This document shows, piece by piece, positions 1 to 42,894 of a DNA stretch of 42,894 bases. How positions within the stretch are numbered: the stretch's first letter is position 1; every line of letters starts with the position of its first letter. Below the pieces are notes generated by a model. The model made no database searches. It saw only the letters and a program-made list of their open reading frames with translations, and had not been told where the DNA came from. This DNA comes from Acidobacteriota bacterium (GTDB lineage Bacteria > Acidobacteriota > Terriglobia > Acidiferrales > UBA7541): contig QHYQ01000134.1 in assembly GCA_003224175.1 (NCBI GenBank), forward strand, positions 1-42,894, written 5' to 3'. Position numbers and translations under genes: made by a program.

Positions 1-1
1 T

Positions 2-694
2 AGACTGACGCAGATCGAGAACGAAGAATCGGTCCCCAGTTTCTACAAGCTCTTCAGCCTTTGTTCCATCTACGGACTTGATCTCAATGATGTCCTGGGA
101 CGCTACGGCGCCAATGCGAACCGGACGCGAGCTTACCGAACGCGCTTTCTGCCGGAGATCACTCGCACCACCTCGGCCGAAATCTACGGATTTCAGGACA
201 AGGTTTTGGTTCCGGTTCGCATCGACCCTACGTTCCGTTGGGAGACAACGCAATTGGTGAATCGCGTGGTGGCCATGTGGGGAGAAATCCCCGCGGCTTT
301 TCTCTTGAACAGCAGTCCCCACCGGCATACCTATGGCTATGTAGGGCTGGCCGACAGGACCATGTTCCCCCTCCTGCGCCCCGGCTCCTTAGTGATGATT
401 GATCCTGAGCGGAGGCGAGTAGCTCAGGACGGATGGAAGAGCGAATTCGAACGGCCGGTTTACTTCGTGGAGCTGCGTAATGGATACCGTTGCGCGTGGT
501 GCCAAGTGGAAGGTTCGCGGCTGGTGCTAATACCTCATCCGGTCTCGAATGTGCCCGTACAGAGCTTTAATTTAACCACCGAGGCCGAGGTCCTGGGTCA
601 GGTAGTGGGAGTGGCGATGAGGCTGGTTCCTCCAAATACGTCCAGCCAGGGGCCTGGATCAAAACTTCCAGCGCCGAGCGAAATTGTGAGATAA
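2..694 (+). CDS. XRE/S24-like transcriptional regulator, 5'-truncated by window edge
   Basis: The frame is open from the first bases of the window and ends at 694, giving 230 visible residues. The first ~35 residues (QIENEESVPSFYKLFSLCSI, then GLDLNDVLGRYG) look like the end of an XRE helix-turn-helix domain. The second half (about residues 105-205) resembles the S24/LexA peptidase fold, with ADRTMFPLLRPGS where the family has a DSMxP-like active-site loop. The usual catalytic Ser is Thr here, and I see no clear Lys at the partner position (FVELRNGYRCAWCQVEG), so self-cleavage is doubtful. It is probably a DNA-binding regulator of unknown target. The last ~25 residues are low complexity and overlap the 3' end of the convergent gene on the other strand. 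The true start lies outside the window. Confidence 0.75.
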   Translation, partial: RLTQIENEESVPSFYKLFSLCSIYGLDLNDVLGRYGANANRTRAYRTRFLPEITRTTSAEIYGFQDKVLVPVRIDPTFRWETTQLVNRVVAMWGEIPAAFLLNSSPHRHTYGYVGLADRTMFPLLRPGSLVMIDPERRRVAQDGWKSEFERPVYFVELRNGYRCAWCQVEGSRLVLIPHPVSNVPVQSFNLTTEAEVLGQVVGVAMRLVPPNTSSQGPGSKLPAPSEIVR

Positions 695-1055
695 AAAACC
701 TCCGCGCTAGCAGGGAGCATCCTTCCGGAATCATCTCGTAGTAAGGCTCGGTCTCGAGCCACAGGTTGGCCACACGAATTTCCACCTGGCCCAACGAATT
801 AAAGTGCTTCCGCAGTTCTCGCGACAAGTCCATCAGCGAAAGATTGGCCACTGCTTCAAAGACGGAGCGGTGAGTTTCGCGAAGCGCCCGATTGACTTCC
901 TCGGGCGTGGAGATACTCGCCCACCCTTCGTGCAAATAGCGGCCGGTGTACGGATCTCGTAAAGAGGAGAGAAATACCAGCTGTGCGAAGGCGCTGGGCA
1001 AGGCCTCTAGGACGTTCTGCAAATAACGCGAGATGGGTTGTTCCCGCAGCATCAC
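567..1055 (-). CDS. conserved-looking hypothetical protein (162 aa)
   Basis: This is a 162-residue soluble, mostly helical protein with no motif I can name. Codons 1 and 2 are GTG (1055) and ATG (1052), and either could be the start. A TAGAAT box on the same strand at 1069-1064 lies about 8-11 bases upstream, and there is no Shine-Dalgarno, as for several other genes here. Its C-terminal tail is Pro-rich (SSPLPLPDPGPRPRW) and overlaps the convergent S24-like gene by 128 bases. Only the poorly conserved tails overlap, so both genes can be real. Function is unknown. Confidence 0.6.
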   Translation of the reverse strand: MMLREQPISRYLQNVLEALPSAFAQLVFLSSLRDPYTGRYLHEGWASISTPEEVNRALRETHRSVFEAVANLSLMDLSRELRKHFNSLGQVEIRVANLWLETEPYYEMIPEGCSLLARRFFISQFRSALEVLIQAPGWTYLEEPASSPLPLPDPGPRPRWLN

Positions 1056-1233
1056 CGTGGAGAATTCTAGGACAACTTTAGCACGCGGCGCAATTCTTTC
1101 GTTTTCAGTCTGCTGAACGGATTACGAAAAGATTACTAGCTCTACGGCAAATACTGTAGATTGGCGTCGCTTTACACAAACTCTCGTTCGAGGTGATTAT
1201 CATGGGCGGACGCCCCCCGATGTTCCCAGAGGA

Positions 1234-1249
1234 TTAGTACGTTAGTACG
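1234..1249. repeat. 8-bp tandem direct repeat plus adjacent hairpin in intergenic region
   Basis: TTAGTACG occurs twice back to back (1234-1241 and 1242-1249), followed by TTAA. A 7-bp inverted repeat, GAGGCGG at 1267-1273 and CCGCCTC at 1282-1288, follows 17 bases later. Both lie in the 267-base gap between divergent genes, so they may be operator sites. There is no direct evidence of function. Confidence 0.35.
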
Positions 1250-1306
1250 TTAAGGCTTGCATAACAGAGGCGGTGCCTAAGCCGCCTCCAGCGCAACGGT
1301 TTAGTG

Positions 1307-1312
1307 TATACT
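1307..1312 (+). promoter_or_regulatory. -10-like box TATACT before membrane protein gene
   Basis: TATACT lies 10 bases before the ATG at 1323, which has no Shine-Dalgarno. Transcription starting about 7 bases downstream would give a leader of only a few bases. No convincing -35 box is visible. Confidence 0.4.
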
Positions 1313-1322
1313 GTCGGCTGTC

Positions 1323-1859
1323 ATGTTTCTCTCTGGCGCGATATGCGTCGCGGCCGTGTCTCTTGAGCTTGCCACTCTTCTCCTTTTGGTGTCTAAAGGC
1401 GTGTGGCGCTCATACAGGCTTTTCTTCGTATACGCAACGTGGCTGTTCCTCGCCAATTCTGCAATTCTCGTCACCTTTCTTTATCTCCCCGCTGACAGTC
1501 ACACGATCAACTGGGCCAGCCGCGTTTATCCGGCGCTGTACTGGAATATTGACAGCATCGATGTGGTCCTTCGGTTCGTCGTGGTCTGGGAAGTATTTCA
1601 CCAAATATTCCCAAAGAGTTCAGGACTGAACAAGAGCTTGTCGAAAGGTTTGGCGATCGTTGCCTTTGCTCTTCTCGTGGTCGCCTGTGGCACGTTTTTG
1701 ATCTATCAGAACTATACCGGTCCCCGTTCCATCCATTTGGCTCTAGATCGTAGCTTCGGTGTTGTCCAGGCTTTTATGATCCTCGGCACGCTAGTAACAG
1801 CTCGCTATTATGGTGTGAGGTGCGGTCGAAACGTTAGTGGTATAGCACTTGCCTTCTAA
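1323..1859 (+). CDS. multi-spanning membrane protein, C-terminus probably frameshifted
   Basis: The 178 residues contain about five to six hydrophobic segments: ~5-25, 30-55, 70-95 containing DVVLRFVVVWEVFHQIFP, 110-128, and 140-158. The layout resembles a 6-7 TM acidobacterial hypothetical protein, including the DVVLRF-type and GIALAF signatures. The frame stops at 1857-1859 in the middle of what reads as another membrane segment (VSGIALAF). The hydrophobic run continues in the -1 frame (LIFFTILGLALFGSFIFIAL). A one-base change next to the T-run at 1861-1866 would fuse it to the next reading frame, so this may be one broken gene. Alternatively it is a complete short protein followed by a second one. 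No substrate or partner can be inferred. Confidence 0.6.
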   Translation: MFLSGAICVAAVSLELATLLLLVSKGVWRSYRLFFVYATWLFLANSAILVTFLYLPADSHTINWASRVYPALYWNIDSIDVVLRFVVVWEVFHQIFPKSSGLNKSLSKGLAIVAFALLVVACGTFLIYQNYTGPRSIHLALDRSFGVVQAFMILGTLVTARYYGVRCGRNVSGIALAF

Positions 1860-1873
1860 TTTTTTTCACGATA

Positions 1874-2419
1874 TTGGGATTAGCGCTTTTTGGCAGCTTT
1901 ATTTTCATTGCCCTGCAGGGCAGCCCGAAGAGTTTGCCCGATTCTTCGGCCGTTCAGGCGGTAACGGAAATCATCGCTCTGGAAGGCAGTTCTTTTGCCA
2001 ATGCCAGGCGCCTCCTGGATGACACGGATTACCAAGCCCTATGCTCGAATCCTGATCTGCGGCGGTTGGCGCAAAGGCTTCGCAACGACCGCAAGCAACT
2101 CGCGCTGACGTGGATTTCGTCGCTGCAGAACGACCTTATCAGGTTATGGCGATTCCGGCGATTCCTGATTCAGCGGGGTGTGCCTTCCAGTATGAGCGAA
2201 GAGCTGCGGACGCTTCAAGCGCTCTCGCTCTCTCTCGTGCTGCTCAGTTTCATTCGACTTTCCATACGCGCCGCGGGCCCGTTTGCCTTGCCGCGCGCCA
2301 CGCGTCAAGCCGGGCAATTGGTGGACAGCATGTCCACCGGTGCGGCCCTCGTGCTCGGTCGTATTCCCGTCGCCGGCTGGGCGGAAATCGAGCGCAGTTG
2401 GGTGAAGAGCGCAGCCTAA
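1874..2419 (+). CDS. membrane-anchored hypothetical protein, start uncertain
   Basis: This 181-residue frame is read from a TTG at 1874. The frame is open further upstream to a stop at 1835, but without ATG or GTG. It has an N-terminal hydrophobic segment (ILGLALFGSFIFIAL), a basic helical middle (~50-110, rich in Arg/Lys) and a second hydrophobic segment around LSLSLVLLSFIRLSI. There is no Shine-Dalgarno at 1874. The hydrophobic start sits directly after the stop of the preceding membrane protein in another frame, so it could be the frameshifted continuation of that gene. It could also be a separate protein whose start is obscured. It ends 13 bases before the AAA+ gene, consistent with cotranscription. 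Function is not recognised. Confidence 0.5.
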   Translation: MGLALFGSFIFIALQGSPKSLPDSSAVQAVTEIIALEGSSFANARRLLDDTDYQALCSNPDLRRLAQRLRNDRKQLALTWISSLQNDLIRLWRFRRFLIQRGVPSSMSEELRTLQALSLSLVLLSFIRLSIRAAGPFALPRATRQAGQLVDSMSTGAALVLGRIPVAGWAEIERSWVKSAA

Positions 2420-2431
2420 CCGGCCTGATCG

Positions 2432-3451
2432 ATGTCTCCGCCTTTTGCTTCGGGTTATGTCGAAATCGGCCAAATTCTAAGTGCGGTTTTACTCGTGCGA
2501 TCTGAATCAAACCAGTTGCCTCAGCCAGCCCAGGGTCGCATGATCGGCGTCTCTGCTCAGATGCAGTGCGTTTACGGCCTGATCCATCAGGTCAGTACTT
2601 ATGCCTATCCCGTGCTCATTGCCGGTGAGAAGGGCACGGGCAAAAAATTGGCCGCCCAAACAATCCATTCCCTCAGCCGGCGGAGAGAAAAGGCTTTTGT
2701 CGTTGCCGATTTTTCCACGCTGGCGCCCACCCTGGCGGAATCCGAGCTCTTCGGCTATGAGAGGGGCACTTTTGCCGGAGCGAGCCAGACGCAATGGGGT
2801 TTGCTGGCCTTTGCACGTGAGGGGACCATTCTGCTGAACGAAGTCGGAGACCTTCCCTTTCACGTTCAGACCAGATTCGTCCAGGTGCTGCAGGAGAAGG
2901 AATTCAAGCCCATTGGTTCCCCTCATCCCCTTCCGTTCAAAGCTAGAATTCTTGCGACGACCTCACGCGACCTGCAGGCGGACGTAAAACGCGGCACATT
3001 TCGCGAAGAGCTTTTCCTGCGGCTGAATGCGACGCAAATCACGCTCGCTCCCCTTCGCGAACGCCAAGAAGATATTCCGCTTCTGATCGACTATTTCCTG
3101 GAGAAGCATGAGGGTGCGGAGCAGTCGAAAACAAAATTCTCGGTGGCCGCAATCCAGCATTTACGCGCGCATGACTGGCCAGGAAACGTTCGGGAATTGG
3201 AGGAGAAAGTTCGGCAGGCACTCTCGCTTCATTCTGGAGCTGTCGTCGACGTCAGTGATCTCAATCTCGCACCCGAATTGCCAGACGATCGGCGGTGGGC
3301 AGCGGATATAACGTCGTATCTCGACGTGCGGGAACGACATACCATTGTGCAGGCTCTTCATGAGTCCCACGGAGACAGATCGGCTGCCGCAAGGCTTCTC
3401 GGAATGGCGGAATCAGCCCTCCAGAAGCGGCTTCAATATTATGACCTGTGA
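2432..3451 (+). CDS. AAA+ sigma-54-activator-fold protein with degenerate motifs and Fis-type HTH
   Basis: The 339 residues lack a receiver or other recognised sensory domain. An AAA+ domain (about 37-265) is followed by a C-terminal Fis-like helix-turn-helix (~303-339, SAAARLLGMAESALQKRL). Walker A is intact (GEKGTGKK, 65-72). The loop that contacts sigma-54 in this family, GAFTGA, reads GTFAGA (112-117), so the key Thr is Ala. Walker B reads GTILLNEVGD (131-140), with Asn136 in place of the usual Asp. The arginine-finger region (FREELFLRLN) and PLRERQEDIP are kept. By family knowledge it would be an ATP-dependent enhancer-binding protein. The changed residues make ordinary sigma-54 activation and hydrolysis doubtful, so it may act as a DNA-binding regulator by another route. 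It follows two membrane-protein frames with short spacing. Confidence 0.85.
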   Translation: MSPPFASGYVEIGQILSAVLLVRSESNQLPQPAQGRMIGVSAQMQCVYGLIHQVSTYAYPVLIAGEKGTGKKLAAQTIHSLSRRREKAFVVADFSTLAPTLAESELFGYERGTFAGASQTQWGLLAFAREGTILLNEVGDLPFHVQTRFVQVLQEKEFKPIGSPHPLPFKARILATTSRDLQADVKRGTFREELFLRLNATQITLAPLRERQEDIPLLIDYFLEKHEGAEQSKTKFSVAAIQHLRAHDWPGNVRELEEKVRQALSLHSGAVVDVSDLNLAPELPDDRRWAADITSYLDVRERHTIVQALHESHGDRSAAARLLGMAESALQKRLQYYDL

Positions 3452-3498
3452 TCAGCAGGCACCGCCGGAGTTGAACCCGATCCTGGCACGCCTCGTCC

Positions 3499-3597
3499 TC
3501 AGCGGCTAGGCCCATATTTTCGCATGGCCCAATAGGCCGCTGTGCCACCCACGGCCGCGGTTGCCACAATCAGACCAGCATCCCGCTTCGATTTCAT
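3499..3597 (-). CDS. possible 32-aa membrane miniprotein or gene-end fragment
   Basis: ATG at 3597 opens a 32-residue frame, MKSKRD followed by a Gly/Ala-rich hydrophobic stretch (AGLIVATAAVGGTAAYWAM) and a basic end (RKYGPSR). It could be a single-pass small protein. It directly follows, in another frame, the remnant of an Fe-S oxidase (3615-3815), so it may only be the surviving end of a lost gene. No Shine-Dalgarno is visible. Confidence 0.3.
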   Translation of the reverse strand: MKSKRDAGLIVATAAVGGTAAYWAMRKYGPSR

Positions 3598-3614
3598 CCG
3601 AGCTTCGTCTTCTT

Positions 3615-3815
3615 CAGCAAGCCGCGCGGGCCGTCTGTGGAAGAAAGTAGTTGTTGAAGGTATCCGGGAACAGCAGAACGTGGTTGCCGTCTGTGCCCAG
3701 CGGTTTTGTTTCTGCGGCGAAACCATTGCGTGAAAGGCTCGGGCGCGAACTGAGGAATCTTGCGCTGTGGCGCCATTCCGGCCAGCCATTTTGCGATTTC
3801 GCGCGTGCCCGACGT
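3615..3815 (-). pseudogene. remnant of a GlcD/GlcF-type FAD/Fe-S oxidase (linker and start of CCG domain)
   Basis: Reading down the minus strand, one frame gives EIAKWLAGMAPQRKIPQFAP then EPFTQWFRRRN. The next frame continues GTDGNHVLLFPDTFNNYF and LPQTARAA before a stop. This is the linker plus the start of the first cysteine-rich (CCG) domain of long FAD/Fe-S oxidases. The LLFPDTFNNYF stretch matches VVLWPDTFTNYF in the larger gene at 27.7-30.5 kb of this window. The piece has a frameshift near 3700 and no flanking FAD or Fe-S domains, so it is a fossil of a second, divergent copy. About 65 codons survive. Confidence 0.65.
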
Positions 3816-3829
3816 TGCGATCGGTTAAG

Positions 3830-3922
3830 GTGCAGGAGTTGGTTACGCGTTATATCATCTCGATGAAGGGCTATACGGCACGGGAGAAAATGAGCGACGC
3901 GATTGCCGGAACTGAATCGTAA
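3830..3922 (+). pseudogene. C-terminal fragment of an unidentified gene upstream of the thiolase
   Basis: A 30-codon frame (VQELVTRYIISMKGYTAREK, then MSDAIAGTES) ends at 3922, only 4 bases before the thiolase ATG, as the last part of an upstream operon partner would. The frame is open a little further upstream but soon runs into the antisense Fe-S oxidase remnant. I cannot assign the family. The body of the gene seems to be missing. Confidence 0.35.
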
Positions 3923-3926
3923 CTCT

Positions 3927-4905
3927 ATGTCAGTTGCCTATATTTGCGAGGGGTTTCGCACTCCCATCGGCCGCTACGGCGGCGCCCTAGCCCAGATCCG
4001 CACCGATGACTTAGCAGCAGTGCCGCTCGCGGCTCTGCGGGAGTGGAGTGGAAAGTATGAGCCGCGCGCCGATGGTCATTCCAAAGGCGTACTCCGCGTT
4101 TTCCAGAACTGCGGAGATTTACGACACCACCATCGGATGGCGCTTCGTGAATCCGGAACTAGCGAAAAAGTATGGCACCGCCTCTATGCCAGAGACAGCC
4201 GAGAACGTCGCGGCCGCTTATCGGATTGACCGATGCTCGCAGGACAAATTCGCTCTTCGCTCGCAGCAGAGGGCTGCCACCGCTCAGAGGGCCGGAATCC
4301 TCGCCCAAGAGATCGTGCCTGTTCATGTTTCGCAACCTAAGGGGCCTTGCAAAGTCGTATCCCAGGATGAGCATTTACGGCCGGACACGACCATCGAGGC
4401 GCTTGCGAAATTGCCGACGCCATTCCGGGAAGGCGGCACGGTAACCGCCGGAAACGCATCTGGGATTAACGATGGCGCCTGCGCGATCTTCGTGGCTTCG
4501 GAAGCCGCAGCTTCCCGTTTTGGATTGACTCCCATGGCTCGCGTCATCGGTACAGCTGCGGCGGGCGTGCCACCCGATGTCATGGGTATCGGCCCGATTC
4601 CTGCCATCCAGAAGTTGCTCGGACGATTCAATTTGAAAATGGATGATATGGATGTCGTGGAAGTCAACGAAGCCTTTGCGGCGCAGGTGCTTGCCGTAAT
4701 TCGTGCCTTCAGCCTGCCTGATGATTGCGAGAAGGTAAATCCAAATGGCGGTGCGATCGCGCTGGGACATCCTCTCGGCATGAGTGGTGCCCGTCTGGTT
4801 CTGACCGCCGGCAGGCAACTGCAGCGCATCCAGGGGCGCTACGCGCTGGCAGCGATGTGCATTGGTGTGGGGCAGGGCATTGCGATCTTATTGGCGCAAC
4901 CCTGA
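3927..4905 (+). pseudogene. acetyl-CoA acyltransferase (thiolase, PcaF/PaaJ-like) with active-site segment deleted
   Basis: The start (MSVAYICEGFRTPIGRYGGA) and everything from VESMSRAP to the C-terminus match thiolases of the beta-ketoadipyl-CoA/3-oxoadipyl-CoA type. Family members are about 400 residues. Here about 75-80 codons between LAALRE (~4040) and GVESMSRAP (~4042) are absent, and the frame changes at the junction. The lost stretch normally holds the nucleophilic Cys (NRLCGSG). The downstream part keeps the other catalytic motifs: NEAFAAQ, GGAIALGHPLG with the His, and CIGVGQG with the second Cys. The C-terminal part could be translated from the GTG at 4048, but without the nucleophile it could not catalyse thiolysis. 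The native role would have been cleavage of 3-oxoacyl-CoA in aromatic or fatty-acid breakdown. Confidence 0.85.
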
Positions 4906-5023
4906 AAGGTGGCGCGCTCGTGAGGCTGATTAAGACCTCACTCCCGTGTCGATCTACGTTGACGTGGCTCTATTGAACCTGGACGAACAGGGATGTTCTT
5001 GCGCCCCTTGAAACTGACGCCGA

Positions 5024-6490
5024 TCATGCAGAGCGCCGCAGGTAGGACCGGAGATGCCGCGTGCGCGGCGCCTCTCGCAGCGTCCGCAGAGCTTGAGCTT
5101 CGATCTGGCGGGTACGTTCCCGGGTGACTCCCAGGCAGCGGCCCACCTCCTCAAGCGTATGTTCATCTCCGTCTTCCAGCCCGAAACGCATGCGGATGAC
5201 CTTCGCCTCCCGGGGCGTGAGCTCATTTAGCATATCGATCGCGTGCTTCCTTAGATTGCGATCGATTACGGCCTCGGAAGGAGACGCGGCTTGCTTGTCT
5301 TCGATGAAATCGCCGAGATGGGATTCCCCATCGGCTCCGATGCGGGTTTCCAGGGAGAGCGGCTCCTGTGCGATCTTCATCAGTTCCCGAACTTTCTCAA
5401 TCGGGAGACCGAGGCGTTGGGCAATCTCATGCGAAGTGGGTTGACGCCCCAGTGCTTTGACCAACTCGCGGTTTGCCTGCATGAACCTGTTAATATGCTC
5501 GATCATATGTACAGGTACACGGATTGTGCGAGCCTGGTCAGCAATGGACCGAGTGATAGCCTGGCGAATCCACCATGTGGCATAAGTCGAGAATTTGAAT
5601 CCGCGACGCCATTCGAATTTCTCTACGGCTCTCATCAATCCGATATTGCCCTCTTGAATTAAATCAAGAAAAGTCATACCGCGGTTGAGGTATCGCTTGG
5701 CTATGGATACAACCAGGCGGAGATTGGCCTCCGTCATCTGTTTCTTAGCATGCTCCGCAATCGCTTCGCCTTTGCGGATCCCCAGCAGCAATCGCTTTTC
5801 CTCACCCACACTCAAGGGATAGTTCTCGGCACGCAAGGCCCGCCTAAATCGGCGCGCGCCGCCCTTTGAATGCGCAACCGATTCTTCTAGCGCCCGGCGG
5901 GTCAGTTCGACGAGGCGCGCTCTCTCGAGCGGAGTGAACTTGAGCGAGTTCATAAGCCGCGAGATGCGGACACGTAAGCGCGCGAGCGCCCATGTGTGCC
6001 GCCCTGAGGCGGATCGCTTGAGCTGCCGGCGTTGACGGCGCGCCAAGGAGTAGAGCCGCGCTGCCTCCGCAGTGATCTTTAACGTTCGCTTGAGTTCGGC
6101 CTTCTCGGCCGAGGGCCCATCGCTCTCGATTTGTATGACATTTTTGATCCGACGCGTGCCATCGCGGAGTCCCTCGGCCGTGCGAAGCAGCGCTTCGATG
6201 CCAACCGGCGAACGCGAAACGGCTGTCATGACCATCTTTTCTCCGCGCTCAATTTGTTTTGCGAGAGCCACCTCTTGCTCGCGCTTCAACAGAGGCACGG
6301 CCCCAAGTGCCGCCAAATAGATGCGCACCGGATCGTAGGTATCGTCTTGGCCCGGCGCGTATTCGGTCTCGTCCTCATCGAGCGAAGGCCTTCCCGCAGA
6401 GCTGTCGTGGGATTCCGACAAGCTGCCGGACTTCAGGACGTCTTCATATTCGTCCTCTCTCAAACGCCGAAGGTTATCTATGAGTCCCAT
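5024..6490 (-). CDS. RpoD-like sigma-70 family RNA polymerase sigma factor
   Basis: The protein is 488 residues when started at the ATG at 6490 ([13 protein letters not shown]); GTGAGG lies 12 bases upstream. A GTG start at 6508 would add 6 residues. Visible regions are 1.2 ([17 protein letters not shown]) and a long basic non-conserved spacer. Region 2 includes [38 protein letters not shown] and [15 protein letters not shown]. Region 3 starts near [10 protein letters not shown], and region 4 has [15 protein letters not shown] and the [22 protein letters not shown]. Compared with housekeeping RpoD it lacks a long region 1.1 and has Thr in RERTRQIE, where Ile is usual. It could be the principal sigma factor or an RpoD-like paralogue, which cannot be decided from this window alone. 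It is transcribed toward the thiolase remnant. Confidence 0.92.
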
Positions 6491-6735
6491 GATTCTAGGT
6501 TGCCTCACGTTTCGTCTTCAGACAAGCCGCCGGTAGACGAGATCTCGCCCTCGGGCCGATATTTATAGATAAATCAGTGAGATGCGGAGCTTAGCTGCCC
6601 GGTCGACCCTGAAGTTCCAATACGGCCTTTTGGTTAGATGCGGCGGCACAATAAAAGATGCACCTGATTATTCGATTGCGTGTTACATCTTCTCCGGTAT
6701 TGTTTGCGGGGAGCCTGCTTCCTAGGCTAGAGCCA

Positions 6736-7611
6736 ATGCCCTACGTCCGGACTGTGCCGTTGATTCTGTTTTGTCTGCTTCGACCACCGGTAGTCGGAGC
6801 GGTGGCCCAATCCTCCCAAACTGCAACGGAAGCTCACCTGAATGCACAAGCGTTGGTTCAGGAAGTGGTGGAAAATGGACTTCGCCAGAAAAATAGGGAG
6901 CAAGCTCACTGGAGTTATCGTGAAGTGGTTCGTAAGGACGGAAGGTTAGAAACCCGCCAAGTCTGTCAGACGAATACAGGAACCATTGACCGGCTTGTTG
7001 CTATCAATGATCAGCCCCTGTCAGCGGAGCAGCAAAGGCGGGAGGAGGCACGCGTCCAAACGTTGCTCGCTGACCCCAACGAAATCCGCAAAGAGAGGCA
7101 AAAACAGCGGGACGATTCCGCAAGGCAATTCCGAATGTTTGCGACGTTCCCTGACGCGTTCCGCTATGAATATGCCGGTCGCGAGGGAGGGCTGGTCAAG
7201 TTAACGTTTGAACCTAATCCACAGTTTGTTCCCAGCAGCCGTCAAGAGGACGTCTTCCACCATCTAGAAGGGATGATGTGGATCAACCCGGACCAAAAGC
7301 AATTGGCGCGAATCGACGGCCGGCTCACAAGTGAAGTCAAGTTTGCCGGCGGACTGCTCGGGCATTTGGACAAGGGCGGAGTCTTTTCCGTCCGATTCAG
7401 GCAACTGAATTCAGGTCAGTGGGTGATGGTTGCGCTTCGTGTTGAGATTAGCGGGAAGGCTTTGCTCTTCAAAACAATCTCGGTCGACGAACAGAGGGAC
7501 TTCGACGATTACCGGCGTGTCCCTGATAACTTCACGCTGCAGCAAGCGGCCAAGCTAGTAGGGAAGCCAGAGGGTTCGCCTAGGCAAACCGCCGAAAATA
7601 CCCCGAAATAA
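6736..7611 (+). CDS. exported hypothetical protein
   Basis: Starting at the ATG at 6736 gives 291 residues with a signal peptide (MPYVRTVPLILFCLLRPPVV, then GAVAQ). An upstream in-frame ATG at 6658 would add 26 residues and bury the signal. The mature part begins with a charged, probably helical region (about 30-130, many Gln/Arg/Glu) and then a beta-rich part (~140-270). It includes FPDAFRYEYAGREGGLVKL and MMWINPDQKQLARIDGRL. The layout recalls periplasmic LolA/outer-membrane-lipoprotein-sorting-like folds of acidobacteria, but this is only a resemblance. It faces the metallo-beta-lactamase-fold gene convergently. Function is unknown. Confidence 0.75.
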   Translation: MPYVRTVPLILFCLLRPPVVGAVAQSSQTATEAHLNAQALVQEVVENGLRQKNREQAHWSYREVVRKDGRLETRQVCQTNTGTIDRLVAINDQPLSAEQQRREEARVQTLLADPNEIRKERQKQRDDSARQFRMFATFPDAFRYEYAGREGGLVKLTFEPNPQFVPSSRQEDVFHHLEGMMWINPDQKQLARIDGRLTSEVKFAGGLLGHLDKGGVFSVRFRQLNSGQWVMVALRVEISGKALLFKTISVDEQRDFDDYRRVPDNFTLQQAAKLVGKPEGSPRQTAENTPK

Positions 7612-7681
7612 GAGACCGTCGCCCGAAGGAATCCTTCTCGCCGAGAAGAGCCACGCGCATTTCTGTCTCGCGCTCCGCTCT

Positions 7682-8965
7682 TTATTTACCCCTCAGGCTC
7701 ATAACATAAGCGACTAGCGGCTGGTGGTCGGGACTGTCGGCTGGCACATCTGGCATGCCTTTATTTTGGGCATCTGCGCTGGGTTTTACTAGAAACTTTG
7801 AAACCTGTTCGGCTGTCAGTTTCGAGTGAGTGAGATCCGGCGCATCCGGAGTTCCTTCGCCATTCTCGCCATGACAGTCGTAGCACTTATACGCTTGAAA
7901 CCGCTCCTTGCCTTTCGCAATTAGAGCGCTTTGTCGACCGCCTGCTGCAGGGGCGCTCGCCGGTCCGCCGCTAACTGTTGCGCCTGAGGTGGTCGCCTTA
8001 GCTGGTGGATTGATAACCGGGGACGCGGTCGAAAGCGCAGCTTGTTGTTGTTCTAGTACCGCGTGGAACATGGCTTCGTCGATATCGAGTTCCGTCTTGC
8101 AGCCCGCTGGATCGATATAGGGATTTGAGGCACCTGCCTGGAGCTTCGCGTACTTCTCCTTCATGTTGTACATACCCGGATGCGACCCGAGTGGTACGTC
8201 GCAGGGCAATGAACGGCTTACCTGAAAGGCGCGTGTGAATTCTTCTACGATCTGCGGATTAGCAACGTTATTCACCAGCTTCATTCCCGGATTTACACCC
8301 AGGCTACCGATGATCATAACGTCGTAAGTTTTGCCGCCATCCTGGGCCTTCAGGGTCCATGTCGTGCATCCAGGCGTGTGGCCAGGAGTCAAGTGCGCGA
8401 CGAGCGTGGTCCCGCCGAGCGTGACTTGATCGCCGTCGTGCAGCGCTTTGTCAATCGGGTGCGCTTTGCCCGCGGGCTTCATCTGTTCCAATAGCGGAAC
8501 GTCTTCGGCCGTAGCCATCACTTGCGCGCCCGTCAATTGCTTCACGAGTGCATCGCCTTCCATGTGATCCGCATGTGCATGGCTGCCAAGGAGGACTTTG
8601 ATATCGGAAAATTTGAATCCCAGTTGCTCCACCGATTTCTGAATCACGGGCACATCCCGTTCGTACGTGCTATTGATGAGGATATTCCCCTGCGGCGTGA
8701 CGATCAGAAATGATGCCAGGCTCGCCGTGCCTACGTAGTAGACATTCCCGATGATCTTATGCGGCGGGAACTGCGTGTTCTGATCTTCCGGCGTGCCTAC
8801 ATTGTGCTGGAAAAGCTCCTGCTGCGTATAGGTGTGGCCGGCAACGCTAACCTTGGGCCCCGGCCTCTGACTCGCATTGGAGGGTCCCTGCGCATACAAA
8901 GAGGAGACCAAGATAGCCATGACCGCGAAAGCACACTGGGCCAGCCCTAATTTGCGAATTTCCAT
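7682..8965 (-). CDS. exported subclass-B3-like metallo-beta-lactamase-fold hydrolase fused to cytochrome c
   Basis: The 427-residue protein starts at the ATG at 8965, with GGGGAGG four bases upstream and a TATAAT box behind it. A signal peptide covers residues 1-26 (ending SSLYAQ). Residues ~45-300 form a metallo-beta-lactamase fold of B3 type: SHAHADH (128-134), His196 in GHTPGCTTW and His262 in GSHPGMY are the expected zinc ligands. A Ser/Ala/Pro-rich linker (~310-345) leads to a single-haem cytochrome c domain with CYDCH (361-365) and a candidate axial Met404 (KGMPDVP). Family knowledge supports beta-lactam or other amide/ester hydrolysis in the periplasm. Coupling to a haem domain is unusual and suggests a redox-linked function. 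The exported DUF6152 gene lies just upstream on the same strand. Confidence 0.9.
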   Translation of the reverse strand: MEIRKLGLAQCAFAVMAILVSSLYAQGPSNASQRPGPKVSVAGHTYTQQELFQHNVGTPEDQNTQFPPHKIIGNVYYVGTASLASFLIVTPQGNILINSTYERDVPVIQKSVEQLGFKFSDIKVLLGSHAHADHMEGDALVKQLTGAQVMATAEDVPLLEQMKPAGKAHPIDKALHDGDQVTLGGTTLVAHLTPGHTPGCTTWTLKAQDGGKTYDVMIIGSLGVNPGMKLVNNVANPQIVEEFTRAFQVSRSLPCDVPLGSHPGMYNMKEKYAKLQAGASNPYIDPAGCKTELDIDEAMFHAVLEQQQAALSTASPVINPPAKATTSGATVSGGPASAPAAGGRQSALIAKGKERFQAYKCYDCHGENGEGTPDAPDLTHSKLTAEQVSKFLVKPSADAQNKGMPDVPADSPDHQPLVAYVMSLRGK

Positions 8966-8983
8966 GAAGCCTCCCCGGGGCGG

Positions 8984-8989
8984 ATTATA
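8984..8989 (-). promoter_or_regulatory. -10 box TATAAT for the MBL-cytochrome gene
   Basis: On the minus strand TATAAT lies 18 bases before the ATG at 8965, with the GGGGAGG ribosome-binding site between them. This gives the gene its own promoter, downstream of the DUF6152 gene. No clear -35 box is seen. Confidence 0.5.
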
Positions 8990-9033
8990 CGTGTGCGAGG
9001 CTTTCAGGTGAAGCACCCTGACTTAAGCAATCG

Positions 9034-9429
9034 TCAGGGGCCGTACGCTTTGCCGTAGCACATCAGCTCGCGGCCATTTGCCAGTACCACCTTCGACAGG
9101 CGCAGCTTGTACGTGCCGTCGCCGATGCGATTACCTACGATCGTGATCTGATCGCCTGGATGAAGCGTGTCTTTGGTCCAGCCCGCATTAGCCATGCGGC
9201 TGGGGCTCGGACCGCCGGCACTCCATTTCTCGACCTCGCCCCTGTCGTTTTTCACGTCCAGATCCATCCACACATGAGGATTTCCGAAATCGAACCCGGT
9301 CACGGTGCCTGTCATCGAGGTGAGATGTTTCATATCGTAGCTGCGCCAAGCGTGATGGGCGAAGACAGGAGCAGCCGCGAGCAGCAGGGAAAAAGCAAAT
9401 GCAACGAGTGTCAAAAGCTTGGTTCTCAT
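9034..9429 (-). CDS. DUF6152 family exported protein
   Basis: The 131-residue protein has a signal peptide (MRTKLLTLVAFAFSLLLAAA, cleaved after VFA). A mature part follows that begins HHAWRSYDMKHLTSMTGTVT and contains NPHVWMDLDV and a short OB-like beta pattern (KDTLHPGDQITIVGNRI). This is the signature of the DUF6152 family, common in acidobacteria and proteobacteria. Its members are exported, and their biochemical role is unknown. The HHAW start may bind metal, which is inference. AAGAGG lies before the ATG and a TATAGT box (minus strand, 9456-9451) further upstream. It is 68 bases upstream of the MBL-cytochrome gene on the same strand, so the two may work together in the periplasm. Confidence 0.85.
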   Translation of the reverse strand: MRTKLLTLVAFAFSLLLAAAPVFAHHAWRSYDMKHLTSMTGTVTGFDFGNPHVWMDLDVKNDRGEVEKWSAGGPSPSRMANAGWTKDTLHPGDQITIVGNRIGDGTYKLRLSKVVLANGRELMCYGKAYGP

Positions 9430-9687
9430 ATTCGACGCCTCTTGAATGCGACTATATCATTGACGCGTTTGTCTAAGGTCGGGTTTCCGCCCTTCACTAA
9501 CCTTACTGACCGGTTCACGATCAGGAATCTTGATCGGGATGCGGCGTTAGACTGGGACGATAGTGTGCGCGTTGCAGGCTGATTGAGTAGAATGGGTCCT
9601 TGTGCAGATTGGCGGTCCCAGCCACGATGATTTAGGAAATGGATATAGCAGCGCCGAATAGTCCCAACGCAAAGGAGGAGTGAGTTC

Positions 9688-10131
9688 ATGGTTCGCAAAG
9701 CGTCGGCAGTGTGGAAGGGATCACTCAAAGAAGGGAAGGGAACGATATCGAGCGACAGCGGGGTGCTTTCCAATACGCCGTATTCATTCTCGACGCGTTT
9801 TGAAAACGCAAAGGGAACCAATCCCGAGGAGTTGATTGCCGCGGCGCACGCCGGATGTTTCACGATGGCGCTTTCCGCGCAACTGGGGAACGCGGGAATT
9901 ACTCCGGAAAGTCTCGAGACGACGGCCTCGCTGACACTCGATAAATTGGACGCGGGATGGACGGTCACGAAAATTCATCTGGACGTGGCGGCGCGCATCC
10001 CGGGGGCCGACAAGGCGGCGTTTGACAAGGCTGCCGAGAACGCCAAGGCGGGCTGCCCAATTTCCCGTCTCCTGAATGCTCAGATCACCATGACCGCGCG
10101 ACTGGTCGGAGGACAGGCCACCAGCGCGTAG
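9688..10131 (+). CDS. OsmC family peroxidase
   Basis: The 147-residue protein has the full OsmC layout. The peroxidatic Cys57 sits in HAGCFTMALS and the resolving Cys123 in AGCPISRLLN. OsmC-type proteins reduce organic hydroperoxides using dihydrolipoyl or small-thiol donors in the cytoplasm. An excellent AAAGGAGG ribosome-binding site ends 11 bases before the ATG. The gene is monocistronic and closed by a strong intrinsic terminator at 10159-10196. Length and motifs are complete, so it is probably active. Confidence 0.95.
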   Translation: MVRKASAVWKGSLKEGKGTISSDSGVLSNTPYSFSTRFENAKGTNPEELIAAAHAGCFTMALSAQLGNAGITPESLETTASLTLDKLDAGWTVTKIHLDVAARIPGADKAAFDKAAENAKAGCPISRLLNAQITMTARLVGGQATSA

Positions 10132-10158
10132 AAGGTTCCGCGAAAAGCCGAACGAAGT

Positions 10159-10196
10159 GAGGCCTTCGCAAGTTCTTTGCGAAGGCCTCTTTTTTT
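10159..10196 (+). terminator. intrinsic terminator after the OsmC gene
   Basis: A perfect 13-bp stem (GAGGCCTTCGCAA, 10159-10171, and TTGCGAAGGCCTC, 10177-10189) with a 5-base loop is followed by seven T. It is a textbook rho-independent terminator 27 bases after the stop codon. Confidence 0.93.
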
Positions 10197-10412
10197 AACC
10201 ACTTCGGGGGGCTCCGGTCTAACGGACTACAACACCCGTATTACGGCGCTCTGATGGAAACTCCGGCGGTTCGCTCCGGCGAAAACGCCACGCTTCTCCG
10301 GCGTGGTGCCGATTCCTCTCCTTATGCTGTTCCGGGTATGGTCCCGAGGTTTGATGCACAATTTTGCCGAAAGCCGTGAGTCTGCGAAGGATTAGGCTCC
10401 TACGGAGGAGAC

Positions 10413-12693
10413 ATGTTTAATCGGATCAAGGGGTTGCGCCGATTCAGAATCGCAGCAATTATCTGCTGTGCTGCCTTGGGGCTATCCTCAACGGCGGCGC
10501 ACGCGCAAAGCTTCAGCATTACGCCCCTGGCGAGCAATAAGAACAGCAAAGCCTCTTTTCCTTCCATGGTGACTGATTCTCGAGGGAACCTCAATGTGGC
10601 GTGGATTGACAGTGTGAATGGTCTTCAATTCGCTCGCTCCGCGAGCTCAGCAAGCGGAACATCTTTCGGTACCCCGCCGGCCATAACAACCATAAAAGGA
10701 CCGAACAACACGCTGGTTTTCCCAAGCTTCCAGCCCCAGCTCGCCGTTTATCCGACACAGGAGAACGTGATTGAGATCACGTGGGCCTCTCCCGATGCCA
10801 CGTCCACGCCTGCGGCACCGTTATACGACATATGGGCACCGATCGAGCGATGGAGGAGCTAACTTTGCAACCACACCGATGATGATCGCCGGCCCGGTTG
10901 CGCTCTTCGACGGGCCGCGGCTGGCTTTTGACGGCACGGGAAAAACTGACATAGTCTGGGGCCGGAACAACGTTTGGATCAGCCAAGCTCAAGATGGCCT
11001 TACCTTTCCCACAACGATCCCTCTCATGCCGGCGAATACTCCGATCGATACGGGGGGGCCGCGGATCGCGGTAAATGCCGCCAGTCATATTTTCGTGGTG
11101 TGGACCGACGAACTGGCAAAGGACAACGCGAAGACCGGAGATGGAAACTTCTGCACGAATAAAACTACGGATGAGAACCAAAGGGTCACCAACACCTTCG
11201 GCGGCAACATTTGGATCAATGAAACGTTGCCCAACAACGATCCCACCGTCCAGCTGAACATTAGCTTCCTCAATACGCGCAACCTTTCGAATACGGACTG
11301 GAAGCTTCCAAACACTAATCCCCAATTTTCCTTGAACCTAGGGTTCTATGGCTGCTCCTATGACAACATGAATCTGTTCCTCGATCACGTCGGACTTCTC
11401 CACCTGCTCTGGTCGGATGACTCACCCGATGAGGATGTGCTGACGAGTAAAACCCAAGCGACGTACCCGGCGGGATCGCCGTTCGCCGGTCTGACCCAGT
11501 TCTCGTTCCCCATCAATCTGGCAAGTGTCCTAGCAGCGTCCCCAAAGGTTACAGTTGATAACAATGGGGCCTTCTACGTTGCTTGGTCGGGAGGCCCAAC
11601 CGGCGGACCAAATTCCCAAGGCATATTCTTTAGCCGCTCGGACGACGGCGGCAGTACTTTCACGAGCTGCGCTCCGGGCAAACTGCCACTGTGTCCGGCT
11701 ATCAACATCGCCCCTTCAGGCTCGGTGGCGCCAGCTTTCCCACAGGTTGCCGTTGACCCCAGCGGCAACGTGAATATTGCGTGGGAGCAGCCAACCGGGG
11801 CCCTTAAAGGCGATGGCACTGATATGTTCAACGTCTTGTTCGCCCGCTCGACCGATAAGGGCCAAACATTTCCCACCGTGTTGCAGGTGTTCACGAATCC
11901 CTCAACACTATGCTACGAGGCGCCTCCGCCTCCGCAAGGCACTACGCCTCCGACCGCTCCGACCACCCCGGATGTCACTACCTGCGGGACGGTCCAGCTC
12001 GGAGTGGACGCGAATTCCACTCCGGATATGGTGTGGGTCAACCAAGCCAGTGGAAGCGCAGTTGCGGATATCGATTTTGCTACGACGAACTTTCCGACAG
12101 GCTCGGTCTCGCCTACGACAGCAAGCTTGTCGGCATCCAGTACGTCAGCGAATTTCACCGTAACAGTGAATCCGAGCGGCTTTTCCGGTCTAATCAACTT
12201 CTCCTGCCTGAATGCCGATACGAAGGCTGCGCTTCCGAGTTGGCTTACTTGCACCTTTAACCCGCCCCAACTCAATCCTTCCCAGAGCAGCACGGATAAC
12301 CTGACGATTTCGCGCGTAGGCACGCCGACAAGTGCAATGTTCATTTCGGCGTCCCCTTCGCGCAGCCTGCCTGCAGTTGCACGGATTGTGGGCTTGGCCG
12401 CGCTTTGGATAATGGCGACGACGGCGATGCTCGCCCTGGGCCGGCGCCGAGAGTTTCGCTCTGCCATTCTGATGCGTGGCATCCTGCTGATTACTCTGAC
12501 GGTGATGCTGGCCGCGGGGCTCGTGTCTTGCGGGGGCAGCACATCAGCTACAAGTACAGCGAGCACAAGCGGCTCAGGCGGCACTGGAGGTAGCGGCGGC
12601 GGCAACTCGGTTAGTATGCACGTTGCCGTCATGGCTCAATCCAGCGGCACAGCCGCGGTAAATTTGGGCACGGTCACAATCACCGCACAGTAG
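10413..12693 (+). pseudogene. exported BNR/sialidase-like beta-propeller protein with Ig-like C-terminus, broken by a frameshift
   Basis: The first frame (10413-10862) starts with a signal peptide (ICCAALGLSSTAAHAQ) and a propeller repeat (FPSMVTDSRGNLNVAWIDS). It runs into a stop just after YDIWA. The next frame, from about 10840, continues without loss (RSSDGGANF) to 12693. Together they make about 760 residues, so one extra base near 10839 explains the break. Asp-box-like repeats recur: RSDDGGSTF and RSTDKGQTF, with VDNNGAFYVAWS- and VDPSGNVNIAWE-type strands. A beta-sandwich segment (SANFTVTVNPSGFSGLINFS), two hydrophobic segments with a lipobox-like VSCGG, and a Gly/Ser-rich stretch end the protein. 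It is probably cell-surface or secreted, substrate unknown. It could be a real pseudogene or a one-base sequence error. Confidence 0.8.
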
Positions 12694-12729
12694 AGAACAG
12701 AGCCCGAAACCGGTTGCGGGCGCACAGTC

Positions 12730-12768
12730 GGGCGGACCCTGAACGTGCCAGGGTCCACCCACTTTTTT
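12730..12768 (+). terminator. intrinsic terminator after the BNR protein gene
   Basis: GGGCGGACCCTG (12730-12741) pairs with CAGGGTCCACCC (12749-12760), with one mismatch and a 7-base loop. A run of six T follows at 12763-12768. It closes the BNR gene 37 bases after its stop. Confidence 0.75.
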
Positions 12769-12806
12769 GCCGCGCGGAGCAGGGCCCCTCTTGGGTCATG
12801 CTAGGC

Positions 12807-12812
12807 TATACT
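12807..12812 (+). promoter_or_regulatory. -10-like box TATACT before the M1 aminopeptidase
   Basis: TATACT is 11 bases before the chosen ATG at 12824, which lacks a Shine-Dalgarno. This matches the box at 1307-1312 in sequence and spacing. It favours 12824 over an upstream in-frame start at 12767. Confidence 0.4.
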
Positions 12813-12823
12813 CCACCTCAGAG

Positions 12824-15403
12824 ATGCCGATCCGCATTATCCCCGCCTCATTAATCATCTTGAGTGCCTTCTCTTCCAGCTTCGCGGAGGCGCCGCGAGG
12901 TATTCCGCGAGAACTCGCGAGGCAGCGTGCCGCACAGATCTCCAATGTCAGGTATCGCCTGGCATTTGTATTCGTCCCGAAGGCGGCCACAACTTCGGGT
13001 GAAGAAGAAGTCCGTTTCAGACTGAAGACGCTTGAGCCTGTGCTCCTGGATTTCCGCGACGGCCAGCTGCTCAGCGCGTCCGTGAACGGCGCAGCACTGA
13101 TGTTGAAACGCGAGAACGGGCATTTGGAGCTGCCCAGGGACAAGCTGCAAGCAGGAGAGAATACGATCCGCATTCGCTTTGCCGTGCCCATTGCCGGAGC
13201 AGGCAAGCCGCTCACCCGATTCGAGGACCACGACGATAGCAGCGAATATATCTACAGCCTGTTTGTACCTATGGATGCGAGCATGGCTTTTCCATGCTTC
13301 GATCAACCAGACCTGAAGGGCCGTTTTACCCTGGAAATGACCGCACCGGAGACCTGGACAGTCATTTCCAACACGGCAGTCGAAAGCGTCGCCTCTGTTG
13401 GCCCTGAGCAAAGGCGCACCCGATTCGCCGAGACGCCTCCTATCAGCACTTATCTGTTTGCGTTTGCCGCCGGACCATTTCAAAAGCTGCTCACATCGCA
13501 GGGCACACCGGCGCTCTATGTGCGCAAATCGAAGTTCGAGCGCGCGCAGACCGAGGCTCCCGAGGTACAGCAGATCGCTGCTCGGGGCTTGCAATACCTC
13601 TCCGATTTTTTCGCACAGCCATTCCCATTTACAAAGTATGACATGGTGCTCATTCCCGGTCTGGCCTACGGCGGCATGGAACACGCCGGCGCCACCTTCC
13701 TGCGGGAAGAGTCGGTTCTGTTTCGGATCGCACCGGCGCACAGCGATCTGCTCAACCGCGACATCCTCGTCCTGCACGAGCTGACGCATCAATGGTTCGG
13801 GAATCTGGTGACGATGCGATGGTTTGACGACCTCTGGCTAAAAGAAGGATTCGCGCAATACATGGCTTATCAGACACTCGCGGCGGTCAGGCCCCAAGAG
13901 AACGTCTGGAAGCGGTTTTATGAATCAATTAAGCCGGATGCCTACGCCATTGATTCCACAAAGGGCACAACTCCCATTTATCAGGAGATTCCCAACCTCG
14001 AGGATGCGAAATCGGCGTATGGGGCTATCGTTTACTCGAAAGCCCCTGCCGTATTGAAGCAGCTCAATTTCGTCTTGGGGGCAGACAAATTTCGGCAGGG
14101 TCTCCAGCTTTACCTGAGGGAGCATGCTTTCGGCAATGCCGAATGGAACGATCTGCTACACGCACTCGAGCGCGTATCGGGCAAGCCGCTCGACAATTGG
14201 GGCGAGATGTGGATCCGTCATCGCGGCATGGCGCAAGTGGATGTCTCCTGGTCCTGCGAGGGAAACCAGCTGAGCAGGCTTTCGCTGTCGCAGCACGACG
14301 TTTTGGGTTCGGCGGACGTTTGGCCGTTGGCAATGCAGCTTGGGCTGAACTACGCAAATCGCGACCCTGTCTTGATGCGAGTGGACCTGAAGGGCAAAAC
14401 CCTCCGAGTTCCGGATTTGCATGGTGCAGAATGCCCAAGCTTCATTTTTGCCAATGAACAGGACTACGCCTACGGCCGCTTTCTGCTCGATCCGCGGAGC
14501 CGCGAAGGCGCGGTCCGCCAGCTGGGCGAAATACAAGACCTGTTTCGTCGCACGCTGCTTTGGGGTTCGTTGTGGGATTCAGTGCGCACTTCCGAACTAG
14601 CCCCGCGCGACTATCTAGTACTGACGCTGAGAGTTCTACCCGCGGAGCCTGACGAAACGCTCGCGCGCAGCTTGCTTTCGCATTCTGCGACGGCGCTGCA
14701 CCGCTATGTGAGCCCCGTCGCGCGCAGTCAATACGTCCCGCAATTCGAAGCTCTGGCGGCAGACCGCATGTTGCATTCGACGAATGCGGACTTGCGGATT
14801 GTGTGGTTTCGGGGCCTCGAAGCAATCACAGAAACGCCGCAAGGGCTCGCAAGATTGAATGAAATCTTGAGTGGCCAACTTGCCGTGCCCGGCGTGGAGC
14901 TTCGCGCGCTGGACCGGTGGAATCTCGTGACCGCGCTGCTGGCCCATGGTGGCCCTGAGGCCGAGTCGATCTTCACCGCCGAAAGGCAGCGCGATCCAAG
15001 CGGAGATGGGCAAAAATACGCGTATGTTGCGGAAGCCGCACGGCCCCACGCAGCTATCAAGCTGCGGTATTTCAAGGACTTTTTGCACAATTCCTCTCGT
15101 CCGGAAGATTGGATCGAACAGTGCCTCTATGCCTTCAATTATTGGAGCCAGTCAGAGCTTACGGCACCATACCTGAGAGAGGCCCTCGAAGCTCTTCCAC
15201 AGATCAAGCGCGAACGTAAAATCTTTTTTCTCGTAGACTGGCTCAGCGCATTCATAGATGGCCAACAGTCCCCAGCAGCCCAGGCCGAAGTCTATGCGTA
15301 CTTGGATTCAGGTGGGATTGATGACGACCTGCGGTTGAAAATCCTCCAGGCGGTGGACGAACTTGATAGAACGGTCGCCATCCGGCGGAAATTCCTCCAC
15401 TAG
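12824..15403 (+). CDS. exported M1 family zinc aminopeptidase
   Basis: The 859-residue protein starts with a signal peptide (MPIRIIPASLIILSAFSSSF, then AEA). The catalytic domain carries HELTHQ (318-323) with the third zinc ligand Glu341 in WLKEGFAQY. The substrate-recognition motif usually written GAMEN reads GGMEH. The N-terminal beta domain has the family's DQPDLKGRF segment, and the last ~350 residues form the helical C-terminal domain. M1 enzymes remove N-terminal residues from peptides; the signal suggests action in the periplasm. The start was chosen because the signal peptide begins there and a TATACT box lies 11 bases upstream. A longer start at 12767 would bury the signal. Asn-to-His in the exopeptidase motif may shift specificity. 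Confidence 0.93.
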   Translation: MPIRIIPASLIILSAFSSSFAEAPRGIPRELARQRAAQISNVRYRLAFVFVPKAATTSGEEEVRFRLKTLEPVLLDFRDGQLLSASVNGAALMLKRENGHLELPRDKLQAGENTIRIRFAVPIAGAGKPLTRFEDHDDSSEYIYSLFVPMDASMAFPCFDQPDLKGRFTLEMTAPETWTVISNTAVESVASVGPEQRRTRFAETPPISTYLFAFAAGPFQKLLTSQGTPALYVRKSKFERAQTEAPEVQQIAARGLQYLSDFFAQPFPFTKYDMVLIPGLAYGGMEHAGATFLREESVLFRIAPAHSDLLNRDILVLHELTHQWFGNLVTMRWFDDLWLKEGFAQYMAYQTLAAVRPQENVWKRFYESIKPDAYAIDSTKGTTPIYQEIPNLEDAKSAYGAIVYSKAPAVLKQLNFVLGADKFRQGLQLYLREHAFGNAEWNDLLHALERVSGKPLDNWGEMWIRHRGMAQVDVSWSCEGNQLSRLSLSQHDVLGSADVWPLAMQLGLNYANRDPVLMRVDLKGKTLRVPDLHGAECPSFIFANEQDYAYGRFLLDPRSREGAVRQLGEIQDLFRRTLLWGSLWDSVRTSELAPRDYLVLTLRVLPAEPDETLARSLLSHSATALHRYVSPVARSQYVPQFEALAADRMLHSTNADLRIVWFRGLEAITETPQGLARLNEILSGQLAVPGVELRALDRWNLVTALLAHGGPEAESIFTAERQRDPSGDGQKYAYVAEAARPHAAIKLRYFKDFLHNSSRPEDWIEQCLYAFNYWSQSELTAPYLREALEALPQIKRERKIFFLVDWLSAFIDGQQSPAAQAEVYAYLDSGGIDDDLRLKILQAVDELDRTVAIRRKFLH

Positions 15404-15430
15404 CGCTGCCTAAGCCCTGATTCTTCCTAG

Positions 15431-16162
15431 GCACTCGCAAACCCGGTATTTACCTTAGGGGCTCTTTCAAGCCTGCTTAACCTGCTTAGGGTATCGAGTG
15501 CGAGCCGCAAAACTAGTAATTTCGTCGTCGACCGCCCGTGCGAGAATTTCTGGGATCGCGTACAGTCCTGGCAAAGGCGAGGATGGACGCTCGGCCTGCA
15601 CGGATATCAACACTGCTATTTGACCAGAAGGGCAGGATTGTATGGCCGATCAGCCCTGAGGGAATTTGCGGGACTGCCTTACGAGGTGCAGGAGATCAAA
15701 CTGCAAAATGCGGCGAGGATCTTTCATGAACACGGGGTAAAGCCCGACGTGTGGGTGGCGCCTGCGCACTCCTTCGATACCAACACGATCGACATTTTGT
15801 TGAGAATGGGCGTGCACATGGTTAACGATGGCTACGCGCTTTATCCCTACGCAGACGAGCGCGGCATGATCTGGATTCCACAACAGGTGGGGCGATTTAG
15901 AAACCTGCCCATCGGCATATGGACTATATGTTTTCACTTCAACCGCTGGAGTGACGAGGACCTGCGACGGTTCCGCGCCGATTTGCAGCGATTCAGGCCG
16001 CACATTCTTTCGGTAGGCGATGTCCTCCAGTTTTGTAAGCGCCGCAAGACTTGGGTGCATGCGGGGGCCGCCCGGCTGCTGGATGCCGGCCTGCGCATCG
16101 GCAGACCGCTCCGGGAGTGCCTGAAGCCGATGAACTGGCAGGCATGGTCAAAGATTCCGTGA
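15431..16162 (+). pseudogene. DUF2334-type polysaccharide deacetylase-like protein lacking its N-terminus
   Basis: An open frame follows a stop at 15428 and has no ATG, GTG or TTG in the first stretch. Recognisable homology begins at FVVDRPCENFWDRVQSWQRR (~15521) and continues through GWTLGLHGYQH, EFAGLPYE, WVAPAHSFD and PIGIWTICFHFN to the stop at 16160-16162. In this family the His in LHGYxH and the PAHSFD motif line the metal site. The first metal-binding Asp residues lie in the N-terminal ~55 residues, which are missing. An internal TTG or GTG could start a shorter product (one GTG is at 15538 but out of frame). Its stop overlaps the ATG of the next gene (TGATG), so the 3' end is in its native place. 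It is probably a 5'-deleted gene. Confidence 0.7.
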
Positions 16163-16656
16163 TGAAAGAGGGGACGCGTGAACAAGTCCGACGGGCGTGC
16201 GCCGAATTTGTAAGTGCAGCCGCCGCGCTTTACGGTGTGCGAGCGCCTGAAGTCCGTGCGTTGGCCGCTCGGCCACTTCGCGTGCGGGACGGAGGATGGC
16301 AAACGGAACTCTTCGGCGATTATTCAATTGGGAACGTGCTGATCCGCATATGGACCCGCACTGCCGTGCGTAACCAGGTTACCTCATTCGGCACGTTCCT
16401 GAGCACGCTCTGCCACGAGTTCTGCCATCATCTCGACTGCCAAAAACTCGGTTTTACGCGATCTCCGCACACGCTGGGATTTTATGAACGAGCCGCCATG
16501 CTTTACCACCACGCGCGTGGCACTCCGGTCAAAAGGTTATTCTGGATAGAAATGCCGGGCAGCCGCTGGCGAATCGATTGGCGCCGAACAAATGCGGTGC
16601 AGAACACAGCGGATCAAATCTTGCGCTTTAGTGCGCGCTCGTATTCGGGAAAGTAG
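16162..16656 (+). CDS. small HExxH putative zinc metallopeptidase-like protein
   Basis: The 164 residues start at the ATG at 16162, which overlaps the stop of the deacetylase-like gene (TGATG), indicating translational coupling. An in-frame ATG at 16144 is an alternative. The central motif LCHEFCHHLDC (83-93) contains HEFCH, the HExxH signature of zinc metallopeptidases. A conserved-looking downstream block follows (LGFYERAAMLYHHARGTP). There is no signal peptide. It resembles compact SprT/zincin-like hypothetical proteins, and the two Cys flanking the helix are notable. Substrate is unknown. The last 43 bases overlap the 3' end of the convergent gene. Confidence 0.75.
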   Translation: MKEGTREQVRRACAEFVSAAAALYGVRAPEVRALAARPLRVRDGGWQTELFGDYSIGNVLIRIWTRTAVRNQVTSFGTFLSTLCHEFCHHLDCQKLGFTRSPHTLGFYERAAMLYHHARGTPVKRLFWIEMPGSRWRIDWRRTNAVQNTADQILRFSARSYSGK

Positions 16657-16889
16657 CGGCCGATGAGCGGCAAATCAAATTCCGATAGAATGGATTCTTT
16701 CCGCTCCCGCGCCAAAAGGAACTCGAACGATCGCCTTATCAGTTCGCGGGGCTCGATCTTTCCTCCGCTAAGCCTGCGGTAATCATCTGGCGTGAGGGTG
16801 ACGCGATGGGTTGATTCGCTCCTGTCTTCGATTACACGGACCTGAAACTCGCCCTCCTTCAACTTTTCTACTTCAATTCGCGCTACCAT
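16614..16889 (-). CDS. small conserved-looking hypothetical protein (91 aa)
   Basis: A 91-residue charged cytoplasmic protein. The N-terminal half is beta-rich (MVARIEVEKLKEGEFQVRV) and the C-terminal half helical (RELIRRSFEFLLARERKES, then FPEYERAL). It starts 15 bases after the stop of the lactonase-like gene on the same strand, so the two are probably cotranscribed. It overlaps the 3' end of the HExxH gene. I recognise no named domain. Confidence 0.65.
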   Translation of the reverse strand: MVARIEVEKLKEGEFQVRVIEDRSESTHRVTLTPDDYRRLSGGKIEPRELIRRSFEFLLARERKESILSEFDLPLIGRYFPEYERALKRKI

Positions 16890-16904
16890 TAAACCCGTTC
16901 CCCG

Positions 16905-17822
16905 CTATTCCAAGCCATCACCTAAGACGCCCCTCGTGATCAATTCCTTATGCTCTTCATCATCGTGACTGGCGACGATGAAAAGGTTTTTTTCTGTCCG
17001 ATAGAGTTCGTTGAGCCATTTCAGTTGGGCGAGAAGCGCAGCCCCTTCTTCTTGGATCCAGGGCGCATCTTTGCCTTTGATTAATCGTACGCCGTCCATA
17101 TGCCAGGCGGTGTCGGCGATGAAGAGATACTCTCGGCCAGACTCCAAAGCGACATAAACCATCTGTGAGCCAGGAGTATGACCAGGTGCCTTGATCAACG
17201 CTAGGCCCGGTCCGAAGGGAAGATACTTCTCGTAATCGACCACGTTATAGCGGCTGGCCATGTCCGGGGTAATCCTAATTTCGGGCATTTGCGGATTTGT
17301 TTCGAGCGCCTCAACCTGAGCACGCGTTAGGAGCGTTTTCGGCGCGAGTTCGGCTAGGAAGGGCGTGCGAATCACGCCGCCGACGTGATCGCCATGTTCA
17401 TGAGTGATGATGATGGCCCTCGCGTTGCGAAGCGCACGCTCGACTTGTTTTGCCGCGTCGGAGTAATACGGCTCGATGACTCCGCGGCCGAAGAAACGAT
17501 GCACTTGCTCGTCCATGCCGGAATCGATCATCAGCGTGCCATCCGCGTATACGACCTGAAACACCGTGCGGGCTTGGACGCTGGGCTCATCGGGAGCTCC
17601 TTGAACGGAAAACTTCTTTGAGCGGCGGCTTTCCGCAAATTTCAAGACGTTGACGCGTAAAGCGCGCCGGCCGGGAATCATGCCCGCTACTCGGCGTATT
17701 TGATCGAGTTGTACCGACCAAGCCGAATGGGCGGGTTGGTTTTGCACGGATTGCGCGAACGATGCCAACACCGCGGAAGCAGCGAGCACGACCGATAGGC
17801 AAATGCCATAGGCAGTCTTCAT
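16905..17822 (-). CDS. exported metallo-beta-lactamase-fold hydrolase, AHL-lactonase-like
   Basis: The 305-residue protein is read from the ATG at 17822. An in-frame ATG at 17837 adds 5 residues. The signal peptide MKTAYGICLSVVLAASAVLA ends at SFAQ. Zinc ligands are visible: HEHGDH (141-146), GHTPGSQM, ADTAWHMD and a final His in VASHDDEEH. The fold and spacing match the N-acyl-homoserine-lactone lactonase branch. Related proteins hydrolyse other lactones or phosphoesters, so quorum quenching is only a possibility. Export to the periplasm is unusual for classic AiiA enzymes. It is followed 15 bases later by a small hypothetical gene and diverges from the MFS gene. Confidence 0.85.
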   Translation of the reverse strand: MKTAYGICLSVVLAASAVLASFAQSVQNQPAHSAWSVQLDQIRRVAGMIPGRRALRVNVLKFAESRRSKKFSVQGAPDEPSVQARTVFQVVYADGTLMIDSGMDEQVHRFFGRGVIEPYYSDAAKQVERALRNARAIIITHEHGDHVGGVIRTPFLAELAPKTLLTRAQVEALETNPQMPEIRITPDMASRYNVVDYEKYLPFGPGLALIKAPGHTPGSQMVYVALESGREYLFIADTAWHMDGVRLIKGKDAPWIQEEGAALLAQLKWLNELYRTEKNLFIVASHDDEEHKELITRGVLGDGLE

Positions 17823-17982
17823 CTTCTTCTGGTCCATAGTAACAGTTTGGCGCCGACACCTCGCCCCAAGGACCCACCGCTTGAATACAGTTCGTCGTTA
17901 GCAAGTTCATCTCGGAAGGCGCTCAGCATGCGATAATCGGCCCTCGTAGATCTGCCCCAAGCAATCCCTAGTGTGAGGCTGT

Positions 17983-19239
17983 ATGACTTCGCCGGCGGCC
18001 GTGATGCACACCGCGCCTGAAGTCTTTCGCTGGCGCGACAGCAGTGCCACGCAGAGAAACACGCTGCTGGCCACTTTTCTCGGCTGGATGCTCAATGCAT
18101 TTGACGTGATGCTCTATTCGTTGATCATTACTCGGCTGATGAGCGTCTTCGGCATGGATCAAGCCACTGCGGGTTTGCTGAATGCGCTAACTCTGGCCGC
18201 TTCGGCGGTCGGCACCTTTTTATTCGGTTCGCTGGCTGATCGCTTCGGCCGCCGCCGGATGCTGAATTACAGCATCATCACCTACTCGGTTTTCACGTTC
18301 GCCTGCGGGCTGGCAAGTTCGGTGGCGATGCTCGCTCTGCTGCGATTCCTGGTGGGCGTGGGCATGGGCGGCGAATGGAATTGCGGAGCAGCGCTGGTGG
18401 CGGAAGCCTGGCCCACGAAATGGCGGGGGCGGGCCATGGGGATTGTTCTCGGGGGCTGGGCCGTGGGTTACGCGCTCGCAGCAATAGTTTCAGGGGTGAT
18501 TTTGACTTACGCGGGATGGCGCTGGGTGTTTTTTGCTGGCCTTTTGCCTGTGCTGCTGACGATCTGGATTCGGCGCAACGTTCCGGAACCTGCGATTTGG
18601 GAACATTCACGGGCAAGAGCAGTCTCATCGGGAGAAAAGAAAGCGCTCTGGCGCGCCGCTCGGCCGCAATTAATTGCGCTGCTGACCATGAACACCTTCG
18701 GAATGTTTGCGTGGTGGGGCCTGTTCAGTTGGGTTCCTGCTTACCTCGCCCTTCCTACCTCGCAGGGCGGCCGAAATTTTCAGATGCTAGGCGTGGCGAC
18801 TCTCCTGATCGTCCTCAATCTTGCAGGCATGCTGCCCGGATATCTGTCCTTCGGTGTTTTTGCCGATCGCTTCGGGCGAAAGCGGTCGGTGATCTTTTAT
18901 CTGGCCGCGGCTGCGCTATTGGTACCGTTTTTTGCAGCTGCGCGGGGACCCATAGTTATTCTCGTGGCCGGTTGCATCACCGCCTTTTTCGGCACCGGAT
19001 TCTTTGCGGGTTCGGGTACGCTCGGGAACGAGCTTTTTCCCACGCCGATTCGCGCGACGGCTTTGGGCTTGACGTATAACTTGGCGCGCGGGCTCAGCGC
19101 CCTTGCGCCGTGGGTGGTCGGCCGGTTAGGAGAGACGCGGGGTCTGTCCTGGGCGTTTCTGGCGTGCGGCATAGCGTACGGCGCGGCTGCCCTTAGCGGA
19201 CTGAAGGTCCCAGAGACTCGCGGGCGGGAGTTGAATTGA
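17983..19239 (+). CDS. MFS transporter (metabolite:H+ symporter type)
   Basis: The 418-residue protein has about 12 transmembrane segments. The first MFS motif A is GSLADRFGRRRML (between helices 2 and 3), and its counterpart in the second half is GVFADRFGRKRSV. The GVGMGGEWNCGAALVAEAWP segment is typical of the aromatic acid/sialic acid/niacin-type H+ symporter families. The substrate cannot be read from sequence. It converges with the pxp operon, so any link to 5-oxoproline is only positional. No obvious Shine-Dalgarno precedes the ATG. It is complete. Confidence 0.9.
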   Translation: MTSPAAVMHTAPEVFRWRDSSATQRNTLLATFLGWMLNAFDVMLYSLIITRLMSVFGMDQATAGLLNALTLAASAVGTFLFGSLADRFGRRRMLNYSIITYSVFTFACGLASSVAMLALLRFLVGVGMGGEWNCGAALVAEAWPTKWRGRAMGIVLGGWAVGYALAAIVSGVILTYAGWRWVFFAGLLPVLLTIWIRRNVPEPAIWEHSRARAVSSGEKKALWRAARPQLIALLTMNTFGMFAWWGLFSWVPAYLALPTSQGGRNFQMLGVATLLIVLNLAGMLPGYLSFGVFADRFGRKRSVIFYLAAAALLVPFFAAARGPIVILVAGCITAFFGTGFFAGSGTLGNELFPTPIRATALGLTYNLARGLSALAPWVVGRLGETRGLSWAFLACGIAYGAAALSGLKVPETRGRELN

Positions 19240-19263
19240 ATTGCCCGAACGACGTCGCGGGTG

Positions 19264-19790
19264 TCAGAACGCGCTGGCAGGGGGGCGGAGGGCAATACCT
19301 GCATCTCTTAGGCGCTGTACGACCGCGGCCGCGATCTTTAGGGCTCCCGGAGTGTCGCCATGGATGCAAATCGTCTGTGCCTTGACTCGAATTTTCGTGC
19401 TGTCTCCGGCAATGACGATGCCATTTTCAGCAATACCCAATGCCTGAGCGGCGGCTTCAGCGGGATTCAGAATTAAAGCATCGGCGAACTTACGCGATCG
19501 CAGTGAGCCTTGTGGATCATATCGTCGATCCGCAAAGGCCTCTGCCGCGGCGGCAAAGCCGACGCTGCGAAAAACGTCGAGCATTGGCGATCCCGCGAGG
19601 CCCACAAGGACTACATCGCGTCGCCACCGCGCCACACCATTGGCTATGGCCGCAGCAATCGATGCATCTCCCGCGGCCTGATTGTAGAGCGCGCCGTGCG
19701 CTTTAACGTGAGAAATGCGGGCGCCGCATTTCGCGGCTATCTCGGCTGAGGCATTTCGCCCATATCGCAATTCAAGTCGATCGACTTCAC
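19264..19790 (-). pseudogene. pxpA: pxpA (5-oxoprolinase subunit A, LamB/YcsF family) with internal deletion and frameshift
   Basis: A GTG at 19790 overlaps the TGA of pxpC (GTGA) and encodes VKSIDLNCDMGE, the usual PxpA N-terminus. After about 12 codons the sequence jumps, in another frame, to SAEIAAKCGARISHVKAHGA (from ~19745). It then runs to a normal C-terminus at 19264. Compared with the ~245-residue family, roughly 75-80 codons are missing, including the segment with the first metal-site histidines. A shorter product from TTG at 19770 (168 aa) could be made but would lack half of the TIM-like fold. PxpABC performs ATP-dependent cleavage of 5-oxoproline to glutamate, so this complex is probably non-functional unless another pxpA exists. 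Confidence 0.85.
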
Positions 19791-20728
19791 TCCTGAAAGA
19801 GCTCCTTTGATCCCAGTAGCGCTTCTTGGCGAATGAGCAAAGAAAGCGCCTCGTTCATTTCAATTCGCTCGAAACGGATCTCGTCACGCGGACGAAGCTG
19901 TCCGACCGAGTGCATGTCGGCCGAAATTACATTGGCGATCTTAGGATAGCCGCCAGTCGTCTGCTGTTCGACAAAGAGAATGATCGGCTGGCCCGAAGGA
20001 GGTACCTGAATCGCCCCGAGCGACACGCCCTCTGTGATCATTTCGCGGGAAGGATCGACGGGAATTGGAGGGCCTTCGAGACGGGTACCCATGCGATTGG
20101 ATTGTTCGGTTATACGAAAGGTACTTTCGCAAAATATGTTCCAGGAGGAGTTCGCGAACCAATCACTTTGCGTTCCATTAGTAACGCGGATAAGTTTGCG
20201 AGGCTGCAGGCTTTCGAGCACTTTAGGCGAGAGCGTCTCTTTCCGAAAGAGGGGATTGGGCGCGCCGAGGTCAAGTCGATCGCCGTTGCGCAACGCCCTT
20301 CCCTCGAAGCCACCAAGGCCGCTCAGTACATGAGTCGAAGCACTGCCCAAGAAGGGTTCCACGGCAATTCCGCCCTGAATACATAGGTAAGCACGTGCTC
20401 CGGAACGCGAAGCGCCAAGCGCCACTGTTTGCTTCTCCTGGATCTTGATCGAGGTCCACATCGGCAGCGGAATGCCATCCACGGAAGGGCTGAAATCTGC
20501 TCCCGTCACCGCAATGACTGCGGCGCGTTCGAAGGTAAACACACCTCCCACGAGTGTCATCTCCAATGCGGCCGCCCCAGCAGGATTACCGACGAGCCGG
20601 TTGCCAATGCGCAGCGAGATCGGATCGGCCGCTCCCGAAGCGGACACGCCCATCGGGCCAAACCCCTCGCGACCCAAGTCTTGTATCGTGGTGAATAGGC
20701 CGGGCTTCTGCACTAGGATCGCGCTCAT
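19787..20728 (-). CDS. pxpC: 5-oxoprolinase subunit C (biotin-dependent carboxyltransferase-like)
   Basis: The 313-residue protein matches the PxpC/urea-amidolyase carboxyltransferase-2 family. Landmarks are GLFTTIQDLGREGFGPMGVS near the N-terminus, GAADPISLRIGNRLVGN, YLCIQGGI, SNRMGTRLEG and the C-terminal QTTGGYPKIANVISAD. It is full length. Its ATG overlaps the pxpB stop by 4 bases, and its own stop overlaps the pxpA GTG, so the three genes are a tightly coupled operon. With PxpB it forms the subunit complex that activates 5-oxoproline by phosphorylation. Confidence 0.95.
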   Translation of the reverse strand: MSAILVQKPGLFTTIQDLGREGFGPMGVSASGAADPISLRIGNRLVGNPAGAAALEMTLVGGVFTFERAAVIAVTGADFSPSVDGIPLPMWTSIKIQEKQTVALGASRSGARAYLCIQGGIAVEPFLGSASTHVLSGLGGFEGRALRNGDRLDLGAPNPLFRKETLSPKVLESLQPRKLIRVTNGTQSDWFANSSWNIFCESTFRITEQSNRMGTRLEGPPIPVDPSREMITEGVSLGAIQVPPSGQPIILFVEQQTTGGYPKIANVISADMHSVGQLRPRDEIRFERIEMNEALSLLIRQEALLGSKELFQE

Positions 20729-21438
20729 CTGCTGCTAGACTCCGCGAACTCTTCTTCCGAAATAGGCCGAAATCGGACACGATCGCCGATTTGTAAAAGA
20801 TTCATCGGCCGCTGATTGCGCCGAAACATCGCCATAGGTGTACGGCCGATCAATCTCCAGCCGCCCGGTGTGGCGAACGGATACACCGCCGTTTGATTCC
20901 CGCCGATTCCTACGCTGCCTTGGGGCACTTTTGCTCGCGGCGTCTCGAGTCGCGGGGAGGCTAGCGCCTTCGGCAATCCTCCCAGATAGGCGAAGCCGGG
21001 CGCGAATCCGAGGAAACAAACGATGTAGATCGGGGAAGAATGCAACAAGATGGCCTGCGTGGGAGCTATTCCGTGCATCGCGGCCACATCGTCGAGGTCG
21101 GGCCCGAATTCTCCGCCGTAGCAGACGGGAATCTCGATCTGCCGCGGCTTCGGTAGAGGCGCGTGCTCCAACCGCGCGAGGTATGGGACCAGCCTCGATT
21201 GCAATTCGCTATGATCGAGCCTGAGCGGATCAAACTTGATCAGCAGCGAGCAATAGGCGGGATGGAGATTTCGAATCTCGTCGATGGGTTTGGATTGCAG
21301 CAGACGAAGCAGCTTCAGCACGCGTCGATGGCTCTCGAGCGTGATTTGCTGGCCGAAGGAAACAAGAAGCGACTGATCGCTTGCCGCTCGAAACTGCGCG
21401 TCACCCCCTGGCAATTTGGAAGTGTTCGATTTTCGCAT
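20725..21438 (-). CDS. pxpB: 5-oxoprolinase subunit B (KipI family)
   Basis: The 237-residue protein carries the allophanate-hydrolase subunit 1 signature: LHPAYCSLLIKFDP, then IPVCYGGEFGPDLDDVA. FLGFAPGFAYLGGLP, PRAKVPQGSVGIGGNQTAVY and PGGWRLIGRTP follow. It is the first gene of the pxpB-pxpC-pxpA operon. A TATACT box on the minus strand lies 9 bases before its ATG, and there is no clear Shine-Dalgarno. It is complete. Confidence 0.95.
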   Translation of the reverse strand: MRKSNTSKLPGGDAQFRAASDQSLLVSFGQQITLESHRRVLKLLRLLQSKPIDEIRNLHPAYCSLLIKFDPLRLDHSELQSRLVPYLARLEHAPLPKPRQIEIPVCYGGEFGPDLDDVAAMHGIAPTQAILLHSSPIYIVCFLGFAPGFAYLGGLPKALASPRLETPRAKVPQGSVGIGGNQTAVYPFATPGGWRLIGRTPMAMFRRNQRPMNLLQIGDRVRFRPISEEEFAESSSR

Positions 21439-21447
21439 ACCGCGGCC

Positions 21448-21453
21448 AGTATA
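21448..21453 (-). promoter_or_regulatory. -10-like box TATACT before pxpB
   Basis: On the minus strand TATACT ends 9 bases before the pxpB ATG. This implies a very short leader, the third case in this window of the same hexamer close to a start codon. Confidence 0.4.
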
Positions 21454-21549
21454 CGGCTAGCGGCCTGCCATAAACCTGCAGGTCCATTTCACCGGTTCCC
21501 GGGAGGTCCGGTGAGACATTAGAAATCGAAGGTGAGTTTCGAGGAATCC

Positions 21550-21663
21550 ATGAGCGAGACTGCGCCCGAACTTAAAAGTGCTAAGATTGCCGCCCTGCAC
21601 GCGGCTGCTGAGTGCATGCGGGTGCATTTCGCGGCAGTCGCCGCATACGGGCAGAGACCATGA
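21550..21663 (+). CDS. 37-aa small ORF translationally coupled to the MetE-like gene
   Basis: ATG at 21550 follows a GAGG motif at 21541-21544 and opens 37 codons (MSETAPELKSAKIAALHAAA, then ECMRVHFAAVAAYGQRP). The stop TGA overlaps the ATG of the next gene (ATGA, 21660-21663). The peptide is amphipathic and Ala-rich without a signal. The good ribosome-binding site and exact overlap point to a real leader peptide or small subunit that couples translation of the methyltransferase gene, whose own start has only a weak site. No family is recognised. Confidence 0.55.
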   Translation: MSETAPELKSAKIAALHAAAECMRVHFAAVAAYGQRP

Positions 21664-22709
21664 CGACAGAACTGTTACAGACGACTCTCGTGGGATCATA
21701 TCCGCAGCCCGACTGGTTGATCGATCACCAGAAACTCGCGGGGCGCTTCCCGCCGCGCGTGCGCGTCAACGAATTATGGCGTGTTGCACCGGAATGGCTC
21801 GAACAGGCGCAGGATGATGCTACGATTTTGGCGATCCGCGATCAGGAGCGCGCGGGTCTCGACATCATTACCGACGGCGAGGCCCGGCGCGAAAGCTACT
21901 CGAATCGTTTCGCTACGGCTCTCGAAGGCGTGGACATCGATCATCCCGGAATAGCGCTCGATCGCAGTGGTCATCCGAATCCTGTGCCGCGAGTGGTTGG
22001 GAAAATTCGTAGAAAGCACCCGATAGAAGTTCGAGACCTGCAATTTTTGCGCGCCAATACGAACCGCAAGGTCAAAATGACGATTCCCGGCGCGTTCACG
22101 ATGACGCAGCAGGCGCAGAACGACTTCTACAAGTCAGAAGAAGAATTGGCGATGGATTATGCCGCGGCCGTAAATGAGGAGATCAAGGACCTCTTCGCCG
22201 CTGGCGCTGACATCGTGCAAATGGACGAGCCTTACATGCAGGCGCGTGCGGAAAAAGCCCGGCACTATGGGATCAAAGTGCTGAAGCGCGCGCTCGATGG
22301 CGTGAAGGGCACGACCGCCGTGCATATCTGTTTCGGATATGCCGCGATCATTCACGAGCGGCCTTCAGGATATTCCTTCCTTGCGGAATTTGCGGAATCG
22401 CCGGTGGATCAAGTTTCCATCGAGACGGCTCAATCGTCGCTGGATTGCTCCATCCTCGAGAAATTACGCGGCAAGACAGTCATCTTGGGCGTGCTCGACC
22501 TTTCCACAAATCAGGTGGAAACACCCGAAATTGTTGCCGGTCGTATCCGGCGAGCGCTTCCTTTCGTCAGCATGGATCGCCTGGTGGTAGCGCCGGATTG
22601 CGGGATGAAGTATCTGCCTCGCGCCATTGCTTTCAGGAAACTTCAGGCCATGGTCGAAGGCGCCAAGATGGTCCGCGCCGATCATCGAGCGAGGAGCACG
22701 GCGAGTTAG
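21660..22709 (+). CDS. MetE C-terminal-domain-like, cobalamin-independent methyltransferase
   Basis: The 349-residue protein from ATG 21660 begins with the family's LLQTTLVGSYPQPDWL. It carries the zinc site of cobalamin-independent methionine synthases: His and Cys in AVHICFGYA, Glu in VSIETAQSSLD and Cys in VVAPDCGMKY. It has only the C-terminal half of classical MetE (no N-terminal folate-binding duplicate), like the archaeal-type and 'methionine synthase II' proteins. These transfer methyl groups from folates, corrinoids or other donors to thiols. The exact donor is unknown. Translation is probably coupled to the 37-codon ORF by the ATGA overlap. It lies 42 bases before a flavin disulfide reductase gene. 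Confidence 0.88.
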   Translation: MTTELLQTTLVGSYPQPDWLIDHQKLAGRFPPRVRVNELWRVAPEWLEQAQDDATILAIRDQERAGLDIITDGEARRESYSNRFATALEGVDIDHPGIALDRSGHPNPVPRVVGKIRRKHPIEVRDLQFLRANTNRKVKMTIPGAFTMTQQAQNDFYKSEEELAMDYAAAVNEEIKDLFAAGADIVQMDEPYMQARAEKARHYGIKVLKRALDGVKGTTAVHICFGYAAIIHERPSGYSFLAEFAESPVDQVSIETAQSSLDCSILEKLRGKTVILGVLDLSTNQVETPEIVAGRIRRALPFVSMDRLVVAPDCGMKYLPRAIAFRKLQAMVEGAKMVRADHRARSTAS

Positions 22710-22751
22710 CTTCAGTCTTTCCCAATTTCAAAATGGCGCCCTGGTTTTCGC

Positions 22752-24125
22752 GTGAAAAAATACGACGCTATCGTGATTGGCTCCGGACAGGGGGGTAATC
22801 CGCTTTCCTATGGCCTCGCCGAACATGGCTGGACCGTAGCTCTCGTCGAAAAATCGCACCTGGGCGGCACCTGCGTCAATACCGGCTGTACACCCACAAA
22901 AACGATGATCGCCTCCGCGCAAGTGGCGCATTACGCGCGGAACGGCGCGCGTTGGGGAGTGCAAGCCGGCCCGGTAGGCGTCGATCTTTCCGCTATTGTG
23001 GATCGCAAAAATGCGGTTGTGCTGCGATCTCGAGAGGGGCAGGAACGCAACGTGGCCCGGCATCCCAGCCTGCACCTCTATCGCGGTCACGCGCGTTTTC
23101 TATCCGCGCACGAGGTGCAAGTCGCCGAGGAGGTCTTGCAAAGCGAGCGCATCTTCATCGATACAGGCACGCGTCCACATCCTCCAAGACTCTCGGGTCT
23201 GGATACCATCGACTATCTGACAAACGAATCGCTCATGGAGATGCGCGACGTACCCGAGCATCTGCTCGTCTTGGGCGCCGGCTACGTTGGCCTGGAATTC
23301 GGCCAGATGTTCCGGCGCTTCGGGAGCCGTGTGACGATCGTGCACCGCGGTCGGCAAATATTGCCGCGAGAAGACGAGGACGTCGCCCGCGAATTGCAGA
23401 AGGCGCTGGAAAACGAGGGAATCGAATTTCGGCTGAATTCCAATTCAGTCCAAGTCGAGAAGCGGCCGCCACAAATTGCTTTGACGCTCGAGGAAGCAGG
23501 CCAAAGAGAGACAATCACGGGCTCTCATCTCCTCGCCGCGACTGGTCGCCGGCCGAATACGGATGATCTGGGACTCGATAAGGCGGGAGTTGAGCTGGAT
23601 GCTCACGGCTACGTAAAAGTTAATTCGCGGTTGGAGACCGGTGTTGCCGGAATCTGGGCGATCGGTGACGTTAAGGGCGGGCCGGCCTTCACGCACATTT
23701 CCTATAATGATTATCAGATTATTTTCGCCAACCTCATTGAGCAAAAGAATCTAAGCATCGCCAACCGCTACGTGCCGTATTCGTTGTTTACGGATCCTCA
23801 GCTTGGCCGTGTTGGCGTGACGGAGAAGGAGGCTCGCGCGTCTGGTCAAAAGCTGAAAATTGGCGCCTATGAAATGTCGCACGTCGCTCGCGCCATCGAA
23901 CGAGGCGAAACTGCGGGGTTGATGAAGCTGATTGTCAATGCGGAAACGGATCGGATCATCGGCGCTGCCATCCTGAGCATCGAGGGCGGAGAACTCGTGC
24001 AAGTCCTCGGCGCCTTGATGCTGGCCGGCGCACCGTACACGGTGCTCAAGGGCGCGGTCTACATCCACCCGACTCTTGCCGAGGGTTTCTTCGGCTTGAT
24101 GGAGTCCGTCAAACCTGTAACCTAG
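22752..24125 (+). CDS. pyridine nucleotide-disulfide oxidoreductase (mercuric reductase/Lpd family)
   Basis: The 457-residue protein starts at GTG 22752. The FAD-binding GSGQGG (11-16), the redox disulfide Cys41-Cys46 in GGTCVNTGCTPTK and the NAD(P)-binding GAGYVGLEFG are all present. So is the second FAD motif (GIWAIGDVKGG), and the C-terminal dimer domain contains VYIHPTLAEGF with the catalytic His-Glu pair. The sequence is closest in style to the mercuric-reductase-like branch, but the C-terminal Cys pair of true MerA and an N-terminal HMA domain are absent. A role in a redox or detoxification step is likely, substrate unknown. The ribosome-binding site is weak. Confidence 0.9.
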   Translation: MKKYDAIVIGSGQGGNPLSYGLAEHGWTVALVEKSHLGGTCVNTGCTPTKTMIASAQVAHYARNGARWGVQAGPVGVDLSAIVDRKNAVVLRSREGQERNVARHPSLHLYRGHARFLSAHEVQVAEEVLQSERIFIDTGTRPHPPRLSGLDTIDYLTNESLMEMRDVPEHLLVLGAGYVGLEFGQMFRRFGSRVTIVHRGRQILPREDEDVARELQKALENEGIEFRLNSNSVQVEKRPPQIALTLEEAGQRETITGSHLLAATGRRPNTDDLGLDKAGVELDAHGYVKVNSRLETGVAGIWAIGDVKGGPAFTHISYNDYQIIFANLIEQKNLSIANRYVPYSLFTDPQLGRVGVTEKEARASGQKLKIGAYEMSHVARAIERGETAGLMKLIVNAETDRIIGAAILSIEGGELVQVLGALMLAGAPYTVLKGAVYIHPTLAEGFFGLMESVKPVT

Positions 24126-24158
24126 CTGCCCTGAAAGAACCCTGTTCGCCCTGAACTC

Positions 24159-24401
24159 CTACGCAGCGATTGCTTCTTGCTGATGCAAGTGCCGGCCCCG
24201 AATCCGTGATAACCGCGCTCGCAGATCATCCGCGTTCAATCCCGCCGATTCGCAGACGCTAGCAAAATCCCTATTGTCATTAAAAATATACTGCTCGGCC
24301 TGGCGCTTTTGCCGGAGGGGCCCGGACGTCCAGTCTTCGATGGCTCGCACAACAACCGCTCGCCAAAGCCGTATTTCGCCCGCCGTTTCCTCCGACCCCA
24401 C
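24159..24401 (-). CDS. small hypothetical protein (80 aa)
   Basis: An 80-residue protein from GTG 24401, helical throughout (EIRLWRAVVVRAIEDW, then DFASVCESAGLNADDLRARL). The layout of an N-terminal LWRAV helix and a C-terminal DF..VCESAGL..D.LR segment resembles small phage- and acidobacteria-encoded proteins that may bind DNA. This is resemblance only. It lies 57 bases downstream of the DinB gene on the same strand and may share its transcript. A GGAAG sits just before the start. Confidence 0.55.
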   Translation of the reverse strand: MGSEETAGEIRLWRAVVVRAIEDWTSGPLRQKRQAEQYIFNDNRDFASVCESAGLNADDLRARLSRIRGRHLHQQEAIAA

Positions 24402-24458
24402 GACTTCCGCTCGACGCTGCCCTCAGTCATTTCTTTTCAGGTGGGTGCTCTGCCCGTG

Positions 24459-24962
24459 CTATTGGGAAAGGATTTTCTCGATTTGTCTTATGTGATTGAG
24501 ATCATGGCCGGCAGAGAGCTTCGCGATAGTCTCGATCGATTCCTCCCCGCGCTCGGCATGCATGCCATGATATTTCCATTGCGCGGGAGAAAGCGATTTC
24601 AGCAAATCAAGATTCGCTTTGCGGAAAGCAATAAAGCGTTCGAGCGATCTGCGGGGGTCCGATTTGCCGTAACTCATAGCTTGCGCCCATTTATCTTGAT
24701 CGAAGGCGTGAATTGAAGTGCCCGGCGCACCGAGAATCGCGCGGAGCCGGTAACCAACCACAATTTCGGTGTCCGCCAAATGAGCCAGGATTTCCGAAAC
24801 CGACCATTTGCCAGCTGAAGGCTGCTTACGCAATTTTGACGCCGACGCACGCGAGACCAAGCGCCCGAGTTTCTTGGACGTGGCCGACTGAATCTTTAGC
24901 GGGTCCTGTTCGGCCAGATAGCCGAAAATTCGTTGCTTATACTCTTGTGCCGTCTCCTGCAT
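24459..24962 (-). CDS. DinB family putative metal-dependent enzyme
   Basis: The 167-residue four-helix protein carries the three-histidine metal pattern of DinB/YfiT-like proteins: LAHLADTE in helix 2, GMHAERGEES and AGHDLNHIRQIE in helix 4. Such proteins include thiol S-transferases (bacillithiol or mycothiol-dependent) and many of unknown function. The ATG at 24962 has GGAGAAGG upstream. It is complete. Confidence 0.85.
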   Translation of the reverse strand: MQETAQEYKQRIFGYLAEQDPLKIQSATSKKLGRLVSRASASKLRKQPSAGKWSVSEILAHLADTEIVVGYRLRAILGAPGTSIHAFDQDKWAQAMSYGKSDPRRSLERFIAFRKANLDLLKSLSPAQWKYHGMHAERGEESIETIAKLSAGHDLNHIRQIEKILSQ

Positions 24963-25165
24963 GTCCCTTCTCCTGATGCGCGCAGTCTATGGAATCACTT
25001 CTGCCAAGGATTGCGCATTGTAACTGATCCGGTTTCGATGGGGTAAGGTCTGGCTGTTCCGCGCTCAGGCCAATATGGTTCATCCCCTGTGCAGCAACGG
25101 GCCGATGCGGCAACGGGCGATGTGATATAAAAGACAATGGGGTTTGACCGTTTTTCGAGGGGGAA

Positions 25166-26362
25166 ATGATTCATACAGGCCGTCACTTCCTTCAGATTCC
25201 AGGTCCTACAAACGTTCCGGATCGCGTCCTGCGCGCAATGGATCAGCCGGTTATCGACCACCGCGGGCCCGAGTTTGCTGAACTCGGTCTGGCGGTCCTC
25301 TCGGGATTGCGTGAGATCTTCCAGACGAAAGGCCATGTCATTGTGTATCCCTCATCGGGAACCGGAGCCATCGAGGCAGCTCTGGTTAATACGTTGTCCG
25401 CAGGCGATCGAGTAATCATTTTCGAGACGGGTCAGTTCTCGAATGTATGGCGGCAAATCGGGGAACGGCTCGGTCTCGATCTCGACTACGTTCCCGGGAA
25501 TTGGCGCAGGGGCGCTTCGGCCGCCGATCTTGAAGCCCGGTTGAGCACAGACATGCGCCATGCCGTTAAGGCCGTGGTGGTCATTCACAACGAAACGTCG
25601 ACCGGCGTGACCAGTCGTCTTCCGGAACTCCGCCGCGTCCTGAATCGTCTCAGGCATCCGGCTCTGCTGATCGTGGACGCAATCTCCTCGCTGGGCTCTA
25701 TCGATTACCGAATGGACGAATGGGAAGTGGACGTCACCGTCTGCGGTTCGCAGAAGGGGTTGATGGTGCCTCCTGGCCTGGGCTTCAATGCGATTTCCGA
25801 AAAAGCGCTGGGCGCAAATAAAAGTGCAAGATTGCCGCGCTCCTATTGGGATTGGCAGGACATGCTCAAACACAACCGGACTGGCTTTTTCCCCTTCACG
25901 CCCGCCACAAACCTTCTTTTTGCCTTGCGGGAGGCGCTCAAAATGATGAACGAGGAAGGCTTGGCAACCATCTTTCGCCGCCACGTGAGGCATGGCGAAG
26001 CCACACGCGCAGCGGTACGTGCCTGGGGATTGGAGATCGTCTGCGAAGAGCCGCTGGAATATTCCAGTTCGATGACGGGCGTGTTCACCCCGGAAGGCCA
26101 CGATGCCGACCGGTTGCGCAAGATCATTCTGGAAAATTTCGATATGTCTCTCGGGGCGGGGTTGGGCAAGCTCGCCGGCAAGGCCTTCCGTATCGGCCAT
26201 CTCGGCAGTTTTAACGACCTCATGCTCGCCGGTACACTGAGCGGAGTCGAAATGGGCCTGCGCCTCGCGGAGATACCACACAAAGAAGGCGGCGTAATGG
26301 CAGCGCTCAATAGCCTTACGCCGGCGGCCAAGATGAGGGAGCCCGTGAAAGTGGCGCGATAG
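25166..26362 (+). CDS. serine-glyoxylate / alanine-glyoxylate aminotransferase
   Basis: The 398-residue PLP enzyme of fold type I, class V, has FLQIPGPTNVPDRVLRAM at the N-terminus and VYPSSGTGAIEAALVN for phosphate binding. IVDAISSLGSIDYRMDEW is the cofactor Asp region, and Lys197 in GSQKGLMVPPGL forms the Schiff base. It resembles serine-glyoxylate aminotransferases, which turn serine plus glyoxylate into hydroxypyruvate plus glycine. GAGGGGG precedes the ATG by 3 bases. Downstream genes (MFS carrier, GlcD/GlcF-type oxidase) fit a glycolate/glyoxylate pathway. It is full length. Confidence 0.93.
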   Translation: MIHTGRHFLQIPGPTNVPDRVLRAMDQPVIDHRGPEFAELGLAVLSGLREIFQTKGHVIVYPSSGTGAIEAALVNTLSAGDRVIIFETGQFSNVWRQIGERLGLDLDYVPGNWRRGASAADLEARLSTDMRHAVKAVVVIHNETSTGVTSRLPELRRVLNRLRHPALLIVDAISSLGSIDYRMDEWEVDVTVCGSQKGLMVPPGLGFNAISEKALGANKSARLPRSYWDWQDMLKHNRTGFFPFTPATNLLFALREALKMMNEEGLATIFRRHVRHGEATRAAVRAWGLEIVCEEPLEYSSSMTGVFTPEGHDADRLRKIILENFDMSLGAGLGKLAGKAFRIGHLGSFNDLMLAGTLSGVEMGLRLAEIPHKEGGVMAALNSLTPAAKMREPVKVAR

Positions 26363-26404
26363 CCGTTTTTTCACAAATCAACGCAGTGTTGCATCTTCGG
26401 AGAT

Positions 26405-27727
26405 ATGTCCGAGTCACAAACAGTCGCGACGCCGCAACGAAAGGGCCTTCCGGCTACCACGACCGTCCTCATTTTGCTCTGCTTGATGTATGCGATTAAT
26501 TACATCGTCAGAGTGAACGTGAGCACCGCGGCCGCCGCATTTAAGGACGAGCTGCACCTGAGCAATACTGATTTGGGCTGGATCTTCTCTGCATTCGCTT
26601 ATCCGTACCTGCTTTTTCAAATCATCAGCGGCTGGGTGAGCGATCGTGTGGGACCGCGCACGACGCTCACGGTGTGTGCGGCAATCTGGTCCGCGGCGAC
26701 CGTATTCATGGGTTTGGCCGGTGGCATGTCGGCGATGGTGTTTGGGCGCGTTATGCTCGGCGTCGGCGTCTCGGCCTTACCAACAGCTACCCGCGCGATG
26801 TCGGCGTGGATGCCCGAGGGCAAGCGAGCATTTGCGCAGGGAATCACGCATTCGGCGGCTCGGGTCGGAAATATGGTGACGCCTCCCCTCGTGGCCTGGC
26901 TAATTGTGCTGGTGGCGTGGCGAGGTTCGTTCGTCGTCCTCGGAATCGCGAGCTTCGGTTGGGCAATCTTGTGGGGTTGGTATTTTCGTGATAACCCCGC
27001 AGACCATCCGGCGATCACGCCTGCAGAGCTCGAAATGCTCCCAAAGGCTCGGTCGCGTAAAGCGTACAAGACCGAGCCGGTTCCCTTCTTTCGATTGGCC
27101 CGCCGCATGGCTTTAGTGACCGCAGTCTATTTTTGCTACGGCTGGACCCTGTGGTTTTTCCTCGCCTGGATACCCCAGTATTTTCTGCACAGTTACAAGT
27201 TGCGCCTGAGCAATTCGTCGCTGTTTGCTGCGGGTGTCTTTCTTGGCGGCGTGCTGGGCGACGTCTTGGGTGGTGTCGCCAGCGATCGTATTTTTGAAAA
27301 GACGGGCGATCGTAAGAAAGCGCGGCGCAACCTCGTCGTATTCGGATTTCTCTGTTCACTTGTGATGATGATCCCGATCATCCTTCTTCACAATTTGACC
27401 TCCGCAGCCATTTTTTTGGGCCTGGCGTTCTTTTTCGCGGAATTCACGGTCGCTCCGATGTGGGCGATTCCCATGGATATCGCTCCGAAGTTCTCCGGCT
27501 TTGCCAGCGGTTTTATGAATTCCGGATCGGCATTAGCGGCGATCATCTCGCCAGTTTTGGCGGGCATGATCATCGATCGAACGGGTAACTGGGAGTTGCC
27601 TTTCGTGGGCAGCATCGCTCTGCTGTTGTTTGGAGCGATCCTCGCGCTTTGGATGAAAACTGAGGAAATGCCTTCCGAGCCCAGTGCGAGCGCAAAAGCC
27701 GCCGTGCAACCGGCTGTCTCGTCATGA
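26405..27727 (+). CDS. MFS transporter, ACS (anion:cation symporter) family
   Basis: The 440-residue protein has about 12 helices. NYIVRVNVSTAAAAFKDEL in helix 1 and SGWVSDRVGPRTTL as motif A are typical of the ACS family, which moves organic anions such as glucarate, galactonate, glycerate or tartrate. It lies 42 bases after the aminotransferase, and its stop overlaps the next gene's ATG (ATGA), so the three genes form an operon. A C2-C3 hydroxy-acid such as glycolate or glycerate is a plausible substrate by context only. A hydrophilic Ala/Ser-rich tail ends the protein. Confidence 0.9.
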   Translation: MSESQTVATPQRKGLPATTTVLILLCLMYAINYIVRVNVSTAAAAFKDELHLSNTDLGWIFSAFAYPYLLFQIISGWVSDRVGPRTTLTVCAAIWSAATVFMGLAGGMSAMVFGRVMLGVGVSALPTATRAMSAWMPEGKRAFAQGITHSAARVGNMVTPPLVAWLIVLVAWRGSFVVLGIASFGWAILWGWYFRDNPADHPAITPAELEMLPKARSRKAYKTEPVPFFRLARRMALVTAVYFCYGWTLWFFLAWIPQYFLHSYKLRLSNSSLFAAGVFLGGVLGDVLGGVASDRIFEKTGDRKKARRNLVVFGFLCSLVMMIPIILLHNLTSAAIFLGLAFFFAEFTVAPMWAIPMDIAPKFSGFASGFMNSGSALAAIISPVLAGMIIDRTGNWELPFVGSIALLLFGAILALWMKTEEMPSEPSASAKAAVQPAVSS

Positions 27728-30512
27728 ATCCAGTCATCTGGGGCTCCACAACGCCTCTGAAGCCACTTGCTCCTCTCCCGCTCAGCTCGCATGCCAAGCC
27801 CGTCGATTCGTTTGCACGGGCGGCGGAGTTGGAGGAAGAGCTCCAAAAAACTGTCAAGGGGGAAGTGCGCTTCGACCGTGGCAGTCGCGCGCTTTACGCC
27901 GCGGATGCCTCCAACTATCGTCAAATTCCTATTGGCCTCGTGGTTCCGCGGGACGAAGACGACGTGATCGCTAGCGTAGCCGCATGTAGAAAGCATGGCG
28001 CCCCGGTTTTGCCCCGCGGGGCCGGCACGAGCCTTGCTGGCCAGTGCTGCAACGTCGCGGTTGTGCTCGATTTCACCAAATACATGAATCGAATCCTGGA
28101 GCTTGATCCGAACGCCAGAGTTGCGCGCGCTCAGCCGGGAGTTGTTCTGGACCGCCTGCGCGAGCGTGCCGAAATTCAGCATCTGACCTTTGGCCCCGAT
28201 CCTTCCACCCACAGCCGATGCACGCTGGGGGGAATGATCGGGAATAATTCCTGCGGAACCCACTCGTTACTTGCCGGCAAGACTGTCGATAACGTCGAAG
28301 AACTCCGCGTTGTGCTTTACGATGGCACGCAATTGACCGTTGGCGCGACCTCAGAAGGTGAGCTGAATTCCATCATTGCTCGAGGTGGCCGGGGCGGAGA
28401 GATCTATGCAAAGCTCCGAGTCATTCGCGATCAGTACGGCCCTCTCATTCGCGCGCGTTATCCGAAAATTCCCCGGCGCGTCTCCGGCTACAACCTGGAC
28501 CAACTTCTTCCGGAAAACGGTTTCCATGTGGCCCGGGCGCTGGTCGGCACCGAAGGCACATGCGTCACTGTGCTCGAAGCCAAACTCCGCCTGATTCACA
28601 GCCCCCAGCACAGGACTTTAGTTGGATTGGGCTATCCCGACGTCTTCATTGCCGCCGAACAGGTGCCCGCGATCCTGGAATTTGGCCCTATAGGACTCGA
28701 AGGATTTGAAGGCCGCATCGTGGACGGGCTCCGCAAGAAAGGCACGCCTAATCTCGAACTGCTTCCCGAAGGAAGAGGAATCCTGCTCGTCGAATTCGGC
28801 TGTGATGATCCGAAGCAGGCTGAGGCGCTGGCCCTAAAACTCGCCGATCGGTTCAGAGGATCCTCGGGAGTGCCGGATATCCGTCTTTACAACGATAGCC
28901 AGGCCAAATGGGTCTGGAAGATACGCGAATCCGGGGCGCGCGCAGCTGCGGCGGCGCCGGGAGCGCCTCCGGAGTGGGAAGGCTGGGACGACGCCGCGGT
29001 CGCTCCCGAAAAAGTGAGCGCCTATCTTCGGGATATCCGCAAGCTCCTCGACGAGTACAACTACAACGCCGCGTTCTACGGCCATTTCGGGCACGGCTGC
29101 ATTCACATGCGCGTTAGCTTCGATCTGGAGAGCGAATCCGGCATTCGCAACTACGGGGAATTCGTAGAACGCGCTGCCGACCTCGTGGTCAGCTACGGCG
29201 GCTCCCTTTCGGGTGAGCACGGGGATGGGCAGTCTCGCGGCGCATTGCTGCCGAAAATGTTTGGGCCAGAGTTGGTAAAGGCGTTTGGCGAGTTCAAAGC
29301 TGCTTGGGATCCGGACAATAAGATGAATCCCAATAAAGTCGTAAATGCCTATTTGCCGACCGAAAATCTGCGCTTAGGAGCGGACTACAAGCCGCACGCG
29401 GCAAAAACTCATTTTCACTTCCCGGATGACGGCGGTTCCTTTGCCAAAGCCACGGTGCGTTGCGTGGGCCTCGGCGAATGCCGCAAAACGCATGCGGGCG
29501 CGATGTGCCCCAGCTACATGGTGACCCTGGAGGAGCAGCACAGCACTCGCGGGCGCGCTCACATGCTTTTTGAGCTGTTGCAGGGCGAGGTGGTTCGCGA
29601 CGCTTGGCAAGATGAACACGTCAAGAAGGCGTTGGATCTTTGTCTTTCCTGTAAGGCGTGCAAATCGGAGTGTCCCACCAACGTGGATATCGCCACTTAT
29701 CGCGCCGAATTCATGCACGAAGATCGTCGGCCGCGCCCGGCTCAGAGTCCCCGAGGCAGACCCCCGGCGCGAATGGGCGCACGGTCGTTTTGTGGCCCGA
29801 TACCTTTACCAATTACTTTCATCCCGAGATCGGCCGCGCCGCGCTCGAAGTTCTGGAGGGAGCTGGATTTCAAGTGATGATTCCGCAGTCGCAACTGTGT
29901 TGTGGCCGGCCGCTCTACGATTTTGGAATGCTCGACCGCGCCAAGGAATATCTCAGCCGAGTCATGCAATTGTTGGGAGCTGAAATCGACGCGGGCGTGC
30001 CGATAGTAGTGCTGGAGCCAAGTTGCGCCTCGGTCTTTCGAGACGAGTTGCGCGGCCTCTTTCCGGAAGATTCGCGGGCCAAACGCTTACGGGAGCAAAC
30101 TTTTCTCTTGAGCCAATTTTTGCGCTCTTATAACCCCGGCTATAAACCTCCTGTCCTTCATCGCAAAGTGCTGCTGCATGGACATTGTCACCATAAGGCA
30201 CTGATGACTCTCACCGATGAAGAAGCCCTGCTGCGGAGCATGAGCGTCGAATTGGAGTCTCTCGATTCGGGCTGCTGCGGGATGGCCGGCTCATTTGGAT
30301 TCGAGCGCGAGAAATACGAAATTTCCCGCGCAGTGGGAGAAAGGGTGCTTTTGCCCGCGGTAAGAGGAGCCGCGCCCGAAACCCTCATCGTCTCCGATGG
30401 TTTCAGTTGCCGCGAGCAGATCGCCCAGCTTACGGGGCGAAGAGCTTTCCACCTGGCCGAGATACTAAAACTGGCAGCGACCCTATCGCGGTCGGCAAAT
30501 CCGGAACTCTAA
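27724..30512 (+). pseudogene. GlcD/GlcF-type FAD/Fe-S glycolate or D-lactate oxidase, linker deleted and frameshifted
   Basis: The first frame (27724-29877) holds a complete FAD-binding domain (RGAGTSLAGQC, TLGGMIGNNSCGTHS) and FAD-oxidase C-terminal domain (HFGHGCIHMR, GSLSGEHGDGQSRG). Two ferredoxin-type clusters follow (GLGECRK...AMCPSYM and CLSCKACKSECP). It is in register up to YRAEFMHE (~29721). From about 29745 another frame continues with GRTVVLWPDTFTNYF and both CCG domains (CCGRPLYDFGM, GHCHHKA...GCCGMAG) to 30512. Comparable fused oxidases have about 80-85 residues between the YRAEFM and WPDTF motifs; here about 25 remain, in two frames. So roughly 55-60 codons are missing. The downstream part lacks a native start. 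The enzyme would oxidise glycolate or D-lactate; this copy probably yields only a GlcD-like half. It overlaps the MFS gene by ATGA. Confidence 0.85.
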
Positions 30513-30551
30513 ACAGCAATTAGCCGCACGTATTTGCTGGTGGGAGTATTC

Positions 30552-32543
30552 TCAGCCGGCGCCGGCCGCAGTTCGCAGACTGATGGCCGTCGCAGAGCCT
30601 GCCAGTTTCAGTTTGGGTTCTTGATCCACGGCTTTCAGAAGTTCGCGTGTGATCCGCTCGTCGATTTCTCCGGCATGGCGCAAATCTACCGGGAAACGGA
30701 TCAGCGCTTCGAGACCCGAAGGTGTAAGTCGCAGATAGGCGCTTGGCTTGAGCCCACCTTCGGGAACGGCAAACAGATTCCGCTCCATGGCTCGATTTTG
30801 TCTATCCATCTCTTCGTGGTAATCGGCGAGCACGGCTTTCACTGCGCGGAGCAATCTCTCACGGACTGCCTTGAAGTCGCTGTCCGGAGCCAAAGTTAAG
30901 GAGACCTCGTGCCAGACGAAGTCGGTGCCTGGAATTTGCCTGAATATCCCCGCAGTCGGCTGGAATACAACCGAGTTCGAGAAGGCCACTACTCGTCCCG
31001 TCGGCGTATCTGCCGCGCTGCCCCCCAGCTCCATCACCTGTATGCGCACCAGGCCGATGTCCACCACCTCTCCCGTGACACCGCCGATTTGAACGCGATC
31101 ACCCACGCGAATTCCGTACCGCCCGATAAGGAAGAAGTAACCGACCATCGCCACGATCACGTTTTGCAGGGCCACCGCAATCCCTGCGGTCAGCAGGCCC
31201 GCGTACGTAACGGCAGATTCCAACCGGCTGGCAAAACCCAAAGCCACGATGAGGATGATGGCGAATGCCAAAGCAATTTTGCGCAGCAGTAGGAATTGAT
31301 ACCGGCGATGAGGTTCGTGTACATAGCGGTAGATCGTTCTCTTTCCAACTTCGGCTAGAGCGAGCACGATTCCAATAAACAGGGCCAGGATCGCCAGCTG
31401 CGCCAGCAGGCGTCCTAACGATCCTTTCAAATCGACTCCCACCTCACTGCGCCAGTTCTCTAGACTCTTCTGATAGAGCCCAAACAATATGTCTTGCTTG
31501 CCCAGGGGAATAGCGATCGCCGCAAGCTGTTTGAATTCCCCTGTCAGCGCATCCACCTGCTGCCTCTGCTGGGCCAGGGTCGGTGCATTTTTGTCTGGCG
31601 ATTGAGTGTCCAGTTCGTCGGCTTGGCGAGTGAGCGCGCGCAGTCGATCGGCTAGCGGCGCTCGCAAATCGCTGGAAGCCTTCTCCAGGGTTTGCGTCTG
31701 AGTAATTGCGCCATTGATGGTGCTGAGTTTACGCGAGATCTCGAACAGCTCTGCGCCGAGACCCCAGATTCCGGTGGGTTCGCTGGCCGTGACCTGCGTG
31801 CTCGTGTCGCTTTTGGTCGCGCTAGTCTGATTGCCGCTGGCCGAACCCGCCGCTCCAATCGTTGGTACTGATGCCGCCAGAGCGTCGATTTGACCTCGCA
31901 GTCCGCCTGCCTGGCCGCCCCCGGCCCCGGCAACGAATTCGACCATGCTGTGGATGGCGTCCCTGCGAGTCTTCTCGAGATCCAGTTCGCCCTGAGCACC
32001 CACTATCTGTGATTGCACGATCTGGCGCTGCCGGCCGGTAGCCGTTGCAAGTTTCTGTTTCAGAGAATTCAACTCTGATTCCGCCTTTTTGACCTCCTCG
32101 TCGGCCGCATCCTCGGCCTTCAGAAGCGACTGTTGTTGTGGCGTGCCTCCATTTTGGGATTGAACCTGGCTGGAACCATGGCTCCCTGCGAGGGCGTCAG
32201 CTTCCGCCCTCGCGAAATCAAAACTGAGGCGCACGATCTGCTCCGCAATCCGGCGATTCTCGCTCATTAACGTCACTTCGCTGGGATCGTTCGCGATTTG
32301 TTGATCGACGGTCATTTGCCGATACCACGTCAGCGTCTGATCGAGGAAGGGGATGATACGAGCCGCATCCAACGGCGAACGGGCCGTGTCTTGTGCGGGT
32401 GCTGGATTTTGTGCAAGGGCCAAAGCACACACTCCGCCCACAACGCAAAGCGTAAGCGTCATGGCGCAGAGAATCGCTTTCTTGAAGCGCTCCGCATGGC
32501 GGTGCCATTTGGACCAGTTAACCAGCGGCAAGAAAAGGTGCAA
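30552..32543 (-). CDS. MscS family mechanosensitive channel with long periplasmic coiled-coil
   Basis: The 663-residue protein is read from TTG 32543, which has GAGGAG about 7 bases upstream; the next in-frame ATG would cut the basic start of the signal segment. A signal-like hydrophobic segment (AMTLTLCVVGGVCALALAQ) is followed by ~300 residues rich in Gln/Glu/Ala heptads. Membrane helices come next (LLAQLAILALFIGIVLALAE, LRKIALAFAIILIVALGF). The MscS pore region YAGLLTAGIAVALQNVIVAM and the beta domain GIRVGDRVQIGGVTGEV close the recognisable core, with a C-terminal vestibule. It should release solutes on hypo-osmotic shock. The gene converges with the oxidase operon and is complete. Confidence 0.9.
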   Translation of the reverse strand: MHLFLPLVNWSKWHRHAERFKKAILCAMTLTLCVVGGVCALALAQNPAPAQDTARSPLDAARIIPFLDQTLTWYRQMTVDQQIANDPSEVTLMSENRRIAEQIVRLSFDFARAEADALAGSHGSSQVQSQNGGTPQQQSLLKAEDAADEEVKKAESELNSLKQKLATATGRQRQIVQSQIVGAQGELDLEKTRRDAIHSMVEFVAGAGGGQAGGLRGQIDALAASVPTIGAAGSASGNQTSATKSDTSTQVTASEPTGIWGLGAELFEISRKLSTINGAITQTQTLEKASSDLRAPLADRLRALTRQADELDTQSPDKNAPTLAQQRQQVDALTGEFKQLAAIAIPLGKQDILFGLYQKSLENWRSEVGVDLKGSLGRLLAQLAILALFIGIVLALAEVGKRTIYRYVHEPHRRYQFLLLRKIALAFAIILIVALGFASRLESAVTYAGLLTAGIAVALQNVIVAMVGYFFLIGRYGIRVGDRVQIGGVTGEVVDIGLVRIQVMELGGSAADTPTGRVVAFSNSVVFQPTAGIFRQIPGTDFVWHEVSLTLAPDSDFKAVRERLLRAVKAVLADYHEEMDRQNRAMERNLFAVPEGGLKPSAYLRLTPSGLEALIRFPVDLRHAGEIDERITRELLKAVDQEPKLKLAGSATAISLRTAAGAG

Positions 32544-32657
32544 GCTTTAACTCCTCGTACCGACTTTTGGGGACTATCTTTGGATGATTCTACCTGCTTT
32601 GCGGTAGCCTGCCGGGGATGGCGAAGTGACCTTTAGATCCAAAGCGAAGCAAAAGAC

Positions 32658-33086
32658 TTATTGCTCGCTGCCTGTACGTGTTCGAGCTGCCGTCGAATCC
32701 GCGTTGATTTTCCGGCGGAGCACATCGAGAAAGGACTCGCCGGCCTCAGCCAGGCGCTGCTCGAGCCTCTGGGTGCAGTCACATGAACCGCATGCCCAAG
32801 GCTCAGTCCCATTTTCATCCCGGCAACGGCGACGATCATGGGCGTCCTGTACGCGGGTGAGGTCGAAATATTCCTCCCAGTAGGGCCGCTCTTCCAGCAG
32901 CGGGCTTGGACAATAGCACACCTCAACCCAGCGCGTAGTCTGATCTCCGCACAGCCGTGCATCCTTCATGTTGCGAAGGTACTGGCCCCCGGCTACTGAG
33001 CCTCGGCCCAGAGTATGCCTTTCGATTGCTTCCAACAGATCGGCCTCACGACCGGCCTTAACTCGCCCACGGACTAGATAACGCAT
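32658..33086 (-). CDS. hypothetical protein with Cys-rich C-terminal motif
   Basis: Read from ATG 33086 the protein is 142 residues. The first part (MRYLVRGRVKAGREADLLEA) resembles a ferredoxin-like/Dabb-type alpha-beta fold. A cysteine-rich stretch, RRRCRDENGTEPWACGSCDC, follows near residue 95 and may bind zinc or an Fe-S cluster. The start was chosen because a TATAAT box lies exactly 6 bases upstream, implying a leaderless message. A longer start at 33134 would place the box inside the gene. Function is unknown. Confidence 0.6.
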   Translation of the reverse strand: MRYLVRGRVKAGREADLLEAIERHTLGRGSVAGGQYLRNMKDARLCGDQTTRWVEVCYCPSPLLEERPYWEEYFDLTRVQDAHDRRRCRDENGTEPWACGSCDCTQRLEQRLAEAGESFLDVLRRKINADSTAARTRTGSEQ

Positions 33087-33092
33087 GCTGAT

Positions 33093-33098
33093 ATTATA
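33093..33098 (-). promoter_or_regulatory. -10 box TATAAT giving a leaderless transcript
   Basis: A perfect TATAAT on the minus strand ends 6 bases before the ATG at 33086. Transcription would start at or next to the A of the start codon. The same arrangement precedes the DUF983 gene. Confidence 0.55.
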
Positions 33099-33161
33099 TC
33101 GCGTTACGTACCCAACCGCGTCTTGCTGCATCAAATTGCATCAAAGGGAGAGGGAGATCCT

Positions 33162-33404
33162 ATGGCAGACAATCGCAGAGAAATGAGAATTCCAATGCAA
33201 GTGGGAACTGAGTTCCGCATCCGCAATAATGGCGACATTATTCTGGACAATCCTGAATTGGAACTGGCCGCGGATACCGCCGCGGCCGATGCCGTTTTGT
33301 CTTACCGTTTCGATTCGGAATCGGGCGAGCACGTCCTCCGTCTGTTGGATCCTGTTGCGGAGCGGGCTCTTCGACCTGGCCGGAAGGCTGCCGGCCAAGG
33401 TTGA
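33162..33404 (+). CDS. small hypothetical protein (80 aa)
   Basis: ATG at 33162 follows an AAGGGAGAGGGAG purine-rich stretch, a good ribosome-binding site, and encodes 80 residues (MADNRREMRIPMQVGTEFRI, then NNGDIILDNPELELA). The middle is beta-rich and acidic; the C-terminus is basic. No domain is recognised. It diverges from the Cys-rich gene with about 75 bases between them. Confidence 0.5.
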   Translation: MADNRREMRIPMQVGTEFRIRNNGDIILDNPELELAADTAAADAVLSYRFDSESGEHVLRLLDPVAERALRPGRKAAGQG

Positions 33405-33469
33405 ACTAGCCCGGCGTTTGCAGCATAAATCCTAAATTCGCTTCCAACCCGCAGCCCTTCTTTTTCGTC

Positions 33470-33475
33470 TAAACT
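33470..33475 (+). promoter_or_regulatory. -10-like box TAAACT before the flavoprotein gene
   Basis: TAAACT lies 11 bases before the ATG at 33487. The spacing matches the TATACT boxes elsewhere and supports this start over the later in-frame ATG at 33514. Confidence 0.3.
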
Positions 33476-33486
33476 GCCTCAAACAA

Positions 33487-34680
33487 ATGTGTCATGTCAT
33501 GCCAAATGCACGAATGAACTCCTCTGCACATTCGCCGGATATTTTTATTATCGGTGGCGGTCCAGCTGGCCTTGCCACTGCAATTCTAGCGGCGCAGCAA
33601 GGCATGCGTGTCGCCGTGGCGGATCATAATCGTCCTCCAATTGATAAGACTTGTGGCGAAGGTTTGATGCCGGACACCTTAGCGGCGATGAAGACGCTGG
33701 GCGTCACCCTAGGTTATGATGAGGCGGTTCCCTTCCGGGGTATTCGTTTTCGCGACGCGGATAGCCTGACGTGTGTCGAAGCTGAGTTCGGACAGGGTTT
33801 GGGCCTCGGCCTCCGCCGAACCGTGCTGCATGCGAAGCTCGTGGAGCGCGCCGCCGGGCTTGGCGTTGCCCTTCTGTGGGGCAGTCGCGTCACCTTAGCT
33901 GGCGACGGCCAAGTATTCTGCGAAGGCCGGCCGGTGCAGTCTAAATGGGTGATTGGCGCGGATGGAGAATCCTCGCAAGCTCGCAAATGGGGGGCCCTGG
34001 AGCAAACTCGATACGAACGGATCCGTTTTGCCGCCCGCCAGCATTTCCGTACGGCTCCCTGGAGTGATTTTGTGGAGGTTTACTGGGCGCAAAACTGCCA
34101 GATTGTCGTCTCCGCGGTCGCCTCCGACGAAGTGTGCGTCGCAATTACCTCGCGCAGCCCCGGCTTGCGATTCCATGAGGCGCTTAGCCAAGTCCCGGCC
34201 CTTGACTCGCGGCTGCGGAATTTGCGCGGCGTAAGTAAAGTACGCGGCGCTCGCGCCGCATTGCGCCGTTTGAGGCGCGTGTGTGCTGGCCGATTTGCTC
34301 TGGTTGGAGACGCTTCCGGTTCGGTTGATCCGCTTACGGGCGAAGGTCTCGGCCTCGGTTTTAGGCAGGCGGCTGCGCTGGTCGAGGCGATCAACTGCTA
34401 CGAACGCGATGGGTTGCGCGAGAAACCCAACGATCTGCTGCGTTATCAGGCGGCGCACGATCGTATTGGGAGGGCGCCGCGCTTGATGTCCAGGCTTATG
34501 CTCATGATGGATGCTCACCCGCACTTGCGTCAGAAGGTGTTGCGCATATTGGCTGCTGAGCCTTCGCTCTTTTCCCGCTTGCTTAACCTCAATGTCGGAG
34601 AGCTTACGCTTTCGAAATTCGGCGTGGGCCATGCCCTGCGATTGGGCTGGCGCATGCTCACTCCGGACTGGGAGCTGTAA
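33487..34680 (+). CDS. FAD-dependent oxidoreductase, geranylgeranyl-reductase / PHBH-like family
   Basis: The 397-residue protein has the Rossmann motif IFIIGGGPAGLATAILAAQQ (about 19-38) and the GxG-type DKTCGEGLMPDTL segment. The C-terminal FAD motif is FALVGDASGSVDPLTGEGLG. This pattern is found in geranylgeranyl reductases and tryptophan-halogenase/PHBH-like monooxygenases that act on lipids or polyketides. The substrate is not visible, and no polyketide synthase lies nearby in this window. An alternative start is ATG 33514. YceI follows 28 bases later, so cotranscription is possible. Confidence 0.85.
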   Translation: MCHVMPNARMNSSAHSPDIFIIGGGPAGLATAILAAQQGMRVAVADHNRPPIDKTCGEGLMPDTLAAMKTLGVTLGYDEAVPFRGIRFRDADSLTCVEAEFGQGLGLGLRRTVLHAKLVERAAGLGVALLWGSRVTLAGDGQVFCEGRPVQSKWVIGADGESSQARKWGALEQTRYERIRFAARQHFRTAPWSDFVEVYWAQNCQIVVSAVASDEVCVAITSRSPGLRFHEALSQVPALDSRLRNLRGVSKVRGARAALRRLRRVCAGRFALVGDASGSVDPLTGEGLGLGFRQAAALVEAINCYERDGLREKPNDLLRYQAAHDRIGRAPRLMSRLMLMMDAHPHLRQKVLRILAAEPSLFSRLLNLNVGELTLSKFGVGHALRLGWRMLTPDWEL

Positions 34681-34708
34681 GCCGGATCTATATTGGCTCC
34701 ATCCATCT

Positions 34709-35305
34709 ATGAGAAAGTATCTGCGTTGCTCCTTAACCCTGCCCGTTGCGTTGCTGGCGCTGCAGTTTGCCATCCCGGCATTGGCGCAGCAGGGCACGCT
34801 TGAACTCGACCCGACACGAACCGAAGTGCACTTTGCGCTGAAGACCTCTCTGCACACCGTACATGGCACATTCAAATTGAAAAGCGGCAAGGTGAACTTC
34901 GATCCGTCTACCGGAAAGGCCTCAGGCCTGCTCCTGGTGGATGCCGTCAGCGGCCAAAGCGGAAATAGCGGGCGCGATGCAAAAATGCATCGAGAGACAC
35001 TCGAAAGCCGGGCATATGCAGAGATTAGTTTTGCTCCTCTAGAGATCGAAGGGAGCGTCCCGATGAATGGGGATGCTCGTATCCAAGTGAAAGGCACGTT
35101 TCGTCTTCACGGCCAGGATCACGAGATGACGATTCCGGTCGACGTACGGATTTCGGGTTCGGATCTCGCTCTGGACACGAATTTCTCCATTCCCTACCTC
35201 TCCTGGGGACTGAAGAATCCCAGCACATTCATTCTGCGCGCCAGCGATGCCGTTCAAGTGAGCGTTCATGCCATCGGCGGCTGGACGCATGATCCGGCGA
35301 ACTGA
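34709..35305 (+). CDS. YceI family periplasmic lipid-binding protein
   Basis: The 198-residue protein has a signal peptide (ending ALLALQFAIPALAQ). The mature part is a YceI-type beta barrel: LELDPTRTEVHFALKTSLHT, then VHGTFKLKSGKVNFD, HRETLESRAYAEISF and GTFRLHGQDHEMTIP. YceI proteins bind polyprenoid or other lipids in the periplasm. A TATATT box lies 14 bases before the ATG, and there is no Shine-Dalgarno. The neighbouring flavoprotein of a polyprenoid-reductase-like family makes a joint role in isoprenoid lipid handling conceivable. That is inference. Confidence 0.9.
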   Translation: MRKYLRCSLTLPVALLALQFAIPALAQQGTLELDPTRTEVHFALKTSLHTVHGTFKLKSGKVNFDPSTGKASGLLLVDAVSGQSGNSGRDAKMHRETLESRAYAEISFAPLEIEGSVPMNGDARIQVKGTFRLHGQDHEMTIPVDVRISGSDLALDTNFSIPYLSWGLKNPSTFILRASDAVQVSVHAIGGWTHDPAN

Positions 35306-35346
35306 CGAGGATCACCAAGCCACCATCAAGGAGGGAAGTACCGCCG

Positions 35347-35940
35347 CTACGCGCGCAGCCGAGCAGGTCCGCTGACGCAAGGATTACCGCGTTCGTAAAA
35401 ACGAAATCGCCGGTGAGCCGCGCGTGTAATTCCAATGCGCACGCTCTTGCCGACTGCCTTCGGCGGCCAAGCTGCCGTGCCCAGCCACAACGGCCCTGCG
35501 ACGCAAAGGTCGGCGCCATCATAGCGCTTATCAATTTGTAATGCAGCGGCCAGCCGGCCCGGTCCTCGCGCCACATCGCAAATCCGCACAGCCTTGCGAT
35601 TCCTGCGCTGCATTACCTCGAAGCCTTCTAGCGGCTCGAGGCCACGCACGAGGACGCCACCGCCAACGCCCCGCTCTTCGCTCGTGACGTTCAGGAGCCA
35701 ACAGGAGCCATACGCGAAATACACGTAGGCATGCCCGCGCTTTAGAAATAGCGAGCGGTTGCGGGGCGTCTCGCCGCGAAAGGCGTGTCCGGCCGCGTCT
35801 CCGGGCGGATAGGCTTCCGTCTCCACGATGCGCCCGCTGATGCGGCCCTCGGGAAGATCGTGCACCAGAGTCTTGCCAACCAGAAATCGCGCGAGTTCCA
35901 GCGTTGCTGTGGGAAGCTCACTCCGGCGCAAGCGCCGCAC
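35347..35940 (-). CDS. mpg: DNA-3-methyladenine glycosylase (Mpg/AAG family)
   Basis: Read from GTG 35940, the protein is 197 residues and begins RRLRRSELPTATLELARFLV like other Mpg proteins. A GTG at 35991 would add 17 residues. Landmarks are ISGRIVETEAYPPGDAAGHA with the catalytic Glu, RNRSLFLKRGHAYVYFAYGS, WLLNVTSEERGVGGGVLVRG and GPGRLAAALQI. The enzyme excises alkylated purines in base-excision repair. It diverges from rpiA, with 76 bases between the starts. It is complete. Confidence 0.92.
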   Translation of the reverse strand: MRRLRRSELPTATLELARFLVGKTLVHDLPEGRISGRIVETEAYPPGDAAGHAFRGETPRNRSLFLKRGHAYVYFAYGSCWLLNVTSEERGVGGGVLVRGLEPLEGFEVMQRRNRKAVRICDVARGPGRLAAALQIDKRYDGADLCVAGPLWLGTAAWPPKAVGKSVRIGITRAAHRRFRFYERGNPCVSGPARLRA

Positions 35941-36016
35941 GCGAACGCTTCTCGAGCTGCTTCGGCCGGCCTTTTCGGGTAATCGCCGCACGCCATTCGA
36001 GTATATCCTTGCAATT

Positions 36017-36769
36017 GTGCGATCTTCAGAAACAAGTGAACAGCTCGAAGAAGAAAAACAGGCTGCCGCACGGGCGGCGTTGCGATACGTTCGCAGCAAT
36101 ATGCTCCTTGGCCTGGGCACCGGATCAACGGCGAACTTTTTTCTGAGCTTCCTCGCTGAAGCAGTGCGCCAGGGAGAACTCAAGATAGACGCCGTGTCTT
36201 CTTCTCTGCAGACAGCGGCCCGGGCCAAAGAGCTCGGCATAAGGATTTGTGAACCGCGGCGCGGAGTTCGCGTTGACCTCACGATCGACGGTGCTGACGA
36301 AATCGCTCCGGATCTGAGCTTGATCAAGGGTGCAGGGGGCGCGCTGCTACGCGAGAAAATTCTGGCCCGGGCGTCGCGCCACTTTGTAGTCATCGCGGAC
36401 TCTTCCAAACGTGTTGCTCGCCTTGGCCGGCGCCGCGTCCCCTTAGAAGTCACACCCTTCGCCACTCCATGGGTTATGGACGAGGTGGCGGAACTCGGAG
36501 GCAACCCCGTGTGGCGAATGGACAAGTTGAAACCGGACCGACCCTGCCTTACCGATCAACAAAATTACCTGGTGGATTGCGATTTTGGCCTTATTGCGGA
36601 CCCTCGCGGCTTAGCCACGAGGCTCAAGGAGATTTCCGGCGTCGTCGAACACGGATTATTTCTGGGCCTGGCCCATGCCGCTCTTATTGCCGAAGGCAAG
36701 GAGATTGTCGTACTACGTCCCCTGAAGCCACCTGCGCCCCTCGGTCAAAGCGACTTGGTTCTCGATTAG
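36017..36769 (+). CDS. rpiA: ribose-5-phosphate isomerase A
   Basis: The 250-residue protein begins at GTG 36017 (VRSSETSEQLEEEKQAAARA), with a TATATC box 9 bases upstream. Motifs of RpiA are clear: MLLGLGTGSTANFFL binds the phosphate, DLTIDGADEIAPDLSLIKGA holds catalytic Asp residues, and GGALLREKI and FVVIADSSKRV follow. It interconverts ribose-5-phosphate and ribulose-5-phosphate in the pentose phosphate pathway. The C-terminus is slightly longer than usual. Confidence 0.95.
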   Translation: MRSSETSEQLEEEKQAAARAALRYVRSNMLLGLGTGSTANFFLSFLAEAVRQGELKIDAVSSSLQTAARAKELGIRICEPRRGVRVDLTIDGADEIAPDLSLIKGAGGALLREKILARASRHFVVIADSSKRVARLGRRRVPLEVTPFATPWVMDEVAELGGNPVWRMDKLKPDRPCLTDQQNYLVDCDFGLIADPRGLATRLKEISGVVEHGLFLGLAHAALIAEGKEIVVLRPLKPPAPLGQSDLVLD

Positions 36770-37014
36770 CGGGGCGAGCCTCCACCTCCGCGATTGCTAA
36801 GAAGCGCCTGGTGGTGTAATTTGTCTCCCATGGCACCCTGTAGGTTCAGCACGGCGCATAGCGACTGCCCTGTCGCTATTGTCGGCCAACTTCATTAGGC
36901 GGCAGGCTCGGAACCTAGGGGTCGAATTCCAAACTGCCCGGTTTTGGAAAAGCCCACCGCCAAACCGAATGACGGTGCGCTGGGCTCTATTTTCGTTTTG
37001 AGGAGGTAAGCACA

Positions 37015-37881
37015 ATGGCTGAATATACACACCCGGAAGTCTTGGTATCCACCGAATGGGCTGCCCAGCACCTCAATGACCCGAAAGTTCGCTTGGTGGA
37101 AGTCGATGTTGACACAAGCGCTTACGATCAGGGCCATATTCCCGGCGCCGTAGGCTGGAACTGGCAGACGCAGCTTCAGGATAATATCCGTCGCGATTTG
37201 GTCACCAAATCGGCGCTTGAGCAGTTGCTGGGCCGGTCCGGCATCTCCAATGACACCACGATTCTCCTTTATGGCGACAACAACAATTGGTTCGCGGCTT
37301 ATGCTCTTTGGCAATTGAAGTATTACGGACATAAGGACGCGCGCCTGATCAACGGCGGACGCAAAAAATGGCTCGAGGAGAAACGCCCTTTGACCACTGA
37401 GTCTGCAAAGATAACTCCGGCAACTTACCACGCCGCTGGTCCGGATGAATCGATACGCGCTCGCAAGGAAGATGTATTCGCGATCGTCGAGAACCGCAAT
37501 CGCGGCCACCTGGTCGACGTGAGATCGGTCGACGAATTCACCGGAAAGATCATTGCGCCCCCGGGTATGAGCGAAACTGCGCAGCGCGGCGGCCATATTC
37601 CCACCGCCGCGAATGTGCCCTGGGCACAGGCTGCCAACGAGGACGGCACCTTCAAGACCGCGGACCAACTGCAGCAGCTCTATGGCTCCAAGGGCGTAAA
37701 CGGCAAAGATCAGGTCATTGCCTATTGCCGCATCGGCGAACGCAGCTCGCACACCTGGTTCGTCCTGAAGTATCTACTCGGCTACGATCGCGTGAAAAAT
37801 TACGACGGTTCATGGACCGAATGGGGAAATTTGGTGGGTGCACCCATCGAAAAAGAGAGTGTGGCCGCCACGGCCCGCTGA
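37015..37881 (+). CDS. thiosulfate sulfurtransferase (two-domain rhodanese)
   Basis: The 288-residue protein has two rhodanese domains. The first has an inactive-type loop (LLYGDNNNWFAAYALW). The second has the active Cys238 in YCRIGERSSHTWFVL. The N-terminal signature VEVDVDTSAYDQGHIPGAVG and the inter-domain HLVDVRSVDEFTGKI are typical. It moves sulfane sulfur from thiosulfate to cyanide or other thiophiles in the cytoplasm. A strong AGGAGG at 37001-37006 precedes the ATG. It is complete. Confidence 0.95.
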   Translation: MAEYTHPEVLVSTEWAAQHLNDPKVRLVEVDVDTSAYDQGHIPGAVGWNWQTQLQDNIRRDLVTKSALEQLLGRSGISNDTTILLYGDNNNWFAAYALWQLKYYGHKDARLINGGRKKWLEEKRPLTTESAKITPATYHAAGPDESIRARKEDVFAIVENRNRGHLVDVRSVDEFTGKIIAPPGMSETAQRGGHIPTAANVPWAQAANEDGTFKTADQLQQLYGSKGVNGKDQVIAYCRIGERSSHTWFVLKYLLGYDRVKNYDGSWTEWGNLVGAPIEKESVAATAR

Positions 37882-37947
37882 GCACTCCCCGCCGGCGCTT
37901 CTGGCACATCCTTCTTTGGCGCGGTACTCTAGCGCCGAAGGAGGATC

Positions 37948-38538
37948 ATGCTGCTACCAATCGTTCATGCCGGAGAGCCGGTTCTCCGTCAGCAAGCGCG
38001 TGCTCTTTCTCCGCGGGAAATCAGGAGCAAAGAGATACAGAAGTTGATTGAGCACATGCGCGAGACCATGCGCGGAGCGCCCGGCGTGGGCTTGGCAGCC
38101 CCGCAGATTGGCTTGTCTCTCCAGATGACCGTAATCGAAGACCGCAAGGAATACCACAAGGAAGTTTCAGCTGAGCAGTTGGCCCTGCGCGAGAGGCGGG
38201 CGGGCCCTTTTCACGTCGTCATCAATCCGCGAATCCGGAGCGCGGAGGACGATCAAGTGATTGAATTCTTCGAGGGCTGTCTCAGCTTGCCGGGATTTTT
38301 TGCACTGGTTCCTCGTTCCCGCAGCGTACGGGTAGAGTGTCTTGACCACCGTGGCCATTCTAAGACCATCGACGCTTCCGGCTGGTACGCACGAATTCTC
38401 CAGCATGAAATCGACCATCTCCGCGGCAATCTGTATATTGACCGCATGCACAGCCGCTCCTTCAGCTCCAGGGAAAATTGGGAGAAGTTTTGGAAGGGCA
38501 AGCCTATCGGCGAAGTTCGCTCCGAACTGGGCTGCTAG
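37948..38538 (+). CDS. def: peptide deformylase
   Basis: The 196-residue protein contains all three PDF motifs: GVGLAAPQIG (46-55), EGCLSLPG (109-116, metal ligand Cys111) and QHEIDHL (152-158, ligands His153 and His157). It removes the formyl group from nascent proteins. Its insertion between motifs 1 and 2 (DRKEYHKEVSAEQLALRERR) is longer than in the E. coli enzyme. An AAGGAGG site lies before the ATG. It is downstream of the sulfurtransferase on the same strand. Confidence 0.95.
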   Translation: MLLPIVHAGEPVLRQQARALSPREIRSKEIQKLIEHMRETMRGAPGVGLAAPQIGLSLQMTVIEDRKEYHKEVSAEQLALRERRAGPFHVVINPRIRSAEDDQVIEFFEGCLSLPGFFALVPRSRSVRVECLDHRGHSKTIDASGWYARILQHEIDHLRGNLYIDRMHSRSFSSRENWEKFWKGKPIGEVRSELGC

Positions 38539-38553
38539 CAAGTCTCGCCGGGC

Positions 38554-38940
38554 TCATTTGGGTTCATCCGGCTGCCACGGATCCATCCAGAAATCGAGCG
38601 ATAGCCACAAGCTGTAGGCCGGCCGCATCAGCAAGAGTGTTAGGGAAATGGCCAGGCAGGCCCAAAATGCGAATGCGAGGTTTTCTGAGAAGCTGCCCGC
38701 ACCCGGAAGTGCCAAAGATGCGACATATACACCCAGTACGATGAAGGCCGTGAGGATGTACGTGATGATCATGCCTCCAAGGTAGTAGCCTGATTCGCGG
38801 AAGTAGGAAAGCCCGCAATGAGGACATCTCGGCAGCACGCGATTCGGCCAGCCCCGAAAGACCCGACCCTGACGGCAATTGGGACACCGGCAGTGCAGCG
38901 CGTTAAGCAGAAGCTTGTAAAAGTTCGGCCCTCCCCTCAT
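38554..38940 (-). CDS. DUF983 family membrane protein
   Basis: The 128-residue protein from ATG 38940 has two zinc-ribbon-like Cys pairs, CRCPNCRQGRVFRG and CPHCGLSYFRESGYYLGG. Two membrane helices follow (MIITYILTAFIVLGVYVASL and FAFWACLAISLTLLLM). This is the DUF983 layout; its function is unknown, though it often sits near respiratory or envelope genes. A TATAAT box ends 6 bases before the ATG, so the message should be leaderless. An upstream in-frame start (38985) would overlap the chimeric ORF and put the promoter inside the gene. Confidence 0.85.
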   Translation of the reverse strand: MRGGPNFYKLLLNALHCRCPNCRQGRVFRGWPNRVLPRCPHCGLSYFRESGYYLGGMIITYILTAFIVLGVYVASLALPGAGSFSENLAFAFWACLAISLTLLLMRPAYSLWLSLDFWMDPWQPDEPK

Positions 38941-38946
38941 GGGGTC

Positions 38947-38952
38947 ATTATA
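38947..38952 (-). promoter_or_regulatory. -10 box TATAAT giving a leaderless transcript for DUF983
   Basis: TATAAT on the minus strand is followed by 6 bases and the ATG at 38940. This is the same spacing as at 33098-33093. No -35 consensus is seen 16-18 bases upstream. Confidence 0.55.
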
Positions 38953-38981
38953 TCGGTTGTGAGAAGATTTACGGCGCGCCT

Positions 38982-39206
38982 TCAAAACTTCTTGCGGATT
39001 GTGGCTTCGATGGCGAAGCTGCCGTATTCGTCACGCGTCAACGAGAGTGATAGTCGCCCTCCATCTGCCTCCGGCCGAGATGCCAGGTCGATAGCCGTAA
39101 CGTTTTCACCCTCGTAATTAACGCTCGGGACGGTTTGGCCGCGAGCCACGATTGTAGCCAAGATCAGGAAGATCACCGGAATGGCCAGAGAGGTAATAGT
39201 GGCCAA
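38982..39206 (-). pseudogene. chimeric short ORF: start of a POTRA outer-membrane protein joined to a beta-signal-like end
   Basis: The 74-residue frame starts with a hydrophobic, signal-like segment (SLAIPVIFLILATIVARG) and then QTVPSVNYEGENVTAIDLAS, like the first POTRA strand of BamA/TamA-type proteins. After RPEADGG it reads RLSLSLTRDEYGSFAIEATI and ends RKKF, an alternating pattern with terminal Phe as at the C-termini of TamB or outer-membrane barrels. A POTRA start and a barrel/TamB end only 20 residues apart suggest a large in-frame deletion joining two genes of an outer-membrane assembly pair. Family calls for both halves are inference. It overlaps the broken brkB end. Confidence 0.45.
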
Positions 39207-39957
39207 TGTGCCGAACGTAGAAATTCACGCCTGCAGTTCCCCCCACCAGGGTCACCGTCGCAAACACGGTGCCCGGGGTGATCCACCGCCATCGCCGCCG
39301 TTTATTTGGATGGACGTTGTCAATGATCGACACCCCGGCCTGCAGCAGCGTCAACAGGAAACACCATCGGAAAATCTCCCAGACGATGCGAACGGCCTGG
39401 CCAAAGTACAGCCGTGAGGAGAGAAAAACGCCCATACGATGGCCCACGGTCAGCAACCCGAAAGAGGCGAAGAAAAATGCCGAAGACACGACCAGGATAC
39501 CGATGGCGATCAGTCTTTTCTTCCAGAACCCGCGGGTCTCAGGAACGTTATAGATGCGGCTGAGGCTTTCCATCAGGGCGACCAGACCGGAGGAAGAAGC
39601 CCACACCGTAGCTATGAATCCTATGGAGAGAAAGGTCTTGTTCTTGTGGGCTAGATTCAATAGCGTCTGCAGTGCCAGGTCGCGCGCGTCTGACGGGAAA
39701 TGTCGAATGATCTCGTCGGTGACGTTGGTCCATAGATTTGTGTAAGGAAGGAATCCCGCCAGGGCTCCCAGTACTACAAAAAAGGGGAAGAGCGCGAGGA
39801 CAAAAAAATAGGCCGTTTGCGCAGCGAGATCGATTAAATCGTCCTTCGGAATTTTAGCCCAGATTTCGCGCAGAACTGCAAAGACCCCGTGTCTCTGCTG
39901 GCGGGCGATTATCGTGCCAGTCGGGTAAGATGCATGTGCGACGTTAGGTACCGACAC
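39118..39957 (-). CDS. YihY/BrkB family membrane protein with replaced C-terminus
   Basis: The frame gives 279 residues. Residues ~30-250 match YihY/BrkB: LAAQTAYFFVLALFPFFVVL, then TVWASSSGLVALMESLSRIY, RLIAIGILVVSSAFFFASFG, PGTVFATVTLVGGTAGVNFYV and RHIGHYY. In intact members one more membrane helix with a GAELNA-like end follows. Here the last ~24 residues (LSGHSGDLPDLGYNRGSRPN...) are hydrophilic and read out of frame across the signal segment of the neighbouring chimeric ORF. The last helix is lost, by a frameshift or by the same deletion that shaped that ORF. The native protein is a polytopic membrane protein of unclear function, once called RNase BN. The start at 39957 lies in a poorly conserved region and is uncertain. 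Confidence 0.75.
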   Translation of the reverse strand: MSVPNVAHASYPTGTIIARQQRHGVFAVLREIWAKIPKDDLIDLAAQTAYFFVLALFPFFVVLGALAGFLPYTNLWTNVTDEIIRHFPSDARDLALQTLLNLAHKNKTFLSIGFIATVWASSSGLVALMESLSRIYNVPETRGFWKKRLIAIGILVVSSAFFFASFGLLTVGHRMGVFLSSRLYFGQAVRIVWEIFRWCFLLTLLQAGVSIIDNVHPNKRRRWRWITPGTVFATVTLVGGTAGVNFYVRHIGHYYLSGHSGDLPDLGYNRGSRPNRPER

Positions 39958-40298
39958 TTTCCTCTTTCGCCTGATCTCATTAAATTACGAAGGATCCGGG
40001 CCCGCGCGCATCAGGCTATTGCCTTAACTAACTGATGGGGATTACTTATGATTTCGCCTTTCGCGGGAACGTATGCGATCGTGTGATGCGATCCACGCCC
40101 CCGCTCGATTGCCCTCCCGTCAGCACTCATCGGGTTGTTCAGTCAAACAGTTGAAAGGTGGGCGAATAGGCGTATGATTTCTGCAACGTTCGGTGAATGC
40201 AATGACCCAGGTTCGGGATGCAGGGCCCAAATCGCTGAACGTGTAGGCGCGGATGGTTCGTCTCTCCTCCGGGAGAGCGGATTAAAAGGAGGCTCCAA
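39958..40298. other. intergenic region between divergent brkB and NHL genes
   Basis: The 341 bases contain no credible gene. The right half holds a good promoter (40151-40178), a small hairpin (CTCTCC/GGAGAG, 40262-40277) and the ribosome-binding site of the first NHL gene. I see nothing in the left half (39958-40140). Confidence 0.6.
40151..40178 (+). promoter_or_regulatory. sigma-70-type promoter for the NHL gene pair
   Basis: TTGAAA (40151-40156), a 16-base spacer and TATGAT (40173-40178) are each one base from the consensus hexamers. Transcription would start near 40185. The ~115-base leader includes a hairpin (40262-40277) next to AAGGAGG (40286-40292). Confidence 0.55.
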
Positions 40299-41348
40299 AT
40301 GAAGTGTGGATTCGGATTGGGCGTGCTTCTCTTGCTTTTGACCGGGATGGCCCAGGCGCAACAGAACGTGCCGCCCCAGGCGAAGGCCTTCGCGACTGCG
40401 CCTGATATTCCGTATGACTCTGCGCCGAATTTTCTAAAACTGCCCGCGGGCCTGTATCTCGGCGAAGCCGTCGCGGTGGCTACGAATTCCAAAGGGCACG
40501 TATTTGCCTATACACGCAGCGGCGAGGCCTCGCGGTTGTTTGAATTCGATCAGAACGGAATGTTTATCCGTGAGGTCGGTCAGGGCTTGTATGGCTTCCA
40601 GATGGCGCACGCGGTGCGTGTCGATTCGCAAGACAACATCTGGGCGGTGGACGAAGGGACAGACATGGTAATCAAGTTCAATCCGCAGGGGCGAGTGATC
40701 ATGCTACTCGGCCGCAGGCCGGAATCGCACGGCTTCGCGCCCACGACGCCCCCCGATCGGGCCGCCGCGGCCAAACCGTACACGTTTGGCCGTCCCACGG
40801 ATATTGCTTGGGACGCGGCGGGAAACATTTTTATCTCCGACGGATACACGAATTCGCGTGTAGTGAAATACGACAAGAACGGCAAATTCATCAAGGATGT
40901 CGGTTCCTTCGGAACGGCACCGGGCCAGTTCAATACCCCGCACAGTATCGCCACCGATGCTCAGGGCAACGTGTATGTCGCGGACCGCGGAAACCGGCGC
41001 ATTCAAGTTTTCGGTAATGATTTGAACTATAAAACGAGCTACGACAACGTCGGCGCGCCGTGGGCGGTCTGCATCACTCCCGGACCGCACCAGTATCTCT
41101 ACAGTTCCAACTCCTACCCCGACAATAACAATTCGAACGCATTTAACGTCACAGGTGAAGTCTACAAGATGGAGCTGGACGGGACCGTCTTGGGCAAGTT
41201 CGGCAAAGCGGGCAAACAACTAAAGGAATTTAGCACCATCCATGCCATGGATTGCCGAAACGAAAACGAGCTCGTGGTCGGCGAGATCACCAGTTGGCGC
41301 ATTCAGAAAATTACCCTGCATCCGCAGGTTCAGACTTCCTCCCGGTGA
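40299..41348 (+). CDS. exported NHL-repeat beta-propeller protein (amidating-lyase-like)
   Basis: The 349-residue protein has a signal peptide (MKCGFGLGVLLLLLTGMAQA) and then an NHL six-bladed propeller. Repeats are visible as VRVDSQDNIWAVDEGTDMVI, then DIAWDAAGNIFISDGYTNSR and SIATDAQGNVYVADRGNRRI. The family is often named peptidyl-alpha-hydroxyglycine alpha-amidating lyase-like; whether these have lyase activity is unknown. AAGGAGG at 40286-40292 gives a strong start. A close paralogue follows 50 bases downstream. Confidence 0.85.
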   Translation: MKCGFGLGVLLLLLTGMAQAQQNVPPQAKAFATAPDIPYDSAPNFLKLPAGLYLGEAVAVATNSKGHVFAYTRSGEASRLFEFDQNGMFIREVGQGLYGFQMAHAVRVDSQDNIWAVDEGTDMVIKFNPQGRVIMLLGRRPESHGFAPTTPPDRAAAAKPYTFGRPTDIAWDAAGNIFISDGYTNSRVVKYDKNGKFIKDVGSFGTAPGQFNTPHSIATDAQGNVYVADRGNRRIQVFGNDLNYKTSYDNVGAPWAVCITPGPHQYLYSSNSYPDNNNSNAFNVTGEVYKMELDGTVLGKFGKAGKQLKEFSTIHAMDCRNENELVVGEITSWRIQKITLHPQVQTSSR

Positions 41349-41398
41349 GGCCTGCTGACATGACAAACAAAGTGAGATCGTTCGTTTTGGAGGCTTCC

Positions 41399-42514
41399 AT
41401 GAGGCGCTGTTTACGGCTTGTTTTGGTGGTCGGAACGTTGCTCTTCGCTAGCCCTCTCTTCGCGCAGTCAGTTCCCGAAATCCCCTACGACTCCGCACCC
41501 AACCTCCTGAAGTTGCCCGAAAGTCTGTACTTAGGCGAGGCCGTTGGGGTGGCCACCAACTCCAAGGGACATATTTTCGTTTACACCCGGACTGGCTCGG
41601 TCAACGCGACCCTAGGAACCAACCGGGTATTTGTGCGTGCGGCGGCGCGTCTCTTTGAGTTCGATCAAACCGGGAAGTATGTCCGTGAGATCGGCCAAGG
41701 TCTGTATGGGTTTGTTTTTGCTCATACGGTGCGCGTCGATCCGCAAGACAACATCTGGGTTGTGGATGAAGGCTCGAACATGGTCATCAAGTTCGATCCT
41801 GAGGGCCGCGTAATCATGACCATGGGCAGGAAGCCGGAGGCAATTAACATCCCGGCAGCGCCTGCGCCTGGAGCGGCGGCCGGGGGCGGTCCTGGCGGCG
41901 AAGGCGGAGCCCGACCCGCGAACAATGGCGCCGGTGTCCCAGGTGACAACTTCAATCGCCCGACCGATGTGGCCTGGGATTCAGCCGGTAATATTTTTGT
42001 GTCGGATGGATATGGGAACTCGCGAGTAGCGAAATTCGATAAGAGCGGCAGGTTCATCAAGTCCTGGGGAACGAGAGGAACCGCGCCGGGACAGTTCAAT
42101 ACGCCACATTCGATCGCGGTGGACGCGCAAGGTAACGTTTACGTGGGCGATCGGGGTAACAAGCGGCTTCAAGTGTTCGACAACGATGGTAACCCGAAAG
42201 CTCAATATACAAATGTCGGTGCGCCGTGGGCCGTCTGCATCACACCGGGGCCGCATCAGTATCTTTACAGTTCCAATTCCAATGGCACCGCCGACTTCGA
42301 TAACGGCGAGATTTACAAAATGGAGCTGGACGGGCGCATTGTCGGCAAGTTCGGCACTGCCGGAAAGCAACTGAAAGAATTCGGCTCCGTGCATGAGATC
42401 GATTGCCGCAAAGAAAGTGAAATTTACGTCGGTGAGATCACCAATTGGCGCGTCCAGAAGCTCACCCTGCACCCGGCCAAGGTGGAAACCAGTCGCACCT
42501 CCGCGGCGCGGTAA
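41399..42514 (+). CDS. exported NHL-repeat beta-propeller protein, tandem paralogue
   Basis: The 371-residue protein from ATG 41399 has GGAGG five bases upstream and a signal peptide (LRLVLVVGTLLFASPLFAQ). It matches its upstream neighbour along the whole mature length (IPYDSAPNLLKLPESLYLGE, then GAPWAVCITPGPHQYLYSSN). Two insertions mark it: about 16 residues (SVNATLGTNRVFVRAA) in the first blade, and a Pro/Gly/Ala-rich loop near residues 155-180. In the neighbour the second place holds a short, unrelated loop. The pair arose by tandem duplication and then diverged. It lies just before cstA. Confidence 0.85.
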   Translation: MRRCLRLVLVVGTLLFASPLFAQSVPEIPYDSAPNLLKLPESLYLGEAVGVATNSKGHIFVYTRTGSVNATLGTNRVFVRAAARLFEFDQTGKYVREIGQGLYGFVFAHTVRVDPQDNIWVVDEGSNMVIKFDPEGRVIMTMGRKPEAINIPAAPAPGAAAGGGPGGEGGARPANNGAGVPGDNFNRPTDVAWDSAGNIFVSDGYGNSRVAKFDKSGRFIKSWGTRGTAPGQFNTPHSIAVDAQGNVYVGDRGNKRLQVFDNDGNPKAQYTNVGAPWAVCITPGPHQYLYSSNSNGTADFDNGEIYKMELDGRIVGKFGTAGKQLKEFGSVHEIDCRKESEIYVGEITNWRVQKLTLHPAKVETSRTSAAR

Positions 42515-42627
42515 CAGGCAAGTTGGCGATTTACGATGGGCTCGTAAGTTGTGTTCTTTCAGGAACGATGCCGAGACGTCTTCCCAGACTGGCCGGCGCT
42601 CGGCGCGCTAAAATAGTCTGCGCTTAG

Positions 42628-42894
42628 ATGAGTGCTATCCAAAAACTTCTCTGGTTCGGGATCGCCGCACTGGGCGCGATTGCCCTGGGCATTATCGCCT
42701 CAGCCCGAGGTGAGCCGATCAACGCTGTGTGGCTGGTAGCCGCGGCCGCCTGCATTTATGCCGTTGGTTATCGCTTCTATAGCCGTTTTCTCGCTTATCG
42801 GATCTTGAAACTCGATGACTCGCGCGCGACTCCAGCCGAACGCCTCGAAGACGGCCGCGACTTCGTTCCCACGAACAAATGGGTTGTTTTCGGC
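42628..42894 (+). CDS. cstA: carbon starvation protein CstA, N-terminal part cut by window edge
   Basis: The first 89 codons are present. MSAIQKLLWFGIAALGAIAL opens a first membrane helix, and NAVWLVAAAACIYAVGYRFY a second. The CstA signature RLEDGRDFVPTNKWVVFG reaches the window end. CstA proteins are peptide or pyruvate transporters of starved cells. A TAAAAT box (42609-42614) lies 13 bases before the ATG, with no Shine-Dalgarno. Confidence 0.9.
   Translation, partial: MSAIQKLLWFGIAALGAIALGIIASARGEPINAVWLVAAAACIYAVGYRFYSRFLAYRILKLDDSRATPAERLEDGRDFVPTNKWVVFG

Follow-up and report, generated by a model that had tools for sequence, protein, structure and literature searches.

Broken genes in the window

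The window, that is, the whole 42,894-nucleotide stretch of DNA analysed here, is all of contig C195 of G000, a draft genome of 5.62 Mb in 624 contigs with 85% completeness and 3% contamination. The closest genomes to it in the search set, G001, G002 and G003, belong to its own genus. We aligned the window to contigs of G001 and G002 and to a second copy of part of it on contig C40 of G000. At six places the window has one block missing compared to G001/G002 (approximately 249, 227, 217-228, 241, 237 and 211-217 bp, in order of position). Judging from its homologues, brkB likely holds a seventh break, of unmeasured size as G001 and G002 are without this stretch. The features are as follows.

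J1, positions 1855 to 1856, no strand assigned: 248-249 bp absent; present in G001:C18, G002:C334 and G000:C40; microhomology of 1 bp
J2, positions 3927 to 4905, plus strand: thiolase remnant broken at 4043/4045, with 227-228 bp (about 76 codons) missing
J3, positions 15431 to 16162, plus strand: DUF2334 remnant without a native start, with a jump near 16123-16147; net 217-228 bp absent relative to G002, with filler bases
J4, positions 19264 to 19790, minus strand: pxpA (LamB/YcsF) remnant with a jump at 19745/19746; 239-241 bp absent relative to both G001 and G002
J5, positions 24437 to 24451, no strand assigned: 237 bp absent relative to G002:C297; about 13 poorly matching bases
J6, positions 27724 to 30512, plus strand: GlcD/GlcF-type FAD-oxidase / Fe-S / CCG remnant with a jump near 29712; net 211-217 bp absent relative to both relatives
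Positions 39118 to 39957, minus strand: brkB remnant with a probable junction near 39196; C-terminus gone and another reading frame begun

J1, J2, J4 and J6 are each supported by two or three comparators, while the comparator for J5 is G002:C297 alone (no fetched G001 contig covers J5). In the relatives the thiolase is whole, within a 433-aa open reading frame (ORF), and the segment missing at J2 is found in G002:C334 as well as in the second copy on G000:C40. The second thiolase piece in the window begins at position 111 of the Thiolase_N profile (Pfam), and the missing segment encodes the motif NRLCGSG, which we take to be the carrier of the catalytic cysteine. The length of J2 comes from the pairwise window alignments, as the event-measuring step misplaced this junction (at 4027). 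At the place of pxpA, G001 and G002 both carry a 255-aa YcsF ORF; the microhomology at J4 is 1 bp against G002 and 3 bp against G001, and the lower value was counted. The oxidase is intact in G002 as a 998-aa ORF, and up to about 60 scrambled bases lie at the junction in the window. At J1, one small ORF lacks its end and the following ORF its beginning compared to the relatives; J5 removes the start of a 105-aa ORF together with intergenic bases.

The original prediction, made from the letters of the window, had named jumps of roughly 55-80 codons in the thiolase, pxpA and the oxidase. Comparison with genomes of the same genus bears out all three (227-228, 239-241 and net 211-217 bp), and the losses measured in the window, 70-83 codons, fall inside or just beyond that range. 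The measurement against intact homologues that it had suggested sized six window losses at approximately 211-249 bp, two of which, at 1855/1856 (249 bp) and near 24437 (237 bp), were absent from its list.

Related losses had also been proposed for DUF2334 and brkB, and here the outcome is mixed. The DUF2334 gene does have a loss at its 3' end (J3, net 217-228 bp against G002), but it has no native 5' end, and the locus differs among G000, G001 and G002: the copy in G002 carries both stops and shifts, and most of the gene is missing from G001. Besides the jump at J3, true decay is therefore likely in part at this locus. For brkB, homology stops at residue 254 and two distant homologues continue for 44 residues, as a loss would have it, but its size is unmeasurable. 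At E <= 1e-40 brkB has a match in 2 of 30 relatives (37-42% identical) and in neither G001 nor G002. Some 1 kb here (38954-39938), comprising brkB and the beginning of the other frame, is missing at the same place in G001 and G002.

Two further regions of the window deserve mention. At 9037-9667, a 209-aa ORF of G002 matches in two pieces with two stops, the downstream piece being a DUF6152 protein; this difference falls outside the 240-bp class. At 40299-42511 lie two adjacent NHL-repeat / beta-propeller genes; the G002 counterpart of either gene is about 60% identical to the other gene, and G002 has a tandem pair too.

Genomes compared and alignment rules

For a wider scan we used 873 kb of fetched G000 sequence on 82 contigs (whole or part), of which three consist only of Ns, and aligned it to 586 kb from G002 and 183 kb from G001. 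The G000 query bases covered amount to 175,832 against G002 and 114,642 against G001. Two rules were applied. The strict rule tolerated no more than 25 unaligned bases on the shorter side and dropped pieces below 76% identity or a bit score of 120; the looser rule allowed at most 80 unaligned bases and dropped pieces below 74% identity or a bit score of 90. The G000 contigs form a non-random sample, and the window was picked because losses were visible there.

Measured events were chosen by hand from the strict-rule and looser-rule scans. We excluded a difference on C171 near 15216-15245, where alternative pairings made it ambiguous, an untidy one of 182 bp on C71 near 11862, and smaller ones of 78-137 bp, also on C71. 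Three of the events kept (C3b, C171a and C36) have one flank each that matches poorly. Length and microhomology values were entered by hand for the statistics, with mid-values for J3 (222) and J6 (214).

Losses of the same size across the draft genome

Under the strict rule, G000 has 15 distinct losses of 200-300 bp compared to G001 or G002. The measured set comprises 22 events on 12 contigs including C195, so that the idea of losses peculiar to one 43-kb stretch proved wrong: 11 contigs of G000 besides C195 carry 16 of the losses. These are three on C3, three on C19, two on C8 (246 and 441 bp) and single events on C309, C71, C100, C171, C36, C39, C49 and C40 (414 bp). Net length lies between 211 and 282 bp in 20 of the 22, with a mean of 244 and a standard deviation of 20. 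A binomial probability for this clustering (1.6e-16) is given no weight, since its length band was set with the data in view. Seven of these 20 (J1, J2, J4, J6, C3c, C71 and C100) were measured against at least two comparators, and their lengths agree within a few bp. The two larger losses are those of 414 and 441 bp, and G002 is itself shorter at the 441-bp site. Mean length varies by contig (232 for C195, 265 for C3 and 265 for C19). The density is about one loss per 15 kb, with 12 distinct losses in the 175,832 bases covered against G002, on contigs that are a non-random sample.

Genes are touched on the other contigs, too. The three C19 losses fall within about 1.7 kb, at glycine-cleavage and AAA-ATPase genes; C19a straddles the gene border between two glycine-cleavage P-protein ORFs, and C19c touches the AAA ATPase. 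Elsewhere, the starts of a histidinol dehydrogenase (C3b) and of a CobQ-type gene (C49) are affected. When five of the lost segments were queried against the rest of G000, only the thiolase segment turned up, on C40, which is a divergent contig.

Contig C40 (L151) carries, at positions 1-4924, a second copy of window 1-4619 within the bin, 80-85% identical and complete at J1 and J2, whose segments it contains. This copy is either a contaminant from a sister species or a paralogous region.

The relatives compared with each other and in reverse

The same scan between the relatives gave a different picture. Under the strict rule, G001 against G002 in both directions, with 105,245 bases covered, yielded zero differences of 200-300 bp, and in the reverse comparison no 200-300 bp segment of G000 was missing from a relative. 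The looser rule returned untidy reverse differences on C309 (275 bp), C8 (206 bp) and C171 (192-198 bp, ambiguous pairing), in addition to one 185 bp difference between G001 and G002.

Properties of the junctions

Over the 17 cleaner junctions, microhomology averages 0.76 bp compared to 0.71 at random points, and it reaches at least 3 bp in one of the 17. The short flanking repeats that the original prediction had suggested looking for are thus absent beyond chance, and no direct repeats above that level flank the measured junctions. Loss length is divisible by three in 9 of 17 junctions (P 0.075), so frame preservation is not clear, and some breaks (J1, C19a) cross gene borders. Filler or poorly matching bases occur at J3, J5, J6 and C3a. 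Mismatches against the relatives, of which a rise would be expected beside junctions made from low-quality read ends, show no consistent increase there (J2 and C100 were not anchored against G002 in this comparison). The readable fetched G000 contigs hold a single run of Ns, eight long.

Two simple explanations can be set aside at this point. GC dropout is rejected as a cause, given that the GC content of 13 lost segments (0.52-0.63, against 0.57 overall) is ordinary. A gain of ~240-bp elements by the relatives is not supported for the thiolase and YcsF, where the lost segments complete conserved domains.

Selection on the remnant genes

Compared to G002, the thiolase pieces have a dN/dS of 0.08, the oxidase has 0.14 and the YcsF piece, over residues 96-254 only, has 0.20. 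These values fall in the range of the intact neighbours, and the pieces of all three genes contain no stops against G002. The three named genes are not decaying and are under normal purifying selection. If real, the losses would need to be both very recent and very many, at about one per 15 kb covered against G002, in a genome whose size is not reduced. Stops do occur in three other ORF comparisons: three in a 228-aa ORF beside J5, which may not be a true gene, two in a 352-aa ORF and two in the 209-aa ORF.

Origin of the missing segments

We consider the missing segments to be, with a probability of roughly 92%, errors of a short-read metagenome assembly in which flanks were joined and the approximately 240 bp between them omitted, rather than deletions in a living cell. 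This reading, drawn from sequence comparison, is favoured because losses of the same size recur on many G000 contigs and are not seen between the two closest relatives. In the comparisons made, the losses belong to one assembly, on 12 contigs, with one characteristic length, with no repeats beyond chance, with no regard for gene borders and with no clear preservation of frame. Of the origins that the original prediction had left open, it is accordingly the systematic assembly artefact that gains support. We infer that the assembly was a short-read one, that a software step is at fault and that the junctions would lack raw-read support.

The most likely step is a paired-end join. Flanking pieces would have been joined on paired-end evidence across an unsequenced or unassembled stretch, and the bases between the joined pieces, or the Ns standing for them, would have been dropped. 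The lost length would then track the mate distance in the library. Fused read pairs, dropped Ns and contig ends trimmed twice are candidate concrete causes that are not separable. Some observations pull the other way. The surviving run of eight Ns speaks a little against plain N-dropping, and the contig-dependent mean lengths are not simply predicted by one library. On the same side stand the lack of a consistent mismatch rise at the junctions, the few untidy differences under the looser rule, both in reverse and between G001 and G002, and the two larger losses of 414 and 441 bp.

Errors of this general kind have been described. The consulted sections of Chen et al. 2020 (PMC7111523) report local assembly errors in metagenome-assembled genomes, with the suspicion that these are prominent where IDBA-UD was the assembler, and also cover the scaffolding of gaps that paired reads span. 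Those of Diamond et al. 2019 (PMC6784897) give 250-bp paired reads and IDBA-UD assembly, with sample 14_0903_13_30cm processed via megahit and the IDBA-UD scaffolder. The losses in G000 resemble the local assembly and scaffold-gap errors in the former sections (Chen et al. 2020, PMC7111523) in that wrong sequence at joins leads to incomplete or incorrect protein-coding genes; compared to the errors as presented in those sections, however, they have one characteristic length and are nearly all without Ns. A search of an open-licence library found no account of this exact one-length signature.

Among the alternatives, an active, homology-independent cellular process could excise blocks of ~240-245 bp genome-wide, its action being too recent for the remnants to have decayed. 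The tight length distribution, the mostly clean ends and the spread over 12 contigs would suit such a process, and a cleanly missing segment with both flanks retained is also what repeat-mediated deletion in bacteria leaves behind. Unlike the latter, however, the junctions have no end repeats beyond chance and a single length class, and we know of no cellular process that excises blocks of ~240 bp without repeats. Moreover, the process would have to place three losses within about 1.7 kb on C19, yet in the window the thiolase, pxpA and the oxidase are under purifying selection, and 12 losses per 175,832 bases would mean hundreds of broken genes in the cell. With microhomology at chance level as well, we regard the active deletion process raised in the original prediction as unsupported and highly improbable.

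A second possibility is that the contigs are mosaics of close strains, with the pieces missing at the joins between strain variants. Soil metagenomes commonly contain mixed strains, and in this bin C40 does carry a copy of window 1-4619 with 80-85% identity. It is not obvious, however, how strain breaks by themselves would produce one characteristic loss length or joins free of homology, and we see little chance for mosaics as an outcome of their own; they would be a sub-cause of the assembly artefact.

Ordinary decay, through relaxed selection in a shrinking genome as had also been put forward, is the least probable origin: the variable DUF2334 locus in all three genomes and the stops in the 228-aa, 352-aa and 209-aa ORF comparisons are in its favour, and the truncated and frame-shifted genes recall the pseudogenes of reductive evolution, but the thiolase, oxidase and YcsF genes have neither stops nor signs of relaxed selection (dN/dS 0.08-0.20, like their intact neighbours) and are whole in relatives, the losses form a single length class with no broad spread, and the draft genome has 5.6 Mb.

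Consequences for the draft genome and its relatives

If the assembly reading holds, a draft that represents its species contains falsely broken genes, perhaps in the hundreds by crude extrapolation from 12 distinct losses per 175,832 bases covered. Conclusions from G000 that a gene is lost or a pathway absent would then be wrong, for example for the thiolase or for glycine cleavage. The signature itself (a single loss length, repeat-free flanks and one assembly) is easy to scan for in other drafts.

G002 has two losses of its own, of 62 and 75 bp. G001 has four compared to G002, of 64, 82, 84 and 116 bp, and one flank of the 64-bp loss matches poorly. They lie at L149 3346, L147 2128 and 6369, and L150 1638; among the genes whose counterparts are hit are a sigma-70 factor and the GlcD-type oxidase. 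These short losses in G001 are possibly the same kind of error at another length, and they hint at a problem that may extend beyond G000 alone.

Follow-up and report, generated by a model that had tools for sequence, protein, structure and literature searches.

The 42,894 bp window analysed here (contig QHYQ01000134.1, from a soil member of the Acidobacteriota) carries an ORF that encodes a secreted metallo-β-lactamase (MBL) of subclass B3 joined by a floppy linker to a cytochrome c (Table 1). The ORF starts with an ATG at position 8965 of the minus strand with a GGAGG ribosome-binding site directly upstream, and its neighbours encode a DUF6152 protein, an OsmC protein, a 317-residue protein and a sigma factor. 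The initial annotation had described an exported protein with complete zinc and haem sites on either side of a flexible linker, and each of these elements is present: a signal peptide, the zinc ligands within S128-H129-A130-H131-A132-D133-H134 together with H196 and H262, the haem site C361-Y-D-C364-H365 with M404, and an AlphaFold model in which the MBL domain is confident, residues 315–342 have a pLDDT of ~35 and the helical haem domain is moderately confident. It had also known of no characterised enzyme of this kind; we likewise found none described with an MBL and a cytochrome c in the PDB, Pfam, NCBIfam or the literature searched, and a literature search on MBL–cytochrome c fusions returned nothing relevant. 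The domain architecture is new, is assembled from two known kinds of domain and is restricted on present data to one genus.

Table 1. Features of the fusion gene and its upstream flank, with coordinates in the window
Feature	Position	Strand	Evidence
Fusion gene: exported B3 metallo-β-lactamase, linker and cytochrome c (427 aa)	7682..8965	-	ORF list; profile searches; orthologue L034:1532-2812 at 87%
Sec-type signal peptide MEIRKLGLAQCAFAVMAILVSSLYAQ, residues ~1–26	8888..8965	-	Boundary by eye; predicted helix 8–24
Subclass B3 MBL domain, residues 63–310	8036..8779	-	NF033105, 271.8 bits; FEZ-1 alignment; Foldseek to FEZ-1, 2.2e-30; ligand columns
Pro/Ala/Ser/Gly-rich linker, residues 311–343, predicted disordered	7937..8035	-	pLDDT ~35, lowest at 315–342; dN/dS 0.42
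Monohaem cytochrome c domain, residues 344–427, CYDCH 361–365, axial Met404	7685..7936	-	Pfam PF00034; homologues
DUF6152 exported protein gene, upstream neighbour	9034..9429	-	PF19649, 78.6 bits; 91% identical neighbour in L034
Promoter-like sequence TTCACC-17-TATAAT, directly upstream of the fusion gene	8984..9012	-	Consensus match only; 2 found versus 1.2 expected in shuffles

The protein matches the NCBIfam subclass B3 model with an E-value of 4.9e-81, its score lying above the curated cut-off of 240 bits, and the FEZ and BJP models are among its best matches; FEZ-1 and BJP-1 are also the best solved relatives, and Pfam Lactamase_B covers residues 85–204. Judged by its sequence, the domain is a B3 relative for which identity as a FEZ allele is excluded by the score against the NCBI exception model (285.7 bits, below the cut-off of 600). 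The putative ligands H129, H131 and H196, and D133, H134 and H262, correspond to the standard H116, H118 and H196, and D120, H121 and H263; among 67 aligned sequences the first five ligand columns are invariant and H262 is kept in 63. Alignment with FEZ-1 places a serine at position 221, with no bridging Asp or Cys, as is characteristic of subclass B3; other MBL-fold families carry a bridging Asp there. The active site departs from FEZ-1 in its 155–172 loop, which has 17 residues rather than 28, and in a Met rather than a Tyr at residue 228. Neither is a product of the fusion, since the short loop is common to unfused relatives and residue 228 varies among them too. Both features make substrate prediction unsafe, and β-lactam activity cannot be assumed.

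The C-terminal domain has the CXXCH motif and the distal Met (in GM404P) that define class I monohaem cytochromes c by sequence, and matches Pfam Cytochrom_C at residues 349–395, scoring 25.8 bits where the cut-off is 21.3. A CXXCH motif arises by chance in 0.3% of shuffles of the fusion protein, and the organism has cytochrome c assembly genes. When the domain was folded alone (pLDDT 68) the top Foldseek match was cytochrome c6, followed by other c-type haem proteins, all of them weak matches with E > 0.3. The closest relative found is the C-terminal haem domain of a congener's multihaem cytochrome (L121:1495-2508; ~65–67% identity). The module also occurs on its own, as a lipoprotein in a sister genus (L087/L119 and L120; L087 is 57–60% identical), and bears a more distant resemblance to the cytochrome c tail carried by acidobacterial respiratory cytochrome b. 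All of these relatives are electron carriers by family, and the haem domain belongs to a small mobile module, of which searches of the window genome and its sister gave no stand-alone copy. The multihaem cytochrome gene of the congener adjoins an amidohydrolase-like gene.

The same fusion is present in an independent assembly that represents a second species-level genome (L034; QHYS01000315, Acidobacteria gp2 AA82), where it is 87% identical over all 427 residues, keeps every ligand, and has matching flanks in the order OsmC, DUF6152, fusion, 317-aa protein. In a third genome the haem end alone is seen, 86% identical and with its haem ligands kept, before the match runs off the contig edge; it lies in the same chromosomal place, beside sigma factor and thiolase genes. 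The synonymous divergence between the two complete copies (dS 0.43–0.52) indicates that these fusions have truly diverged. Although the window genome is a fragmented draft of 624 contigs, there is next to no chance that an assembly artefact or a frame error joined two genes, since the fusion recurs at this divergence in an independent genome with the same neighbours.

Comparison of the two complete copies gives a dN/dS of 0.100 in the MBL domain and 0.104 in the haem domain, against 0.42 in the linker. The first two values show purifying selection on both halves as estimated from this pair of sequences. We therefore reject the haem domain as a decaying passenger, its dN/dS being equal to that of the MBL domain, and both halves look functional.

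The origin of the fusion can be read from its unfused relatives. About 60 close relatives, sampled at the level of family, order, class and phylum, end after the MBL domain, at approximately residue 310, and the window genome itself encodes two unfused paralogues (L002, 65%, and L003, 50%). In a maximum-likelihood tree of 66 MBL domains the two fused copies form a clade with 100/99 support that is nested among unfused proteins, and since the fused pair lies inside an unfused clade the haem domain was gained once; as far as this phylogeny reaches, the fusion is shown to be a derived, recent and single event in which the module was added to an unfused MBL lineage. Outside the window and its sister, none of the 89 family, 95 order, 399 class and 396 phylum genomes searched (the samples overlap), and no plasmid, gave a match that reaches the haem domain without stop codons; the query was the fused protein, and independent fusions to a different cytochrome could escape it. 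One match that reads through to residue 377 (L052) crosses four stop codons and was not counted as a relic of the fusion. In the loci of unfused relatives that were checked, no split pair of MBL and cytochrome genes was found within 4 kb, except for a multihaem gene in L037.

The initial annotation had also drawn attention to the DUF6152 gene next to the fusion. The adjacency stands, the two genes lying 68 bases apart on the same strand, but as a sign of a functional link it is weak evidence, since there are 82 DUF6152 genes in the window draft genome and 100 in the sister genome. The family is greatly expanded: three congeners have 31, 75 and 100 copies and a related genus 22–25, none occurs in 14 control genomes, and a literature search on DUF6152 returned nothing relevant. 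The sister genome has the same two promoter-like hexamers in the corresponding position, and because this conserved site sits between the genes their co-transcription is uncertain. A DUF6152 gene is also next to the MBL gene in L014/L015 and L055; at 22–100 copies per genome, 0.014–0.05 are expected within 1.5 kb of each locus, and over ~60 loci the adjacency is not clearly enriched above expectation, so that a conserved operon was rejected. A secreted family of ~245 residues without a Pfam match is often found beside DUF6152 genes (L038:5624-6361; also L014, L015 and L055).

None of the neighbours of the fusion gene encodes a redox partner, and a role in anti-phage defence was set aside as there was no PADLOC match. 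Some unfused relatives have a gene for a PQQ dehydrogenase nearby (L036, L043/L045 and L046) and some a molybdenum hydroxylase pair (L039, L118 and L061), while the surroundings of others include a Rieske oxygenase, a cupin protein or housekeeping genes; L036 begins at the end of a quinoprotein gene that is closest to the glucose/quinate family. PQQ dehydrogenases and molybdenum hydroxylases often feed cytochrome c. The neighbours of some unfused relatives thus hint at periplasmic small-molecule oxidation.

Three other observations were made. Compared with the sister genome, whose copy is uninterrupted, the thiolase-like gene at 3903–4905 of the window is missing ~230 bases, among them those around its RLCGSGMEA motif, and changes frame there; either the gene is broken or the assembly is at fault. 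At 10413–12693, a pair of overlapping ORFs in different frames reads as one secreted repeat protein, which suggests a frameshift. The label of L042, titled as a Bordetella parapertussis metagenome-assembled genome (MAG), is probably wrong; its MBL gene and gene order match those of a Bryobacterales MAG (L041).

The explanation that we prefer, and to which we give about an even chance, is that the protein may be an ordinary FEZ-1-like B3 di-zinc hydrolase with a tethered electron carrier that docks to, or serves, a periplasmic oxidoreductase. The MBL domain would open a strained or activated ring (a β-lactam, a lactone or similar) in the periplasm, presumably by the usual zinc-hydroxide mechanism. 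The haem would take no part in hydrolysis and would act as a tethered electron shuttle. Its partner, a periplasmic oxidoreductase or the bc/oxidase chain, would handle the same small molecule, and the shuttle would keep the hydrolase beside this partner or accept electrons from it. Because hydrolysis needs no electrons, the tether more likely concerns partner and place than the chemical step, and since most relatives lack haem, the MBL reaction does not generally require it.

Somewhat unlikely, though the strongest of the competing explanations, is a plain periplasmic β-lactamase to which the cytochrome c was joined by chance, with no role in the enzyme's task except at most as an anchor, and was kept as a small cytochrome. 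The protein passes the NCBI B3 β-lactamase cut-off, the gene for a functional soil B3 β-lactamase, which shares 70% identity with a protein from Acidobacteria, emerged from a selection for resistance in E. coli (PMC9243250), and the fused copy may replace the stand-alone haem module that neither the window genome nor its sister appears to have; the shortened 155–172 loop and Met228 nevertheless speak against a plain β-lactamase. Homologues able to dispense with the haem domain had been raised as a case against a joint role: nearly all homologues do without haem, but the fused lineage conserves the haem domain as strictly as the MBL domain, so it does something.

A closer cooperation is rather improbable, namely that the zinc hydrolase and the haem would act on the same substrate: after the ring is opened, or in a step coupled to its opening, oxidation would proceed via the attached cytochrome, either directly or with a docked dehydrogenase. 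Hydrolysis coupled to oxidation had been proposed in the initial annotation, and no feature of the sequence endows the MBL domain with redox chemistry. If it were true, ring opening and oxidation in one tethered unit would be an enzyme kind not described before.

A special case of the preferred explanation, to which we assign a small probability, is a lactonase for sugar or acyl homoserine lactones that would clear the lactones produced by a periplasmic dehydrogenase, with the cytochrome taking the electrons of that dehydrogenase. MIM-1 and SAM-1, both of subclass B3, are efficient lactonases in addition to being lactamases (PMC7392888), and the position of L036 at the end of a quinoprotein gene fits such a pairing, but no dehydrogenase lies beside the fused gene. 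Slightly less probable again is redox-coupled catalysis, in which the haem would exchange electrons with the MBL metal site, for example when iron-loaded, or directly oxidise the hydrolysis product. Other MBL-fold proteins, the flavodiiron and ETHE1 proteins, do perform redox chemistry with iron, but they use a carboxylate bridge or a mono-iron His/His/Asp set, unlike the B3 zinc set with Ser221 and no bridging acid that is found here. The long and disordered linker also leaves the geometry between the haem and the MBL site unfixed in the AlphaFold model. On the other side, PuuD provides an instance in which a C-terminal cytochrome c became part of an enzyme, there on a new enzyme domain and belonging to an oxidase (PMC4562309).

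Cytochrome c domains are usually found on oxidoreductases, and here one is kept on a hydrolase whose family counts clinical carbapenemases among its members. The fusion arose once and unfused paralogues are present in the same genome, so it offers a clean comparison for the roles of B3 enzymes in soil bacteria beyond drug resistance, and for any tie to periplasmic respiration.

The subclass B3 enzyme FEZ-1 of Legionella gormanii is ~50% identical to the MBL domain and has the six zinc ligands, S221 and N225 in common with it, and the predicted structure has a TM-score of 0.89 over the FEZ-1 chain (Foldseek 2.2e-30); it differs in having no haem domain, an active-site loop that is 11 residues longer and the Tyr at 228. 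The unfused acidobacterial B3 relatives (L009/L035, L010/L047 and the paralogue L002) are closer, at 65–75% identity with the same N-terminal extension and short loop, but end right after the MBL domain with no cytochrome. The stand-alone lipoprotein cytochromes have the same CXXCH and GMP motifs as the haem domain but carry their own lipoprotein signal and have no enzyme attached, whereas the multihaem cytochrome of the congener has the same kind of Ala/Ser linker, and its C-terminal module is joined to other haem domains and not to a hydrolase. The membrane urate oxidase PuuD is similar in its plan of an enzyme domain followed by a C-terminal cytochrome c (PMC4562309), although its catalytic domain is an oxidase and that of the fusion protein has a zinc hydrolase fold.
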